This document shows positions 1-64,000 of a DNA stretch of 64,000 nt, piece by piece. The stretch covers positions 1,736,001 to 1,800,000 of the forward strand of contig NZ_CP088262.1 in NCBI RefSeq assembly GCF_021117365.1. The letters are read 5' to 3'. How positions within the stretch are numbered: the stretch's first letter is position 1; every line of letters starts with the position of its first letter. The notes under the pieces are model-generated. The model was not told the DNA's origin, ran no database searches, and was given only the letters and a program-made list of their open reading frames with translations. This DNA comes from Nocardioides sp. cx-173 (GTDB lineage: Bacteria; Actinomycetota; Actinomycetes; Propionibacteriales; Nocardioidaceae). A program made the translations under genes and the position numbers.

Positions 1-68
1 CGCTGCGCGACGCGATCGCGCTCGACCCGCGCGAGACCGGCATCCCCTCGACCAAGGGCGCTCTTTGA
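1..68 (+). CDS. hisB: Imidazoleglycerol-phosphate dehydratase, C-terminal end only (HisB)
   Basis: Only the last 21 codons and the TGA stop (66-68) are in the window. They end in IPSTKGAL, the characteristic HisB C-terminus. HisB converts imidazoleglycerol phosphate to imidazoleacetol phosphate in histidine biosynthesis. The stop overlaps the TTG start of hisH by three bases, which fits one his operon with coupled translation. Confidence 0.85.
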
Positions 69-703
69 GCGCTCAGCCCCGCGTCGCCGTTCTGGACTAC
101 GGCTCCGGCAACCTGCGGTCCGCGGTGCGGGCGATCGAGCGCGCCGGCGCGGAGGTCGAGCTCACCTCGGACTTCGACGCCTGCCTGGAGGCCGACGGCC
201 TGCTGGTCCCCGGAGTCGGTGCGTACGCCGCCTGCATGGCCGGCCTGCGCGCCGTCCGGGGTGAGCGGCTGATCGGGCGCCGGCTCGCCGGCGGCCGGCC
301 GGTCCTGGGCATCTGCGTGGGCATGCAGATCCTCTTCGAGCGCGGCGTCGAGCACGGCGTCGAGACCGCGGGCTGTGACGAGTGGCCCGGGGTCGTCGAA
401 CGGCTGCAGGCGCCGGTCGTGCCGCACATGGGCTGGAACAACGTCGACGTCCCGGAGGGCTCCAGGCTGTTCTCGGGGATCGAGGGGGAGCGGTTCTACT
501 TCGTGCACTCCTACGGCGTGCGCGACTGGGCCCTGCGCACCAACGACCGCACCCGCGCGCCCCTGGTGACCTGGGCCGAGCACGGCGGTGACCGGTTCGT
601 GGCCGCCGTCGAGAACGGCCCGCTCACCGCCACGCAGTTCCACCCCGAGAAGTCCGGCGACGCCGGCGCCGCGCTGCTGCACAACTGGGTGCGCTCGCTG
701 TGA
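65..703 (+). CDS. hisH: Imidazole glycerol phosphate synthase, glutamine amidotransferase subunit (HisH)
   Basis: The 212-residue glutaminase partner of HisF. It releases ammonia from glutamine for the imidazole ring of histidine. A class I amidotransferase triad is visible: the nucleophile Cys84 in GICVGMQ, and His193 and Glu195 in QFHPEKSG. The N-terminus [11 protein letters not shown] is typical of the family and the length is normal. The TTG start at 65 overlaps the hisB stop; no ATG or GTG in this frame lies early enough to keep the conserved N-terminus. hisF lies 1.1 kb downstream, separated by a small membrane protein gene and hisA. The stop codon is the first unit of an 11-bp tandem repeat. 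Confidence 0.97.
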
Positions 704-756
704 GCTCCCGATGAGCTCCCCGATGAGCCCCCGATGAGCCCCCGATGAGCTCCCGA
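701..756 (+). repeat. 11-bp tandem repeat linking the hisH stop to the next start codon
   Basis: Five units of TGAGCTCCCGA (one is 12 bp, two carry a T-to-C change) run from the hisH TGA to the A of the next ATG. Each unit contains GATGAG, giving ATGs at 711, 723, 734, 745 and 756. Only the last opens a long frame; I checked that the others stop within nine codons. It looks like slippage expansion of a short stop/start junction. Confidence 0.85.
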
Positions 757-1085
757 TGAGCAGGGAGCGCGCCCGCCGCCGCGAGGAGCGCGAGCGCGAG
801 GCGGCCGTGCGCGCCGCGGCTCGCGCGGCCGCGGAGGAGCGCGCGGAGCGCCGTGCCGTCCGCCGGCGCCGAGTCACCTCGGTGCTGCCGCGGCGGCGCC
901 CGCAGGCGACCGGCGTACTCGCCCGGCGCCGGCGCAACCAGACCCTGGCCACGCTCGCCCTGGTGGTGCTGATCAACGTCGTGTCGTTCGCGTTCCTCGA
1001 GCACTGGGCGGCACGGCTGCTCGTGATCATCGTGAGCGTGCTCGCCGCCCCCGTCCTGCACACGATGCTGTTCCGCCGCACCTAG
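756..1085 (+). CDS. Small basic protein with two C-terminal membrane segments, unknown function
   Basis: 109 residues. Residues 1-65 are extremely rich in Arg, Glu and Ala (many [17 protein letters not shown] stretches) and look helical or coiled. Two hydrophobic segments follow (about 67-82 and 86-104), ending in a short basic tail. I recognise no catalytic motif. It sits inside the his operon, 11 bp before hisA, so it is probably co-transcribed, but nothing links it to histidine synthesis. The start is the last ATG of the preceding tandem repeat. The open frame, membrane segments and operon position argue that it is real. Confidence 0.65.
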
Positions 1086-1096
1086 AGAGAGATCCC

Positions 1097-1831
1097 ATGT
1101 CCTACCTCCAGCTCCTTCCCGCCGTCGACATCACCGAGGGCCGGGCCGTCCAGCTCGCTCAGGGCGTGGCCGGCTCCGAGCGCGTGTACGGCGACCCGGT
1201 GGCCGCAGCCCGCCGCTGGCAGGACGCGGGCGCCGAGTGGCTGCACCTGGTCGACCTGGACGCGGCGTTCGGGCGCGGCCACAACCGCGAGCTCCAGGCC
1301 GAGATCGTCGGCGCGCTCGACATCCAGGTCGAGATGAGCGGCGGCATCCGCGACGACGAGTCCCTCGAGGCGGCGCTGGCCACCGGCTGCCGCCGGGTCA
1401 ACATCGGCACCGCCGCTCTGGAGCAGCCCGAGTGGTGCGCGCGGATTATCGCCGAGCACGGCGACCGGATCGCGATCGGCCTCGACGTGCGCGGCACCAC
1501 GCTGGCGGCCCGTGGCTGGACCAAGGACGGCGGCGACCTCTACGAGACGCTGGCGCGCCTCGACGCCGAGGGCTGCGCCCGCTACGTCGTCACCGACGTC
1601 AACAAGGACGGCATGCTCGCCGGCCCCAACCTGCAGCTGCTGCAGGACGTCTGCGCCCGCACCGACCGGCCGGTCATCGCCTCCGGCGGGGTGTCGACGC
1701 TCGCCGACATCGAGGCGCTGATGGGCCTGGTCGACAGCGGCGTGGAGGGCGCGATCGCCGGCACCGCGCTCTACGAGGGTCGCTTCACCCTCGAGGACGC
1801 GCTCGCCCTGACGAAGGGCGCCCGGGCGTGA
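1097..1831 (+). CDS. priA: Phosphoribosyl isomerase A (PriA), HisA-type with probable TrpF activity
   Basis: A 244-residue (beta/alpha)8 barrel isomerase. HisA converts ProFAR to PRFAR. Actinobacterial PriA also isomerises phosphoribosylanthranilate, replacing TrpF. The N-terminal catalytic Asp11 is in LLPAVD, and the second catalytic Asp is in VVTDVNKDG. The segments [10 protein letters not shown] and VNIGTAALE closely match mycobacterial PriA from memory. The window's trp genes include trpC, trpB and trpA but no trpF, which supports the dual role. The ATG has a purine-rich AGAGAGA site upstream. The stop overlaps the hisF start. Confidence 0.95.
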
Positions 1832-2589
1832 GCCTCGCCGTACGGGTGATCCCGTGCCTGGACGTCGACGGCGGCCGGGTGGTCAAAGGCATCAACTTCC
1901 AGCGGCTGCGCGACGCCGGCGACCCGGTCGAGCTCGCGAAGGTGTACGACGCCGAGGGCGCCGACGAGCTGACCTTCCTCGACATCTCGGCCTCCCACGA
2001 GGGCCGGGCGACGACGATGGAGATCGTGTCGCGCACCGCCGAGCAGGTCTTCATCCCGCTGACCGTCGGCGGCGGCGTGTCCTCGGTCGAGGACGTCGAC
2101 CGGCTGCTGCGCGCGGGGGCCGACAAGGTCGCGATGAACACCGCCGCCATCCACCGCCCGGAGCTCGTGGCCGAGGTGGCCGACCGGTTCGGCAACCAGG
2201 TGCTGGTGCTCTCCGTCGACGCCCGCCGGGCGACGGGCACCGACTCCGGCTTCGAGGTCACCACCCACGGCGGCCGGAAGTCGGCCGGCCTGGACGCGGT
2301 CGCCTGGGCGGTCCGCGCGGCCGAGCTGGGTGCGGGGGAGATCCTGCTCAACGCGATGGACGCCGACGGCACCCAGGACGGCTTCGACCTCGAGCTGATC
2401 CGCGCCGTACGCCGTGAGGTCACCATCCCGGTCATCGCCTCAGGCGGCGCGGGCGCGACCGAGCACTTCCCCCCGGCCGTCGACGCCGGCGCCGACGCGG
2501 TCCTGGCGGCCACCGTCTTCCACTTCGGCACCCTGCGCATCGCCGACGTCAAGAGCGCCCTGGCCGACGCCGGCCACCCCACCCGCTGA
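1828..2589 (+). CDS. hisF: Imidazole glycerol phosphate synthase, cyclase subunit (HisF)
   Basis: A 253-residue TIM-barrel cyclase/lyase. With HisH it converts PRFAR and ammonia to imidazoleglycerol phosphate and AICAR. The first catalytic Asp is Asp12 in [15 protein letters not shown]; the second half has [13 protein letters not shown] with the other catalytic Asp. Phosphate-binding loops TVGGGV and ASGGAG are present. The GTG start at 1828 overlaps the hisA TGA (GTGA), a coupled junction. This is the last gene of the his run; a long palindrome begins just before its stop. Confidence 0.97.
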
Positions 2590-2620
2590 CCCGTCAGAAA
2601 CTTTCTGACGGGTCAGCGGT
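2582..2620. repeat. Long perfect palindrome, copy 1 (possible terminator)
   Basis: Two 18-bp arms, CCGCTGACCCGTCAGAAA (2583-2600) and its exact complement (2602-2619), around a single C at 2601. It starts inside the last codons of hisF. A second copy with 19-bp arms lies after gltD at 20002-20040. It could form a strong RNA hairpin without a U tract, or serve as a protein-binding or dispersed repeat. Confidence 0.85.
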
Positions 2621-2667
2621 GCCCGGGGTGAGTTTGTGACGGGTCGGTGGGGGAGAGGCTGCTGGGG

Positions 2668-2882
2668 GTGAGCGACTACGACGTGTACCGGGCTCCCGGC
2701 CGCGAGACGCCCGAGTCGGCACCGGACGGGGGACCGGGCCAGCCGTGGAGGGTGCTGGTGGAGTACTCCAATGCGGGCCAGTCGAGGCCGCCGACGGCTT
2801 CCTGACCATCGTGCGCGGCGCGGTGTCGACCTTCCACTTCAGCACCCGCGTCGTGCGCTTCGTCGGCGAGGCGGACGCCTAG
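2668..2882 (+). pseudogene. Small gene interrupted by a single-base frameshift, unknown function
   Basis: From GTG 2668 the frame reads VSDYDVYRAPGRE... to WRVLVEYSNAGQ, then stops at 2803-2805. Shifting frame near 2781-2784 continues with VEAADGFLTIVRGAV and FSTRVVRFVGEADA to the TAG at 2880-2882. Both parts have normal high-GC codon use and together give about 71 residues. One missing base around position 2781 explains the break. I recognise no family. It could be a recent pseudogene, a sequencing error or, less likely, programmed frameshifting. Its end overlaps the opposite-strand gene by four bases. Confidence 0.5.
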
Positions 2883-3514
2883 AGGCCCAGGTCCGCGCCG
2901 CGCAGGCGGTCGACCCGCTCGGGCGGGCCGTCGAAGGCGAGGTCGCGCACCGCGTCGCGGCCGAAGAGGAACAGCGCCACCTCGCTGGGCGGGCCCGTGA
3001 CCGTCACCGGGTCATCCCCGCCGCGCAGGGTGAGCGTCTCGTCGCCTCCGGTGCGCCGGACGCGGACGGGCACCCCGGCGGGCCGGACCAGCACCCGGCC
3101 GGCCAGGCGCACCGCGCGCCAGATGCGCTCCTCGTCCTCGGGTGCCAGCGCTCGCGGCTCCCAGCCGGGCTGGCCGCGGCGCAGGTCCTCGTGGTGCACG
3201 AAGTACTCCATCGTGTTGGCCAGCCGCTCCACCGGCGGCAGCGCGTACGGCGTGAGGCCGGGGTCGCGCAGCCGCTCGACCAGGACCGCGAAGTCCCGGC
3301 GCTCCATGCGGGCCATGGCCCGGTCGGTGAGCCCGGACAGCGCGGGCACCACCAGGCCCGCGGCACCGAGGGGCCGGGTCTCGCGCACCAGCAGGTGCGC
3401 GACCAGCTCCCTCGCCGTCCATCCCGCGCAGAGCGTCGGGGCGTCGGCGCCGAGCACCAGCGCGAGGTCGCAGAGGTCGTGGCGCTCGCGCCGGGCGAAG
3501 GAGGGGGTGGGCAT
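2879..3514 (-). CDS. TIGR03085-like metal-binding protein (maleylpyruvate isomerase/DinB-like fold)
   Basis: 211 residues resembling the actinobacterial TIGR03085 family, related to mycothiol-dependent maleylpyruvate isomerases. The N-terminal half has the helical-bundle features CAGWTARELVAHLLVRE and EYFVHHEDLRRGQPGW; the His residues in HLL and HHED are the likely metal ligands. A smaller alpha/beta C-terminal part includes SEVALFLFGR. Substrate unknown; a thiol-dependent or DinB-like role is a family inference. It stands alone between the his genes and a divergent ABC exporter. A CAGGCT hexamer ends 7 nt before the ATG, so the mRNA may be leaderless. Confidence 0.8.
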   Translation of the reverse strand: MPTPSFARRERHDLCDLALVLGADAPTLCAGWTARELVAHLLVRETRPLGAAGLVVPALSGLTDRAMARMERRDFAVLVERLRDPGLTPYALPPVERLANTMEYFVHHEDLRRGQPGWEPRALAPEDEERIWRAVRLAGRVLVRPAGVPVRVRRTGGDETLTLRGGDDPVTVTGPPSEVALFLFGRDAVRDLAFDGPPERVDRLRGADLGL

Positions 3515-3559
3515 GGGGCCCAGCCTGCCATGCCTCCGGCTGGGGGAGTGGGCACCGGA

Positions 3560-3589
3560 TTGGGCGATGTCCGTGGTCGGGAATAGCCT
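3560..3589 (+). promoter_or_regulatory. Probable promoter of the ABC exporter operon
   Basis: TTGGGC (3560-3565), an 18-bp spacer and TAGCCT (3584-3589), about 46 bp before the ATG of the first ABC gene, which has a GGGAG ribosome site. Confidence 0.5.
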
Positions 3590-3635
3590 GCGAGCCTCGT
3601 CGGTTCGGCAGACGAGAAGCAGCGGTCAGGGAGAC

Positions 3636-5417
3636 ATGAGCGACGAACGAGCAGACGGACGGGGATCGACCGGAGCCGGGTTCGCCGTACTCCTGGTGGC
3701 CATCAAGCGTGAGCCCTGGGTCTTCACCCTCTCCACGCTCGGCAGCGTCCTCTTCGGCGCGCTGACCGTCGCCGACGCCTGGGTGCTGGGGTGGTCCACC
3801 GACCACGTCGTGCTGCCGGCCTTCGAGAGCGGAGAGGTCGGCACGGGCTCGCTCGTGGCCATCCTGGCCCTCTTCCTCGGTGTCGCGATCCTGCGCGCGG
3901 TGGGCATCGTCGCGCGGCGGCTCGGCGCGGGCATCATGCAGTACCGCATGCAGGCCCACACCCGCCGCGCCGTCACCCGCCAGTACCTCTCCCTGCCCAT
4001 GGAGTGGCACCAGCGTCACCCCACCGGCGAGCTGCTCTCCAACGCCAACTCCGATGTCGAGGCGGCCTGGGCCCCCATCGCGCCCCTCCCGATGGCGGTC
4101 GGCACCGTCGCGATGATGGTGATCGCGGTGGCGCAGATGCTCGCGGCCGACCTGGTGCTCGCCGTGGTCGGGCTGCTGGTCTTCCCCGCGGTGATCGCCG
4201 TCAACGTGATCTACCAGCGCCGCGCCCAGGGGTGGATGACCCGCGCCCAGCAGCTGCGCGGCGAGGTCAGCGAGATCGCCCACGAGTCCTTCGACGGCGC
4301 GATGGTCGTCAAGACGCTCGGCCGCGAGCCCGAGGAGACCGCGCGGTTCGCCGCCAAGGCCGAGGAGCTGCGCGACGTCAACATCCGCGTCGGCCGCATC
4401 CGGGCCGCGTTCGACCCTGCGCTCGCGGCCCTGCCCGGGATCGGGGTCCTGTTCGTCCTCGCCGTGGGCGTCTCGCGCGTGCTCAGCGGCGCCACCGACC
4501 CCGGCGACGTCGTCACCGTCGCCTACCTGCTCACCATCGTGTCCTTCCCCATCCGCTCGATCGGCTGGGTGCTCGGCGAGTTCCCGCGCAGCGTCGTGGG
4601 CTACCGCCGGGTGACGTCGGTCCTGCGCGCCGACGGCGAGATGCCGCACGGCGACCAGGCGGCCGTCCACGGGCCCGGCGGGGCGCGCCTGGACGTCGAG
4701 TCGGTCACCTACCGCTACGAGCCCGAGCAGCCGCTGCTCGAACGCCTCACGTTCTCGGTCGAGCCCGGCCGCACGGTCGCGCTCGTGGGTGCCACCGCGT
4801 CGGGCAAGAGCACGCTGACGACCCTGCTCACGCGGCTGGTCGACCCCGACCGCGGCCGCATCTCGCTCGACGGCCTGGATCTGCGCGAGCTGGCTCCCGG
4901 CGAGCTGGCCTCCGCGGTGTCGATCGTGCCGCAGACCGCGTTCCTCTTCGACGACACCGTGCGCGGCAACATCACGCTGGGCGCGGACGTCAGCGACGCC
5001 GACGTCTGGGCCGCGCTGCGCACCGCGCAGGCCGACGGCTTCGTCGCGGCGCTTCCTGAGGGCCTCGACACCCAGCTCGGCGAGCGCGGGACGTCGCTGT
5101 CCGGCGGCCAGCGCCAGCGCATCTCGCTGGCCCGCGCGCTCGTACGCCGCCCGCGGCTGCTGATCCTCGACGACGCCACCTCGGCCGTCGACCCCGAGGT
5201 CGAGGCGCGCATCCTCGCCGGTCTGCGCGAGAGCGGCGCGGGCTCCACGCTGGTCGTCGTCGCCTACCGCAAGGCCACGATCGGCCTCGCCGACGAGGTG
5301 CTCCACCTCGAGCACGGGCGGGTGGTCGACCGCGGCACGCACGCCGAGCTGCTCGCCCGCAGCCCGTCGTACGCGCGGCTGGTCAACGCCTACGAGCAGG
5401 AGGAGGTGGCCATATGA
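3636..5417 (+). CDS. ABC exporter subunit A with degenerate ATP site
   Basis: A 593-residue half-transporter: an N-terminal six-helix exporter membrane domain (about residues 20-320) and a C-terminal nucleotide-binding domain. Walker A is GATASGKST and the signature is LSGGQRQR. The Walker B end is LILDDATSAVD, so the usual catalytic Glu is Asp, and the H-loop His is Tyr (VVVAYRKAT). This is the pattern of the non-catalytic half of heterodimeric exporters such as TM287/288 or BmrCD. The ATG at 3636 follows a GGGAG site; the longer upstream frame is antisense to the previous gene. It overlaps its partner by four bases. Substrate unknown, possibly a lipid or drug. Confidence 0.93.
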   Translation: MSDERADGRGSTGAGFAVLLVAIKREPWVFTLSTLGSVLFGALTVADAWVLGWSTDHVVLPAFESGEVGTGSLVAILALFLGVAILRAVGIVARRLGAGIMQYRMQAHTRRAVTRQYLSLPMEWHQRHPTGELLSNANSDVEAAWAPIAPLPMAVGTVAMMVIAVAQMLAADLVLAVVGLLVFPAVIAVNVIYQRRAQGWMTRAQQLRGEVSEIAHESFDGAMVVKTLGREPEETARFAAKAEELRDVNIRVGRIRAAFDPALAALPGIGVLFVLAVGVSRVLSGATDPGDVVTVAYLLTIVSFPIRSIGWVLGEFPRSVVGYRRVTSVLRADGEMPHGDQAAVHGPGGARLDVESVTYRYEPEQPLLERLTFSVEPGRTVALVGATASGKSTLTTLLTRLVDPDRGRISLDGLDLRELAPGELASAVSIVPQTAFLFDDTVRGNITLGADVSDADVWAALRTAQADGFVAALPEGLDTQLGERGTSLSGGQRQRISLARALVRRPRLLILDDATSAVDPEVEARILAGLRESGAGSTLVVVAYRKATIGLADEVLHLEHGRVVDRGTHAELLARSPSYARLVNAYEQEEVAI

Positions 5418-7207
5418 GCACGGTGATGGACTCCGGTGAGGACATCGGCGCGATCGCCACCATCCGGCGCGGGCTGCACTTCTCGCCCGAGCTGAAGGAG
5501 GGGGTCTGGGGCACTCTCGCCCTGGCGGTACTCGCCTCGGTGGGGCAGGTGATCGTGCCGATCGCCGTCCAGCAGACCCTCGACCGCGGCCTGGGCCGCT
5601 CCGGTGGCCCCGACGTGTCGTTCACGGTGTGGATGGGCCTGGCCGCCGGCGCCGCACTCCTGGTCACGAGCTACGCCTCCTACGCGATGACGCGCCGGCT
5701 GTTCACCACCTCCGAGCGAGGCCTGGCGATGCTGCGGATCCGGGCGTTCCGCCACGTGCACGACCTGCCGCTCCTCACGCAGAACACCGAGCGCCGCGGC
5801 GCCCTCGTCTCCCGCGTCACCAGCGACGTCGACCAGGTCAGCCAGTTCCTGGTGTTCGGTGGGCTGCTGTTCGTGGTCAGCATCGGGCAGGTCCTCATCG
5901 CGACCATCGTGATGGTCTTCTACAGCTGGCAGCTCGCCCTCGTGGTGTGGCTGTGCTTCGCGCCGCTGTTCGTCTCCCTGCGGTTCTTCCAGCGCAAGCT
6001 GTCCGACGCCTACGGCACCGTCCGCCGCCAGGTCGGGGTCATGCTCTCGGCGATCTCCGAGCCGGTGGTCGGCGCCGCGGTCGTCCGCTCGTACGCCGTG
6101 GAGGCCCGCACCCAGGAGCGCATCGACCAGGCGATCACCCGTCACCAGCGGGCCAGCACCCGCGCCCAGGGCTTCACCGCGTTCTCCTTCTCGTTGGGTG
6201 GGATCTCCGCCGGTCTGGCCAACGCCGGCGTCCTCATCGTCGGCATCTGGCTCGGCTTCGCCGGCGACATCACCGCCGGCGAGGTGGTGGCCTTCGCGTT
6301 CCTGGTCACCCTGTTCGTCGGGCCGGTCCAGATGGGCACCCAGATCCTCACCGACGCGCAGAACGCCATCGCCGGCTGGCGCCGCGTCATCGGCATCCTC
6401 GACACCCCGGCCGACCTGGTCGACCCCGGCCCCGACGGGCAGGTGCTGCCGCGCGGGCCGATCGACGTGCGCTTCGAGGACGTGGAGTTCGCCTACCCCG
6501 GCGGGCCGCCGGTGCTGCGCGACATCAACCTCCACATCGATGCCGGCCGCCGGGTCGCGATCGTGGGGGAGACCGGCTCGGGCAAGTCGACCTTCGCCAA
6601 GCTGCTGACCCGCCTGATGGACCCCTCGCGGGGCTCGGTCCTGCTCGACGGCGTCGACGTGCGCGAGATCGGGGAGGCCTCGCTGCGCCGCAGCGTGGTG
6701 CTGGTGCCGCAGGAGGGTTTCCTCTTCGACGACACGCTGCGCGCGAACGTCCGCTACGGCCGGCTGGACGCCACCGACGCCGAGATCCGGGCCAGCGCCG
6801 ACGAGCTGGGCCTCTCCGACTGGCTCGACGGGCTGCCCCGCGGCCTCGACACCCAGGTCGGCCAGCGCGGTGAGTCGCTCTCGGCCGGCGAGCGGCAGCT
6901 CGTCGCGCTGCTGCGCGCCCATCTCGCCGACCCCGATCTGCTCGTCCTCGACGAGGCCACCAGCGCGGTGGACCCCCAGCTGGAGATGCGGATCGGCCGT
7001 GCCCTCGAGCGCCTGATGAGCGGCCGGACGTCGGTCACCATCGCGCACCGGCTCTCCACCGCCGAGTCCGCCGACGAGGTCGTCGTCGTCGACCAGGGCC
7101 GCATCGTCCAGCGCGGACCGCACGCGGTCCTCGCCGCCGAGGCCGGCAGCGTCTACGCCGGGCTGCACCGCAGCTGGGTGTCGCAACAGGGCCCCGCCAC
7201 CTCCTGA
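5414..7207 (+). CDS. ABC exporter subunit B with canonical ATP site
   Basis: A 597-residue half-transporter fusing a membrane domain and a nucleotide-binding domain. Walker [10 protein letters not shown], Walker [13 protein letters not shown] with the catalytic Glu, and H-loop IAHRLST are intact, but the signature is LSAGERQL rather than LSGGQ. This complements subunit A: the working site would pair this protein's Walker motifs with subunit A's LSGGQ, and the degenerate site would pair subunit A's Asp/Tyr with LSAGE. The ATG overlaps the end of subunit A (ATGA), so the two are co-translated as an obligate heterodimer. The stop lies in a 12-bp tandem repeat. Confidence 0.93.
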
Positions 7208-7227
7208 GCCACCTCCTGAGCCACCTC
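7197..7227 (+). repeat. 12-bp tandem repeat over the ABC exporter stop codon
   Basis: CCACCTCCTGAG occurs twice in full (7197-7208, 7209-7220), followed by CCACCTC. The TGA at 7205-7207 is the gene's stop; the next TGA, 12 nt later, is in the same frame and would act as a backup stop. Confidence 0.8.
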
Positions 7228-7253
7228 GTCGGGCGCCGGTGGTGGGTCCGCGC

Positions 7254-7259
7254 GATAAT
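7254..7259 (+). promoter_or_regulatory. -10 element for leaderless hisI
   Basis: GATAAT ends 7 nt before the ATG at 7267. This spacing puts the transcription start at or next to the start codon. The upstream ATG at 7258 lies inside the element and is therefore unlikely to be used. Confidence 0.55.
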
Positions 7260-7266
7260 GGCTCCC

Positions 7267-7626
7267 ATGCCCCTCGACCCCGCGATCGCCGACCGGCTCA
7301 AGCGCTCCGCCGAGGGCCTGGTGCCGGCCGTGGTGCAGCAGCACGACACCGGCGAGGTGCTGATGCTGGGCTGGATGGACGACGAGGCGCTGCAGCGCAC
7401 GCTGACGACCGGCCGGGCGACGTACTGGAGCCGGTCGCGCCGCGAGTACTGGGTCAAGGGCGACACCTCCGGGCACGTGCAGTGGGTCAAGGAGGTGCGC
7501 CTCGACTGCGACGGCGACACCCTGCTGGTCAAGGTCGACCAGGTGGGCGCCGCCTGTCACACCGGCGACCGCACCTGCTTCGACGCCGCCCTGCTCGTCT
7601 CCGTGGACGGCCTGCCGGGTGACTAG
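7267..7626 (+). CDS. hisI: Phosphoribosyl-AMP cyclohydrolase (HisI)
   Basis: 119 residues. It opens the adenine ring of phosphoribosyl-AMP in histidine biosynthesis and needs Zn and Mg. Visible motifs are [30 protein letters not shown] and the Zn/Mg segment [21 protein letters not shown] with its Cys and His ligands. It is the HisI domain alone, without HisE, as usual in actinobacteria. I prefer ATG 7267 because a -10 hexamer covers the alternative ATG at 7258. The end overlaps the next gene by 8 bp. In M. tuberculosis hisI is followed shortly by trpE; here trpE is missing. Confidence 0.95.
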
Positions 7627-8188
7627 GAGCGGGTTCGCGCCGCTGGTCGTGCTGGGGCTCGCCTCCGGGGTCGGAGCCGCGGTCGGGGGCAACCAGCTCT
7701 GGGTCACCTTCGACGCCGACGAGCAGCAGGACTCCTGGGGCATGGCCTTCGGCCTGTCCGAGAGCGCCAGCGTCCCGCTCGCGACCGCGCTCGGCCTGGT
7801 CGTCCTGGCCTGCTGGGGCGTCGTGCTGGTCGCGCGAGGCCGCCCGCGCCGGGTGGTGGCGGCCCTCGGCGCCCTCGCTGCCGTGGGCACGCTCGCGACG
7901 TACGTCGTGGGGTTCTTCACGGCCGCCCGGGACCTGGAGGATGAGCTCGCCGGGGTGGGCCTCACCGGCGTCGACGTCGACCACACCAGGTGGTTCTGGT
8001 TCGGGCTGGCCTGCGCCGTGGTCTCCGCCGCGGCGGCGGTGCTGGCCGTGCGGCTGGTGCCGCACTGGCCGGAGATCGGGAGCCGCTACGACGCCCCCGG
8101 CGACCAGGACCGCCAGGAGCCCGCGGCGGAGCCGTCGAACCTGGACCTGTGGAAGGCCCTCGACGAGGGTGACGATCCCACCAGATGA
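7619..8188 (+). CDS. Tryptophan-associated transmembrane protein (TIGR02234-like)
   Basis: 189 residues with four membrane segments (about residues 6-24, 55-74, 82-104, 123-146) and a hydrophilic tail ending [14 protein letters not shown]. The segment GGNQLWVTF and the position before trpC match the Trp_oprn_chp family (Rv1610-like), which lies between trpE and trpC in actinobacteria. Function unknown; a role in tryptophan metabolism is inferred only from neighbourhood. The GTG start overlaps the hisI end. Confidence 0.8.
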
Positions 8189-8233
8189 GCACCTGAATAG
8201 ACTGGCGCCGCATCGCGCGGACGTAGCGATGCG

Positions 8234-8266
8234 CCACTGATCGACCACTGATCCACCACTGATTCA
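8234..8266 (+). repeat. 11-bp tandem repeat in the gap before the HGxxPAAW gene
   Basis: Three units of CCACTGATCGA with small changes (8234-8244, 8245-8255, 8256-8266), 18 bp before the next ATG. A possible -10 hexamer TAGACT lies upstream at 8198-8203. Confidence 0.75.
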
Positions 8267-8284
8267 CATTGCGAGGAGCACCGT

Positions 8285-8485
8285 ATGTCTGACAACCACG
8301 GCAACACACCGGCCGCCTGGACGGCCGTGGTCGTCGGACTGCTGGGCTTCGTCGTGGGGGCGATCGGGCTGATGCTCGACCCGATCAACTACACCATCTT
8401 CTGGGTGGGCGTGGCGATCACGCTGGCCAGCGGCGTGCTCTTCGTCATCATGGCCAAGATGGGTCTGCACGGTTCCACGCATTGA
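8285..8485 (+). CDS. HGxxPAAW family small membrane protein
   Basis: 66 residues beginning MSDNHGNTPAAW, the signature of the actinobacterial HGxxPAAW family, then two membrane segments (about 13-31 and 35-57). Function unknown. It is regularly found in actinobacterial trp loci between the trp-associated membrane protein and trpC, as here. A GAGGAG ribosome site precedes the ATG. The stop overlaps the TTG of the DUF2752 gene. Confidence 0.85.
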   Translation: MSDNHGNTPAAWTAVVVGLLGFVVGAIGLMLDPINYTIFWVGVAITLASGVLFVIMAKMGLHGSTH

Positions 8486-8928
8486 CCCACGACCCGATCG
8501 CGCCCGGCGCGCCAGTGCTCGCGCCACCGCCGTCGCGGTGGCAGCGGATGGCCGCGCCCCTGACCACGATCGGGGCCCTGGGGGCCGTCACCCTCGCGCT
8601 GCGCCTGCGTGACCCGCACGACCACGCGAGCTGGGGCCTGTGCCCGAGCGCGCTGATGGGTTTCTGGTGCCCGGGCTGCGGTGGCCTGCGGGCGGTCAAC
8701 GACCTCACCCACCTGCAGCTGGTCGACGCCGCCTCGAGCAACCTGGCGCTCGTCGTCGCGCTGCCGTTCGCCCTGGCCGCACTGGCGCTGTGGACGGCCG
8801 ACCGCTGGCGCGGCCGCCGTCGGGCGGTGCCGGCGAACGCGGTCGCGTGGACCGCGTTCGCCGCGGTCGCGCTGCTCGTGGTGTTCACGGTGCTGCGCAA
8901 CCTCTCGGGCTCCTGGCTCGCGCCCTAG
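8482..8928 (+). CDS. DUF2752 membrane protein
   Basis: 148 residues. The DUF2752 hallmark is the Cys-rich motif CPSALMGFWCPGCGGLRA with DLTH downstream. Membrane segments are around 23-38, 85-105 and 120-138. Biochemical function unknown; the Cys pair suggests metal or thiol chemistry at the membrane face, which is inference. The TTG start at 8482 overlaps the previous stop (TTGA). Tail-to-tail with the next gene. Confidence 0.8.
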   Translation: MTHDPIAPGAPVLAPPPSRWQRMAAPLTTIGALGAVTLALRLRDPHDHASWGLCPSALMGFWCPGCGGLRAVNDLTHLQLVDAASSNLALVVALPFALAALALWTADRWRGRRRAVPANAVAWTAFAAVALLVVFTVLRNLSGSWLAP

Positions 8929-8946
8929 GAGCCCGCCTCCCGCCGG

Positions 8947-9297
8947 TCAGCTCGTGTAGGTGTCGATCTCGACCTGGCCGGTCGCGACCAGGACCCAGAA
9001 CACGATGCCGAGCGCGATCCCGACGATGCCCAGGATGAAGCCCCACTGGGCCAGGCCGGCGCCCTTCTTCGCGCCGTTGGACTCCCGGATGTCCTTCTTC
9101 CCCAGCAGACCGAACACGACGGCGCCGATCCCGAAGACGAACCAGCTGCAGCAGGGGAAGACGCCGATGATGCCCAGCACCAGGCTGGTGATCGCCATCC
9201 CCGAGGTCTTCTGGGGCTGGGCGCCGTAGCCCGGGGGAGGTCCGCCGTACTGGGGACCCTCCGGCGGCGGGGGCGGGGGCGGCTGTCCGTAGCTCAT
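8947..9297 (-). CDS. DUF4190-like small membrane protein with Pro/Gly-rich N-terminus
   Basis: 116 residues. Residues 1-30 are rich in Pro, Gly, Tyr and Gln. Two membrane segments follow (about 36-60 and 82-106) around a Lys-rich loop KKDIRESNGAKKG. Actinobacterial proteins of this layout are assigned to DUF4190; function unknown. The ATG at 9297 has an AAGGGA site; an upstream in-frame extension overlaps the trpC control region and is rejected. It is inserted antisense inside the trp run. Confidence 0.8.
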   Translation of the reverse strand: MSYGQPPPPPPPEGPQYGGPPPGYGAQPQKTSGMAITSLVLGIIGVFPCCSWFVFGIGAVVFGLLGKKDIRESNGAKKGAGLAQWGFILGIVGIALGIVFWVLVATGQVEIDTYTS

Positions 9298-9413
9298 GGC
9301 ATTCCCTTCGATGGATGACCGGTCCAGGAGTCTGACCGATGTCAGGACCCTATGACGTCGCGTGTCAGACTCGAGGGAGCGCATCGCCCTTGAGCGCATG
9401 GTGTGCTGGGGCT

Positions 9414-9430
9414 GCACCGGGCCCCGGTGC
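9414..9430 (+). promoter_or_regulatory. Hairpin in the trpC leader
   Basis: GCACCGGG and CCCGGTGC form an 8-bp perfect stem around one C. It lies inside a possible 20-codon leader frame (ATG 9398 to TGA 9460) that has a single Trp codon. Upstream, CTGAC-cgat-GTCAG (9332-9345) is a small operator-like repeat. Any role in trp regulation is speculative. Confidence 0.3.
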
Positions 9431-9475
9431 CGCCCGAAAGCCTGCCCGAATCCTGCCTGAGTCCTGGAGGAAGTC

Positions 9476-10258
9476 ATGTCCGTGCTCGACGACATCGTCG
9501 CCGGCGTGCGGATCGACCTCGCCGAGCGCGAGGCGGGGCTCCCGCTCGCCGACCTGCGCGCCGCGCTCGCCGACGCCGACCCCGTGCGCGACCCGATGCC
9601 GCACTTCCGCTCGCTCGGCTCGAGCGTGATCGCCGAGGTCAAGCGCCGCAGTCCCAGCAAGGGCGAGCTGGCCGACATCCCCGACCCGGCCTCGCTCGCC
9701 GCCGAGTACGCCGCCGGGGGAGCCGCGGCGATCAGCGTGCTGACCGAGCAGCGCCGCTTCGGCGGCAGCCTGGCCGACCTGCGCGCCGTACGCGCCGCCG
9801 TGGACGTCCCCGTGCTGCGCAAGGACTTCGTCGTGACCAGCTACCAGGTCGTCGAGGCCCGCGCGGCCGGCGCGGACCTCGTGCTCCTGATCGTCGCGGC
9901 GCTGGACGACGACACCCTGCGCCGCCTCTACGACGAGGCGCGCGAGCTCGGGCTGACCGTGCTGGTCGAGGTGCACGACGAGGCCGAGACCGAGCGGGCG
10001 GTGGCGCTGGGCGCCGAGCTCGTCGGGGTCAACGCCCGCAACCTCAAGACCCTCGCGGTCGACAACGACACCTTCTCCCGGCTGGCACCGCTGGTCCCCG
10101 ACGACCGGGTGCTCGTGGCGGAGTCGGGCATCTCGGGTCCGCAGGACGTCACCCGCTTCGTGGGCGAGGGCGCGCGCGTGGTCCTCGTCGGCGAGGCGCT
10201 GGTCAAGGACGGGGCGCCGCGCGAGGCGGTCGCCGCGATGACAGGAGTCGAGGCATGA
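9476..10258 (+). CDS. trpC: Indole-3-glycerol phosphate synthase (TrpC)
   Basis: A 260-residue TIM-barrel enzyme closing the indole ring from CdRP in tryptophan synthesis. Motifs seen: [12 protein letters not shown] with the catalytic Lys, [38 protein letters not shown] and VAESGIS. Monofunctional, with no TrpF domain. The ATG has a GGAGGA site 7-8 nt upstream. The stop overlaps the trpB start (ATGA). Confidence 0.97.
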
Positions 10259-11478
10259 CCCAGCCCGCATCCCAGCCCACCTCCAGGTACGACGCCGACG
10301 ACCGCGGCTGGTTCGGCGACTTCGGCGGCCGGTTCATGCCGGAGGCGCTGGTCGCCGCGCTCGACGAGCTGACCGAGGCCTGGCAGGGCGCCATGGCCGA
10401 CCCCGCGTTCGTCGCCTCCTTCGAGGAGATCTGCCGCGAGTACGCCGGCACCCCCAGCCGCCTCTACGAGGCCCGCCGGCTCTCCGACAAGGTCGGCGCC
10501 CGGATCCTGCTCAAGCGCGAGGACCTCAACCACACCGGGGCCCACAAGATCCGCAACGTCCTCGGCCAGGCGCTGCTCACCCAGCGGATGGGCAAGAAGC
10601 GGGTCATCGCCGAGACCGGTGCCGGCCAGCACGGGGTCGCCAGCGCGACCGCGGCGGCGTACTTCGGCATGGAGTGCACCGTCTACATGGGCGCGGTCGA
10701 CGTGAAGCGCCAGGCGCTCAACGTCGCCCGGATGAACCTGCTCGGCGCCAAGGTCGTGCCCGTCGACGGCGGCAGCGCCACCCTCAAGGACGCGATCAAC
10801 GAGGCGCTGCGCGACTGGGTCTCCAGCGTCGACCACACGGCCTACCTCTTCGGGACCGCCGCCGGGCCGCACCCGTTCCCCAGCATGGTGCGCGACTTCG
10901 CCCGCGGCATCGGCGACGAGGCGCGGGCCCAGTGCCTCGAGCAGTACGGCGTCCTGCCCGACGCCATCGCCGCCTGCGTGGGCGGCGGCTCCAACGCGAT
11001 CGGGCTGTTCCAGGCGTTCCTCGACGACGAGGACGTGGCGATCTACGGCTTCGAGCCGGGCGGCGACGGCGTCGAGACCGGGCGCCACGCGGCGACCATC
11101 CACGCCGCCGACAGCGGCGTCCTCCACGGCGCGCGCACCTACGTGCTCCAGGACGAGGACGGGCAGACCATCGAGTCCCACTCGATCTCGGCCGGGCTCG
11201 ACTACCCGGGCGTCGGCCCGCAGCACGCCCACCTGGCCAAGGTCGGCCGGGCGACGTACCTGCCGGTCACCGACGCGGAGGCGATGGACGCGCTGGCCCT
11301 GCTCAGCCGCACCGAGGGGATCATCCCGGCCATCGAGTCGGCCCACGCCCTCGCCGGGGCGCTGGAGGTCGCCAAGCGGCTCGGCGCCGAGAAGGGCCCG
11401 GAGGCCACCATCTTGGTGAACCTCAGCGGCCGAGGCGACAAGGACATGGAGACCGCCATGGAGTGGTTCGACCTGTGA
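10255..11478 (+). CDS. trpB: Tryptophan synthase beta chain (TrpB)
   Basis: 407 residues, PLP-dependent; joins indole and serine into tryptophan, in complex with TrpA. The PLP Lys is in HTGAHKIRN, the catalytic Glu in AETGAGQHG, the phosphate loop is GGGSNAIG, and the C-terminal Ser is in NLSGRGDKD. The N-terminal [13 protein letters not shown] is typical of TrpB1. The ATG at 10255 overlaps the trpC stop; the longer upstream frame is trpC read out of frame. Its own stop overlaps the trpA GTG, so trpC-B-A are coupled. Confidence 0.98.
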
Positions 11479-12281
11479 GCACCCCGACGAACACCAGCGC
11501 GACCGCCTTTGAGAAGGCCCGCGCCGACGGCCGAGCCGCGCTGGTGGGCTACCTGCCGGCCGGCTTCCCCGACGTCCAGGGCGGCATCGACTCGCTGCGC
11601 TGCCTGGTCGACTCCGGCTGCGACGTGATCGAGATCGGCCTGCCCTACAGCGACCCGGTGATGGACGGTCCCACGATCCAGGCGGCCGCGCAGCGGGCGC
11701 TCGAGGGCGGGGTCCGCACCCGCGACGTGCTGCGCACGGTGGAGGCCGTGGCCGCGACCGGCGTACCCACCCTCGTCATGACCTACTGGAACCCCGTCGA
11801 GCGCTACGGCGTCCCGCGCTTCGCCGCCGACCTGGCCAGCGCCGGGGGCGCGGGCCTGATCACCCCCGACCTGACCCCCGACAGCGCACCGGAGTGGATC
11901 GCGGCTGCCGACGAGCACGGTCTCGACAAGGTGTTCCTGGTCGCGCCGTCCTCCACCGACGCCCGCATCGCCATGACCACCGCCGCGTGCCGCGGCTTCG
12001 TCTACGCCACCGCGGTCATGGGCGTCACCGGCACCCGCACCACCACCAGCGACCTCGCCGGCCCGCTCGTGACCCGCACCAGGAGCACGACCGACCTGCC
12101 GATCGGGGTGGGGCTCGGGGTCAGCAACGGCGACCAGGCCGCCGAGGTCGCGTCGTACGCCGACGGGGTCATCGTCGGCTCCGCCTTCGTCCGCACCCTG
12201 CTCGACCACGACCGGCCGACCGGCCTGCGTGCGCTCGCGGCCCTCACCGAGGACCTCGCCGCCGGAGTGAGGCGTGCGTAG
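11475..12281 (+). CDS. trpA: Tryptophan synthase alpha chain (TrpA)
   Basis: 268 residues; cleaves indoleglycerol phosphate to indole, which is channelled to TrpB. The catalytic Glu is in [17 protein letters not shown], and loop 6 is present as [23 protein letters not shown] forms the phosphate site. The GTG at 11475 overlaps the trpB stop (GTGA). The end overlaps the SCO1-like gene by 8 bp. Confidence 0.97.
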
Positions 12282-12873
12282 GCTGCTGCTGCCGCTGGTC
12301 GCGCTCGTGCTCGTGCTGTCCGGCTGCAGCGACGACGAGCCGCCGGCGTTCTCGGGCACCACCCTGGAGCGCCCCTACCAGGCGCCGGACGTGGCGCTGA
12401 CCGACACCGACGGACAGCCGTACTCCCTGGCCGCCGACACCGACAAGCGGCTGACGCTGGTCTTCTTCGGCTACTCCCACTGCCCCGACATCTGCCAGCA
12501 GGTCATGGGCGCGTTGGCCGGCGCCATGAACCGGCTCGACGCCGAGGACCGCGAGCAGGTCGACGTCGTCTTCGTGACCACCGACCCCGCGCGCGACACC
12601 CCGGCGGCCCTGCGCAGCTACCTGGACCGCCTGGACCCGTCGTTCATCGGCCTGACCGGTGACATCGAGTCCATCGTCGAGGCCGGCAAGCCGCTCGCCG
12701 TCTACGTCAGCAACGGCAAGGAGCTGCCCAGCGGCGGCTACGATCTGGGCGGGCACAGCACCCAGGTCATCGGCCTCGACAGCGACGACGAGGCTCCGGT
12801 CTACTGGGACCAGGAGACCAGCCAGGCGGAGTTCGCCGCCGACATCCACACCCTGCTCGCCAAGGAGGACTGA
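12274..12873 (+). CDS. SCO1/SenC/PrrC-like copper lipoprotein
   Basis: 199 residues with a lipoprotein signal (MRRLLLPL then lipobox LSGC, Cys about 18). The thioredoxin-like fold has the copper motif CPDIC in FFGYSHCPDICQ and a distant His in GGHSTQVIG. SCO1 proteins deliver copper to the CuA centre of cytochrome c oxidase or act as thiol reductases outside the membrane. The GTG start overlaps trpA and it lies just before lgt, the enzyme that would lipidate it. Confidence 0.88.
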   Translation: MRRLLLPLVALVLVLSGCSDDEPPAFSGTTLERPYQAPDVALTDTDGQPYSLAADTDKRLTLVFFGYSHCPDICQQVMGALAGAMNRLDAEDREQVDVVFVTTDPARDTPAALRSYLDRLDPSFIGLTGDIESIVEAGKPLAVYVSNGKELPSGGYDLGGHSTQVIGLDSDDEAPVYWDQETSQAEFAADIHTLLAKED

Positions 12874-12874
12874 C

Positions 12875-13837
12875 GTGTCGTTCATGGCGGTCACCGCGCT
12901 CTCGATCCCCAGCCCGGACTCGGGGGTGTGGCACCTCGGGTGGCTCCCCATCCGTGGCTACGCCTTGTCGATCATCCTCGGCATCGTGGTCGCCATCTGG
13001 ATCGGCGAGCGCCGCTGGGTCGCGCGCGGCGGCCGGCCGGGCGACGTGCAGGACCTGGCGATCTGGGCGGTGCCGTTCGGGCTCGTCGGGGCCCGGCTCT
13101 ACCACGTCGCGACCGACAGCGGCCTGTACTTCGGCGACGGGGAGAACCCGGTCACCGCGCTGTACATCTGGCGCGGTGGCCTCGGCATCTGGGGCGGCGT
13201 GGCGATGGGCGCGCTCGGGGTCGTCATCGGCGCCCGGCGCAAGGGGATCCGGCTGCTGCCGGTGCTCGACGCCATGGCCCCGGGCGTCCTCGTGGCGCAG
13301 GCGATCGGCCGGTGGGGCAACTGGTTCAACCAGGAGCTCTACGGGCGACCCACCGACCTGCCGTGGGGACTGGAGATCGACCCGGCCAACTGGCCCTCCG
13401 GGCTCGCCTTCGCCCCGGGCACGACCTTCCACCCGACGTTCCTCTACGAGTTCGTCTGGAACCTCGCTGCCTTCGCGCTGGTGATCTGGGCCGACCGCCG
13501 CTTCCGGCTCGGCCACGGCCGGGTCCTGGCGCTGTACGTGATGGCCTACACGGCCGGGCGCGGCTGGATCGAGTACCTCCGGATCGACACCGTCGAGCTG
13601 AACGACGTGGGCGGCCTGCGCTTCAACGTGTGGGTCTCGATCGTGCTGTTCGTGGCCGCGGCGGTCTACTTCGTCATCAGCCTGCGGCGCTGGCCCGGGC
13701 GCGAGGAGAGCGTCTGGCGAGACGGGCACGGTCCGAGCGGTGAGACGACCGAGGCCCCCGACGATGTGGCCGACGCCGACCCAGATGTGGGGGAGACCTC
13801 CGGCGCCCCGGAGGCCTCCGAGGACGCCACCACCTGA
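12875..13837 (+). CDS. lgt: Prolipoprotein diacylglyceryl transferase (Lgt)
   Basis: 320 residues from GTG 12875, chosen because AAGGAGG lies 5-6 nt upstream; ATG 12884 is the alternative. Lgt transfers diacylglycerol from phosphatidylglycerol to the lipobox Cys of lipoproteins at the membrane. The Lgt signature is clear in GRWGNWFNQELYG, with FHPTFLYE and an N-terminal GYALSIILG. About seven membrane segments. The last 45 or so residues are an acidic, Pro/Ala-rich cytoplasmic tail common in actinobacterial Lgt. Position after trpA matches M. tuberculosis. Confidence 0.95.
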   Translation: MSFMAVTALSIPSPDSGVWHLGWLPIRGYALSIILGIVVAIWIGERRWVARGGRPGDVQDLAIWAVPFGLVGARLYHVATDSGLYFGDGENPVTALYIWRGGLGIWGGVAMGALGVVIGARRKGIRLLPVLDAMAPGVLVAQAIGRWGNWFNQELYGRPTDLPWGLEIDPANWPSGLAFAPGTTFHPTFLYEFVWNLAAFALVIWADRRFRLGHGRVLALYVMAYTAGRGWIEYLRIDTVELNDVGGLRFNVWVSIVLFVAAAVYFVISLRRWPGREESVWRDGHGPSGETTEAPDDVADADPDVGETSGAPEASEDATT

Positions 13838-13861
13838 CCGTCTCGTGAGACCCCCGGTGGC

Positions 13862-13891
13862 TGACGCGACCACGTAACCGGATGGTAATCT
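13862..13891 (+). promoter_or_regulatory. Possible gltB promoter
   Basis: TGACGC (13862-13867), 18 bp, TAATCT (13886-13891), about 95 bp before the gltB GTG in the 148-bp gap after lgt. The -35 match is weak. Confidence 0.3.
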
Positions 13892-13985
13892 GACGACTCC
13901 GCCGCGTGGGCCAACGTCGTCCCTAGCGCCCAGCAGTGCAGTGGTACTCCAGGGTCACCCCTGCACACGACGACGGGAGAACCCA

Positions 13986-18528
<4,543 letters not shown>

Positions 18529-18536
<8 letters not shown>

Positions 18537-19998
18537 CCCCAAAGGGTTCCTCAAGCACGGCCGCGAGGTCGCGGAGCGCCGCCCGGTCGAGGAGCGCGTG
18601 CACGACTGGAACGAGGTCTACCCCGGCGGGATGGGCCGCGCGCTGCTGCCGATCATCACCGAGCAGGCCGGCCGCTGCATGGACTGTGGCATCCCGTTCT
18701 GCCACCAGGGCTGCCCGCTGGGCAACATCATCCCCGAGTGGAACGACCTGGTCTGGCGCGACGACTGGGAGGGTGCGATCGAGCGCCTGCACGCGACCAA
18801 CAACTTCCCGGAGTTCACCGGGCGCCTGTGCCCGGCGCCGTGCGAGACCGCGTGCGTCCTGGGCATCAACCAGGACCCGGTGACGATCAAGAACGTCGAG
18901 GTCTCGATCATCGACAAGGCGTGGGAGTCCGGCTTCGTCCGCCCGCAGCCGCCGGAGTGGCTCTCGGGCCGCACGGTCGCGGTGATCGGCTCCGGACCGG
19001 CCGGCCTCGCGGCCGCCCAGCAGCTGACCCGGGCCGGCCACACCGTGGCCGTCTACGAGCGGGCCGACAAGGTCGGCGGGCTGCTGCGCTACGGCATCCC
19101 CGAGTTCAAGATGGAGAAGAAGCACCTCGACCGGCGCGTCGAGCAGATGAAGCGTGAGGGCACCGTCTTCCGGGCCGGTGTCGACGTCGGCGGGGACGTC
19201 CTGACCGGCGACTCGCTGCGCGAGCGCTACGACGCCGTGGTGCTGGCCATGGGCTCGACCGAGGCCCGCGACCTGCCGGTCCCCGGCCGCGAGCTGGGCG
19301 GCATCCACCAGGCGATGGAGTTCCTCCCGCAGGCCAACCGGGTCGCGCTGGGCGAGCAGGTGGAGGGCCAGATCCGCGCCGACGGCAAGCACGTGGTCAT
19401 CATCGGCGGCGGCGACACCGGCGCCGACTGCCTCGGCACCTCGACGCGGCAGGGCGCCGCCTCGATCACGCAGCTCGAGATCATGCCTGAGCCGCCCCAC
19501 GAGCGCCCCGAGGGCCAGCCGTGGCCGACGTACCCGATGACCTTCCGGGTCTCCTCGGCCCACGAGGAGGCGGGGGAGCGGGTCTACGCAGTGTCCACGC
19601 AGGAGTTCCTCGGTGACGAGGACGGCAACGTGCGCGCGCTGCGCCTCGTCGACGTGGTCTTCGAAGGCGGCAAGCTGACCGAGATCGAGGGCACCGAGCG
19701 GGAGATCCCCGCGGAGCTGGTGCTGTTCGCCATGGGCTTCGTCGGCCCCGAGAAGCCCGGCCTGGTCGAGCAGCTCGGCGTCGACCTCGACGCCCGCGGC
19801 AACGTCGCGCGCGACGGCAGCTACATGAGCTCGGTGCCGGGGGTCTTCGTGGCCGGCGACGCCGGGCGCGGTCAGTCGCTGATCGTGTGGGCCATCGCTG
19901 AGGGGCGCGCCGCGGCCGCCGCCGTCGACACCTTCCTCACCGGATCCACGGCCCTCCCGGCCCCGATCCCGCCCACCGCCCGCCCCCTCGTCGTCTGA
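18529..19998 (+). CDS. gltD: Glutamate synthase small subunit (GltD)
   Basis: 489 residues; the FAD/NADPH subunit feeding electrons to GltB. N-terminal Cys clusters [13 protein letters not shown] and CPAPCETAC carry two 4Fe-4S centres. The FAD Rossmann motif is [15 protein letters not shown], the NADPH motif [11 protein letters not shown], and the second FAD contact [18 protein letters not shown]. The ATG lies 8 bp inside gltB behind GGAGG, so translation is coupled. The operon ends here at a 39-bp palindrome. Confidence 0.98.
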
Positions 19999-20001
19999 CC
20001 C

Positions 20002-20040
20002 ACCGCTGACCCGTCAGAAACTTTCTGACGGGTCAGCGGT
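20002..20040. repeat. Long perfect palindrome, copy 2 (possible terminator)
   Basis: ACCGCTGACCCGTCAGAAA (20002-20020), one C, then its exact complement (20022-20040): 19-bp arms with no mismatch. It is nearly identical to the element at 2582-2620 and, like it, directly follows an operon end. No U tract follows. Confidence 0.9.
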
Positions 20041-20072
20041 CGGCGCGAGGGCGGCCCTGGGTGATTCGGGGG

Positions 20073-20100
20073 TTGGATCGTTCTAATTCCTCGGTAGAGT
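20073..20100 (+). promoter_or_regulatory. pyk promoter, leaderless type
   Basis: TTGGAT (20073-20078), 16 bp, TAGAGT (20095-20100), ending 6 nt before the GTG start of pyk. There is no ribosome site in the remaining six bases, so the mRNA should begin at the start codon. Confidence 0.65.
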
Positions 20101-20106
20101 GGGGGA

Positions 20107-21570
20107 GTGCGAAGAGCGAAGATCGTGTGCACCCTCGGCCCTGCCACCAACTCAGAACGACGGATCCGCGAGCTCGTCTATGCCGGCATGGACGTCGCGC
20201 GGCTGAACATGAGCCACGGCAGTCACGCCGACCACGCCGAGGCCTACCGGCTGGTGCGCGAGGCGGCCGACGCCAGCGGGCACGGGGTCGGTATCTTCGC
20301 GGACCTGCAGGGCCCCAAGATCCGCCTGGAGACGTTCGCCGACGGTCCGGTCACGCTGCGCCGCGGCCAGCAGTGGACGATCACCACCCGCGACGTGCCG
20401 GGTGACGCGACGATCTGCGGGACGACGTACAAGGGCCTTCCCGGCGACGTGAGCATCGGCGACCCGATCCTCATCGACGACGGCAAGGTCCGGCTCCGGG
20501 TCACCGGCGTCGACGACACCGACGTCACCACCGACGTGCTGGTGGGCGGCAAGGTCAGCAACAACAAGGGCATCAACCTGCCCGGGGTGGCGGTCTCGGT
20601 GCCGGCACTGTCCGAGAAGGACATCGAGGACCTGCGCTTCGCCCTGGGCCTGAGCGTCGACTTCATCGCCCTCAGTTTCGTACGCAGCGCGGCGGACGTC
20701 GAGGACGTGCGGCGCGTCATGGACGAGGTCGGGGTGTGGCTGCCGGTCATCGCCAAGATCGAGAAGCCGCAGGCCATCGACAACCTCGACGAGATCGTGG
20801 CCGCCTTCGACGGGTTCATGGTGGCGCGTGGCGACCTGGGCGTGGAGTGTCCGCTCGAGGACGTGCCGTTCCTGCAGAAGCAGATCATCGAGAAGGCCCG
20901 CCGCAACGCCAAGCCGGTGATCGTGGCGACCCAGATGCTGGAGTCCATGATCACCAGCCCCTCGCCGACGCGCGCGGAGACCAGCGATGTCGCCAACGCG
21001 GTGCTCGACGGGGCGGACGCCGTGATGCTGTCGGGCGAGACGAGCGTGGGGGAGCACCCCATCCACGTCGTGGAGACGATGGCGCGGATCATCACCGCGA
21101 CCGAGCAGCACGCGCTCGAGCCGCGGCAGTTCGGACAGTTCGAGAAGATCGAGTGGGACCCGCACACCCGTGGCGGGGTCATCGCCAAGGCGGCCGAGGA
21201 GGTCGCCGAGCGCGTCGAGGCCAAGTACGTCGTGGCGTTCACGCAGTCGGGCGACTCCGCGCGCCGGATGTCGCGGCTGCGCGGTCCGATCCCGATCCTG
21301 GCGTTCACCCCCGAGGCCCGGGTCCGCTCGCAGCTGTCGCTGTCGTGGGGCATCGAGACTTTCAAGACGTCCCGGGTCTCCCACACCGACGAGATGGTGC
21401 GCCAGGTCGACGAGCAGCTGCTGCAGATCGGCCGGGTCGAGGAGGGCGACCTGGTGGTCATCATCGCCGGCGCCCCGCCGGGCATCCCCGGCTCCACCAA
21501 CGCGCTGCGCATCCACCGCATGGGTGACGCGATCAACCGGGTGGCGCCGGCCTACTACAGCCAGGGCTAG
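20107..21570 (+). CDS. pyk: Pyruvate kinase
   Basis: 487 residues; converts phosphoenolpyruvate and ADP to pyruvate and ATP. Motifs: CTLGPATNS at the N-terminus, RLNMSHG, the metal/substrate segment AKIEKPQAIDNLDEI, MVARGDLGVECPLE, and the ATQMLESMI/ PTRAETSDVANAVLDGADAVMLSGET region. The C-terminal allosteric domain is complete. GTG 20107 is fixed by the promoter 6 nt upstream and by the conserved N-terminus. In mycobacteria pykA lies between lgt and pdtaR, as here. Confidence 0.97.
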   Translation: MRRAKIVCTLGPATNSERRIRELVYAGMDVARLNMSHGSHADHAEAYRLVREAADASGHGVGIFADLQGPKIRLETFADGPVTLRRGQQWTITTRDVPGDATICGTTYKGLPGDVSIGDPILIDDGKVRLRVTGVDDTDVTTDVLVGGKVSNNKGINLPGVAVSVPALSEKDIEDLRFALGLSVDFIALSFVRSAADVEDVRRVMDEVGVWLPVIAKIEKPQAIDNLDEIVAAFDGFMVARGDLGVECPLEDVPFLQKQIIEKARRNAKPVIVATQMLESMITSPSPTRAETSDVANAVLDGADAVMLSGETSVGEHPIHVVETMARIITATEQHALEPRQFGQFEKIEWDPHTRGGVIAKAAEEVAERVEAKYVVAFTQSGDSARRMSRLRGPIPILAFTPEARVRSQLSLSWGIETFKTSRVSHTDEMVRQVDEQLLQIGRVEEGDLVVIIAGAPPGIPGSTNALRIHRMGDAINRVAPAYYSQG

Positions 21571-21587
21571 CTCGACGGGGAGGAAGG

Positions 21588-21660
21588 TGCCCCGGGTGGG
21601 ATTCGAACCCACACTGGATGGTGTTTGAGACCACTGTCTCTGCCGTTGGACTACCGGGGC
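21588..21660 (-). tRNA. tRNA with CAA anticodon (tRNA-Leu-like, short variable loop)
   Basis: A full cloverleaf folds by hand on the minus strand: acceptor GCCCCGG/CCGGGGC, D arm 21636-21651, anticodon stem GTGGT/ACCAT with loop CTCAAAC (anticodon CAA, reading UUG), five-base variable region (21613-21617), T arm GTGGG-TTCGAAT-CCCAC, discriminator A. The 3' CCA is not encoded. The CAA anticodon means leucine, yet bacterial tRNA-Leu normally has a long variable arm; here the architecture is class I, so the amino acid it carries is uncertain. It lies tail-to-tail with pyk. Confidence 0.85.
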
Positions 21661-21704
21661 TGACCGGCGGAAACCCTAGCCGATCGGTCCGGCCCTCCTC
21701 GCCC

Positions 21705-21732
21705 TGGACAAAGTCGATCAACTAACTATAGT
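21705..21732 (+). promoter_or_regulatory. Strong sigma70-type promoter before the 59-residue protein
   Basis: TGGACA (21705-21710), 16 bp, TATAGT (21727-21732): each hexamer matches consensus at five of six positions, the best such promoter I noticed. The -10 overlaps the perfect palindrome AACTATAGTT (21724-21733), which could be an operator. Confidence 0.65.
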
Positions 21733-21765
21733 TTGGTCACATCGTCGGTCGGTCGGAGGTCGGAC

Positions 21766-21945
21766 ATGTGGAAGCCCTGGGAGCTCGGGTTGCGCAGCAA
21801 CGCCCGCGCGGTGGAGAACGCACGCCTCGCGACCACCCTGTGCAGTCGCCGGCGCCTGGAGCAGGTCGAGGTGGAGCTCTACCTCGCCGCCCGCGTCTCG
21901 TCGTACGGCGCTCGGGTCCCCGCGCGAAGCGCGACCGGAGGCTGA
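21766..21945 (+). CDS. Small hypothetical protein, 59 residues
   Basis: Begins MWKPWELGLRSNARAVENAR and is basic, with one Cys and no clear membrane segment; residues 10-45 look helical. I recognise no family. The ATG at 21766 has a perfect GGAGG six bases upstream and a strong promoter about 35 bp before that, which argues for real, high expression. The longer reading frame from TTG 21733 starts inside the promoter and is rejected. It lies between a tRNA and pdtaR. Confidence 0.55.
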   Translation: MWKPWELGLRSNARAVENARLATTLCSRRRLEQVEVELYLAARVSSYGARVPARSATGG

Positions 21946-21976
21946 GCCGCCGGGTGGGGCCCGGGTGAGGGGCCAC

Positions 21977-21982
21977 TAGCCT
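21977..21982 (+). promoter_or_regulatory. -10 element for leaderless pdtaR
   Basis: TAGCCT ends 6 nt before the GTG start at 21989. Confidence 0.5.
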
Positions 21983-21988
21983 GGCGGG

Positions 21989-22606
21989 GTGACCGAGCCT
22001 GACACGAGCCCCACCCGCCGCACCGTCGTGATCGCCGAGGACGAGACGCTGATCCGCATGGACCTCGCGGAGATGTTGACCGAGGAGGGCTACTCCGTGG
22101 TCGGCCAGGCCGGTGACGGAGCGCGCGCGATAGAGCTCGCCGAGGAGCACCGACCTGACCTGGTCATCCTCGACGTGAAGATGCCCGTGCTCGACGGGAT
22201 CGCGGCGGCGGAGGCGATCGCCGGGCGGCGGATCGCGCCGGTGGTCATCCTGACGGCGTTCTCGCAGCGCGACCTGGTGGAGCGCGCCAGGGACGCCGGC
22301 GCCATGGCCTACCTGGTCAAGCCGTTCAACAAGTCCGACCTGGTGCCCGCCATCGAGATGGCGGTGAGCCGCTTCGCCGAGCTCAGCCAGCTGGAGACGG
22401 AGGTCGCCGACCTCTCCGAGCGGCTCGAGACGCGCAAGGCCGTGGACCGCGCGAAGGGCATCCTGCAGGAGCAGCTGAGCATCTCCGAGCCGGACGCCTT
22501 CCGCTGGATCCAGAAGACCGCGATGGATCTTCGCCTCTCGATGCGCCAGGTGGCGGAAGGAGTCGTCGAGCACGGTCCGGGGCTCGATGGGACCGATCGA
22601 GGCTGA
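21989..22606 (+). CDS. pdtaR: ANTAR-domain response regulator, PdtaR-like
   Basis: 205 residues. The receiver domain (about 12-128) has the acidic pair ED near residue 18, phosphoacceptor Asp62 in LDVKMP, Thr in ILTAFS and Lys in YLVKPFN. A C-terminal ANTAR RNA-binding domain (about 140-200) contains RKAVDRAKGILQEQLSISEPDAFRWIQKTAM read in two pieces. ANTAR regulators prevent transcription termination by binding paired hairpins in target mRNAs when phosphorylated by a partner kinase (PdtaS); no kinase is in this window. Order pyk-pdtaR-polA matches M. tuberculosis (Rv1617, Rv1626, Rv1629). Confidence 0.93.
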   Translation: MTEPDTSPTRRTVVIAEDETLIRMDLAEMLTEEGYSVVGQAGDGARAIELAEEHRPDLVILDVKMPVLDGIAAAEAIAGRRIAPVVILTAFSQRDLVERARDAGAMAYLVKPFNKSDLVPAIEMAVSRFAELSQLETEVADLSERLETRKAVDRAKGILQEQLSISEPDAFRWIQKTAMDLRLSMRQVAEGVVEHGPGLDGTDRG

Positions 22607-22626
22607 ACACCGCTCCATAACGGATT

Positions 22627-22670
22627 AGTGATGATTCGGCAGCCATTGGTGAAGTGTCTTACGCATCACT
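22627..22670. promoter_or_regulatory. Inverted repeat in the pdtaR-livK gap
   Basis: AGTGATG (22627-22633) and CATCACT (22664-22670) are perfect complements 30 bp apart, in an unusually AT-rich patch of the 173-bp gap. They could be a hairpin or paired operator sites. No convincing promoter hexamers were found with them. Confidence 0.3.
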
Positions 22671-22779
22671 CCCGATCGGTGTACGTTTCCGCACCGGGGG
22701 ACCGGGACCGTGGGGTCCGCTGCCCCGACACTCTGCGTCTTCGGTAGTCGGCCGGGGACCTGACGAGAGGTAGAAGGTC

Positions 22780-23934
22780 TTGAGGCGAAACAAGGTAGTC
22801 GGGCTGGGGGCTGTGGCTGCGAGCCTGGCGCTGGTCCTGTCGGCGTGCGGGAGCGCGGACACCAACGACGAGGCCGAGGGCGGCGGCGACGAGTGCGCAG
22901 GCAAGATCGGCGTGATGGGGGCGCTGTCCGGTCCCAACTCCAGCATCGTCATCCCTTCGGTCAACGGCGCCAAGCTGGCGCTCACGCAGTTCCTCGAGGA
23001 GAACGACGACTGCAAGGTCGAGCTGGTCGAGTTCGACAGCGAGGGCGACGCCACCAAGGCGACGCCGCTGGCCAGCCAGATCGCCGACGACCCCGAGTTC
23101 CTCGGTGTGATCGGTGGCGCGTTCTCGGGTGAGACCCGCGCGACCAAGGGCATCTTCGACGAGGCCGGCGTGACCATGATCAGCCAGTCCGCCACGGCCA
23201 CCGACCTCACCACCGAGGACCCGGCCGAGGTGTTCCACCGGGTCGTGGGCTACGACGAGGTGCAGGGCGCCGCGGTGGCGAAGTACCTCTCCGACGCGCT
23301 GGGCGGCAAGAAGGTCTTCGTGATCGACAACTCCGAGGCCTACGGCGAGCCGCTGGCCGAGAAGGTCACCGAGGAGCTGGGCGACCTGGTCGCCGGGTCG
23401 GACAAGACCCAGGTCGAGCAGACCGAGTTCTCCGCCACGATCTCCAAGATCGAGGGCGCGGGCGCGGACGCCATCTTCTACGCCGGCTACATCGCCGAGG
23501 CCGCACCGCTGATCAAGCAGATCCGCGACGCCGGCATCGAGGTCCCCGTGGTCTTCCCCGACGGCGTCTACGGCGCCGACTTCCCGAAGGCGGCCGGTGC
23601 CGCGGGCGAGGGTGCCATCGTCACCTGCCCGTGCGTCCCGATCGAGGAGGGCGACACCTTCTACGCCGACTACGAGACGGAGTTCGGTGAGCAGCCCGGC
23701 GCGTACGCCGCCGAGGGCTACGACGCCATGACGATCTTCCTCGAGGCGATCAAGGACGGCGCCACCGACCGCGGCGCCGTCGAGGAGTTCGTCGACGGCT
23801 ACGACGCCGAGGGCCTGACCAAGACCCTGGCGTTCGACGACAAGGGCGACATCGCCGTCGAGAACGTGGTCATCTGGGCCTACAAGGTGCAGGGCGACGC
23901 CCTGGTGCCCGACCAGGAGATCTCGCTCGACTGA
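22780..23934 (+). CDS. livK: Branched-chain amino acid ABC transporter, substrate-binding lipoprotein (LivK-like)
   Basis: 384 residues. The TTG start gives a basic MRRNK, a hydrophobic stretch and lipobox LSAC (Cys about 23), so it is anchored outside the membrane. The mature part is a periplasmic-binding type I fold: IGVMGALSGPN, GVIGGAFSGETRATKGIF, ATDLTTEDPAEVFHRVVGYDEVQG, AEGYDAMTIFLEAI. It binds leucine, isoleucine, valine or a related amino acid for the permease encoded downstream. A GAGAGG site precedes the TTG. A strong hairpin separates it from livH, probably letting it be made in excess. Confidence 0.93.
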   Translation: MRRNKVVGLGAVAASLALVLSACGSADTNDEAEGGGDECAGKIGVMGALSGPNSSIVIPSVNGAKLALTQFLEENDDCKVELVEFDSEGDATKATPLASQIADDPEFLGVIGGAFSGETRATKGIFDEAGVTMISQSATATDLTTEDPAEVFHRVVGYDEVQGAAVAKYLSDALGGKKVFVIDNSEAYGEPLAEKVTEELGDLVAGSDKTQVEQTEFSATISKIEGAGADAIFYAGYIAEAAPLIKQIRDAGIEVPVVFPDGVYGADFPKAAGAAGEGAIVTCPCVPIEEGDTFYADYETEFGEQPGAYAAEGYDAMTIFLEAIKDGATDRGAVEEFVDGYDAEGLTKTLAFDDKGDIAVENVVIWAYKVQGDALVPDQEISLD

Positions 23935-23952
23935 GTCACGCAGTGACTGACA

Positions 23953-23981
23953 GGGGCGGCCGAGCACGGCTCGGCCGCCCC
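23953..23981 (+). terminator. Hairpin between livK and livH
   Basis: GGGGCGGCCGAGC and GCTCGGCCGCCCC form a perfect 13-bp stem with a 3-nt ACG loop, 18 bp after livK. A pyrimidine-rich CGTCTCTGCC follows. It could be a partial terminator or a 3'-end stabiliser of the livK mRNA. Confidence 0.7.
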
Positions 23982-24041
23982 CGTCTCTGCCTCGTCGCCC
24001 CGGCCCGGCCGGCGGCGTGACCCCTACCAAGGAGCATTCCG

Positions 24042-25064
24042 TTGCTTGAACAACTCGGTGCCCTGGTGGTGCCGCTGGTGGCGTGGGACAACCTGTTCAG
24101 CGACCTGCCGGACCACACGGTCGACGGCCTGACCCGCGGCGCCATCTACGCGCTGGTGGCGCTCGGCTACACGCTGGTCTACGGCGTCATGCGGCTGATC
24201 AACTTCGCCCACTCCGAGGTGTTCATGGTGGGCACCTGGGCGGTCCTGGGCGTCTACACGCTCATCGGCGCGGCCGAGGGCGACGGGCTGGGCTTCGTCG
24301 TCCTCGCGACGCTGATCGCGCTGATCGGGGCGATGCTGGCCTCCGCCGGCACGGCGCTCGCCGTCGAGCGGATCGCCTACCGCCCGCTGCGCAAGAAGAA
24401 CGCCCCGCCCCTCATCTTCCTGATCACCGCGATCGGCTGCTCGCTGGTGCTGCTCGAGGTGTTCGGCCAGGTCCTGCACGCCATCTTCGGCGAGCCCTTC
24501 GGTCGCAAGACCATCAGCATCCCCTCGCTCGTGAAGACCGAGCAGCTGATCGGCCCGAACGGCAGCCTGCTGACCACCGACGCGATCACGATCACCAACC
24601 TGCAGCTGATCATCTTCCTCGGCGCGGTCGGGATGATGGTCGCGCTGGACGTCTTCGTCAACCGCTCCCGGCTGGGTCGCGGCGTCCGGGCGGTCGCCCA
24701 GGACCCCGACACCGCCGCCCTCATGGGGGTCAACCAGGACCGGGTCTTCATGCTGGTCTTCATCCTGGGTGGCGCGATGGCCGGCGTGGCCGCGCTGCTC
24801 TACACGATGCAGTTCGACATCACGAAGTTCAACGTCGGCTTCCTGATCGGCATCAAGGCCTTCACGGCCGCGGTCCTCGGGGGGATCGGCAACCTGCGCG
24901 GAGCGCTCCTGGGCGGGCTGCTCCTCGGGGTGGTCGAGGTCTACGCCTCGACGCTGTTCACCTCCAACTGGGCCGACGTCACCGCGTTCATCCTGCTGAT
25001 CGCGGTGCTGATGGTCCGGCCGACAGGCATCTTGGGCGAATCGCTGGGGAAGGCGCGCGCATGA
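24042..25064 (+). CDS. livH: Branched-chain amino acid ABC permease (LivH)
   Basis: 340 residues, about eight membrane helices, one of two channel subunits of the importer. Family motifs: GLTRGAIYALVALGYTLVYGVMRLINFAHSE in the first third (read in parts) and the coupling-helix segment RGVRAVAQDPDTAALMGVN; GIKAFTAAVLGGIGNLRGA near the C-terminus is characteristic. The TTG at 24042 follows AAGGAG. The stop overlaps the livM ATG. Confidence 0.95.
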   Translation: MLEQLGALVVPLVAWDNLFSDLPDHTVDGLTRGAIYALVALGYTLVYGVMRLINFAHSEVFMVGTWAVLGVYTLIGAAEGDGLGFVVLATLIALIGAMLASAGTALAVERIAYRPLRKKNAPPLIFLITAIGCSLVLLEVFGQVLHAIFGEPFGRKTISIPSLVKTEQLIGPNGSLLTTDAITITNLQLIIFLGAVGMMVALDVFVNRSRLGRGVRAVAQDPDTAALMGVNQDRVFMLVFILGGAMAGVAALLYTMQFDITKFNVGFLIGIKAFTAAVLGGIGNLRGALLGGLLLGVVEVYASTLFTSNWADVTAFILLIAVLMVRPTGILGESLGKARA

Positions 25065-26230
25065 ACGTACTCACCACAGCCTCCGGCGGCCTGCAGGGCG
25101 TCAAGGAGAGGTGGCGCGGGCTGCCGCGCCTCACCCGCGAGGTCACGAAGGCCGTGCTCATCGCGGCCGGCATCGCGTTCCTGGTCTACCTGCCGTTCCT
25201 GCAGCTGCTGCCGTTCGCCCAGGTCCGCACCGACCTCACCAGCCGCGGCTCCTCGTGGGACGCCGTGCTGTTCCAGATCGTCATCTACATGATCGTCGCG
25301 GTCGGCCTCAACGTCGTGATCGGGCTGGCCGGCCTGCTCGACCTCGGCTACATCGGCTTCTACGCCGTCGGCGCCTACTCGGTGGCCATCTTCGGCTCGC
25401 CCTCCTCGCCCGTCACCCAGTGGATGGTCAGGGAGTTCGGGTTCTCCGAGGGCTGGGCCGTGCCGTTCGTGGCCTGCATCCCGATCGCCCTGGCCTTCGC
25501 CCTCATGGCCGGGCTGATCCTCGGCGCCCCGACCCTGCGGCTGCGCGGCGACTACCTCGCCATCGTCACGATGGGCTTCGGCGAGATCATCCGGATCGTG
25601 CTGCGCAACGTCAGCGACGTCTCGGGCGGCTCGCAGGGCATCGTGCAGATCCCGTCCCCGCCGGGACCGCAGGTGGTCAACGAGTACGGCCGCGAGGTCG
25701 ACCTGTTCAACCGGCTCGACCACCACTACTGGTACTGGCTGGCCCTCGCGGTGCTGTTCCTGCTGATCATCCTGGTCCGTCGCCTGGAGAACAGCCGCGT
25801 CGGCCGCGCCTGGCTGGCGATCCGTGAGGACGAGGACGCGGCGGCGATCATGGGTGTCCCGGCGCTGAAGTACAAGCTGTGGGCCTTCGTCATCGGCGCC
25901 ATGCTCGGTGCCATCGCGGGCATGCTGTTCGCCAGCCACCAGACCGCCATCACGCCCAACGACTTCCAGCTGAACCTGTCGTTCCTGTTCGTCGCCATGG
26001 TCGTCATCGGCGGCTCGGGCAACATGGTCGGGGCGCTGCTGGGCGCCTTCCTGATCACCTACCTCCCGGAGCGCTTCCGCGACTTCCAGGAGTGGCGCCC
26101 GTTCGCGTTCGGGCTGGCGCTGGTCCTGGTGATGATCTTCCGGCCCCAGGGCCTGGTCCCCAGTCGCAGACGCGCTGCCGAGTTCCGAGACCGCAAGATC
26201 GAGGCAGAGGAGGCGGCCACCGATGCCTGA
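25061..26230 (+). CDS. livM: Branched-chain amino acid ABC permease (LivM)
   Basis: 389 residues, second channel subunit. After a 30-residue cytoplasmic N-terminus come about nine helices, with GLNVVIGLAGLLDLGYIGFYAVGAY, GAPTLRLRGDYLAIVTMGFGEIIRI and the coupling segment RAWLAIREDEDAAAIMG (all given in parts), typical of LivM. The C-terminus is charged. ATG 25061 overlaps the livH stop (ATGA); the longer out-of-frame ORF upstream is livH read in another frame. Confidence 0.95.
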   Translation: MNVLTTASGGLQGVKERWRGLPRLTREVTKAVLIAAGIAFLVYLPFLQLLPFAQVRTDLTSRGSSWDAVLFQIVIYMIVAVGLNVVIGLAGLLDLGYIGFYAVGAYSVAIFGSPSSPVTQWMVREFGFSEGWAVPFVACIPIALAFALMAGLILGAPTLRLRGDYLAIVTMGFGEIIRIVLRNVSDVSGGSQGIVQIPSPPGPQVVNEYGREVDLFNRLDHHYWYWLALAVLFLLIILVRRLENSRVGRAWLAIREDEDAAAIMGVPALKYKLWAFVIGAMLGAIAGMLFASHQTAITPNDFQLNLSFLFVAMVVIGGSGNMVGALLGAFLITYLPERFRDFQEWRPFAFGLALVLVMIFRPQGLVPSRRRAAEFRDRKIEAEEAATDA

Positions 26231-27116
26231 GCAGACCTGGACCACCCTGGAGCCCGTCGTCGAGCAGGATGTGCTCCTGCACGTCAACCACGTCACCCTG
26301 CGCTTCGGCGGTGTGGTGGCGCTCAACGACGTGGACTTCGAGATCCGCCGCGGAGAGATCCTCGGCCTGATCGGACCCAACGGCGCCGGCAAGACCACGT
26401 GCTTCAACGTGATGACCGGCGTCTACAAGCCCACGTCGGGGCAGGTCGACTTCGACGGCACCAAGATCTCGGGCATCAAGAGCCACAAGATCAACAAGCT
26501 CGGTGTGGCGCGGACGTTCCAGAACATCCGCCTGTTCCCGGAGATGAGCGCCCTCGAGAACGTCATGGTCGGCTGCGACGCGGAGCACAAGACCAGCGTG
26601 CTCGGCGCGCTGTTCCGCCTGCGTCGCGTGTTCGGCGCGCCCGAGGAGCTGTACTCCGAGAACCGCGTCAAGCACGCGTGGGAGCGGGCCGCCGGGATCA
26701 GCCGGCACATGTACGAGGAGCGCGAGGGCCGGATCAAGGCCATGGACCTGCTGCGCTTCGTCGGCATCGCCGACCGCGCGCACGAGCTCGCCCGCAACCT
26801 GCCCTACGGCTACCAGCGGCGCCTCGAGATCGCACGCGCCATGGCCACCGACCCCAAGCTGCTCTGCCTCGACGAGCCGGCGGCCGGGTTCAACCCCGCG
26901 GAGAAGGAGGACCTCATGGCCCTCATCCGCCGGATCCGCGACCGCGGGCTGACCGTGCTCCTCATCGAGCACGACATGAAGCTGGTCATGGGGGTCACCG
27001 ACCGGATCGTGGTGCTGGAGTTCGGCACCAAGATCGCCGACGGCCTGCCCGCCGAGGTGGCCCGCAGCCCCAAGGTCATCGCCGCCTACCTAGGAGAGCC
27101 CGACGATGTTGCTTGA
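26223..27116 (+). CDS. livG: Branched-chain amino acid ABC ATPase (LivG)
   Basis: 297 residues. Walker A GPNGAGKTT, Q-loop in ARTFQNIRLFPEM, signature region LPYGYQRRLEIARAM (the LivG variant of LSGGQ), Walker B LLCLDEPAAGFNP, H-loop LIEHDMKLVM. It carries the extra helical insert around residues 115-165 typical of LivG, and works as a heterodimer with LivF. The ATG overlaps the livM end by 8 bp and the end overlaps livF by 11 bp. Confidence 0.95.
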   Translation: MPEQTWTTLEPVVEQDVLLHVNHVTLRFGGVVALNDVDFEIRRGEILGLIGPNGAGKTTCFNVMTGVYKPTSGQVDFDGTKISGIKSHKINKLGVARTFQNIRLFPEMSALENVMVGCDAEHKTSVLGALFRLRRVFGAPEELYSENRVKHAWERAAGISRHMYEEREGRIKAMDLLRFVGIADRAHELARNLPYGYQRRLEIARAMATDPKLLCLDEPAAGFNPAEKEDLMALIRRIRDRGLTVLLIEHDMKLVMGVTDRIVVLEFGTKIADGLPAEVARSPKVIAAYLGEPDDVA

Positions 27117-27816
27117 GCTGGAGGACGTGGTCCTGGCCTACGGGAAGATCGAGGCCCTCCACGGCCTGAGCCTGCAGGTCGACGAGGGCGAGGTCGTCGC
27201 CCTCATCGGCGCCAACGGCGCCGGCAAGACCTCGACCATGCGGGCGGTCTCCGGCGTGCGCGGGATCCAGTCCGGAAGGATCGTCTTCCAAGGCGAGGAC
27301 ATCACCCGGCTCCGCGCGGACCAGCGGGTGCGCAAGGGGCTGTGCCTGGCGCCGGAGGGCCGCGGCATCTTCCCCGGCATGTCCGTGGTCGAGAACCTCG
27401 ACATGGGCGCCTACACCCGGCGCGACAAGGCCGAGATCGGCAAGGACTTCGAGCGCGTCTTCGGCCTCTTCCCGAGGCTCGACGAGCGCAAGAAGCAGAT
27501 CGCCGGCACGATGTCGGGGGGCGAGCAGCAGATGCTCGCCATCGGCCGCGCGCTCATGGCCAGGCCCAAGCTGCTGTGCCTCGATGAGCCCTCCATGGGC
27601 CTCGCGCCGATGCTGATCCAGCAGATCTTCTCGATCATCAGCGAGATCGCGGAGCAGGGCACGACGATCCTGGTGGTCGAGCAGAACGCCAAGCAGGCGC
27701 TGTCGCGTGCCGACCGCGCCTACGTGCTCGAGACCGGCAACATCGTGAAGTCCGGCTCCGGCGCCAGCCTGCTCGACGACCCCAGCATCCGCGAGGCCTA
27801 CCTGGGCGTCGCCTGA
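27106..27816 (+). CDS. livF: Branched-chain amino acid ABC ATPase (LivF)
   Basis: 236 residues. Walker A GANGAGKTS, the LivF-typical LAPEGRGIFPGMSVVENL, signature MSGGEQQMLAIGRAL, Walker B LLCLDEPSMGLAP, H-loop VVEQNAKQAL. Last gene of the livKHMGF operon; every junction from livH onward overlaps, so the membrane complex is made as one unit. ATG 27106 lies inside livG behind GGAGAG. Confidence 0.95.
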   Translation: MLLELEDVVLAYGKIEALHGLSLQVDEGEVVALIGANGAGKTSTMRAVSGVRGIQSGRIVFQGEDITRLRADQRVRKGLCLAPEGRGIFPGMSVVENLDMGAYTRRDKAEIGKDFERVFGLFPRLDERKKQIAGTMSGGEQQMLAIGRALMARPKLLCLDEPSMGLAPMLIQQIFSIISEIAEQGTTILVVEQNAKQALSRADRAYVLETGNIVKSGSGASLLDDPSIREAYLGVA

Positions 27817-27830
27817 GGCACCGCCCGGCC

Positions 27831-27874
27831 GTCAGTGCCCCGTCAGTGCCCCGTCAGTGCCCCGTCAGTGCAGG
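27831..27874. repeat. 11-bp tandem repeat over the DUF554 stop codon
   Basis: GTCAGTGCCCC repeats with exact 11-bp period at 27831, 27842 and 27853, with a fourth partial unit at 27864. Each contains TCA, a TGA on the minus strand; the one at 27865-27867 ends the DUF554 gene. Confidence 0.85.
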
Positions 27875-28611
27875 GCGGCGGCCAGGGCCACGAGCGCCGG
27901 CGCGACGAGCAGCGCGGGGAGCAGGTCGGCGACCGGGATCTCCCGGATCCGCAGCAGGCGCAGGGCCACGCCGACCAGCAGCAGCCCGCCGGTCGCGGTG
28001 ATCGCGGCGAGCTCGGCGTCGGGGAGGACGTCGCCGAGCAGCATGCCCACCACGGTCAGCGCACCCTGCACGACGAACACCGTGATCGCCGCGGCCGCCA
28101 CGCCCCAGCCGAACGCGGAGGCGAAGGCGATGGCCGCGAAGCCGTCCAGGGTGGACTTGAGGAACAGCTGGTCGGCGCCGTTGCCCAGGCCGTCGTTCAA
28201 CGACCCCAGGATCGTCAGGGGGCCGGTGCAGAAGAGCAGCGAGGCGACGACGAAGCCCTCGATGAAGCGGTGCCGCTCCGCCGAGCCGGTCTCGCCGGAC
28301 AGCCGGCGCTGCAGCCAGCCGCCGAGCGACTCCACCCGCTGCTCGAGGCGCAGCAGCGACCCGACGATGCCGCCCAGCACCAGGGAGCCCAGCACGATGA
28401 GCATCGGGGCGCTGTCGCCGACGCGGACCGACAGGGCCGGGTCGAGCACGGCGACGGCCGAGGTGGCCGCGATCAGCAGCGTGACCAGCCCCAACGCGTC
28501 GGTGACCAGGTCGCGGGTGCGCACCGGGAGCCGGTTGCCCAGCAGCCGACCCAGCACCGTGCCGACCAGCACGGTGACGACGTTGACGGCGGTGCCGATT
28601 CCAGGGATCAC
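27865..28611 (-). CDS. DUF554 membrane protein (YdfK-like)
   Basis: 248 residues with about seven membrane segments. GIGTAVNVVTVLVGTVLGRLLG at the start (in parts), GSLVLGGIVGSLLRLEQRVE, and FCTGPLTILGSLNDGL are characteristic of DUF554. Function unknown; proposed transport roles are unproven. GTG 28611 has AGGAGT just upstream; the longer frame runs into the next gene's control region. It is convergent with the liv operon. Confidence 0.88.
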   Translation of the reverse strand: MIPGIGTAVNVVTVLVGTVLGRLLGNRLPVRTRDLVTDALGLVTLLIAATSAVAVLDPALSVRVGDSAPMLIVLGSLVLGGIVGSLLRLEQRVESLGGWLQRRLSGETGSAERHRFIEGFVVASLLFCTGPLTILGSLNDGLGNGADQLFLKSTLDGFAAIAFASAFGWGVAAAAITVFVVQGALTVVGMLLGDVLPDAELAAITATGGLLLVGVALRLLRIREIPVADLLPALLVAPALVALAAALH

Positions 28612-28726
28612 GGGACTCCTCTGTGCAGGTGCGCGGCCTGAGCGTAGTCTTCGGGCTGATCGTGCACGCGGATGGTGGGACGCGCGGTCGCAGTCCAAGG
28701 TTTTCCATGGCCCGGGGAGGCGAGAC

Positions 28727-29308
28727 ATGAGTCGGTCGTTGGTGTCGCTTCGCGAGGCGGAGCTCCCGGATGCGCCCGTTCTGGTCGAGCTCTGGGCCGA
28801 CGGACTTCGCCGTGCCGACCGGCAGGATCAGGAGGCCGACCTCGAGCTGATCATCAAGGGCGCGAGCGCCTCGCCCGAGCAGCGCCTGATCGTGGCCGAG
28901 TACGACGGTCGGCTCGCGGGGGCGATCCTGCTGCGCGTGGCGCCGCTCTCCGCCCTCAACCTCGAGCAGACCGTGCAGGCCGTCTCGCCGCACGTCTTCC
29001 CGCAGTACCGCCGCCACGGCATCGGCCGGGCGCTCATGGAGTGTGCGGTCGGCTTCGCGGAGGAGCTGGGGGTGGCCCACGTCGCGACCGCCGCGACCTC
29101 CGGCTCGCGCGACGCCAACCGCTTCATGGCGCGGCTGGCCCTCGGCCCCCATGCCACGCTGCGGCTGGCGCCCACGGCCGCCGTACGAGCCAAGCTCACG
29201 GCGCAGCGCCCCGCGCTGGCCGGCAACGGGCGTCAGCTCACCCGCGTGCTCGCCGCGCGCCGCTCGATGCGCCGGGCCCAGGTCTTCGACGCACCCGAGC
29301 CGCGCTAG
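28727..29308 (+). CDS. GNAT family N-acetyltransferase
   Basis: 193 residues. Acetyl-CoA-binding motif A is seen as QYRRHGIGRALMECAVGFAEE (in parts, the R/Q-x-x-G-x-G/A loop is RRHGIG), preceded by the beta strand RLAGAILLRVAPL. The C-terminal 45 residues are very Arg/Ala-rich and outside the fold. Substrate unknown. The ATG has GGGGAGG upstream. Single gene, divergent from DUF554 and convergent with the thioesterase gene. Confidence 0.82.
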   Translation: MSRSLVSLREAELPDAPVLVELWADGLRRADRQDQEADLELIIKGASASPEQRLIVAEYDGRLAGAILLRVAPLSALNLEQTVQAVSPHVFPQYRRHGIGRALMECAVGFAEELGVAHVATAATSGSRDANRFMARLALGPHATLRLAPTAAVRAKLTAQRPALAGNGRQLTRVLAARRSMRRAQVFDAPEPR

Positions 29309-29314
29309 CGCGGA

Positions 29315-29752
29315 CTACCGCCCGAGGCGCTCGGCCGGCACCAGGGCGCAGGTGATGCGCGAGGTGCACACGCGCTTGCCGCGCTCGTCGGTGATGACCA
29401 CCTCGAAGCACGCCGAGGTGCGCCCCAGGTGGATCGGCGTCGCGACCCCGGTGACCACCCCCGAGGTCGCAGAGCGGTGATGGGTGGCGTTGATGTCGAT
29501 GCCCACGGCCACCCGGTCGGGGTGGGCGTGGATCGCCGAGCCGATCGAGCCCAGGCTCTCGGCGAGGACCACGGAGGCACCGCCGTGCAGCAGGCCGTAG
29601 GGCTGGGTGTTGCCCTCGACCGGCATGGTGGCGACGACGCGCTCGGAGGACACCTCGAGCAGCTCGATGCCCATCCTCTCGTTCAGCGCACCCATGGGCA
29701 TCTGGGCGAGGAACTCCTCGACAGGCATCTCGGTCGGCTGGTGGTCGCTCAT
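29315..29752 (-). CDS. PaaI-type hotdog thioesterase
   Basis: 145 residues of the hotdog fold. The helix segment YGLLHGGASVVLAESLGSIG contains the HGG motif and the downstream Glu used in acyl-CoA hydrolysis by PaaI/menaquinone-type thioesterases; GIDINATHHRSA matches the following strand. Likely hydrolyses an aromatic or short acyl-CoA, possibly DHNA-CoA, but the substrate cannot be assigned. CACAAT (29759-29764) ends 6 nt before the ATG, suggesting a leaderless mRNA. Divergent from polA. Confidence 0.85.
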   Translation of the reverse strand: MSDHQPTEMPVEEFLAQMPMGALNERMGIELLEVSSERVVATMPVEGNTQPYGLLHGGASVVLAESLGSIGSAIHAHPDRVAVGIDINATHHRSATSGVVTGVATPIHLGRTSACFEVVITDERGKRVCTSRITCALVPAERLGR

Positions 29753-29758
29753 GCGCAC

Positions 29759-29806
29759 ATTGTGGCCGACCGCCCGCCGCACCGGGTCGGTGGTCACGGA
29801 TAGAGT
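29759..29806. promoter_or_regulatory. Divergent leaderless promoters for the thioesterase gene and polA
   Basis: Minus strand: CACAAT (29759-29764), 6 nt before ATG 29752. Plus strand: TAGAGT (29801-29806), 7 nt before GTG 29814. The starts are only 61 bp apart, so the two promoters share one control region. Confidence 0.5.
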
Positions 29807-29813
29807 CGCGGGC

Positions 29814-32501
29814 GTGCCTGACGCTGCCAAGACCGACCGTCCGCGCCTGCTGCTGCTCGACGGCCACTCGTTGGCCTACCGCGCCTTCTTCGCGCTCCCT
29901 GTCGAGAACTTCTCGACCACCACCGGGCAGCACACCAACGCCGTCTACGGCTTCACCTCGATGCTCATCAACGTGCTGCGCGACGAGAAGCCGACCCACC
30001 TCGCGGTCGCCTTCGACGTCTCGCGCCAGACCTTCCGCCTCGCCGAGTACGCCGACTACAAGGCCGGCCGCAACAAGACGCCCACGGAGTTCAGCAGCCA
30101 GCTGCCGCTGATCGAGGAGGTGCTGCAGGCGCTGCGCATCCCGTTCCTGAAGAAGGACGGCTTCGAGGCCGACGACATCATCGCGACGCTCGCCACGCAG
30201 GCCCTGGCCGACGGCATGGAGGTCCTCATCCTCACCGGCGACCGCGACTCCATCCAGCTCGTCACCGACGACTCGACCGTGCTCTACCCCATGCGCGGGG
30301 TCTCCGACCTCGCCCGCATGACGCCGGCGTGGGTCCAGGACAAGTACGGCGTCCCGCCCGAGCGCTATCCCGAGATCGCGGCGCTGGTGGGGGAGACCTC
30401 CGACAACCTGCCCGGCGTGCCGGGCGTCGGCGTGGGCTACGCCGCCAAGTGGATCAACCAGTACGACGGTCTCGACAACGTGATCCTGCACGCCGACGAG
30501 ATCACCGGCAAGAAGGGCGAGTCGCTGCGCGCGCACCTGGGCGACGTGATGCGCAACCGTCAGCTCAACCGCCTGGTGACCGACCTGGACCTCGAGCTCA
30601 CCCCGACCGACCTGGCCATCCGCCCGTGGGACCGCACCGAGGTGCACACGCTCTTCGACGGCCTGGAGTTCCGGGTGCTGCGCGACCGGCTCTTCGAGAC
30701 CCTCGAGTCCGAGGAGGAGGTCGACGGGCCGGGCTTCGACCTGGTCGGCGACGTCCTGGAGCCGGGCGCGGTCGCGCCCTGGCTCGGCGAGCTCGGCACC
30801 GACCGGGTGGGCCTGCACGTGCGCGGCGCCTGGGGCGCCGGGACCGGCCGGGTGGAGGGCCTGGCGCTGGCCACCGGCGCCGACAAGGCGGCCTACGTCG
30901 ACGTCGCCAAGCTGACCCCCGAGGACGACGCGGCGCTGGCCTCGTGGCTGGCCGACCGCGACCGCCCCAAGGTGCTCCACGACGCCAAGGGCCCGGCGCT
31001 GGCGTTGGCCGCCCACGGCTGGGAGCTGCACGGCGTCGCCTCCGACACGGCCCTGGCGGCCTACCTGGTGCGCCCCGACCAGCGCTCCTACGACCTCTCC
31101 GACCTCACCGTGCGCTACCTGCGCCGCGAGCTGCGCCAGGAGCAGGAGCCCGAGCAGGACGCGCTCTTCGACGACGTCGAGGGCGGTGACGTCGTCGCCA
31201 CCACCGCGATGCTGCACGCGCGCGCCGTACTCGAGCTCGCCGAGGCGCTCGACGCCGCGATCGAGGAGCACGGCGGCACCCGGCTGCTGGCCGACATGGA
31301 GCTGCCGCTGGTCGAGCTGCTCACCCTCATGGAGCAGACCGGGATCGCGGTCGACAACGGTCACCTCGAGGCCCTGCAGAGCGAGTTCGACACCGAGGTG
31401 CGCAAGGCCGCGCAGGCGGCCTACGACGCCATCGGCAAGGAGATCAACCTCGGCTCTCCCAAGCAGCTGCAGGTGGTGCTCTTCGACGAGCTCGACATGC
31501 CCAAGACCAAGCGCACCAAGACCGGCTACACCACCGACGCCGACGCCCTGCAGGCGCTGTACGTCAAGACCGAGCACCCCTTCCTCGAGCACCTGCTGCG
31601 CCACCGCGACGTGATCCGGCTGCGCCAGACCATCGAGGGGCTGCTGAAGACGGTGGCCCCCGACGGGCGGATCCACACCACCTTCAACCAGACGATCGCG
31701 GCGACCGGGCGCCTGTCCAGCACCGACCCCAACCTGCAGAACATCCCGGTCCGCACCGAGGAGGGCCGCCGGATCCGGGAGGCGTTCGTCGTCGGCGACG
31801 GCTACGAGTGCCTGATGACGGCCGACTACAGCCAGATCGAGATGCGGATCATGGCCCACCTCTCCGAGGACGAGCTCCTCATCGAGGCGTTCCGCTCGGG
31901 CCGCGACTTCCACTCGATCACTGCGGCCCGGGTCTTCGACGTGCCCGCCGACGACGTCACGGTCGAGATGCGCGCCAAGATCAAGGCGATGAACTACGGC
32001 CTGGCCTACGGGCTCTCGGCCTTCGGGCTCTCCCAGCAGCTGGGCATCGAGCCGGCCGAGGCGCGCGGCCTCATGGATGAGTACTTCGAGACCTTCGGCG
32101 GGATCCGCGACTACCTCGGCGGCGTCGTCGACGAGGCCCGCAAGACCGGTTACACCGAGACCATCATGGGCCGCCGCCGCTACCTGCCGGACCTGACCAG
32201 CGACAACCGGCAGCGCCGCGAGATGGCCGAGCGCATGGCGCTCAACGCCCCGATCCAGGGCTCGGCCGCCGACCTGATCAAGATCGCGATGCTCAACGTC
32301 CAGCGCGCCCTCGAGGCCGACGGGCTGCGCTCCCGGATGCTGCTGCAGGTCCACGACGAGCTCGTCTTCGAGGTCGCCACCGGGGAGCGGGAGCGGCTGG
32401 ACGCCCTGGTCCGCGAGCAGATGGGCTCGGCGGCCGAGCTCACCGTCCCGCTCGACGTCTCCGTCGGCACCGGCCACAGCTGGCACGAAGCGGCGCACTG
32501 A
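29814..32501 (+). CDS. polA: DNA polymerase I
   Basis: 895 residues. N-terminal 5'-3' exonuclease (about 1-290): LLLLDGHSLAYRAFF, DDIIATLA, LTGDRDSIQLV, VPGVGVGYAAKW. Central 3'-5' exonuclease-like domain (about 300-480) without the D-x-E of motif I and without the motif II Asp, so proofreading is probably lost, as in mycobacteria. Polymerase domain: motif A DYSQIEMRIMAHLS, motif B KAMNYGLAYGLSAFG, motif C LQVHDELVFEV. GTG 29814 is set by the promoter 7 nt upstream and by the conserved N-terminus. The stop overlaps the next gene's ATG. Confidence 0.97.
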   Translation: MPDAAKTDRPRLLLLDGHSLAYRAFFALPVENFSTTTGQHTNAVYGFTSMLINVLRDEKPTHLAVAFDVSRQTFRLAEYADYKAGRNKTPTEFSSQLPLIEEVLQALRIPFLKKDGFEADDIIATLATQALADGMEVLILTGDRDSIQLVTDDSTVLYPMRGVSDLARMTPAWVQDKYGVPPERYPEIAALVGETSDNLPGVPGVGVGYAAKWINQYDGLDNVILHADEITGKKGESLRAHLGDVMRNRQLNRLVTDLDLELTPTDLAIRPWDRTEVHTLFDGLEFRVLRDRLFETLESEEEVDGPGFDLVGDVLEPGAVAPWLGELGTDRVGLHVRGAWGAGTGRVEGLALATGADKAAYVDVAKLTPEDDAALASWLADRDRPKVLHDAKGPALALAAHGWELHGVASDTALAAYLVRPDQRSYDLSDLTVRYLRRELRQEQEPEQDALFDDVEGGDVVATTAMLHARAVLELAEALDAAIEEHGGTRLLADMELPLVELLTLMEQTGIAVDNGHLEALQSEFDTEVRKAAQAAYDAIGKEINLGSPKQLQVVLFDELDMPKTKRTKTGYTTDADALQALYVKTEHPFLEHLLRHRDVIRLRQTIEGLLKTVAPDGRIHTTFNQTIAATGRLSSTDPNLQNIPVRTEEGRRIREAFVVGDGYECLMTADYSQIEMRIMAHLSEDELLIEAFRSGRDFHSITAARVFDVPADDVTVEMRAKIKAMNYGLAYGLSAFGLSQQLGIEPAEARGLMDEYFETFGGIRDYLGGVVDEARKTGYTETIMGRRRYLPDLTSDNRQRREMAERMALNAPIQGSAADLIKIAMLNVQRALEADGLRSRMLLQVHDELVFEVATGERERLDALVREQMGSAAELTVPLDVSVGTGHSWHEAAH

Positions 32502-32839
32502 TGACCTCAGGATCGCAGCGGCTCGCGAGCCTGACCAGCGACCTGATGGTGGGGGACCTGCCCGACCTCCCTCGCCGGGACGCCGATCTCCTGGGCCGTG
32601 CCACCGCACGTCATCTGGCGTCCCTGCCCGACGCCACGCGTGCCGGGGTGCGCCTCGCCCAGACCGTGGTCACGCTCGGGGCCGGCGTCCTCGGGCGGCG
32701 ACCCTACGGCCGCCTGGGGGCCGACGCGCGCGCCGACGTCGTACGGCGGCTGGCCGCGAGCCGGGTGCCCCTGGTGGCCGAGTACTTCCGCCTGGTGCGC
32801 GGCGTGGCGCTGGTCATCCACTTCGAGGACGCGCGATGA
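32501..32839 (+). CDS. Hypothetical protein preceding a GMC oxidoreductase
   Basis: 112 residues, helical, Arg/Leu/Ala-rich, no signal peptide. It has SGSQRLASLTSDLMVGDLP near the start and ends VAEYFRLVRGVALVIHFEDAR. No catalytic motif. M. tuberculosis also has a short protein (Rv0492A, from memory) beside its GMC oxidoreductase, and the N-terminal parts of long-chain alcohol oxidases have comparable helical segments, so it may be a helper or separated N-terminal domain of the next enzyme; this is inference. It overlaps polA by one base and the GMC gene by four. Confidence 0.6.
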   Translation: MTSGSQRLASLTSDLMVGDLPDLPRRDADLLGRATARHLASLPDATRAGVRLAQTVVTLGAGVLGRRPYGRLGADARADVVRRLAASRVPLVAEYFRLVRGVALVIHFEDAR

Positions 32840-34233
32840 GCTACGACGTGGCGATCGTCGGCTCGGGTCCCGGCGGTGCGGTCACGGCCCGCGAGTGCGC
32901 GCGCCGCGGGCTGAGCGTGGTCGTCCTGGAGGAGGGCGACCACGTCGAGCCGGGGGAGGTCGCGCCCTACTCGCTGGAGCAGATGCGCCGCCAGTACCGT
33001 CACGGCGGCCTCACGGTCGCCCTGGGCCGCCCACCGGTGGCCTACACCGAGGCCTCCTGCGTCGGGGGAGGCAGCGAGGTCAACTCCGGCCTCTACCACC
33101 GTCCCGACTCGGGCGTCCTGGACGAGTGGAGCCGGACCAACGCGATCGAGGGCCTCGGCGCCGCCGAGCTCGCGCCGTGGTCCACGCTCGTCGAGGAGCG
33201 GCTCTCGGTCGCCACCGCGCCTGGTCCGCTCAGCCCGGCGTCCGAGGTGCTGCGTCGCGGGGCCGAGACGCTCGGCTGGGACGGACTCGACGTCCCTCGG
33301 TGGCAGCGCCCCGACGAGGCGGGCGGCAAGGGCGCGCGCCAGACCATGCTGCGCACCTACCTCGCCGACGCGGTCGCGGCAGGCGCGGAGGTGCGACCGC
33401 GGGTCCGCGCACTGCGACTGCGCCTCGAGCGGGGACGCGCCACCGGTGTCCATACCGACCGGGGCGTCGTCTCGGCGGACCAGGTGGTCGTGTGCGGCGG
33501 CGCCATCCAGACCCCGGCCCTGCTGCTGCGCAGCGGCATCCGGCGCAACGTGGGGCGAGGGCTCTCGGTGCACCCGACGGTGAAGGTGCTCGCCGACTTC
33601 GACGCCGAGGTCAACGACCCGGCCGACCTGGCCACCTACCAGGTCAAGGAGTTCGCCCCGGGGCTGACGCTCGGCGGGTCGGCGGGGCGGCCCGGCATGA
33701 TCGCCCTCGGTCTCTCCGGCACGTGGGAGCGCGATCGGGACCTGCCGGCCGACTGGCCCCGGCAGTCGGTCTACTACGCCTCGATCCGAGGCCAGGGCAG
33801 CGGTCGGGTCCGCCTGGTCCCCGGGTTCGAGGACCCGCTCGTGACCTACGCCCTGACCCGCCGTGACCTCGCGGCACTGCGGGCCGGGCTGGGGCGGCTG
33901 ATGCTCCTGCTCGCCGCGGCGGGCGCCCGGGTCCAGGTGCCGTCGTACGTCGGGGCGCCGCGCGTCCTCGACGCGGACCAGGTGCCCTCCGCGGCAGGGG
34001 CGATGACTCGCGGCAACGCCTCGGTGATGACCGTCCACCTGTGCGGCACGGCCGCCATGGGCGAGGACCGGCGGCGCGGCGTGACCGACTCCTTCGGTCG
34101 GGTCCACGGCGTGGCCAACCTCCGGGTCAACGACGCCTCGCTGCTGCCGAGTGCGCCCGGCATCAACCCCCAGGGGACGCTCATGGCCATCGCCCACCGC
34201 AACGTCGACCAGATGCTGGAAGGTGCAGGATGA
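32836..34233 (+). CDS. GMC-family FAD-dependent oxidoreductase
   Basis: 465 residues. The FAD Rossmann motif is VAIVGSGPGGAVTARECARRG, read in parts; the middle has SCVGGGSEVNSG and VVVCGGAIQTPALLLRSGI. The C-terminal GMC domain has TVHLCGTAAMGED and NDASLLPSAPGINPQGTLMAIA (in parts), with the catalytic His/Asn region. GMC enzymes oxidise alcohols, sterols or sugars to carbonyl compounds. In a tight operon with two NAD-dependent epimerase/3-beta-HSD-like proteins, which suggests oxidation of a hydroxylated lipid or isoprenoid. Confidence 0.88.
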   Translation: MSYDVAIVGSGPGGAVTARECARRGLSVVVLEEGDHVEPGEVAPYSLEQMRRQYRHGGLTVALGRPPVAYTEASCVGGGSEVNSGLYHRPDSGVLDEWSRTNAIEGLGAAELAPWSTLVEERLSVATAPGPLSPASEVLRRGAETLGWDGLDVPRWQRPDEAGGKGARQTMLRTYLADAVAAGAEVRPRVRALRLRLERGRATGVHTDRGVVSADQVVVCGGAIQTPALLLRSGIRRNVGRGLSVHPTVKVLADFDAEVNDPADLATYQVKEFAPGLTLGGSAGRPGMIALGLSGTWERDRDLPADWPRQSVYYASIRGQGSGRVRLVPGFEDPLVTYALTRRDLAALRAGLGRLMLLLAAAGARVQVPSYVGAPRVLDADQVPSAAGAMTRGNASVMTVHLCGTAAMGEDRRRGVTDSFGRVHGVANLRVNDASLLPSAPGINPQGTLMAIAHRNVDQMLEGAG

Positions 34234-35306
34234 CGCCGTGGGCACCCGCTGACCTCACCGTGGTGACCGGGGGAGCGGGGTGGTTCGGTCGTGCCTTCCT
34301 GGACGCGGTGGCGCGTCCCCGCCCCGAGCACGGCCCGGTGGCCCGCGACGGTCAGGTCCGCGTGCTCGCCGCCTCGCCGGCCGAGGTGCCGCACATCTTG
34401 GAGGTCCTGCCGCGCGCCGTCGTGCACGTCGGCGACCTCGCCGATCCGGACGTCGCCGGACGGCTCCTCGCCGACGCCTCCGGGGCCTCGGTCATCCACG
34501 CCGCCGGAGTCATCCACCCCGCCCGGGTGGCCGACTTCGAGCGGGTCAACGTCGGCGGCACCCGGGCGCTGCTCGAGGCCGCCACCCACGCCGGGGTCCG
34601 CCGGGTGGTCCACCTGTCCTCCAACTCGGCGTTCGGCGTCAACCCGACACCCGACGACCGGTTCCGTCAGCACGAGCCGTACCGCCCTCACCTGGGCTAC
34701 GGCCGGTCCAAGATGAGGGCCGAGCGGCTCGTCCTCGACGCCGCCGCGAGCCGACGCCTCGACACCGTGGTCGTGCGCCCGCCGTGGTTCTACGGTCCCT
34801 TCCAGCCGGCGCGCCAGACCACCTTCTTCGCGATGGTGGCGGCCGGTCGGTTCCCGGTCCTGGGCGACGGCCAGCAGGTCCGGTCGATGGCCTACGTCGA
34901 CAACCTCGTCCAAGGCGTGGCCCTCGCCGAGCACCACCCCGAGGTCTCGGGACAGGCCTTCTGGGTCGCCGACCGCGAGCCCTACACCATGGAGAGGATC
35001 GTCATGACCGTGCAGCGGGTGCTCGAGGAGGAGGGCTACCGCACTCGCGGCCGGCAGCTGCGGCTGCCGGCGCTCCTCGGGCGGCTTGCGGAGCGGGTCG
35101 ACGGCACGCTCCAGGCCCGCGGCGTCTACCACCAGCAGCTCCACGTCCTGGGGGAGATGGACAAGACCATCGCCTGCGACGTGTCGGCGACCGTCGACGT
35201 GCTGGGCTACCGGCCGCAGGTGGACCTGGCCGAGGGCATGCGGCGCGCCGTGCGGTGGTGCGCCGACCACGACCTCCCGGTGGCGCCGAGACGGAGTCCC
35301 CGATGA
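34230..35306 (+). CDS. NAD-dependent epimerase/3-beta-hydroxysteroid dehydrogenase-like SDR (first)
   Basis: 358 residues, extended SDR. Cofactor motif VTGGAGWFGRAF, strand end VHLSSNSAFG, catalytic Tyr and Lys in GYGRSKMRAE, then VVRPPWFYGP and SMAYVDNLVQGV. It resembles 3-beta-HSD/NSDHL-type oxidoreductases more than sugar epimerases. ATG 34230 overlaps the GMC stop. About 30% like the next gene by eye, so probably an old tandem duplication. Substrate unknown; lipid or sterol-like alcohol inferred from context. Confidence 0.85.
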   Translation: MTPWAPADLTVVTGGAGWFGRAFLDAVARPRPEHGPVARDGQVRVLAASPAEVPHILEVLPRAVVHVGDLADPDVAGRLLADASGASVIHAAGVIHPARVADFERVNVGGTRALLEAATHAGVRRVVHLSSNSAFGVNPTPDDRFRQHEPYRPHLGYGRSKMRAERLVLDAAASRRLDTVVVRPPWFYGPFQPARQTTFFAMVAAGRFPVLGDGQQVRSMAYVDNLVQGVALAEHHPEVSGQAFWVADREPYTMERIVMTVQRVLEEEGYRTRGRQLRLPALLGRLAERVDGTLQARGVYHQQLHVLGEMDKTIACDVSATVDVLGYRPQVDLAEGMRRAVRWCADHDLPVAPRRSPR

Positions 35307-36328
35307 GCCAGGTGGCCCTGGTCACCGGCGGCAGCGGCTACTTCGGCTCGCTCCTGGTCGACCAGCTCCTCCGCGCCGGCCTCGAGGTGCGGGTCCTCGA
35401 CATCATCGACGCGCCGGATCGTCCCTCCGACGTGCAGCTGTTCCACGGTGACGTCCGCGACGAGCACCTGGTCGGTGCCGCGGTGAGGGGTGCCGACCTG
35501 GTCTTCCACAACGTCGCCCAGGTCCCGTTGGCCCGCGACCGCGACCTGTTCGAGTCGGTCAACGTCCGCGGCACCGAGGTGGTCCTGCGCCAGTGCGAGC
35601 AGGCGGCGGTCGCCAAGGTGGTGCACACGTCGTCGTCGGCCGTCTTCGGGGTGCCCGAGCGCAACCCCGTCACCCGCGAGACGGTCCCGAGCCCCGTGGA
35701 GGCCTACGGTCGGGCGAAGCTGGATGCGGAGCTGCTCTGCCGCGCGGCGGTGACCCGGGGCCTGGACGTCACCGTCGTCAGGCCGCGCACCATCCTGGGT
35801 CACGGTCGGCTCGGGATCTTCGGCATCCTCTTCGACTGGATCGCCGACGGTGCGGGGGTGCCCATCCTCGGCGACGGGACCAACGTCTACCAGTTCGTGC
35901 ACGCGGAGGACCTCGCCTCGGCCTGCCTGCTGGCGGCTCGTCGACCGGGGGCGGCGGTCTACAACATCGGGGCGCAGGAGTTCGGCACGATGGGCGAGGC
36001 CGTCGGGCACCTGTGCCAGTACGCCGGCACGGGCGCCCGGGTGCGGCACCTCCCGGTCGGCCCGACGTCCAAGGCCATGGAGTGGTCCGCACGCCTAGGC
36101 CTGACCCCGTTCGCTCCCTACCACTGGATCATGTACAGCCGGTCCCTGTGGTTCGACGTCTCCCCGGCGGTCGAGGAGCTCGGCTGGCGCGCGCAGTGGT
36201 CCACCGACGCCATGTTCCAGAGCTCCTACGACTGGTTCCTCGAGCACCGAGGCGAGGAGAGCGGCGGGTCGGCGCACCGGCGCTCGGCCAAGCAGGGGCT
36301 GCTCCGACTGGCCAAGCAGGTGCTGTGA
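35303..36328 (+). CDS. NAD-dependent epimerase/3-beta-hydroxysteroid dehydrogenase-like SDR (second)
   Basis: 341 residues, extended SDR. VTGGSGYFGSLLVDQLL for NAD binding, VHTSSSAVFGVPE, catalytic YGRAKLDAE, VVRPRTILGHGRLGIF and QFVHAEDLASACLLA. The C-terminal 25 residues are basic. It overlaps the first SDR gene (ATGA) and ends the four-gene operon from 32501. A GC-rich hairpin follows. Confidence 0.85.
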   Translation: MSQVALVTGGSGYFGSLLVDQLLRAGLEVRVLDIIDAPDRPSDVQLFHGDVRDEHLVGAAVRGADLVFHNVAQVPLARDRDLFESVNVRGTEVVLRQCEQAAVAKVVHTSSSAVFGVPERNPVTRETVPSPVEAYGRAKLDAELLCRAAVTRGLDVTVVRPRTILGHGRLGIFGILFDWIADGAGVPILGDGTNVYQFVHAEDLASACLLAARRPGAAVYNIGAQEFGTMGEAVGHLCQYAGTGARVRHLPVGPTSKAMEWSARLGLTPFAPYHWIMYSRSLWFDVSPAVEELGWRAQWSTDAMFQSSYDWFLEHRGEESGGSAHRRSAKQGLLRLAKQVL

Positions 36329-36358
36329 GCGCGCTTGCGCGCCGGTCCGCGCCCGGAC
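36329..36358 (+). terminator. Possible hairpins after the GMC/SDR operon
   Basis: GCGCGC-TT-GCGCGC (36329-36342) directly after the stop and GTCCG-cgcc-CGGAC (36345-36358) next to it. Two short GC-rich stems; no U tract. Confidence 0.35.
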
Positions 36359-36435
36359 GGGGCGCGGTCGGAGACGGACCGCCCTCGCGATAGGTTGTGC
36401 TGTCCTTCGACCCCCGCCCGACCGAGGTAGCACTG

Positions 36436-37518
36436 GTGCGTTCCACCCCCGCCACGCGTTGCGACCCCTTGGCCCCCTCGGTACGTGAGGCCCGGGAGGT
36501 CGTGGGGATGTACGGCGACCCGGACACCACGTGGGGCCTCTGTCTCGAGGCGCGACTCACCCGGCCGCAGCATGCGGGCGAGGTGGCCGAGCGGGTGGCG
36601 AGGCTGTGTGCGCGTCGGCCCCACCTCGGGGTCGCGCCCGTCATCACCCGGCATCCCGACTCGGAGTGGGCCGACGCTCGGCGCGACGTCGCTGCCGCGC
36701 CCTACGGGCCGACGTCTCCACTGCTGCGCCTCGCCCTGACCGACGACGGCATGGGGATGTTGATCGGCGCCCACCACGGCGCCGTGGACGGCTTGGGCCT
36801 GCTCGCCGTGGCGGGTGCGGCGCTGGGACGCGAGCTGCGCAGCAGCGCGCGCGGCATCGGCGAGCGCGCCGCGCCGCACGGCTTCATCGGCTCCAGCGTG
36901 CGGCGGCTGGGGGAGGCCCTGGTCGCTCCGCCCGCACGATTCGTGGGTAGCGGTGGAGCGGGTCCCGAGCCGGAGGACCTCAGCGCCGTGACGCGGCCCC
37001 GGGTCGGGCGCGGCACGGCCGACCTCGCCGCGGCGGTCCTCGCCCTGCACGCCGACCTGCCCACGGGCTCGCGGCGTCGCCCGGTGCTCGTGATCGGCGC
37101 GTCGCGCCGGCCCAGTGGGGTCCCCCAGCCGGACCGGCAGACCGCCTATCTCCGGCTGCGCGTGCGCCCTGGCCGGGAGGGAGCGGACCGGTCCATGCTG
37201 GCGCGCACCATCGCGGACCTCCGGCCGGAGCCGGACTTTCCCGAGACCTCCGCGGGGGGAGCCGCGCCGCTGGTCGTCCGCCTGCTCAAGAACCGCCTGG
37301 GCGCGACGGCCATGCTCAGCAACCTGGGCGGCGTCGAGGGTGAGGACCTGGCATCCGTGGCGATGTACCCCGCCCTCAGCGGACCGCGCTCGGTGGCGGT
37401 GGGTCTGGTCTCGACCGGGAGCGCGACGACCCTGACCCTGCGGACCCGCCGGGAGGAGTTCGACGCCGGGGAGCACGCCCGGCTGATCGCCGGGCTGGCC
37501 GACCGGTTCTTCGGCTGA
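36436..37518 (+). CDS. Condensation/PapA-type acyltransferase (HHxxxDG)
   Basis: 360 residues from GTG 36436. The active-site motif HHGAVDG lies near residues 113-119, and a SNLGGVEG segment in the second half matches the second acyltransferase half-domain. This superfamily (PapA, condensation, wax synthase) moves acyl groups onto hydroxyls or amines. In mycobacteria PapA proteins acylate surface lipids and Rv0228 near AftD-linked genes is also an acyltransferase, though of another type. TAGGTT (36391-36396) is a possible -10; GAGGTAG precedes the GTG. Start 36397 is possible but touches the -10. Confidence 0.72.
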   Translation: MRSTPATRCDPLAPSVREAREVVGMYGDPDTTWGLCLEARLTRPQHAGEVAERVARLCARRPHLGVAPVITRHPDSEWADARRDVAAAPYGPTSPLLRLALTDDGMGMLIGAHHGAVDGLGLLAVAGAALGRELRSSARGIGERAAPHGFIGSSVRRLGEALVAPPARFVGSGGAGPEPEDLSAVTRPRVGRGTADLAAAVLALHADLPTGSRRRPVLVIGASRRPSGVPQPDRQTAYLRLRVRPGREGADRSMLARTIADLRPEPDFPETSAGGAAPLVVRLLKNRLGATAMLSNLGGVEGEDLASVAMYPALSGPRSVAVGLVSTGSATTLTLRTRREEFDAGEHARLIAGLADRFFG

Positions 37519-37529
37519 CCTCCGGCCCC

Positions 37530-37559
37530 CAGTACGGCCCAGTGCGGCTCAGTACGGGT
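37530..37559. repeat. 10-bp tandem repeat over a methyltransferase stop codon
   Basis: CAGTACGGCC, CAGTGCGGCT, CAGTACGGGT: three 10-bp units. The minus-strand stop (37549-37551) lies across the second and third units, between two convergent genes. Confidence 0.75.
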
Positions 37560-38331
37560 CGTACGGCGAGTCGTGCCCGACCAGACGAGCCAGGGGGCGC
37601 AGGCGCAGGCGCAGCAGCACCTTGATGCCGACGTTGCGCAGCCACCACGGCAGCTCGCCTACGACCCGCAGCCGGTCCGTGAGCCTAGGACGGCTCGTAC
37701 GGAACAGCGCCATCGACCCTTCGCGCCGGACGTAGGTGAGGTCGCGGGCGAACAGCACCCGGGCCAGGATGCCCAGGGTCACGCCGATGGACGAGTAGGC
37801 GTCGTGCACGAGGATCGCGGCGTCCGGTGGCAGGAAGGCTCGCCAGCGCAGGTCGTCGCTGAAGGTCCAGAAGTCGTGCTTGCCATCGATGTAGAGCAGC
37901 TCGAAGCCCTCGGTCCACCCCGGCCGGGCCTGGGTGGAGTAGTCCTCCACGTGCCGGACCGAGTGCTGCACGCCGGCCTCGGCGAGGTGGGAGAGGAACT
38001 TGGCCTTGGTCGGCGCGCCGCCGAAGAGGCGACCGTCCACGAACGGGTCGATGGCGATGACGGTGCCGCCGGTGGTGCTGGCCACCTGGCCCAGCACCAC
38101 CGTGGACCGGCCCTGGTGGCTGCCGATCTCCAGCATGGTCGCGCCCGGCGCGAGGGCCCGCGCCTCGTCGTACAGCAGCCGGGCCTGGGCTCGGGTGAGC
38201 CACCCGGGGATCCGGTCGGCGACCGCCCACGCGCTGGCGAAGGACTCATCGTCCACGGTCGTGGTCATCGGCTGCCCGCCGTCGCGGACCGGGCCGGAGA
38301 GTCCGTGCTGGGGCGGTGCGTGGGTCCGCAC
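37549..38331 (-). CDS. Class I SAM-dependent methyltransferase (CmcI/Methyltransf_24-like)
   Basis: 260 residues from GTG 38331; ATG 38268 and GTG 38343 are alternatives. SAM motif MLEIGSHQGRSTVVLG, acidic loop VIAIDPFVDG, then LLYIDGKHDFWTFSDDL and ILVHDAYSSIG, as in CmcI-type or polysaccharide O-methyltransferases whose Asp/His residues can bind a metal. The C-terminal 50 residues are basic and hydrophobic, perhaps membrane-associating. TAAGGT (38342-38347) is a likely -10. Divergent from aftD, so it may methylate a glycan or glycolipid of this locus. Confidence 0.8.
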   Translation of the reverse strand: MRTHAPPQHGLSGPVRDGGQPMTTTVDDESFASAWAVADRIPGWLTRAQARLLYDEARALAPGATMLEIGSHQGRSTVVLGQVASTTGGTVIAIDPFVDGRLFGGAPTKAKFLSHLAEAGVQHSVRHVEDYSTQARPGWTEGFELLYIDGKHDFWTFSDDLRWRAFLPPDAAILVHDAYSSIGVTLGILARVLFARDLTYVRREGSMALFRTSRPRLTDRLRVVGELPWWLRNVGIKVLLRLRLRPLARLVGHDSPYDPY

Positions 38332-38409
38332 GTGAGACGACACCTTAGGATCACACGCGGCAGGTTACCGGTCGGTCAACGTCGCCGACGGCACGGAGGG
38401 GAGTCCACC

Positions 38410-41400
38410 ATCGAACTCGCGCGCTCGCACGGGCTGAGGCTCGACGGACTTCGCGGACGCGGACTCGTCTGGTGGGCCGTGCCCCTGACCTGGCTGTGGT
38501 TCCTCGCGATGTCCTTTCTGCAGCGCGTGGGGGCGACGACCTTCGACACCAAGTTCGACCTGACCGCCGACCCCGAGCGGTTCCTGACGCGCAGCCTCTC
38601 GCTGTGGAACCAGAACTCCTCGTTCGGTGAGCTGCAGAACCAGGCCTACGGCTACCTGTTCCCGCAGGGCACCTTCTTCCTCGTCGGGGACTGGCTCGGC
38701 GTGCCCGACTGGACCGTGCAACGGCTCTGGAGCGGCCTGCTGCTCATCGTGGCCTTCGAGGGCTGCCGCCGACTGTTCCGCGCGCTCCGTCCGGAGGCCT
38801 CGCCCTGGGCCGCGTGGTTCGGAGGCGTCGCGTACGCCGTGGCGCCGCGTCTGCTGGGGCTGGCCGGCGTGCTCAGCGCGGAGGTGCTGCCGACCGCGGT
38901 GCTGCCGTGGGTCGTGCTCCCCATCGTGCTGGCCCAGCAGGGCCGGATCGGGCCGCGTGCGGGTGCCCTGTGGTCCGGGGCTGCCGTGCTGCTCCTCGGC
39001 GGCGTCAACGCCGTCGAGAACCTGGCGGCCCTGCCGCTGCCGCTGTTCGTCGTCCTCGCCACGGTGCGCCGCCCCGGAGGGGCCCTCCTGGCTCGCTGGT
39101 GGGTCGGCGCCGTCGTCCTCGCGAGCGCCTGGTGGATGCTGCCGCTGATGGTGCTCGGCCGTTACAGCCCGCCGTTCCTGGACTACATCGAGACCTCGAT
39201 CGCCGTCGTTCGTCCGCTGGGCTGGACGAACGTCACCCGCGGCGCCGACCACTGGCTGTCGTTCTTCTACGTCGGCGGCCAGCCCTGGTGGCCCGGCTCC
39301 TATGCCTTGGCCACCGAGCCGGCGCTGATCGTGGTGACCGCGCTGGTCGCGGCCCTCGGGATGCTCGGGCTGACGCGGCGCGGGATGCCGCTGCGCACCC
39401 CGCTGCTCGCCAGCCTGCTGCTGGGGGCCGTGTGCCTGACCATCTCCCGCGAGGGCGCCCTGGCCTCGCCGCTCCACGCGCAGTTCCAGTACCTGCTGGA
39501 CGGCCCCTTCTCCATGCTCCGCAACGTGCACAAGGTCGATCCGCTGCTGCGGCTGCCGCTGGCGCTGGGGCTCGCGCACGCGACCACCTGGCTCCTCCCC
39601 GCGGCCGGTCGCCGGCTGGCGGCGGCACGCACCCTCACGGCGTCGGGCCTGGTCGTGCTGCTGCTCGTCGCGGCCCACCCGCTGTGGAACGGCGACCTGC
39701 GCAAGCCCGGCTGGACCGAGGTGCCGGACGCGTGGCAGCAGGCGACCGACTACCTCGCCGACGTCGACGGCACGGGCTCCGCCCTGGTGCTGCCGGGAGT
39801 CGGGTTCGGCCAGCAGTGGTGGGGCTGGACCATCGACGAGCCGATGCAGGGACTCGCGACCACCCCGTGGGCGGCGCGGAGCCAGGTCCCGCTGACCCCG
39901 GGCGGCACCATCCGCTTCCTCGACGCGATCCAGGAGCGGATCGCCGATGGTCAGGGCTCGCCGGTGCTCGCCGACGTGCTGGCGCGCGCCGGGATCGAGT
40001 ACGTCGTGGTGCGCCGAGACCTGGACCTGTACTCCAGTGACGCGCCCGACCCGGCCCGGGTCGACCTGGCCCTGAGCCGCAGCCCCGGCCTGACCGAGGT
40101 CGGCTCCTTCGGTGAGTCTCCGACCCAGGACCAGGCGATGGTCTCGGTGCTGCGCGTGGACCGTGCGGTGTCGCGCGTGGAGGCCGTCGCGGTCTCCGAC
40201 GTCGAGACGTTGGCCGGCGGTCCCGAGGACGTGATCAGCGCCGTCGAGGCCGGTGTGCTGGACCCTCGCACCCCCGTCGTGGTGAGGGGGGAGAGGAACT
40301 GGGACGCCCGAGTCCCCGACGTCGTGGCCGACGGCTACCGCAAGCGCGAGCGCGCGTTCGGCCGGCTCGAGGACGCGGTGGGCCAGATCATGACGCGGGG
40401 CGAGGAGTACCGGACCGCTCGGACCGACCACGACTACCCGGGCCCCGAGGCCAGCCAGCGTGTCTACGCGGAGTACGAGGGGCTGGCCTCCGTCGTGGCG
40501 TCCTCCTCGGGCGGCTACTCCGACAACTTCGGCGCCGTGCGCCCGGAGCTCGGGCCCTATGCCGCCGTCGACGGACTCGATGAGACCTTCTGGCAGTCAT
40601 CGCCGTTGACCGACCCGGAGGAGCAGTGGATCGAGGTCCGCTTCGAGGAGCCGGTGTCCTACCCGAGCGTCAGGCTCTCCGTGGGCGTCGACGGCATCAC
40701 CGGGCTGCCCGTGCGCGAGGTCAAGGTGACCGCGGGCAAGCAGGAGGTCACGCGGCAGGTCGATCCCGACGTCGGGCTCGTGGAGATCCCGCTGCGCGGT
40801 GCCTTCGACTCGTTGCGGGTGGAGGTGGCCGGGGCCGCCGGCACCGAGGGGGTCGTCGCGATCCGCGACATCTCCTTCCCCGGACTGGACGTCCAGCGAC
40901 GTCTGGTGGTGCCCGAGGCCGGGGCCGGCGCCGAGACCACCTTCGTGCTGCGCTCGCGGGCGCATCGCCGGGGCTGCATCGACGCCGGCCTGGGCACGAA
41001 CTGCGGGCTGCTCACCAGCCCCCGGCCCTCGGAGGAGGAGTCCGGGATGGTCCGTCAGATCACCGTCGACGAAGGCGGTTCCTGGGACTTCGAGGGCTCC
41101 GTAGTCGCACGGGCCACCCCGGCCGCGCAGCGGCTCATGGAGCCGATCATGGGTCAGGCCCGGGTGCGAGCCTCCTCGACCTACCTGGAGGAGCCCGGCG
41201 CCGGGCCGCAGCTGGCCTTCGACGCCAATCCGGCCACCTTCTGGGCTGCCGCCGCTCGCGACCCGCGGCCCACGCTGCGCCTGCGCTGGGGCCCGAGGCG
41301 CACGGTGGACTCCCTCACCGTCAGCGAGCCTCGAGGAACGGCGGTCGCGCCGACCGGGGGCTGGGTCTCCAGCCCCGGGGAGCCGCGGCAGCGGCTGCGC

Positions 41401-42489
41401 TTCGACGCCGCGGGGCGGGCGGAGTTCGCGCCGATCACCTCTCGGCACCTGCGGATCACCTTCGACCCCTTGCCCGCGGAGATGGACAGCCCGGTGGGCG
41501 TCTCCGAGCTCAGCATCGACGGCCTCGACTCCCTGCGCTACTGGATGGACCGGGACCTGCCCACCGGCTCGATCTGCGGCATCGGGCCGGAGCTGGAGGT
41601 CGACGGCCGCATCTACCCCACGCGGGTCACCGGCACGCTCGGACAGGTGATCGACGGGACCGCCATGCCGCTTGAGTCCTGTGAGGGACCACTCCGCCTG
41701 GCACCCGGGACCCACGAGGTGCGGATCAGCGCCACGGAGCAGTTCGCCCCCACCCAGCTCACGCTGCGTCCCGCCGAGGGCAGGTCGCCCGAGGCGCCGG
41801 AGCGCCGCGACGTGGCGATCGAGTCGTGGGAGTCGAACGAGCGCAGCGTCGAGGTCGGACCCGGCCCCGAGTCTCTCCTCCTGGTCCCGGAGAACGTCAA
41901 CGACGGATGGGTGGCCGAGCTCGACGGTCGCGAGCTCGAGACGGTGCGCGTCGACGGGTGGAAGCAGGGCTACCTGGTGCCGGAGGGCGAGGGCGGCCGC
42001 GTGACCCTGACGTTCGCCCCCAACACCTGGTACCAGGCTGCGCTGGCGCTGGGTGGGCTGCTAGCGCTGCTCGTGGTGGCCGGGGCGGTGCTGGCGACGC
42101 GTCGCGAGCGGGCCCGCGTGGTGCTGGCGCTCGACCCGGTCGACGACCCGTGGGGGTGGTCGCGATGGTGGCGCGCCCTCGGCGTCGTGGTCGCTGTGCT
42201 CGTGGGCGGTCCGGCCCTGGGCCTCGGCTTCCTGATCGGCGTGGCGGGCGCCCGCCGGCTGGTCGACCCCCCGGCGCTGGGGGCCCTGCTCGTCGCCGCA
42301 GGCGGCGTCGCGGCAGGAGTGGTCGCCATCTCCGGGCCCGGACTGCCTCCCACGGTGTGCGATGCCCTCGCCGGCGTCGGTCTGGGGCTGGTCGCCTCCG
42401 CGCTCGCGATCGGTGCCGCGAGCCGTGCGGGCCTGCCCTCCGACGGCGTCGCCGACGGTGCCACGGAGAGGGAGGCCCTCCATGGCTGA
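38410..42489 (+). CDS. aftD: AftD-like alpha-(1->3)-arabinofuranosyltransferase
   Basis: About 1359 residues, close to mycobacterial AftD (1400). N-terminal GT-C membrane domain (about ten helices to residue 440) with the family segment TTFDTKFDLTADPERFL and the downstream NQAYGYLFPQGTFF. Two discoidin/F5-8C-like beta domains follow (about 700-840 and 920-1040), then a beta-rich extracytoplasmic part and four C-terminal helices. AftD adds alpha-1,3 arabinofuranose branches from decaprenyl-phosphoarabinose. The start is unclear: GGAGGGGAG at 38395-38403 points to ATC 38410; GTG 38332 and GTG 38479 are the only nearby standard starts. It overlaps the next gene by 8 bp. Confidence 0.9.
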   Translation: MELARSHGLRLDGLRGRGLVWWAVPLTWLWFLAMSFLQRVGATTFDTKFDLTADPERFLTRSLSLWNQNSSFGELQNQAYGYLFPQGTFFLVGDWLGVPDWTVQRLWSGLLLIVAFEGCRRLFRALRPEASPWAAWFGGVAYAVAPRLLGLAGVLSAEVLPTAVLPWVVLPIVLAQQGRIGPRAGALWSGAAVLLLGGVNAVENLAALPLPLFVVLATVRRPGGALLARWWVGAVVLASAWWMLPLMVLGRYSPPFLDYIETSIAVVRPLGWTNVTRGADHWLSFFYVGGQPWWPGSYALATEPALIVVTALVAALGMLGLTRRGMPLRTPLLASLLLGAVCLTISREGALASPLHAQFQYLLDGPFSMLRNVHKVDPLLRLPLALGLAHATTWLLPAAGRRLAAARTLTASGLVVLLLVAAHPLWNGDLRKPGWTEVPDAWQQATDYLADVDGTGSALVLPGVGFGQQWWGWTIDEPMQGLATTPWAARSQVPLTPGGTIRFLDAIQERIADGQGSPVLADVLARAGIEYVVVRRDLDLYSSDAPDPARVDLALSRSPGLTEVGSFGESPTQDQAMVSVLRVDRAVSRVEAVAVSDVETLAGGPEDVISAVEAGVLDPRTPVVVRGERNWDARVPDVVADGYRKRERAFGRLEDAVGQIMTRGEEYRTARTDHDYPGPEASQRVYAEYEGLASVVASSSGGYSDNFGAVRPELGPYAAVDGLDETFWQSSPLTDPEEQWIEVRFEEPVSYPSVRLSVGVDGITGLPVREVKVTAGKQEVTRQVDPDVGLVEIPLRGAFDSLRVEVAGAAGTEGVVAIRDISFPGLDVQRRLVVPEAGAGAETTFVLRSRAHRRGCIDAGLGTNCGLLTSPRPSEEESGMVRQITVDEGGSWDFEGSVVARATPAAQRLMEPIMGQARVRASSTYLEEPGAGPQLAFDANPATFWAAAARDPRPTLRLRWGPRRTVDSLTVSEPRGTAVAPTGGWVSSPGEPRQRLRFDAAGRAEFAPITSRHLRITFDPLPAEMDSPVGVSELSIDGLDSLRYWMDRDLPTGSICGIGPELEVDGRIYPTRVTGTLGQVIDGTAMPLESCEGPLRLAPGTHEVRISATEQFAPTQLTLRPAEGRSPEAPERRDVAIESWESNERSVEVGPGPESLLLVPENVNDGWVAELDGRELETVRVDGWKQGYLVPEGEGGRVTLTFAPNTWYQAALALGGLLALLVVAGAVLATRRERARVVLALDPVDDPWGWSRWWRALGVVVAVLVGGPALGLGFLIGVAGARRLVDPPALGALLVAAGGVAAGVVAISGPGLPPTVCDALAGVGLGLVASALAIGAASRAGLPSDGVADGATEREALHG

Positions 42490-44299
42490 GAGCAGCTCGA
42501 TCTGGCGCACCTGGGCCGGACCGTGGCGCTCCGCCGCCGGAGCGGTCGCCCTGGTTCTGATCGCGGGACAGGCGGTCTGGCGCGGTGTCCTGCTGGGCCG
42601 AGGGTTCTTCACCCAGGACGACTACCTCATGCTGCGCCTCGGCGCGGAGCCGCTGAGCTGGGGGATGCTGACGCAGGACTACTCGGGGCACTTCTTCCCC
42701 GGCGGCTTCCTCTTCGCCTGGGCGCACGCCCACCACGCGCCGCTCGACTGGGGCGTCGTCGTCGTGGAGATCCTGCTCATGCAGGCGGTGGCCGCGGTGC
42801 TCCTGTGGATGGTCCTGTGCCGGATGCTCCCGGGATCGTGGGCGCGGGTCCCACTCCTGGCCGTCGGCCTGGCCTGCCCGCTCGCCCTCTGGCCGACCCA
42901 GTGGTGGGCGGTCGCGATCCAGTTCCTGCCCATCAGCATCTGCCTGCTGCTGGCGGTGTGGGCGCTGTTGGTGCACCTGCAGGAGGGGCGCCGCTGGGCG
43001 CTGCCGGCGGTGCTCGCCGCCACCGCCGCGGGGCTGCTGTTCCAGGAGCGGGCCGCGCTGTTCCCCGTGGTCCTGGGCCTCATCGCCTGCGCCTTCTCTC
43101 CCGTGTCCGGGCCGCGGGCGATCGTGGCGGCGCTGAGGTCGCGGCTGCTGACCCTGTGGGCCCCGTTGGCGGTGCTGCTCGGGGGCTACCTCGTGCTGCA
43201 CCGCGCGACCGCGCCGATCGAGGCGACCTCCGCGGGCTCGACCGGCGGCGGGCTCGAACTCGTGGGCAACTTCGTGTTCCGCAACGCCGTCCCGGGCTTC
43301 GTCGGCGGCCCCTGGACCCCGACGGTGCTGGGGGACAGCCTGCTGATGCCGCCGACGTACGCGGTGGTCCTCGCCTGGCTGGTGGTGGGCTCGGCGGTGG
43401 TGTGGACCGTGGTCCGCGCCCGGCCCGCTCTCTGGGGCTGGCTGCTGCTGGCGGTCTATGCGCTCATCGACGTGGGACTGCTCTTCGCCGGGCGCTCCAT
43501 GATGGGCGGGCTCTTCGGACTGATCCCGCGCTATGCCGCCGACATGGTGCCGGTGCTGCCCGTCGCCCTCGCGCTGGTGGTCCGCGCAGTGCTGGCCGCA
43601 CCCGCTTCGGTCCCGCGTGCCCGTCGCCTCCGGGTGCCCCGGCCGCCGGGGGCGGTCGTGGCCGTCGGGCTCACGCTCGCCTACGTCGCCTCCGCGGCCG
43701 TCACGACCGCCGCGGTCGCCTCCTACTCCTACAACGACGAGGACCGGCGCTACGTCGAGACGCTGCGTGCGGAGCTGCGCGACCAGCCAGACGCGGTGAT
43801 CTTCGACGGCAGGGCGCCGGACGGAGTCATGATCGGGTGGTTCGCCGACGACGCCCGGGTGTCCACCATGGTCGGCATCGCCCCGGAGAGCCCGGTGTTC
43901 GACCTGCCGAGCCACCGGATGCGGATGGTCGGCTCCGACGGTCGCCTGCGACCGATCGACCTGGTGGCGTCGGCCAGGTCGGAGCCGACCGACGACGAGG
44001 CATGCGGCTACCCCATCACCCGGGACGGCGGTGTGATCCCCTTGGCGGAGCCGATGTCCGGGGAGCGCATGGTCGCCCGCATCAGCTACTACACCGCCGC
44101 CAAGGGGATGCTGCGGGTCGCGGCGTCCGGCGACGAGCAGGCTGTCCCGTTGCGCGGTGGTCTCAACGTCGTGGACCTGGTGGTCCGCGGAGACGTCGAC
44201 GCCCTGGAGATGTCGCTGCTGGACGAGGACGCGGGCGACGAGGTCGGGACGGTGTGCGTGGTGGCCGTGGAGGTGGGCTACCCCGTACCGCGGGACTGA
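42482..44299 (+). CDS. Polytopic membrane protein, GT-C-like, unknown
   Basis: 605 residues with about eleven membrane segments and a soluble C-terminal third (about 415-605). The first external loop has FFTQDDYLML; an Asp pair there is typical of GT-C glycosyltransferases using polyprenyl-phosphate sugars. No named family is recognised. ATG 42482 has GAGGGAGG upstream and overlaps aftD by 8 bp, so it is made together with AftD. Best guess: a second polyprenyl-linked glycosyltransferase or an accessory subunit, inferred. Confidence 0.7.
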   Translation: MAESSSIWRTWAGPWRSAAGAVALVLIAGQAVWRGVLLGRGFFTQDDYLMLRLGAEPLSWGMLTQDYSGHFFPGGFLFAWAHAHHAPLDWGVVVVEILLMQAVAAVLLWMVLCRMLPGSWARVPLLAVGLACPLALWPTQWWAVAIQFLPISICLLLAVWALLVHLQEGRRWALPAVLAATAAGLLFQERAALFPVVLGLIACAFSPVSGPRAIVAALRSRLLTLWAPLAVLLGGYLVLHRATAPIEATSAGSTGGGLELVGNFVFRNAVPGFVGGPWTPTVLGDSLLMPPTYAVVLAWLVVGSAVVWTVVRARPALWGWLLLAVYALIDVGLLFAGRSMMGGLFGLIPRYAADMVPVLPVALALVVRAVLAAPASVPRARRLRVPRPPGAVVAVGLTLAYVASAAVTTAAVASYSYNDEDRRYVETLRAELRDQPDAVIFDGRAPDGVMIGWFADDARVSTMVGIAPESPVFDLPSHRMRMVGSDGRLRPIDLVASARSEPTDDEACGYPITRDGGVIPLAEPMSGERMVARISYYTAAKGMLRVAASGDEQAVPLRGGLNVVDLVVRGDVDALEMSLLDEDAGDEVGTVCVVAVEVGYPVPRD

Positions 44300-44310
44300 G
44301 ACGCGGGCGG

Positions 44311-44349
44311 TGACCGGTCGGTGCGGGCTCGGGGGCCGCCGGCCGGTCA
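44311..44349. terminator. Possible bidirectional hairpin between convergent genes
   Basis: TGACCGG (44311-44317) and CCGGTCA (44343-44349) are complementary with a GC-rich 25-nt loop; the right arm contains the flippase stop codon. Confidence 0.35.
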
Positions 44350-45591
44350 GTCCGTCTGGTCGTGGCGCCGCACGTCGCGCAGCGCCAGGGTGGCGAGGAC
44401 GATCACCAGTGCCGCGTCGACGACGGCGACCGACACCGCCAGGCCGGTGATGTCCGTCGCGAACACGCCGGCTGTCACGATCGTCGCGACCCCGGCCCAG
44501 ATCAGGTACGTCGACCGGTGGCTCTCCCGCCCCAGGGCCGAGTAGACCAGCAGCTGGAGCGTTGCCAGCATGATGCCGAGGAGCGCGAAGAGCCACAGTC
44601 GCGACTCCACCTCGGCGTACTCGCTGCCTCCCACGAAGACCAGGGCGAGCGGGCTCAGCAGGTAGGCGCCGAGGGTACAGACGGCGCCCGTGCCGGCGAG
44701 GACGGCGAGCCCGCCCCTGAGAGCGGAGCGACGAGACGCGTGGGCCGACATCGAGGGGAACAGGACGACGATGACGAACTGTGGGAGGAACAGCACGGCC
44801 TTGGTGACGATCAGGCCGCCGGCGTAGAGGCCGGCGGCGTGCTCGTCCAGGGTGCGGCGCGCGATGAGGACGTCGACGTTGGTCAGGACGAGGAAGGCCA
44901 GAAGCGCGACCGAGCTCGAGGCCAGCTCGGCCAGCACCCGGCGGGCCGGCTCGGCAGGCAGGCCGGGAGCGGTCGGCCCGGAGTCGGCCCGAGGCCGGCG
45001 CAGCGCCCACCAGCCGACGGCTGCCGGAGCCGCCAGCCCCAGGAGCACCGCGAGCATGGCCGCCGTGGTCGTGGGGCTCACCGCGAGGAACACGCAGCCC
45101 AGGAGGAGACGGGGAACGCCCATCGCCATGTAGAGCAGACCCAGGGCACGCCAGCGGCGCTCTCCTTGGAGCACCCCGGCCTGTCCGCCCATGACCGTGA
45201 GGGGGCCGGCCGAGAGGCCGATCAGGATGGCGGGCCACATGCTGTCCAGCCGGAGCAGGTGGACGACGGCCGGGCTCGCCGCGAGGGCGGCCAGGCTCAC
45301 CACGAGCGCGACCCGGTAGGAGAGCCGCAGGATCGAGCGCTCGACCGACTTCGCGTGCTGGGCGTCCGCGGCGATGCGACGCGCCGCCGTGGCCTGGAGC
45401 CCGAGCTGCGGCACCGACAGGACCAGCAGGAAGGCCATCAGGCTGGCCACGGCGCCGTACTCGACCGGACCGAGCAGCCGCGCCGAGACCATCTGGAACC
45501 CGTAGGTGGTCACGTTCATGACGAGCATCGCCACGGCGATGCCGGCACTGCCGCGCAGGCCGGCGCCCCTGGTGGCTGTGGGCATGCTCAC
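44347..45591 (-). CDS. Polysaccharide flippase (MATE/Wzx-like)
   Basis: 414 residues, about twelve membrane helices, matching the oligosaccharide flippase superfamily: NVTTYGFQMVSARLLGPVEYGAVASLMAF at the N-terminus (in parts), LVLTNVDVLIARRTLDEHAAGLYAGG in the middle. Such proteins move polyprenyl-linked oligosaccharides across the membrane. GTG 45591 is chosen because TAAGGT ends exactly 6 nt upstream; ATG 45585 is the alternative. Divergent from the large membrane protein gene and next to AftD, so its cargo is probably the glycan of this locus. Confidence 0.85.
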   Translation of the reverse strand: MSMPTATRGAGLRGSAGIAVAMLVMNVTTYGFQMVSARLLGPVEYGAVASLMAFLLVLSVPQLGLQATAARRIAADAQHAKSVERSILRLSYRVALVVSLAALAASPAVVHLLRLDSMWPAILIGLSAGPLTVMGGQAGVLQGERRWRALGLLYMAMGVPRLLLGCVFLAVSPTTTAAMLAVLLGLAAPAAVGWWALRRPRADSGPTAPGLPAEPARRVLAELASSSVALLAFLVLTNVDVLIARRTLDEHAAGLYAGGLIVTKAVLFLPQFVIVVLFPSMSAHASRRSALRGGLAVLAGTGAVCTLGAYLLSPLALVFVGGSEYAEVESRLWLFALLGIMLATLQLLVYSALGRESHRSTYLIWAGVATIVTAGVFATDITGLAVSVAVVDAALVIVLATLALRDVRRHDQTD

Positions 45592-45597
45592 CGGAGG

Positions 45598-45603
45598 ACC
45601 TTA
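45598..45603 (-). promoter_or_regulatory. -10 element for leaderless flippase mRNA
   Basis: TAAGGT on the minus strand ends 6 nt before GTG 45591. Confidence 0.5.
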
Positions 45604-45607
45604 GGCC

Positions 45608-47377
45608 ATGTGGCTCCGCGCCGCGGCCGCCGGTGCGGGCGCCGGCCGCCGCGCGTGGTTGGATCGCGCCGTGGCCGGAGACCAGCGACGTGGAGGACGA
45701 GCGGTCCAGGCGGCGCCGGCCCTGTGGTCGCTGCTGCTCGCGGTGCTGATGCTCGGCCCGGCCCTGGGCAGGGGCTTCGTGCTCAGCTACGACATGGTCT
45801 GGGTGCCGGACCTCGCCCTGCGTGCGGACTTCCTCGGCATCGCGAGCGGGCTGCCCCGCGCGGTCCCGAGCGACGCCGTGGTGGCGATCCTGGACGAGGT
45901 GGTGCCTGGCGAGCTGCTGCAGAAGCTGGTGCTGATGGGCGCCCTCGTCGGGGCCGGGATCGGTGCCGCGCGGCTGGTCGGCGAGGTGCCGCTGCCCGCC
46001 CGGCTCATGGCGGTCTCGGTCTACCAGTGGAACCCGCTGGTGGTGGAGCGGCTGCTGATCGGCCACTGGCCGGTGCTCCTGGGCTACGCCGCGCTGCCGT
46101 GGGTGATCCTCGGCGCGCGTCGGTGGCGTGAGACCAGCAGTCTTCCCCCCGGCTTGTGCCTGCTCATGCCCGTCGCCTCACTGAGCGCGAGCGCCGGAGT
46201 GGCCACCGCCCTCGTGCTCGTCCTCTGTGCGGCCACCCGCCGGCCGGCGCACCTGCTCCGGGTCGCCGCGCTCGCCGCCGCGGCGAACGCGCCGTGGCTC
46301 GTGGCGGGGCTCCTGCACGCCGCAAGCGCCACCACCGCCGGGGCCGGCGCACGGGCGTTCGCCCTCGCCGACGAGGGGAGCCTTCCGGGACCGGTCGCCG
46401 CCCTCACGCTGGGGGGGATCTGGAACTCCGAGGTGGTGCCGGACGCCAGGGCCGGGCTGCTGGGCTGGGTCGCCACCGTGCTCCTGGTCCTGCTCGCTGC
46501 GGCCGGCGCACGACGCTGGTGGCGGGGCGCCGATCGGCGCGACGCCGTCGCCCTGCTGGTGATGTGGGGCGTCGGCTTCACCCTGGCCGTGGCGACGTGG
46601 GTGGCGCCGGAGTCGGCCGGCTGGCTCTTCAGCACCGTGCCCGGTGCGGGCCTCTTCCGTGACGGTGCCCGGGTCCTGGTGCTCTGTGCCCCGCTCCTCG
46701 CGATCCTGGTCGCGCACGGCACCGAGCCCGCCCTCCGGCTGGTGGCACCCGAGGCGGGGTCGCGCCTCGTCTTCGCGCCGGTGCTGGTCGCCCTTCCCGT
46801 CCTGGTGCTTCCCGGGGCGCTGTGGGGCGCGGGCGGCAGCCTGGGGGCGGTGGCCTACCCCGAGTCGTACGTCGCGGCCCGCGGCGTCCTCGACCGCGAG
46901 GGCCCGAGCGCCGGTGACCTGGTGAGCCTGCCGCTGTCGAGCTATCGCCAGCCGGCCTGGAACGACGACCGCAAGGTGCTGGACCCCCTGTGGCGTTATC
47001 TGCCCTACGACTATGTCGCCAGCGACGAGCTGGTCGTCGGCGGGACGACGCTGCCGGGGGAGGACCCGCGGGTCGCCGAGGTCGCCGAGGCCCTCGCGCT
47101 CGGCACTCCCGAGGCCAGGGCGAGCGCTCTGGCGGCGGCGGGGATCGGCGTCGTGGTCGTCGACACCACGGCGGTCGGCACCGCCCCGGACGTGGCCGGG
47201 AGGGTCCTCCTCGACGGTGACCTGCGGGTGGTGGCCCTCGAGGACCCCGCCCGACCGGAGCGCCACACCTCGTGGACCATCGCGATGGTGGCCGCGTGGG
47301 CGGGGTTCCTGGGCTGCCTGGCCACGGCCGTGCTGCAGGCGGCTCGCGCACGACGCCGCGACCGGATCGAGCGCTAA
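45608..47377 (+). CDS. Polytopic membrane protein, Rv0226c-like position and size
   Basis: 589 residues from ATG 45608, or 568 from GTG 45671, which is the likelier start because the extra N-terminus is Ala/Arg-rich and overlaps the divergent control region. About twelve membrane segments to residue 420, then a soluble domain and one final helix. Features: SYDMVWVPDLALRADFLG, YQWNPLVVERLLIGHWP, STVPGAGLFRDGARV. No enzyme family is recognised. Size and neighbours (GT4, methyltransferase, DUF3068) match M. tuberculosis Rv0226c, from memory. Confidence 0.7.
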   Translation: MWLRAAAAGAGAGRRAWLDRAVAGDQRRGGRAVQAAPALWSLLLAVLMLGPALGRGFVLSYDMVWVPDLALRADFLGIASGLPRAVPSDAVVAILDEVVPGELLQKLVLMGALVGAGIGAARLVGEVPLPARLMAVSVYQWNPLVVERLLIGHWPVLLGYAALPWVILGARRWRETSSLPPGLCLLMPVASLSASAGVATALVLVLCAATRRPAHLLRVAALAAAANAPWLVAGLLHAASATTAGAGARAFALADEGSLPGPVAALTLGGIWNSEVVPDARAGLLGWVATVLLVLLAAAGARRWWRGADRRDAVALLVMWGVGFTLAVATWVAPESAGWLFSTVPGAGLFRDGARVLVLCAPLLAILVAHGTEPALRLVAPEAGSRLVFAPVLVALPVLVLPGALWGAGGSLGAVAYPESYVAARGVLDREGPSAGDLVSLPLSSYRQPAWNDDRKVLDPLWRYLPYDYVASDELVVGGTTLPGEDPRVAEVAEALALGTPEARASALAAAGIGVVVVDTTAVGTAPDVAGRVLLDGDLRVVALEDPARPERHTSWTIAMVAAWAGFLGCLATAVLQAARARRRDRIER

Positions 47378-47432
47378 CCCGACGTTGGCGCTCGGCGCTG
47401 CTACGGTGTACTCCCTACCAGGAGGGCAACAC

Positions 47433-47588
47433 GTGCTTACCAACAGCTTGGTCACTCTGATCGCGACGATGGTCGTGGGCGGCGCCGTGGGCGCGGCCGC
47501 GATCGTGGGCCTTGTCAGCAGCCAGACGGCCGCACCCGACAAGTCTCCCGCGAGCGTCGAGAAGCCCGTCATCCAGTACGGCGAGTAG
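47433..47588 (+). CDS. DUF2613 small membrane protein
   Basis: 51 residues: one membrane helix (about 5-28, LVTLIATMVVGGAVGAAAIV) and then VSSQTAAPDKSP, the DUF2613 hallmark. In M. tuberculosis the DUF2613 protein Rv0236A is encoded next to AftD (Rv0236c), so finding it 5 kb from aftD here is meaningful. GTG 47433 has AGGAGGG upstream; TACGGT (47402-47407) is a possible -10. Likely an exported or membrane accessory peptide; function unknown. Confidence 0.85.
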   Translation: MLTNSLVTLIATMVVGGAVGAAAIVGLVSSQTAAPDKSPASVEKPVIQYGE

Positions 47589-47598
47589 CCCCCTTCTG

Positions 47599-47633
47599 GA
47601 CGCTCAGGTCCCCTCGTCGGGGTCCTGAGCGTC
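47599..47633. terminator. Bidirectional hairpin between DUF2613 and the GT4 gene
   Basis: GACGCTCAGG pairs with CCTGAGCGTC (10 bp), then one T/T mismatch, then CCCC with GGGG, around a 5-nt loop. The last codons and stop of the GT4 gene are inside the hairpin, so it can end transcription from both sides. Confidence 0.7.
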
Positions 47634-48764
47634 GATGCGTCGTCCCTCGCAGGCCGCCAGGACCACGACGGCGAACGACTCCTGGGCATGCTCCCAGGTG
47701 TAGGAGTGGCTCATCATCAGCGCGCCCGCGCCCAGCCGGTCCCGGAGCTCCTGGTCACAGAGCAGGCGGCGAACGGCCGCGGTGAACTCGTCCTGGTCGG
47801 CCACCAGGAGTCCGGTCATCCCGTCGCGGACCGACTCCCGGGTCCCGCCGGCGGAGGCGTAGGCGACGGTGGGCGTGGCGTGCATCGCCGCCTCGCCGAT
47901 CACCAGTCCCCACCCCTCCTTGATGGAGGGCAGGGCCAGCAGCCACGCCCGGGCGTAGATCTCGTGCTTGGTCAGCTCGTCCACGTGGCCGTGGAAGGTG
48001 ACGATGTCCGAGGCGTCCTTCTCGACGGCGTAGGCCCGCAGGTTGGCCTCCCACCACCCGGACCCCACCGCCTGGAGGCGGATGCCCGGGAAGTCGTGGC
48101 GCAGGGCGACGACGGCGTCGATCGCGTGCTCGACCTGCTTGTGTGGGACGAGCCTGCCCACGACGGCGATCGTCGGGTAGGGCGCCTTGGTCTCGTCGAC
48201 CCGCACGACACGGTCGGTCCCGTTGTGGACGATGGCGATGCGGTCGAGGTCGACCCCGAGCTCCCGCAGCTCGCCCCGGGTCGCGTGCGACACCGCCACG
48301 TACTGGGAGTGCCGGTAGAGCCACGGCGCGAAGCTGCGCTCGATCCACCAGCCCAGCCGCGCCAGTGCGGGTCCGAACAGGACGCCCCACTGCTCGCGAT
48401 GGACATGGTGCACCAGCACGACCACCGGAGCGCGGGTGACGAGGCGCGAGAAGAACGGGAGCCCGTTCTGGACGTCGACGACGACGTCCACGTGACCGAG
48501 CCGGCCCAGGGCCAGCGCCAGCATGCCGCGCAGGTAGACGGTGAGCTTGGAGCCCCGTCGCACGTACTTGACCCCGTCCACGGTCTCGTCGGGCGGGGCG
48601 GCTGCATGGGCGGCGCAGAGGATCGTCACGCGGCAGCCCAGCTCGGCCAGGCCGCCGGCGACCTTCTCGAGGTAGCGCTCGGCCCCACCGCCCTCGGGGT
48701 TGCGGGTGTCGCGCCAGCTGAGGAAGACGACGTGCTTGCCTGCGAGGTCATGGAGCCGGTGCAT
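47604..48764 (-). CDS. GT4 family glycosyltransferase
   Basis: 386 residues, GT-B fold. N-terminal acceptor half: VFLSWRDTRNPEGGGAERYLEKVA, in parts, with the glycine-rich loop. C-terminal donor half: AVVGRLVPHKQVEHAIDAV, PSIKEGWGLVIGEAAMHATPTVAY including the E-x7-E motif EGWGLVIGE, and SVRDGMTGLLV. It transfers a nucleotide-activated sugar in the cytoplasm, acceptor unknown. TAGCGT ends 7 nt before ATG 48764. Divergent from a methyltransferase gene, the Rv0225/Rv0224c pairing seen in mycobacteria. Confidence 0.9.
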   Translation of the reverse strand: MHRLHDLAGKHVVFLSWRDTRNPEGGGAERYLEKVAGGLAELGCRVTILCAAHAAAPPDETVDGVKYVRRGSKLTVYLRGMLALALGRLGHVDVVVDVQNGLPFFSRLVTRAPVVVLVHHVHREQWGVLFGPALARLGWWIERSFAPWLYRHSQYVAVSHATRGELRELGVDLDRIAIVHNGTDRVVRVDETKAPYPTIAVVGRLVPHKQVEHAIDAVVALRHDFPGIRLQAVGSGWWEANLRAYAVEKDASDIVTFHGHVDELTKHEIYARAWLLALPSIKEGWGLVIGEAAMHATPTVAYASAGGTRESVRDGMTGLLVADQDEFTAAVRRLLCDQELRDRLGAGALMMSHSYTWEHAQESFAVVVLAACEGRRIDAQDPDEGT

Positions 48765-48771
48765 CCGCGAC

Positions 48772-48793
48772 ACGCTAGGGCACCCGCTAGTGT
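48772..48793. promoter_or_regulatory. Back-to-back leaderless promoters for GT4 and methyltransferase
   Basis: Minus: TAGCGT (48772-48777), 7 nt before ATG 48764. Plus: TAGTGT (48788-48793), 7 nt before GTG 48801. Only 10 bp separate the two -10 elements, so both genes should share control. Confidence 0.6.
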
Positions 48794-48800
48794 GCCGCGC

Positions 48801-49559
48801 GTGAAGGGCATACCTCGGCGCGCCAGGTCCAGGTCGAGGAGCCGGGCCACGCTCGCGAGGTCGGTCGCGCTGCTGCGGGCGTTCCGCTACGAGCAGCCGG
48901 ACCCGCCTCGCTTCTACACCGCGCTGGCCCGTGACTCGGTGGAGCAGCTGGGGGAGTACGCCGATCTCGACGGCGCGCTCCTGCTCGACGTGGGTGGTGG
49001 GCCCGGCTACTTCCGGGACGCGTTCACCGCCGCCGGAGCGCACTACCTCGCGCTCGACGCCGACGTGGGAGAGCTGTCCGGGCTCGGCGAGCTGCCGCCG
49101 GGCACCCTGCTGGGCAGCGGGATGGCCCTGCCGTTTCGCGACGGCAGCGTCGATGTCTGCTACTCCTCCAACGTCCTGGAGCACGTGAGCGACCCGTGGC
49201 TGATGGCGCAGGAGATGCTGCGGGTCACTCGACCCGGTGGCACGGTGTTCCTCAGCTACACGGTGTGGTTCGGTCCCTGGGGCGGTCACGAGACCGCTCC
49301 CTGGCACTTCCTCGGTGGCCATCGAGCACGCGCGAGGTATCGGCGCACCCATGGCCACGAGCCCAAGAACCGCTACGGCGAGTCGCTGTTCAAGGTCACG
49401 GTCGGTCAGGCGCTGCGCTGGGCCCGGAGCCAGGACCAGGCCGACGTGGTCGAGATCCTGCCCCGCTACAACCCGGCGTGGTCGTGGTGGCTGCTGCGGG
49501 TGCCTCTCGTGCGCGAGGTGGCCACCTGGAATCTCGCCGTCGTCCTGCGCAAGCGCTAG
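48801..49559 (+). CDS. Class I SAM-dependent methyltransferase (Rv0224c-like)
   Basis: 252 residues. SAM motif LLDVGGGPGYFRDAF, acidic loop ALDADVGEL, motif DVCYSSNVLEHVSDP and post-motif RVTRPGGTVFLSYTVWFGPWGGHETAPWHFLGG, read in parts. An Arg-rich N-terminus (about 1-20) precedes the fold. Its divergent pairing with a GT4 gene and following DUF3068 gene matches the mycobacterial Rv0224c-Rv0227c order from memory. Likely methylates a sugar or lipid in the envelope pathway. GTG 48801 is fixed by the -10 element 7 nt upstream. Confidence 0.87.
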   Translation: MKGIPRRARSRSRSRATLARSVALLRAFRYEQPDPPRFYTALARDSVEQLGEYADLDGALLLDVGGGPGYFRDAFTAAGAHYLALDADVGELSGLGELPPGTLLGSGMALPFRDGSVDVCYSSNVLEHVSDPWLMAQEMLRVTRPGGTVFLSYTVWFGPWGGHETAPWHFLGGHRARARYRRTHGHEPKNRYGESLFKVTVGQALRWARSQDQADVVEILPRYNPAWSWWLLRVPLVREVATWNLAVVLRKR

Positions 49560-49604
49560 ACCACCCACCGGCATGCCGGTGCGACACCCCGGCGTGGGGT
49601 GCGC

Positions 49605-49639
49605 TACCGTGCACCGGATTTCATTGTGACGTTCATGAC
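49605..49639 (+). promoter_or_regulatory. Control region of the first DUF3068 gene
   Basis: TACCGT (49605-49610) is a possible -10. TGTGACGTTCATGAC (49625-49639) matches TGTGACCTGCATTAC upstream of the second DUF3068 gene (51653-51667) at 12 of 15 positions and may be a shared operator. Confidence 0.4.
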
Positions 49640-49651
49640 GTGAGGAGACAG

Positions 49652-50539
49652 GTGCGCACCGTAGTTGCTCGAGTGCTGATCGCGCTCGGAGGTTTCTTGC
49701 TGGTGGCGGGCCTGGTGGCCCTCGTCTGGGCGCCGGGGGTCGTCAAGAAGACCCCCCTCGACGTGGACTCGGTGACTCACCTGTCCGGCGTCGGCGGGAA
49801 GGTCGACCTCGCCAGCGGCGAGATCGACTCGGGCCCGGTGCGGGCGTCGAGCATCACCAAGGCCGACACCGACGCCTCCGACGACGACACGGCCGTGTTC
49901 GTGAACCACTCGTGCCTGATGAAGGACGAAGGGGAGGTCCCCGACTGCCTCGACGGCGACGACGAGCGGCTCCTGAGCGCCTCCACCAGCCTGTTCGCCA
50001 CGGACCGCGAGACCGCGCTGTCGGTCGACAACGGCGATTACCTCCCCGAGGACGCCGAGCAGCCCGAGGGGCTGCAGAACAAGTGGCCCTTCGACGCCGA
50101 GAAGAAGGACTACCCCTACTGGGACGGCGTTGCCGGCAAGGCCGTCGACGCGGTCTACGACCGGACCGCGGAGGTGCACGGGCTCGAGACGTACGTCTAC
50201 CACGTGGTCGTGGACGAGGCACCGATCGAGGTGGCCGAGGGCGTCGAGGGTACGTACAGCAGTGACAAGGAGATCTACATCGACCCGGTCACCGGTGCCA
50301 TCATCCACCAGACCGACAATCAGCAGCGCTACATCGACGGAGGCCCGCAGGCCCTGGAGCTCGAGCTCGCCTTCACCGAGGAGCAGCAGAAGACCAACGT
50401 CGACGACGCCAAGAGCAACCAGCGGACGCTGAGCCTGGTGACCGTCTGGGTGCCGATCGTGGGCATCTTCGGCGGGCTGCTGGCGCTGCTCGTCGGTGCG
50501 CTGCTCCTGCGGACCGGGCGCCGCACCGAGACCGCCTAG
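49652..50539 (+). CDS. DUF3068 membrane protein (PgfA/PorA-like), first copy
   Basis: 295 residues: N-terminal helix (about 8-27), a large external domain, C-terminal helix (about 266-286) and short basic tail. Features: TPLDVDSVTHLSG, NKWPFDAEKKDYPYWDG, ETYVYHVVVDEAPIEVAEGVEG (in parts), IYIDPVTGAIIHQTDNQQRY. The mycobacterial relative Rv0227c/PgfA takes part in envelope lipid trafficking and polar growth, and a corynebacterial relative in lipomannan maturation (from memory). GTG 49652 has GAGGAGA upstream. A paralogue lies at 51704. Confidence 0.88.
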   Translation: MRTVVARVLIALGGFLLVAGLVALVWAPGVVKKTPLDVDSVTHLSGVGGKVDLASGEIDSGPVRASSITKADTDASDDDTAVFVNHSCLMKDEGEVPDCLDGDDERLLSASTSLFATDRETALSVDNGDYLPEDAEQPEGLQNKWPFDAEKKDYPYWDGVAGKAVDAVYDRTAEVHGLETYVYHVVVDEAPIEVAEGVEGTYSSDKEIYIDPVTGAIIHQTDNQQRYIDGGPQALELELAFTEEQQKTNVDDAKSNQRTLSLVTVWVPIVGIFGGLLALLVGALLLRTGRRTETA

Positions 50540-50586
50540 CAGCACCTGGCCGGGCCGCTCTTTCGCGGCAAGCCCGGTTGAGCGAA

Positions 50587-50640
50587 CGAGAACCTCCGAG
50601 CGGGAGGTGGCCTCCGGCCACCCCGGCCCGGAGGTTCTCG
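50587..50640. terminator. Long nested hairpin between convergent DUF3068 and DPPR synthase genes
   Basis: Outer 12-bp arms CGAGAACCTCCG (50587-50598) and CGGAGGTTCTCG (50629-50640); inner 7-bp stem GGTGGCC/GGCCACC (50606-50612, 50616-50622). A convincing two-way terminator. Confidence 0.65.
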
Positions 50641-50688
50641 CGTGCTACGCCCCTCCAGGCAGCGCCACCGGCTGCGGCTCGGAGCCGG

Positions 50689-51567
50689 TCAGCCGTAGAT
50701 GGCGAGGACGATCATCGCCGCCCAGATCACCGCGAAGGACTGCAGGACCCGGTCCGAGAGGGCGATCTCCTCGGGCTCGCCTGCCACTCCCGCGTCGACG
50801 TCGACGGCGTAGCGGAGGACGGCCAGCACGAACGGGGCCATCGAGAGCTCGGTCCACGGGATCGGTCCGGGGACGGAGATCTCGAAGGCCCAGAGGCTGT
50901 AGGACATGATCAGGAGCGCCGCGGACGTGGACCACACGAAGCGGAGATAGGTCGCGGAGTACCTGCTGAGCGACGGCCGGGTCACCGAGCCCTCCTCGAC
51001 CTCCAGGTGCAGCTCGGCGTACCTCTTGCCCGCGGCCATGTACAGCGACCCGAACGACGCGATCAGCAGGAACCACTGCGAGAGGTCGATCCCGCAGGCG
51101 ACCCCACCGGCCACGGCCCGCAGCAGGAACCCGAGGGCGATGACGGCGATGTCGATCACCGGCTCGTCCTTCAGCACGAGGGAGTAGGCGACGTTGACCA
51201 GGCAGTAGGAAGCCACCACCACCGCCAGCTGCCACGACAGCGCCAAGGAGAGGCCGGTCGCCACGATCATGAGGAGGACGGCCACCCCCACCGCGATCCG
51301 TGGCGCGAGCCGGCCGGCCGCGATCGGGCGCAGCCGCTTCGTCGGGTGTGCCCGGTCCTCGACCACGTCGAGCACGTCGTTGACGAGGTAGACCGCCGAG
51401 GCCGCGAACGTGAACAGGACCACGGTGAGCAGCGTGCGCACCACCGAGTCGATGTTGTCCAGCTCGCCGGCGAACGCGGGGGCCGCGAGAACGACCAGGT
51501 TCTTGGTCCACTGCCGAGGGCGGACCGCCTGGGCGAGCGCGGGGCCGGCTGCGGGGAGCGAGGTCAC
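50689..51567 (-). CDS. Decaprenyl-phosphate phosphoribosyltransferase (UbiA/DPPR synthase-like)
   Basis: 292 residues, UbiA fold with about nine helices. First Asp-rich motif NDVLDVVEDRAHPTKRLRP and second motif YSLVLKDEPVIDI. It starts with ALAQAVRPRQWTKN, typical of DPPR synthases (Rv3806c) that make decaprenylphosphoryl-phosphoribose, the precursor of the arabinose donor used by AftD. GTG 51567 is preferred because GATAGT ends 6 nt upstream. Its presence beside aftD supports arabinan synthesis in this organism. Confidence 0.88.
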   Translation of the reverse strand: MTSLPAAGPALAQAVRPRQWTKNLVVLAAPAFAGELDNIDSVVRTLLTVVLFTFAASAVYLVNDVLDVVEDRAHPTKRLRPIAAGRLAPRIAVGVAVLLMIVATGLSLALSWQLAVVVASYCLVNVAYSLVLKDEPVIDIAVIALGFLLRAVAGGVACGIDLSQWFLLIASFGSLYMAAGKRYAELHLEVEEGSVTRPSLSRYSATYLRFVWSTSAALLIMSYSLWAFEISVPGPIPWTELSMAPFVLAVLRYAVDVDAGVAGEPEEIALSDRVLQSFAVIWAAMIVLAIYG

Positions 51568-51573
51568 GCGCGG

Positions 51574-51579
51574 ACTATC
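51574..51579 (-). promoter_or_regulatory. -10 element for leaderless DPPR synthase mRNA
   Basis: GATAGT on the minus strand, 6 nt before GTG 51567. Confidence 0.5.
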
Positions 51580-51703
51580 CCACACGCCCCTGCCGCGCGT
51601 CGGGCGGCCCGACCCGCCCCACCCGATCAAACTGAAACACGTTCCAATTGGGTGTGACCTGCATTACTATGCGGCGACTGCATGTCCTTGGGAGGGGAAC
51701 GCT

Positions 51704-52594
51704 GTGCGCAAATTTCTTGCCCCGATTCTGCTCGGTCTCGGTTGTCTGCTCCTGGTGGTGGGGCTCATGTGCCTCGCGTGGGCGCCAGGCCAAGTGAAGA
51801 AGCTGCCACTGGACGTGGTCAGCGTGACCAACCTCAGCGGCACCGTCTCGAAGCAGGGTGCGCCGGAGAGCCCCGTCAAGGTGGAGAGCATCACCAAGGT
51901 GGACTCGAGCGCCTCGGACGACGAGACCGCGGCCTGGGTGAACACCTCGTGCGTGGTGATCGACCGAGACGATCCTCCGAGCTGTGTCGACGGTGACGAC
52001 GAGCGCCTGGTCAGCGCCAGCACCGACGTGTTCGCCTCCGATCGGGTCACCGCGCTGGCCGTCTCGGACTTCGAGGGTCTGCCGGAGGCCACCGAGCACG
52101 AGGGGCTGATCAACAAGTGGCCCTTCGGCGCCGAGAAGAAGGACTACGAGTACTGGGACGGGACCGCCGGGGCGGCCTTCCCGGCCGTCTACGACCGCAC
52201 CGAGGACGTCGAGGGGGTCGAGTGCTACGTCTACCAGGTGGACATCAGCGACGAGGAGATCGAGGTCGCCGAGGGCGTGCCGGGCACCTACGACCAGGCG
52301 GTCGAGATCTGGGTCGAGCCGACCACCGGTGCGATCCTGCAGCAGACGCAGGACCAGCAGCGCTTCCTCGAGGACGGCACCCAGGTGCTGGATCTGAAGA
52401 TCGCGTTCACCGAGGACCAGGTGAAGGAGAGCTCCTCGGACGCCAAGGACAACGTGGCCCGGCTGAACCTCATCACCAAGACGGTGCCGATCGTCGGGCT
52501 CAGTGCCGGCGCGATCCTGATCCTCGCCGGGATCCTGTTGCTCCTGGGCGCCCGCCGCGGCCGGGGCGCCTCGGCGCACACGCGGTCGGCGTGA
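51704..52594 (+). CDS. DUF3068 membrane protein, second copy
   Basis: 296 residues with the same layout as the first copy: N-terminal helix (about 6-25), external domain, C-terminal helix (about 266-284), Arg-rich tail. Shared segments include NKWPFGAEKKDYEYWDG, VAEGVPGTYDQAVEIWVEPTTGAI (in parts) and QQRFLEDG; I judge the two clearly homologous along their length. GTG 51704 has GGGAGGGG upstream. The pair flanks the DPPR synthase gene. The copies may act as a heteromer or on different lipids. Confidence 0.88.
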   Translation: MRKFLAPILLGLGCLLLVVGLMCLAWAPGQVKKLPLDVVSVTNLSGTVSKQGAPESPVKVESITKVDSSASDDETAAWVNTSCVVIDRDDPPSCVDGDDERLVSASTDVFASDRVTALAVSDFEGLPEATEHEGLINKWPFGAEKKDYEYWDGTAGAAFPAVYDRTEDVEGVECYVYQVDISDEEIEVAEGVPGTYDQAVEIWVEPTTGAILQQTQDQQRFLEDGTQVLDLKIAFTEDQVKESSSDAKDNVARLNLITKTVPIVGLSAGAILILAGILLLLGARRGRGASAHTRSA

Positions 52595-52601
52595 CGGCAG
52601 G

Positions 52602-53435
52602 CTAACCGTCGGCGCGGGCCGTCAGGTCCGCGCCGATGATCGCCGTCCCGGGCGTGAGCCGGCCGCGGACCGCGGACCAGCCGCCCCACAGGCGGTCGTG
52701 GCCCTCGGGCCACTCCGGCTCGAGCAGGGTCGTGATCGAGAAGCCGCGCCCGGCCAGGAGCGCCACCCAGTCGCCGAGCGTGCGGTGGTGCTCGACGTAG
52801 GCCACCTCGCCGGTGGCCTCGTCGACCTCGACGTACGGCGTGCGGTCCCAGTAGGACTGGCTCGCGACGAGGCCGGCCTCGGTCGGGTCGTCGGGGAACA
52901 TCCACCGCGTCGGGTGGGTGATCGAGAACGCGAAGCGCCCGCCCGGTCGCAGGACCCGTGCCGTCTCGGCGACGGCGAGGTCGATCTCGCTGACGAACTG
53001 CAGCGCGCCGAACGAGCAGAACACCACGTCGAACGAGGCGTCGCGAAACGGCAGGGACGTGGCCGTGCCCAGCACCGAGGGCACCGCGATGCCCGTCTGC
53101 TCGTCGAGGCGCCGCGAGTGCTGGAGCTGGCGGTGGGAGAGGTCGAGGCCGAAGGAGCGTCCGCCCTGGCAGCGGACCCAGCGCGAGCACTGGCCGGCAC
53201 CGGAGCCCACCTCGAGCACGTCCTTGCCGGAGACGTCGCCGAGGACTCTCGCCTGCTCCTCGGTGAGGCCCTCGGGGCCCCAGACGAAGCCGGCGTCGCC
53301 GAGGAACTCGCCGTGCGTCGCTTGGTACTCGTCGGCATAGCGGTCCCAGTCGGGGCCGTTGGCCGCCCGGGACTCCGCCTCGCCGACGGGCCGGCGCTCC
53401 ACGCGCACCAGAGGGTGCGGCCAGTGTTCCTGCAC
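52602..53435 (-). CDS. Class I SAM-dependent methyltransferase
   Basis: 277 residues. SAM motif VLEVGSGAGQCSRWV, acidic loop GLDLSHRQLQ, motif DVVFCSFGALQFV, RVLRPGGRFAFSITHPTRWMF. The final 80 residues carry EHHRTLGDWVALLAGRGF, typical of small-molecule methyltransferases of actinobacteria. Substrate unknown. GTG 53435 follows TAGCGT by 6 nt. It ends 8 bp from the second DUF3068 gene, tail to tail, and is divergent from the phosphotransferase gene, so a link to the envelope locus is uncertain. Confidence 0.85.
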   Translation of the reverse strand: MQEHWPHPLVRVERRPVGEAESRAANGPDWDRYADEYQATHGEFLGDAGFVWGPEGLTEEQARVLGDVSGKDVLEVGSGAGQCSRWVRCQGGRSFGLDLSHRQLQHSRRLDEQTGIAVPSVLGTATSLPFRDASFDVVFCSFGALQFVSEIDLAVAETARVLRPGGRFAFSITHPTRWMFPDDPTEAGLVASQSYWDRTPYVEVDEATGEVAYVEHHRTLGDWVALLAGRGFSITTLLEPEWPEGHDRLWGGWSAVRGRLTPGTAIIGADLTARADG

Positions 53436-53441
53436 GCCCTC

Positions 53442-53469
53442 ACGCTATCCCCTCGGCCCCTGCGACCAT
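53442..53469. promoter_or_regulatory. Divergent -10 elements for methyltransferase and phosphotransferase
   Basis: Minus: TAGCGT (53442-53447), 6 nt before GTG 53435. Plus: GACCAT (53464-53469), 6 nt before GTG 53476. Confidence 0.45.
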
Positions 53470-53475
53470 GGCCGG

Positions 53476-54377
53476 GTGGACTCGCCTCGCTGACACCGCT
53501 GGAAGGGGGCTGGTCGGGGGAGACCTTCCTGGCCGAGGCTGCGGGGGAGCGCCAGGTCGTGCGGGTCTACGCCCGCCCGCGCCCCGGTCGCGAGCACGCC
53601 CACGAGGTGGACGCCTCCCTGCTCCGCCTGGTGCGTGGTCTGCTCCCGGTCGCCGACGTCCTCGAGGCGCGCCGCGCCGATCCCGCCTCGGGGATGCCGG
53701 CGCTGCTCGTCACCAGCATGCTGCCGGGTGAGCGGGGCGACCTGGTCCTGCCGCGCCTGGACGACGAGGGCCTGGCGCGGCTCGGGCGGGCGGTGGGCGA
53801 GGTGGTGGCGACGCTGGGCGGCATCGCGATGCTGCGCCCGGGCGCCTTCGTCGACGGCGACCTCACCCTGGGTGACCTGGGGGCGCCCGACGGGCTCCCC
53901 GAGTGGGTCGCCGCCCACGAGGACGCGCTGGCGCACTGGCCCCAGCGGGAGCTGCAGGGGCTGCGGGAGGTGGCCCTCGATGCCCAGGCGCTGTTGGACA
54001 CGGTCGCCCGCACCTGCCTCGTGCACGGCGACCTCAACCCCAAGAACCTGCTCGTCGATCCTGGGTCGCTCGCCGTGACGGGGGTGGTGGATTGGGAGTA
54101 CGCCCACGCGGGCCATCCGTTCACCGACCTGGGCAACGTGCTCCGGTTCGACCGGCAGCCGGCGTACGTCGAGGCCGTGCTGGGCGTCTACACCGACCGG
54201 CTCGGAGCTGCGCCGCACGCCGCGCTCGCGCTGGCGCGGGCGGCCGACCTCTGGGCCCTCGTCGATCTCGCGGGACGGCGCGCGGAGAACCCCGTCGCCG
54301 CGCGAGCCGAGCGCCTGCTGCGCGCCGTCGCCCGGAGCGGGGACCTGCACGCCGAGGCCGGCGGGCGCGAGGAGTGA
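53476..54377 (+). CDS. Aminoglycoside phosphotransferase-like kinase with a disrupted 5' end
   Basis: About 300 residues of APH/choline kinase fold. ATP-site strand ETFLAEAAGERQVVRVYA, catalytic loop LVHGDLNPKNLLVD (H-G-D-x4-N) and metal motif VVDWEYAHAGHPFTDLG are intact. GTG 53476, placed 6 nt after a -10 hexamer, runs into TGA after five codons; adding one base near 53483 joins it to the conserved frame LASLTPLEGGWSG. In the present sequence the first standard in-frame start is GTG 53559, which loses the ATP-binding N-terminus. So this is either a 1-base error or a young pseudogene. Probably a small-molecule kinase, not a drug-resistance gene. Confidence 0.65.
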
Positions 54378-54568
54378 AGCAGGTGCAGGTGCTCGAGCGG
54401 GCCGGCCTGGTGCTCACGCGCAAGGTCGGTCGGCAGCGGCTCTGCTACCTCAACCCCGTGCCGTTGCTCGACCTGGCCCGGCAGTGGACCACGGACTTCT
54501 CGGCCGGCTGGGCGCACCAGCTCATCGGCCTACGCGACCAGACCGAAACCATCGAGAGGAACCCCACC
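54374..54568 (+). pseudogene. ArsR-family regulator remnant, lacking its N-terminal half
   Basis: Translates as VKQVQVLERAGLVLTRKVGRQ followed by LCYLNPVPLLDLARQW. This is the recognition helix, wing and C-terminus of an ArsR repressor (normal form SKHLQVLERAGLV...YLNPVPI). The first 40-50 residues, including the early HTH helices, are missing; the preceding DNA is the end of the phosphotransferase gene. The frame has no stop before the SRPBCC ATG, so a fused product is possible from GTG 54374. ArsR plus AHSA1/SRPBCC is a common operon, so a deletion probably removed the regulator's front half. Confidence 0.65.
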
Positions 54569-55024
54569 ATGACCGACTCCAGCGCAAGCGCACCCGACTT
54601 CGTCCAGCAGGTCGTGATCCACGCCCCCGTCCAGCGGGTGTGGGACGCGATCACGACCGCCGACGCCCACCAGTGGTACTTCGGCTCCCGGCTGTCCACC
54701 ACCGAGCAGGGCGCCGACTACACCATGGACGACACCGACGGCCGCACCCACATCCGCGGCACCAACCTCGAGGTGGACCCGCCCCGGCTGCTCGTCCAGA
54801 CCTTCGACGCCCGCTGGGACGAGGGGGTCAGCGCGGACGAGCCCAGCCACCTGACCTGGAGGCTGGAGGAGCGCGGTCCACTGACCTTCGTGATCGTCGA
54901 GCACCGCGGCGTCGCCGGCACCGAGACCGGACGCCAGTCCGTCGGCGGCTGGCCCTACCTGCTCAGCAACCTCAAGACCTACGTCGAGACCGGCTCCCCG
55001 CTTCCGGTCGGCCTGGCCGGCTGA
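54569..55024 (+). CDS. SRPBCC domain protein (AHSA1-like)
   Basis: 151 residues, START/Bet v1-like fold binding hydrophobic ligands. Segments VVIHAPVQRVWDAITTADAHQWYFGS (in parts), LEVDPPRLLVQTF, LTWRLEERGPLTFVIVEH and GGWPYLLSNLKTYVETG follow the AHSA1 pattern. ATG 54569 has GAGAGGA upstream, and it is usually co-transcribed with an ArsR regulator, of which only a remnant is left here; expression may therefore be unrepressed. Confidence 0.85.
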   Translation: MTDSSASAPDFVQQVVIHAPVQRVWDAITTADAHQWYFGSRLSTTEQGADYTMDDTDGRTHIRGTNLEVDPPRLLVQTFDARWDEGVSADEPSHLTWRLEERGPLTFVIVEHRGVAGTETGRQSVGGWPYLLSNLKTYVETGSPLPVGLAG

Positions 55025-55056
55025 GGCGGACTCCGTCGCACGAGGCCCCGCGGCGC

Positions 55057-56976
55057 TCAGCCGCGCGGGCGCGGGTGGCGCGGGGTGGACCGGGCGTCGC
55101 TCGGGTCGGCCCCTGCCCTCACCTCGGTGCCGTCGCGCACCCCACCGCGATCGGTGTCCCAGTGGGTCGGGTCGGAGCGGTGCCGCTGGAAGCGGGCGTT
55201 GGCCGAGCCCGTGACCTCCTGCCGGTCGCGCAGCCCGTCGCCGTCGGTGTCCTTGCGCAGCGGGTTGGTCCGCACGGTCCGGATCACGTAGGTCTGGCCC
55301 TTCGGGACGCGGACCCGCTGGCGCACGGCGATGCCGCGCACCTCGCGGCGGTCGGCGAGGCCGTCGCCGTCGGTGTCCTTGCGCAGTGGGTCGGTCCGCA
55401 CCCTCCCGATCGTCGAGGAGCGCTGCGGGCCCGTCCGCACCCGTTGGCGGACCACCACGCCACGCACCTCGGCGCCGTCACTCAGACCGTCGCCGTCGGT
55501 GTCGCCCTGGGTGGGGTCGGTGGCCCGCCGGCCGTGGGCGCGGTTGGCCTCGCCGCTGGTCTCCTCGCCGTCGCCGAGCCCGTCGTCGTCGGTGTCGGGG
55601 TCGCGCGGGTCGGTCGCGACGTTGCCGAAGCCGTCGTTGCTGACGCCGCTGGTCTCCTGGGAGTCGGTCAGCCCGTCACCGTCGGCGTCGATCGGCGCGC
55701 CCGGGTCCCGCGCGTCGGCGGGGTCGGTGCCGTCCTCCACCTCCTCGCCGTCGCCGGCCAGGTCGCCGTCGGTGTCGGCGGAGTTGGGGTCGCTCGGCAC
55801 GCCGGGGTTGGCGTGGTTCCGCGAGCCGGTCACCTCCTCGAGGTCGGTCAGGCCGTCTCCGTCGCTGTCTCGCTGCTCGGGGTCGGTGGGCTCGTTGCCG
55901 AACGCGTCGTTGGCCGAGCCCGTCGTCTCCTCGGTGTCGCTCAGGCCGTCACCATCGGTGTCGGCGTCACCGGCCACGGTGCCGCAGGAGACCCCTCCGG
56001 CCGGAGCGGTGGCGTGCGCCGTCATCGGGAACAGGTCGACCTCGGCCACGTCCACGACGCCGTTGAGGGTGACCTTCACGTGCAGCAGGGAGACCCGTGC
56101 GGTCACACCGAGGCCGTCGGCGCTCGTGGTGACGGTGGGCTCGGCCAGGCTCAGCTCGAGCAGCACCCCGGCGCCCGCCGGCACCGACGCGGGGGTGCCC
56201 GGCACGAGCGGCTCCCCGGCGACCTCCACCACCGGGGTGGAGTACGTCGCCCTGGTGCCGGCCACGGTCCCGTCGGCGCGCGCCGTCAGGACCGGCGCGG
56301 AGGTCACCTCGACGAGCTCGCCACCGGCCAGCTCCAGCGAGACCGTGCTGCCGGTGACGCTGCTGACCACGTCGCGCCCGTCGTCCGGCCGCCCGTTGGG
56401 CTCCAGCACCGTGGACTGTGAGACCGACGCGGTGCCGGGCAGGCCGAGGAGCCGGCCCACGCCGGGGACCTCCAGGGCGCTGACATCGGCGGTGGAGACA
56501 CTCGACCGGCTCACCGGCGTCGAGCCCGGCAGACAGCTCCCGTCGGCCCTGAACCTGGCATGCGCGGACGTCGTGGACGCCCCGAGGTCGAGCAGGTCCG
56601 GCACCTCCCCGTCCGCGACGTCGTCGGTGTCGGGGGCGGCGTTGTCCGGCGCCGCCGACTGCGCGGAGTCGGCGAGCAGGTCGAGGGGGATCGTCGACAG
56701 CAGGGCGCCGTCGAGGTTGCGCGCGGCCGCCTCGGCGCGGGGGTGGGTCGCGTCGAGCGACCCCTCCGCCCTGCCGACCGCGACGTCGGCCACCGCCGTG
56801 CCGAGCGCCGGGACCTCGAGCGCCGTGACGTGCAGGATCTCGCCGGTCGCGGTCGAGGTCGCCCCGGAGGGCACGGTCCGGGCGGCGGCCTGGGCCGGCG
56901 CCGGGACGACGAGCAGTGAGTAGAGGGCGAGTGTCGACAGACCGAGTGTCGCCCCGAGGGGACGGATGCATCTCAT
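55057..56976 (-). CDS. Secreted protein with thrombospondin-type-3/calcium repeats
   Basis: 639 residues. Signal peptide [20 protein letters not shown] with cleavage near AQA-AA. Residues about 35-330 form a Val/Thr/Ala-rich beta domain, possibly of the choice-of-anchor type. Residues about 335-635 hold some nine DTDGDGL-x-D calcium loops, spaced mostly 30-40 residues, linked by [19 protein letters not shown] spacers. No LPXTG, GPI-like or membrane anchor is visible at the C-terminus (PRHPRPRG). ATG 56976 has AGGAGAG upstream; the longer frame is rejected. Likely a calcium-stabilised surface or matrix protein. It is transcribed away from rpsA. Confidence 0.85.
55084..55974 (-). repeat. Calcium-loop repeat array within the secreted protein
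   Basis: About nine units built on DTDGDGL-x-D. Two neighbouring units share an extra 20-residue insert ([14 protein letters not shown]... and [14 protein letters not shown]..., both ending [12 protein letters not shown] or [12 protein letters not shown]), a recent internal duplication of about 41 residues. Confidence 0.8.
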
Positions 56977-57187
56977 GCGCTTCTCTCCTGAGCTCAGGTG
57001 GAGCGGGCGCGCCTGCCGCGGACACGCAGGGGCGGGAGCACGACCCGAGGACGGGGGCGCGGCCACCTGTGGTGCGGTCGGGGGACAGGAGGGAGCGTCA
57101 GTGCGATGACTGCGCCTTACCATGCCCCGCTTACCCCATGCCCCCCGCCCCTAATCACCCCAGATCACAAAGCTTGGGAGAGGCCGG

Positions 57188-57218
57188 TTGGACTCGCGTG
57201 CGCGAGCGAGCGTAAACT
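57188..57218 (+). promoter_or_regulatory. Possible rpsA promoter and long leader
   Basis: The 405-bp gap 56977-57381 holds TTGGAC (57188-57193) and TAAACT (57213-57218), 19 bp apart, with palindrome ACTCGCGAGT (57216-57225) on the -10. The roughly 155-nt leader to the rpsA ATG has small stems (for example CCGC-atc-GCGG near 57290). Nothing else is recognisable in 56977-57187. Confidence 0.4.
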
Positions 57219-57381
57219 CGCGAGTTGCGCCTGTTGTCTGCCTGGGTTCCATACGGAGCGGACTCTCGCTCGCTATCACCGCCTGGTCCCGCATCGCGGG
57301 GAGCCGGGGCTCACATCGGTAGTGAAACCGGACCTCGGGCGTGCCCGCACGACATCTGCCCACCAAGGAATCACCTCCCTT

Positions 57382-58863
57382 ATGACGAGCACCCTGATCC
57401 AGCCGGACTACGACGCGCCCCAGGTGGCGATCAACGACATCGGGTCCGAAGCAGACTTCCTCGCCGCCATCGACGCGACCATCAAGTACTTCAATGACGG
57501 CGACATCGTCTCCGGCATCATCGTCAAGGTCGACCGCGACGAGGTCCTCCTCGACATCGGCTACAAGACCGAGGGTGTGATCCCCTCCCGCGAGCTGTCG
57601 ATCAAGCACGACGTCGACCCCAACGAGGTCGTCGCCGTCGGCGACGAGGTCGAGGCCCTGGTCCTCCAGAAGGAGGACAAGGAAGGCCGCCTGATCCTGT
57701 CCAAGAAGCGCGCCCAGTACGAGCGCGCCTGGGGCACCATCGAGCAGGTCAAGGAGGAGGACGGCGTCGTCGAGGGCACCGTCATCGAGGTCGTCAAGGG
57801 CGGCCTCATCATCGACATCGGCCTGCGCGGCTTCCTGCCCGCCTCGCTGGTCGAGATGCGCCGCGTGCGCGACCTGCAGCCGTACGTCGGCCAGGTGCTC
57901 GAGGCCAAGATCATCGAGCTCGACAAGAACCGCAACAACGTGGTCCTGTCGCGCCGTGCCTGGCTCGAGCAGACCCAGTCCGAGGTGCGCCACGGCTTCC
58001 TGACCCAGCTCCAGAAGGGCCAGATCCGCAAGGGTGTCGTGTCCTCCATCGTCAACTTCGGTGCCTTCGTGGACCTGGGCGGCGTCGACGGCCTGGTGCA
58101 CGTCTCCGAGCTGTCGTGGAAGCACATCGACCACCCCTCCGAGGTCGTCACGGTCGGCGACGAGGTCACCGTCGAGGTGCTCGACGTGGACATGGACCGC
58201 GAGCGCGTCTCGCTGTCGCTCAAGGCCACGCAGGAGGACCCCTGGCAGCACTTCGCCCGCACCCACCAGATGGGTCAGATCGTGCCGGGCAAGGTCACCA
58301 AGCTGGTGCCCTTCGGCTCGTTCGTGCGGGTCGAGGAGGGCATCGAGGGCCTGGTGCACATCTCCGAGCTGGCCGAGCGCCACGTGGAGATCCCCGAGCA
58401 GGTCGTCCAGGTCAACGACGACGTCATGGTCAAGATCATCGACATCGACCTGGAGCGTCGCCGGATCTCGCTGTCGCTCAAGCAGGCCAACGAGACCGCG
58501 ACCGCGGCCGACGTCGAGGAGTTCGACCCCACGCTCTACGGCATGGCGGCGACCTACGACGAGCAGGGCAACTACGTCTACCCCGAGGGCTTCGACCCCG
58601 AGACCGGCGAGTGGCTCGAGGGCTTCGACGAGCAGCGTGCGATCTGGGAGGAGCAGTACGCCAAGGCGCACGCTCGCTGGGAGGCGCACGTCAAGCAGCA
58701 GGCCGAGGCCAAGCAGGCCGACGTCGAGGCCGGCGAGGCCACGACGTACTCCTCGGGCGGTGACGCCGACGTCGAGACCGGCGGCTCCGCCGAGGGCGGC
58801 TCGCTCGCCTCGGACGAGGCGCTGCAGGCGCTGCGCGAGAAGCTCACGGGCGGCCAGGCCTGA
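57382..58863 (+). CDS. rpsA: 30S ribosomal protein S1
   Basis: 493 residues with four S1 RNA-binding domains (about 40-110, 125-190, 210-280, 295-365), the actinobacterial form. Motifs GDIVSGIIVKVDRDEVLLDIGYK, in parts, GAFVDLGGVDGLVHVSELSW and FGSFVRVEEGIEGLVHISEL. The last 110 residues are an acidic, Gln/Glu-rich tail. S1 brings mRNA to the 30S subunit. ATG 57382 is chosen by homology; AAGGAATCACCTCC lies upstream. In M. tuberculosis polA and rpsA are adjacent; here they are 25 kb apart. Confidence 0.97.
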   Translation: MTSTLIQPDYDAPQVAINDIGSEADFLAAIDATIKYFNDGDIVSGIIVKVDRDEVLLDIGYKTEGVIPSRELSIKHDVDPNEVVAVGDEVEALVLQKEDKEGRLILSKKRAQYERAWGTIEQVKEEDGVVEGTVIEVVKGGLIIDIGLRGFLPASLVEMRRVRDLQPYVGQVLEAKIIELDKNRNNVVLSRRAWLEQTQSEVRHGFLTQLQKGQIRKGVVSSIVNFGAFVDLGGVDGLVHVSELSWKHIDHPSEVVTVGDEVTVEVLDVDMDRERVSLSLKATQEDPWQHFARTHQMGQIVPGKVTKLVPFGSFVRVEEGIEGLVHISELAERHVEIPEQVVQVNDDVMVKIIDIDLERRRISLSLKQANETATAADVEEFDPTLYGMAATYDEQGNYVYPEGFDPETGEWLEGFDEQRAIWEEQYAKAHARWEAHVKQQAEAKQADVEAGEATTYSSGGDADVETGGSAEGGSLASDEALQALREKLTGGQA

Positions 58864-58890
58864 TCGGCCGAACCACCCCCGCACGACACT

Positions 58891-58922
58891 GAAGGGCGCC
58901 CACCGCGAGGTGGGCGCCCTTC
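58891..58922 (+). terminator. rpsA terminator
   Basis: GAAGGGCGCCCACC, loop GCGA, GGTGGGCGCCCTTC: a perfect 14-bp stem 28 bp after the rpsA stop. Very stable, short U run only (TTC). Confidence 0.85.
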
Positions 58923-58962
58923 GGCGTTGTCGGAGGGGTGGCGTGGGGCAGGTGAGCGGGCG

Positions 58963-59112
58963 TCAGACGACGCGGCCGCGCAGGGCGAGCGACCCGAGCT
59001 CGTCGTGCTTCTCGGCGGTGTTGGCGGGACCGGCGAAGTGGTCGTGACGCGCGTAGCTCACGAGGGCGGCGAAGCCGGCGATCAGGACGAGGAGGATCAG
59101 TACGGTGGTCAT
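58963..59112 (-). CDS. Tiny single-pass membrane protein, 49 residues
   Basis: MTTVLILLVLIAGFAALVSYARHD at the N-terminus (helix about 3-19), then a charged tail PANTAEKHDELGSLALRGRVV, in parts. No family recognised. ATG 59112 is preferred because CATGAT on the minus strand (59120-59125) ends 7 nt upstream; the identical hexamer precedes the divergent GlxA gene by 6 nt. The two genes share a 93-bp control region. Confidence 0.6.
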   Translation of the reverse strand: MTTVLILLVLIAGFAALVSYARHDHFAGPANTAEKHDELGSLALRGRVV

Positions 59113-59140
59113 GGCAGCAATCATGCGCTGATCCGATTCG

Positions 59141-59199
59141 TGCCACGAGTGGCAGAGAAGCCGTACTCCGTCGATTTGCTGCCAACTCTCTGCCATGAT
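59141..59199. promoter_or_regulatory. Shared control region with operator-like repeats
   Basis: TGCCAC-ga-GTGGCA (59141-59154) is a perfect inverted repeat. Further TGCCA words follow at 59180 and 59191, the last overlapping the -10 hexamer CATGAT (59194-59199) of the GlxA gene. This arrangement suits binding and autoregulation by the AraC-type protein. Confidence 0.5.
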
Positions 59200-59205
59200 G
59201 GCGGG

Positions 59206-60150
59206 ATGCTGACCAACGTCGCCACCCTCGTCTACGACGGGGTCGCCCCGTTCGAGCTGGGCGTGCTCTGCGAGGCCTTCGGGATCGACCGCCGAGACGA
59301 CGGTGTGCCCTCCCTGGACTTCGCCGTCTGCGGTCCGGTGGTGGGCGCGGTGCCGACCACCATGGGCTTCTCGATCAACGTCGATCGAGGGCTGGACCGA
59401 CTGGAGGAGGCGGACCTGATCGCGGTGCCGGCGATGCCGCGCGGCGGCATCGTGCCCGACGGGGTCGTGACCGCGCTGCGGCGCGCCCACGAGCGCGGCG
59501 CGCGCATCCTGTCGGTGTGCTCGGGCGCGTTCACGCTCGGGGCGGCCGGGCTGCTGGACGGGCGCGACTGCACCACGCACTGGCGCTACACCGAGGAGCT
59601 GGCGCGGCGCTTCCCGCTGGCCAGGGTCGTCCCCGAGGTCCTCTACGTCGACTCCGGCGACGTGGTCACCAGCGCCGGCTCGGCGGCCGGGCTGGACGCC
59701 GCGCTGCACGTGTGGCGCCAGGAGTACGGCGCCGCGGTGGCCAGCGCCGTGGCCCGCCGCATGGTCGTCCCACCGCAGCGCGAGGGCGGCCAGGCGCAGT
59801 ACATCGTGCGCGCCGTGCCGGAGTGCCGGGCCGAGACGCTGGGCCCCGTGCTGCAGTGGATCGCCGAGCACCTCGACGACGACCTCGGCGTCGACGCGCT
59901 GGCCCGGCGCGCCCACATGTCCCCGCGGACCTTCGCCCGGCGCTTCCGCGACGAGACCGGCACCACCCCACACAGCTGGGTCACCGCCCAGCGGGTGCAG
60001 GCCGCCGAGGAGCTGCTCGAGCGCAGCGACGCCTCGGTGGACCGGATCGCGGCCGAGGTCGGCTTCGGCAACGCCGCCACGCTGCGCCACCACTTCACCC
60101 GGGTCCGGGGGGTCAGTCCGCAGCAGTACCGCCGCCAGTTCGCCTGCTGA
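59206..60150 (+). CDS. GlxA-type transcriptional regulator (DJ-1/PfpI plus AraC HTH)
   Basis: 314 residues. DJ-1/PfpI-like amidotransferase domain (about 1-170) with a nucleophile-elbow Cys in SVCSGAFTLGAAG, then a C-terminal AraC/XylS domain (about 210-314) with two HTH motifs: LARRAHMSPRTFARRFRDETG and IAAEVGFGNAATLRHHFTR, in parts. Such regulators sense small metabolites and activate catabolic or stress genes. ATG 59206 lies 6 nt after CATGAT. A palindrome follows the gene. Its obvious neighbour target is the divergent 49-residue membrane protein. Confidence 0.9.
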   Translation: MLTNVATLVYDGVAPFELGVLCEAFGIDRRDDGVPSLDFAVCGPVVGAVPTTMGFSINVDRGLDRLEEADLIAVPAMPRGGIVPDGVVTALRRAHERGARILSVCSGAFTLGAAGLLDGRDCTTHWRYTEELARRFPLARVVPEVLYVDSGDVVTSAGSAAGLDAALHVWRQEYGAAVASAVARRMVVPPQREGGQAQYIVRAVPECRAETLGPVLQWIAEHLDDDLGVDALARRAHMSPRTFARRFRDETGTTPHSWVTAQRVQAAEELLERSDASVDRIAAEVGFGNAATLRHHFTRVRGVSPQQYRRQFAC

Positions 60151-60181
60151 GGCGGGTCCGTCTCCGGCGCGCCGGCCTGCG

Positions 60182-60211
60182 CGAGTTTCACCGGGTGCCC
60201 GGTGAAACTCG
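60182..60211. repeat. Perfect palindrome after the GlxA gene (terminator or dispersed element)
   Basis: CGAGTTTCACCGGG and CCCGGTGAAACTCG, 14-bp arms around TG, 31 bp after the stop. A partial echo, GTGAGTTTC, follows at 60243. Like the palindromes at 2582 and 20002 it follows a gene end and lacks a U tract. Confidence 0.75.
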
Positions 60212-60284
60212 TGCAACCCGCATGAACCTTCGTACCGGAGCCGTGAGTTTCCTACACCCCGTGAGACGCCCGTGACGGCGGCGC

Positions 60285-60290
60285 TACCGT
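60285..60290 (+). promoter_or_regulatory. -10 element for leaderless coaE
   Basis: TACCGT ends 6 nt before ATG 60297. Confidence 0.5.
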
Positions 60291-60296
60291 GACGCT

Positions 60297-60896
60297 ATGC
60301 GGGTGGGACTCACGGGCGGCATCGCCTCGGGCAAGAGCACGGTCGCGGCGATCCTGGCCGAGCTCGGCGCGGTCGTCATCGACGCCGACAAGCTGGCCCG
60401 GGAGGTCGTGGAGCGCGGGACTCCCGGCCTCGCGGAGGTCGTGGAGGCCTTCGGTGAGGCGCTGCTGACCCCGGACGGCGACCTGGACCGCCCGGCCATG
60501 GGGACCGTCGTCTTCGGCGACGAGGCCAAGCGCCGGACGCTGGAGCAGATCGTCCACCCGCTGGTCTTCGAGCGGATCGTCGCGCTCGAGGAGGCGGCGC
60601 CCGAGGGCGCGGTCGTGGTCCACGACATCCCCCTGCTCGCCGAGTCCGGTCGGGCGGACACCTTCGACGCGGTCCTCGTCGTGGACGTGCCTCCCGAGAC
60701 GCAGGTCGAGCGGATGCTGCGCGACCGGGGCTGGACGCGCGAGGACGCGCAGGCGCGGATCTCGTCCCAGGCGACCCGCGAGGACCGGCTGGCGGTGGCG
60801 ACCCACGTCATCGACAACACCGGCTCGCTCGAGGAGCTGCGCCAGCGGGTCGAGGAGGTCTACGCCGGGCTCACGGACCCAGCGCGAGCGTCATGA
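60297..60896 (+). CDS. coaE: Dephospho-CoA kinase
   Basis: 199 residues; phosphorylates dephospho-CoA, the last step of CoA synthesis. P-loop [21 protein letters not shown], the helix [28 protein letters not shown] (in parts), and the lid motif [20 protein letters not shown]. It lacks the C-terminal GrpB-like extension of mycobacterial CoaE. Follows rpsA as in mycobacteria, with the GlxA gene between. The 3' end overlaps the next gene, on the other strand, by 26 bp. Confidence 0.95.
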
Positions 60897-61350
60897 ACGT
60901 GCTGGCGGGGTCGGGGCGGTAGCCGCCGAACGGTGCGCACTCGGTGAACCCGTGGCGCGCGTAGAGCGCCCGGGCCGGGGCGAAGAAGTCAAAGGACCCG
61001 GTCTCGAGGCTGACCCGCTCGTAGCCCGCCGCGCGCGCCTCCTCCAGGACCCTCGCCAGGAGGGCGCTCGCCACGCCCCTCCGGGTATGCCGCGTGGCCG
61101 TGCGCATCGACTTGAGCTCGGCGTGCTCGGGCGTGAGCTCCTGGAGCGCGGCGCAGCCGAGCAGCTCGCCGTCCTCGCCCACGGCCGTCCAGAAGGACAC
61201 CCCGGGCGCCCGCAGCCCGTCCAGGTGCAGGGCGTGGCTGCTGCCCGGCGGGCTGACGGCTCGCAGCTCGGCGACGTGCTCGGACAGGAACGCGACGACC
61301 TCCGCACTGCGGAGGTCGTCGCGTTCGATGCGCAGGCGCTGGATGCTCAG
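60871..61350 (-). CDS. GNAT acetyltransferase with a non-standard start
   Basis: About 159 residues. GNAT fold with [22 protein letters not shown], acetyl-CoA loop [17 protein letters not shown] and [16 protein letters not shown]. The conserved N-terminal part ([21 protein letters not shown], in parts) is coded upstream of the first standard start (GTG 61200), but this stretch has no ATG, GTG or TTG. CTG 61350 overlaps the sigma-factor stop (CTGA), so coupled translation from CTG is plausible. Substrate unknown; PhnO/PaiA-like relatives acetylate amines. Confidence 0.75.
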
Positions 61351-62300
61351 GCGGCCAGGTCCGGGTCGCCGAGGCGCCGCAGCTTCTGCAGCGCCTCCCG
61401 CTCGAGCTGGCGGACCCGCTCGGCGGAGATGCCGTGCTTGACGCCGATGTCGGCGAGCTTGTGCTGACGCCCGTCGACCAGGCCGTAGCGCGACCGGATG
61501 ATGTCGGCGGCGCGGTCGTCGAGCTGTCCGACCAGGCGGTTGAGCCGCTCGCGGGACTCGACGTCCACGACGGTGAGATCGGGTCCGGGGGCCGTCTCCT
61601 GGGCCATCAGGTCACCCAGGGAGGTGTCGCCGTCGGCGTCGACGGGGGAGTCGAGGCTGACGTGCTCGCGGCCCCATGACATCAGGTCGAGGACCCGGTC
61701 GACGTCCATGCCCAGCTCGTCGGCGATCTCCCTCGGGTCCGGGTCGCGGCCCAGCTGGCGCTCGAGCGTGCGGCGCGCGCCGCCCACCTGGTTGAGCTCC
61801 TCCACGACGTGGACGGGGAGCCGCACGACGCGGGCCTGCTGGGCGATGCCGCGGGTGATGGCCTGGCGCACCCACCAGGTGGCGTACGTGGAGAACTTGT
61901 AGCCCTTGGTGTAGTCGAACTTCTCGACCGCGCGGATCAGGCCGGTGTTGCCCTCCTGGATCAGGTCGAGCATCGGCATCTGGGCGCGGCCGTACTTGCG
62001 CGCGATGGAGACGACCAGACGCAGGTTGGCCGAGATGAAGAGGTCCACGGCCTTGCGGCCCTCCTCGGCGAGCCACTCGAGCTCCTCGGCGGTGGCGTGG
62101 CCCGGGGCGCCGCCCTTGCGCCGACCGACCCGGCCCTCCGCGAGGAGGGCCTCGGCCATGAGGCCGGCCTCGATCGTCTTGGAGAGCTCGACCTCGGTCG
62201 CCGCGTCGAGGAGGGGAGTGCGCGCGATCTCGTCGAGGTACAGACCAACGCTGTCGCGGCCCTCGATCTCGCGCGTGGCCGTTGCAGTCCGTGCCGCCAT
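61347..62300 (-). CDS. sigB: RNA polymerase sigma factor, SigB/HrdB-like (sigma70 group 2)
   Basis: 317 residues. Region 1.2 DSVGLYLDEIARTPLL, region 2 NLRLVVSIARKYGRAQMPMLDLIQEGNTGLIRAVEKFDYTKGYKFSTYATWWVRQAI (in parts), region 3 around LPVHVVEELNQV, region 4.2 with the HTH KLADIGVKHGISAERVRQLE. No region 1.1, so not the primary sigma. ATG 62300 has GAGGAGGG upstream. An ECF-type promoter and a 20-bp palindrome lie upstream, suggesting stress induction as for mycobacterial sigB. Its stop overlaps the acetyltransferase start. Confidence 0.92.
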   Translation of the reverse strand: MAARTATATREIEGRDSVGLYLDEIARTPLLDAATEVELSKTIEAGLMAEALLAEGRVGRRKGGAPGHATAEELEWLAEEGRKAVDLFISANLRLVVSIARKYGRAQMPMLDLIQEGNTGLIRAVEKFDYTKGYKFSTYATWWVRQAITRGIAQQARVVRLPVHVVEELNQVGGARRTLERQLGRDPDPREIADELGMDVDRVLDLMSWGREHVSLDSPVDADGDTSLGDLMAQETAPGPDLTVVDVESRERLNRLVGQLDDRAADIIRSRYGLVDGRQHKLADIGVKHGISAERVRQLEREALQKLRRLGDPDLAA

Positions 62301-62346
62301 GGGGACCCTCCTCACTGCAAGGTGACCCTTCACCCTGCGACTATCC

Positions 62347-62374
62347 CAACGCTCCCGGTGGACCGAGGATTCCC
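62347..62374 (-). promoter_or_regulatory. ECF-sigma-type promoter of the sigma factor gene
   Basis: On the minus strand GGGAAT (62369-62374), 17 bp, CGTTG (62347-62351). This matches the SigR/SigH class (GGGAAT-N16-18-GTT), which drives sigB in other actinobacteria. The leader to ATG 62300 is about 40 nt. Confidence 0.6.
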
Positions 62375-62390
62375 GGTCCCCTGTAAGAGC

Positions 62391-62410
62391 CTTCGTCATG
62401 AATGACGAAG
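62391..62410. promoter_or_regulatory. 20-bp palindrome upstream of the sigma factor promoter
   Basis: CTTCGTCAT-ga-ATGACGAAG: perfect 9-bp arms, 16 bp upstream of the -35 element. Low GC for this genome and symmetrical, as expected for a dimeric regulator site. Confidence 0.55.
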
Positions 62411-62477
62411 CGGATTGCCCCAGAGTTGCCATGGTGTCGAACTCTCAGGGACTTCTCAGGGGTACCCAGAGGGTGAG

Positions 62478-64000
62478 TCAGGCAAGCTTCATCCGGTCGA
62501 GGATCCAGGCGAGCGAGAACGCGCGGTCGTGCCAGGCCTTGTAGCGACCCGACACGCCGCCGTGCCCGGCGGCCATCTCGATGCGCAGGAGCACGTCCGG
62601 CTCGACCGCCGTGGCCCGCAGTCGGGCCACCCACTTGGCCGGCTCCACGTACAGCACCCGGGTGTCGTTGAACGACGTCTCGGCCAGGATCGGGGGGTAG
62701 CGCACCGCCGCCACGTTGTCGTAAGGCGCGTAGCCGGCGATGTAGTCGTAGACCTCCGGGTCGGCCTCCGGGTTGCCCCACTCGTCGTACTCCGTGACGG
62801 TCAGCGGCAGCGTGGCGTCCAGCATGGTGGTGAGGTTGTCCACGAACGGGACGCCGGCCACGATGCCCCCGAAGAGCTCGGGCGCCTGGTTGGCCACGGC
62901 GCCCATCAGGAGCCCGCCCGCGCTCGCGCCCTCGGCGACGAGGGTCTCCGGCGTGGTCCAGCCGGTGTCGACCAGGTGACGCGCACAGGCGATGAAGTCG
63001 GAGAAGGTGTTCTGCTTGTGCATCATCTTGCCGTCGTCGTACCACCGACGGCCGAGCTCGCCGCCGCCGCGCACGTGCGCGATCGCGAAGGCGGCGCCAC
63101 GATCGAGCAAGGAGAGACGGGCCACGGAGAAGTACGGGTCGATCGACGCCTCGTAGGCGCCGTAGCCGTAGAGCAGCACGGGCACCGGCCCGGTGCCGCC
63201 GCCGACGCCCTCGCGGGAGCCGCGGCGGGCCACGATCGAGATCGGGACCTGCTCGCCGTCCTCGGCGCTGGCCCAGAGCCGGTGCTCCTCGTAGTCGGCC
63301 GGGTCGTAGCCGCCGAGCACCGGGGTACGCCGCCGCAGCACCAGCTCGCGGGTGCGGACGTCGTAGTCGTAGATCGAGGCCGGGACCGCCATCGTGGTGT
63401 AGCCCAGGCGGACCGTCGGCTGGGTGAAGGACGGGTTGCCGCCCGACCCCACGGTGTAGACGGGTGCGTCGAACTCCACGAGGTAGTCGTCGGAGACACC
63501 CGCCTCGCCCAGCTCCAGGATCCGCAGCTGGGTCAGGCCCTGGCTGCGCTGGTGGACGACCAGATGGCCGGCGAACGCGTCGACGTCCTCGAGCCGGGTC
63601 GCTGGGTCGTGGGCGATGAGCGGCTGCCACTGCGCTGACGGGGTCGGCGCGATCGGGGCGGCGGCCAGCTCGAAGTCGGGGCCGGTGGCGTTGTGCAGGA
63701 CCAGGAACCGGTCCTGCCCGGCGATCACGGCGTGCTCGAGGGAGTACTCGACCCCCTCCTGGCGCTCGCAGAAGAGACGGAAGCCCGCGTCCGGGTCGTC
63801 GGCGTCGAGGAAGCGGTACTCCGAGGTGGTCTTCGACCCCGAGGCGATGACCAGGAACCGGTCGCTGCGGGTGCGGCCGAGGCCGACGAAGAACCGCCCG
63901 TCCGTCTCGTGGTGCACCAGCTCGTCGTCGTCCTGGCCGGTGCCGAGCGCGTGGCGCCAGATCTTGTCCGCGCGCCAGCTCTCGTCCACGGTGGAGTAGT
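62478..64000 (-). CDS. ptrB: Oligopeptidase B-like S9 serine peptidase (5' end outside window)
   Basis: At least 506 residues; the gene continues past 64000. N-terminal part here is the end of a beta-propeller (WRHALGTGQDDDELV, FFVGLGRTRSDRFL), then the alpha/beta-hydrolase domain with nucleophile Ser in EGASAGGLLMGAVANQ, Asp near EPDVL and His in AAGHGGVSGRYKAW. FSDFIACARHLVDTGW and HVRGGGELGRRWYDDGK are typical of oligopeptidase B, which cleaves short peptides after basic residues. Cytosolic, single gene. Confidence 0.93.
   Translation of the reverse strand, partial: YSTVDESWRADKIWRHALGTGQDDDELVHHETDGRFFVGLGRTRSDRFLVIASGSKTTSEYRFLDADDPDAGFRLFCERQEGVEYSLEHAVIAGQDRFLVLHNATGPDFELAAAPIAPTPSAQWQPLIAHDPATRLEDVDAFAGHLVVHQRSQGLTQLRILELGEAGVSDDYLVEFDAPVYTVGSGGNPSFTQPTVRLGYTTMAVPASIYDYDVRTRELVLRRRTPVLGGYDPADYEEHRLWASAEDGEQVPISIVARRGSREGVGGGTGPVPVLLYGYGAYEASIDPYFSVARLSLLDRGAAFAIAHVRGGGELGRRWYDDGKMMHKQNTFSDFIACARHLVDTGWTTPETLVAEGASAGGLLMGAVANQAPELFGGIVAGVPFVDNLTTMLDATLPLTVTEYDEWGNPEADPEVYDYIAGYAPYDNVAAVRYPPILAETSFNDTRVLYVEPAKWVARLRATAVEPDVLLRIEMAAGHGGVSGRYKAWHDRAFSLAWILDRMKLA

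Follow-up and report, generated by a model that had tools for sequence, protein, structure and literature searches.

Which sugar chain is assembled by the locus next to polA in Nocardioides sp. cx-173, where a gene of the AftD family lies close to a gene for DPPR synthase (decaprenyl-phosphate phosphoribosyltransferase)? The locus is part of a 64,000-nt window, the whole stretch of DNA analysed here (GCF_021117365.1, NZ_CP088262.1, positions 1,736,001-1,800,000 of the forward strand), and all coordinates are window positions (Table 1). An earlier note on this DNA had read the genes as an envelope-glycan set that pointed to an arabinan in a mycolate-free host. The envelope-glycan character of the genes is supported, and, as the enzymes that normally supply activated arabinose were not found in the genome, the surface sugar chain may be made of a five-carbon sugar other than arabinose. 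We slightly favour the reading that the locus is the version, in this strain, of an envelope-glycan assembly locus widespread among actinobacteria, whose donor would be ribofuranose or an epimer of it, and not DprE-made arabinofuranose.

Gene content and family assignments

Table 1. Features of the locus in the window
Feature	Position	Strand	Evidence
polA, frequent locus flank	29607..32501	+	PF00476 510 bits
GMC FAD oxidoreductase	32836..34233	+	PF00732/PF05199; HxxGxxxMG and NPxxT motifs
extended SDR 1 (SDR1)	34230..35306	+	PF01370 115 bits; TGxxGxxG and YGRSK
extended SDR 2 (SDR2)	35303..36328	+	PF01370 126 bits; TGxxGxxG and YGRAK
putative acyltransferase with HHGAVDG motif	36397..37518	+	motif only
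Methyltransf_24 methyltransferase	37549..38343	-	PF13578 61.6 bits
AftD-family GT-C glycosyltransferase with F5/8-type C domain	38473..42489 (start approximate)	+	PF11847 659 bits
GT-C-like membrane protein GTC2	42539..44299 (start approximate)	+	hhalign to AftD; no Pfam match
polysaccharide flippase	44347..45591	-	PF13440 22.8 bits, cut-off 23
MmpA-family membrane protein	45608..47377	+	NF053599 413 bits, cut-off 210
small membrane protein, DUF2613-like	47376..47588	+	PF11021 16.2 bits, below 22.1 cut-off
GT4 glycosyltransferase	47604..48773 (start approximate)	-	PF00534, PF13439
methyltransferase, MtrP position	48774..49559 (start approximate)	+	PF08241 60 bits
PgfA/LmcA-family protein 1	49640..50539	+	PF11271 210 bits
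DPPR synthase	50689..51630	-	NF008978 384 bits
PgfA/LmcA-family protein 2	51671..52594	+	PF11271 210 bits
second SAM methyltransferase MT2, locus edge	52602..53435	-	PF08241
block of discordant kinship	44350..50530	.	blastn and protein trees

Both flanks named in the earlier note were recovered, polA by PF00476 and rpsA by S1 domains. The note had placed the set at 36436..52594; it probably begins upstream, at the GMC oxidoreductase and the two SDRs (32836-36328+). In this operon GMC and SDR1 overlap by 4 bp, as do SDR1 and SDR2, and both SDRs carry TGxxGxxG and YxxxK. The Methyltransf_24 gene, which was absent from the note's list, has a counterpart in locus L182, and ORFs resembling it occur in L179 and L180.

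The AftD assignment stands on the GT-C_AftD domain (PF11847, cut-off 26) and the F5/8-type C domain, and the protein matches the solved structure 6w98 with 516 bits. The first ~310 codons of the ORF listed for it do not stand: they overlap the opposite-strand methyltransferase, so the AftD start lies near 38.4-38.5 kb. The Asp of the DTKxDL loop (D25), which we take to be the catalytic residue, is kept in 99% of 113 aligned rows, the window among them; the AftD tree was built by a quick method without bootstrap. GTC2, for which a Pfam search gave no match, aligns with AftD by hhalign (87% probability, E 3.8e-6). The large membrane protein of the earlier note is real and belongs to the MmpA family. 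It is distantly related to the GT-C module of AftD (hhalign 98.6%, E 8e-16), and a search of PDB sequences gave one chance match only.

The two DUF3068 genes were confirmed as PgfA genes (NF053601 170.6 and 169.9 bits, cut-off 160), and protein 2 matches the LmcA structure 7n3v with 38.7 bits. The GT4 transferase and the UbiA-type DPPR synthase were also correctly named. The latter is over the cut-off of its model (207) and below that of the sibling model NF008976 (337 bits, cut-off 474), matches the solved structure 8j8j with 275 bits and has the NDxxDxxxD motif; a strict DPPR motif pattern is unmatched in several relatives, and nothing was concluded from the mismatch. Three smaller assignments were corrected. 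The acyltransferase has no match in Pfam or PDB sequence searches, but the HHxxxDG motif is found in it and, among 11 scored homologous ORFs, in 8; the remaining three are short pieces. With its HHGAVDG sequence the protein would be of the PapA/condensation type. The small protein is below the DUF2613 cut-off, but a similar ORF is present in 39 of 80 named loci at a 20-bit line. The flippase narrowly misses PF13440 and has no match in a PDB sequence search, but two same-slot orthologues pass PF01943; such a polysaccharide-type flippase is also found in loci without DPPR synthase.

Conservation in Actinomycetes and the polA flank

AftD and MmpA occur together in 54 of 148 genomes of the class, and they lie at most 25 kb apart in all 51 genomes that have both on one contig; the grouping of the locus genes is not chance. 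A GT4 gene is present in 78 of the 80 named loci and a methyltransferase at the MtrP position in 68 of them. The locus of AftD, MmpA, PgfA/LmcA, GT4, MtrP-position methyltransferase and flippase is widespread in the sampled Actinomycetes, often by polA. Since polA lies inside 49 of 61 named loci with full flanks (and just outside three more, L085, L093 and L096), the placement between polA and rpsA is not special, and the idea that it is unusual was rejected. The comparison of gene order that the earlier note had proposed thus finds the genes conserved together in relatives, and the cluster is real, albeit less peculiar than the note held.

In Corynebacterineae, the available parts of PMC8698533 and PMC7775120 describe a tmaT/mtrP/mmpA/lmcA locus (NCgl2759-2765; Rv0226c, Rv0227c) with AftD nearby. 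Like the window, it has MmpA, PgfA/LmcA, a putative glycosyltransferase and a methyltransferase in one region. In contrast, the window locus lies beside polA and contains a flippase, DPPR synthase and GMC-SDR genes, its AftD adjoins GTC2 with no Acyl_transf_3 in between, and its genome lacks Emb and has a mycolate marker below cut-off. For this marker, the mycolate reductase NF040690, the best match in the genome is 179 bits (cut-off 380), and the genomes over the cut-off are 7 of 80, namely the seven of family f7; on this single marker a mycolate host was rejected, in agreement with the earlier note. According to the available part of the MmpA paper, the protein lacks homologues beyond corynebacteria and mycobacteria (PMC8698533). 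MmpA, PgfA and MtrP have been studied or read as mycolate or LAM factors in Corynebacterineae, and the presence of these families with AftD in one locus, in genomes without the mycolate marker, makes their original role testable in non-pathogens. In these genomes a label like 'trehalose lipid delivery protein' may be misleading.

Export of trehalose or another acyl-glycolipid, as by MmpA and PgfA with trehalose mycolates, is very unlikely to be the task of the locus. The NCBIfam names of MmpA ('trehalose lipid delivery') and PgfA ('lipid trafficking') are consistent with it, as is an Acyl_transf_3 gene in the locus of both relatives tested; however, the GT4 enzyme, AftD and the flippase point to a glycan, MmpA is similar to the GT-C module of AftD, and no mycolate-reductase match exceeds the cut-off.

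The pentose donor

The inference of an arabinan is unsupported in this genome. Emb (PF04602) is absent (0 matches), a DprE1 orthologue was not found (best match 41 bits), and no DprE2 was found at E 1e-40, with 28 of 64 first-look candidates scored; an arabinan based on DprE1, DprE2 and Emb was rejected here. Emb is present in 11 of 148 class genomes, all of family f7. AftD does not track DprE1 in the Emb-negative genomes, where DprE1 occurs in 18 of 58 genomes with AftD and 17 of 79 without it (Fisher p 0.24). The joint presence of AftD and DPPR synthase should therefore not be taken as evidence for an arabinan. Our literature search found nothing on Nocardioides glycans, arabinan or arabinofuranosyltransferase.

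The available part of PMC11127046 gives a three-component rule, derived from Gram-negative O-antigens, by which absence of an epimerase leads to Ribf, an SDR epimerase to Xylf and DprE1/E2 homologues to Araf. A polyprenyl-phosphoribose synthase and a GT-C enzyme are present in the window, and as DprE1/DprE2 orthologues were not found, the rule predicts ribofuranose, xylofuranose or another epimer over DprE-made arabinofuranose. The sugar identity is what we infer by this analogy; a DprE replacement of unrelated sequence would restore arabinose. The Citrobacter youngae O1/O2 systems likewise have a DPPR-synthase homologue and a GT-C protein with a carbohydrate-binding domain, as well as an SDR-type epimerase to which SDR1 or SDR2 may correspond, as far as described in that source (PMC11127046). 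However, the window is actinobacterial, has AftD and not GT136, and has an additional GMC oxidoreductase; its flippase is of the large polysaccharide type, which occurs with or without DPPR synthase.

In the assembly suggested by the protein families, DPPR synthase would convert PRPP to decaprenyl-phospho-ribose-phosphate, and the donor would be ribofuranose itself or an epimer, e.g. xylofuranose, formed via the GMC-SDR1-SDR2 operon. The cytoplasmic GT4 enzyme would act on a lipid-linked glycan that the flippase would turn outward, where AftD with its carbohydrate-binding domain, GTC2 and perhaps MmpA would add sugars from polyprenyl-phosphate donors. Methyltransferases and acyltransferases would decorate the glycan, and PgfA would carry the lipid-linked product.

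DPPR synthase was found in 25 of 80 hand-chosen genomes, seven of the 80 having been picked with the locus in view. The core thus mostly lacks it, and even in this strain the donor of AftD may be a different one. This sparse distribution, together with the DprE1 counts above, is consistent with DPPR synthase and GMC-SDR being passengers in a hexose-based lipoglycan locus, in which AftD would use a hexosyl donor as perhaps in relatives without DPPR synthase; in addition, LmcA, a relative of C. glutamicum PgfA, has a proposed role in lipomannan/LAM synthesis, according to the available part of PMC9678360. We regard this as rather unlikely: DPPR synthase lies within 16 of the 80 named loci, and in L093 and L096 it falls slightly beyond the locus edge. 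The full DPPR-DprE1-DprE2 triplet lies within 11 of these 16 loci, so that donor genes belong in the locus; N. jensenii and four Aeromicrobium are among the carriers. Arabinose is plausible as the sugar of N. jensenii and several Aeromicrobium. The window shares DPPR synthase with the decaprenyl-phospho-arabinose pathway of these relatives, but orthologues of DprE1 and DprE2 were not found in its genome.

For a donor other than DprE-made arabinofuranose, the GMC oxidoreductase is a candidate oxidase on lipid-linked pentose. Its orthologue was found in four of 80 genomes; in the three besides the window's own, the near relatives G185, G206 and G207, GMC-SDR1-SDR2 has AftD, DPPR synthase and the acyltransferase as neighbours, whereas the window places DPPR synthase ~14 kb from the operon. 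More distant GMC homologues, at 55-65%, occur for example in Crossiella. We tentatively propose, as a possibility that is more doubtful than the reading favoured above, that GMC-SDR1-SDR2 forms an epimerase for lipid-linked pentofuranose that is new and has no relation to DprE1/DprE2, with decaprenyl-phospho-ribose as its substrate, and that exchangeable donor cassettes set the sugar of the polA-linked locus. If so, an older chassis for pentofuranose glycans would have been specialised, in the mycolate era, into the mycobacterial MmpA/PgfA/MtrP/AftD set, and MmpA would be a GT-C glycosyltransferase by origin.

The 4-bp overlaps, the intact motifs of GMC and the SDRs, their position beside DPPR synthase in three relatives and the motif that AftD shares with the aligned rows would also fit a D-arabinan, in which GMC and an SDR would stand in for DprE1/DprE2, through oxidation and reduction at C2 of decaprenyl-phospho-ribose, while AftD would transfer arabinofuranose as in mycobacteria. 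This appears improbable, as Emb is absent from the genome, DPPR synthase and a related AftD occur in G205 without a GMC orthologue, and the known SDR epimerase of such systems leads to Xylf in the available part of PMC11127046. Meanwhile, in G205, G209, G210 and G211 DPPR synthase is present although DprE1/E2 and any orthologue of the window GMC are missing (G210 has a 34% GMC homologue elsewhere), a combination that Nocardioides sp. 1609 shows, so the operon is not needed with DPPR synthase, and its role as a general DprE substitute is weakened. In the GMC search of the window's own genome, 20 of 45 first-look candidates were scored.

Mixed kinship of the locus parts

O-antigen and capsule-type loci are modular, with a conserved core, changing donor genes and parts of discordant kinship. 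The window locus has the same features; unlike them, it belongs to an actinobacterial type often anchored at polA. The block at 44350..50530 is colinear with G205 (79.5% nt) and G185 (76.5% nt) by blastn and is rearranged in G206/G207, at 66-71% nt. PgfA protein 1 groups with G205 and G185 in the protein tree (support 100/99), whereas PgfA protein 2 is 72-73% identical in amino acids to G206/G207 and MT2 91-94%. As the parts differ in their nearest relatives, recombination of donor and core modules is concluded. Block exchange in the window was dropped as the explanation of its two PgfA genes, since G185, with the same colinear block, likewise has a pair of them; a change in the lineage of G206/G207 accounts for the protein trees no less well than a block exchange in the window.

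Spread, order and content of the locus

The core is a widespread locus. In a sample of 148 class genomes of completeness 90 or more, used throughout the class survey, AftD was found in 69, MmpA in 57 at E 0.001 (54 over the model cut-off) and PF11271, the PgfA family, in 67 and 66, counted in the same two ways. AftD and MmpA occur together in 54 genomes (Fisher p 1.4e-22, uncorrected for kinship) and share a contig in 51 of these, where, with a single match taken per genome, they are at most 25 kb apart in all 51 and at most 10 kb apart in 44. Genome contigs were also scanned with the MmpA alignment, giving 300 stretches, 284 of them confirmed; the best 80 were kept as named loci (L-handles), mostly from Nocardioides and Marmoricola, and also from Mumia, Aeromicrobium, Kribbella, Amycolatopsis and some others. 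At a 40-bit line with the best query per ORF, and with some loci being short contigs, GT4 was counted in 78 of the 80, AftD in 76, the flippase in 75, the MtrP-position methyltransferase in 68, polA in 63 and PgfA in at least 33, PgfA being near or past the fetched end in many. polA is out of reach in 12 of the 61 full-flank loci, and lies just outside in L085, L093 and L096. Most commonly the genes run polA, flippase, MmpA, small protein, GT4, methyltransferase, AftD, GTC2 (the GT-C-like protein) and PgfA, with Acyl_transf_3 between AftD and GTC2 in both loci tested (L087 and L105). The gene-order comparison thus upholds the expectation of the earlier note that these genes are conserved together in relatives.

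Four Amycolatopsis loci (L152, L155, L159 and L164) have the order GTC2-AftD-flippase-MmpA-AcylT-GT4-methyltransferase-PgfA, with an HHxxxDG acyltransferase in the locus and polA not within reach. In L158 (Nocardioides sp. B-3), polA, flippase, MmpA, GT4 and AftD are each broken into several ORFs, which looks like sequencing error.

The window genome is 4.45 Mb on a single contig (completeness 99.72). Genes in the window were placed by codon-position composition and family matches, several starts being approximate, and may be equated with NCgl and Rv genes on the basis of families and position. GMC, SDR1 and SDR2 are joined by 4-bp overlaps. The GMC protein has a 97% identical counterpart in Nocardioides sp. 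cx-169, and MmpA shares 78% identity with that of Nocardioides sp. 1609; on this basis the genome is assigned to Nocardioides.

Genes of the window in order, with coordinates and strand where recorded
Feature	Position	Strand	Remark
polA
112-aa ORF	32501-32839	+	no Pfam match
GMC oxidoreductase
SDR1
SDR2
Putative HHxxxDG acyltransferase
Methyltransf_24		opposite
AftD
GT-C-like protein
Flippase
MmpA
Small DUF2613-like protein
GT4
MtrP-position methyltransferase
PgfA1
DPPR synthase	50689-51630
PgfA2
Second methyltransferase (MT2)
APH-family protein
TSP3-repeat protein	55057-57123	-	7 bacterial TSP3-repeat stretches
rpsA
AraC-type regulator
coaE

Locus L179 likewise has a 112-aa ORF at the matching position, the likeness being one of length and place. 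The TSP3-repeat protein gives a 41-bit match to a calcium-binding domain family found too in clostridial binary toxins; it looks like an ordinary repeat protein.

Mosaic kinship

Judged by polA (94% at the amino-acid level) and MT2 (91-94%), the window is closest to comparison genomes G206 and G207. However, the flippase, MmpA, GT4 and PgfA1 of the window share 49-56% identity with these, 76-82% with G205 and 73-81% with G185. By blastn, positions 44350-50530 are colinear with G205 at 79.5% and G185 at 76.5% nucleotide identity, against about 66-71% in rearranged pieces for G206/G207. In trees, the window MmpA, GT4 and PgfA1 group with G205 and G185 (100/100, 100/100 and 100/99), while the GT4 of G206/G207 groups with G136 (100/100). 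From these differing affinities, parts of the locus have changed hands between lineages; a change in the G206/G207 lineage would be at least as simple as one elsewhere. G185 also has two PgfA genes, the second not grouping with the window PgfA2. A quick AftD tree places the window AftD with that of G185, next G206/G207 and next G205, apart from the AftD proteins that most other Nocardioides carry.

MmpA beyond corynebacteria and mycobacteria

The MmpA paper describes MmpA as without homology beyond corynebacteria and mycobacteria (PMC8698533); the matches in class genomes and the 80 named loci go against this claim. Profile comparison relates MmpA to the AftD membrane module at 98.6% probability (E 8e-16, 441 columns); partial homology had been pointed out by Cashmore and colleagues. 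Close to the N-terminal end, MmpA carries an invariant Asp (Y24 D25), which lies before the aligned stretch; D25 may be the counterpart of the AftD Asp.

The equivalog models NF053599 (MmpA) and NF053601 (PgfA), which confer lipid-trafficking names on their matches, are over cut-off in the window genome, and the mycolate marker is under its cut-off among the top first-look candidates scored. NF053599 is over cut-off in many other genomes too.

AftD, DPPR synthase and the predicted sugar

The window AftD matches solved protein 6w98 at 516 bits and counts as a full relative of it. An AftD match by itself is no sign of arabinan, because Emb occurs in 11 of the 148 class genomes, all of one family, and DprE1 in 18 of 58 Emb-negative genomes with AftD versus 17 of 79 without it (p 0.24). 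Several genomes carry more than one AftD-family gene: G176 has three within about 12 kb (C17:17358-29153), and G146, G168, G080 and G065 have two or three each.

DPPR synthase lies within the fetched stretch in 16 of the 80 named loci, with DprE1 and DprE2 alongside in 11; the N. jensenii pair exceeds the NCBIfam cut-offs (DprE1 552 bits against 500, DprE2 373 against 250). In a second set of 80 hand-chosen genomes, G205-G211 being included because of their loci, DPPR synthase was found in 25 at E 1e-30. DprE1 reached 230 bits, a line of our own choice, in 17 of these, and DprE2 was found at 1e-40 in 16 of the 17, with one under the cut-off. Neither was found at these lines in the other eight (the window genome, G185, G205, G206, G207, G209 (Nocardioides sp. 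Root122), and G210 and G211, both Mumia), where draft genomes of relatives may miss genes and, for DprE2 as for GMC and mycolate, the top first-look candidates per genome were scored. G043 and G092 have DprE1 and no DPPR synthase at 1e-30, which argues against strict DPPR-DprE1 pairing.

According to PMC11127046, three-component pentofuranose systems that lack an epimerase give Ribf, those that have a GalE-like SDR give Xylf, and candidate systems for Araf contain DprE1/E2 homologues. Since this rule pairs DprE1/E2 with Araf, a DprE route to arabinose is not predicted for the window genome.

Among the 80 genomes, with the top first-look candidates of each scored, a GMC orthologue (78-81%) was found only in the window genome, G185, G206 and G207, and ten further genomes have homologues at 33-36%; homologues of 55-65% occur elsewhere, Crossiella included, among the best 120 matches listed. 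The order in G185, G206 and G207 is polA, GMC, SDR1, SDR2, DPPR synthase, acyltransferase and then AftD, with one additional ORF between polA and GMC in G185. Unlike in these genomes, the window DPPR synthase lies between two PgfA genes. The DPPR tree gathers the five window-clade proteins into a single group (97/99), in which the window protein branches outside the other four (98/96). After PgfA1, L183 and L085 (the loci of G185 and G205) have other ORFs in the DPPR-synthase slot, by eye resembling an AAA ATPase and its neighbour.
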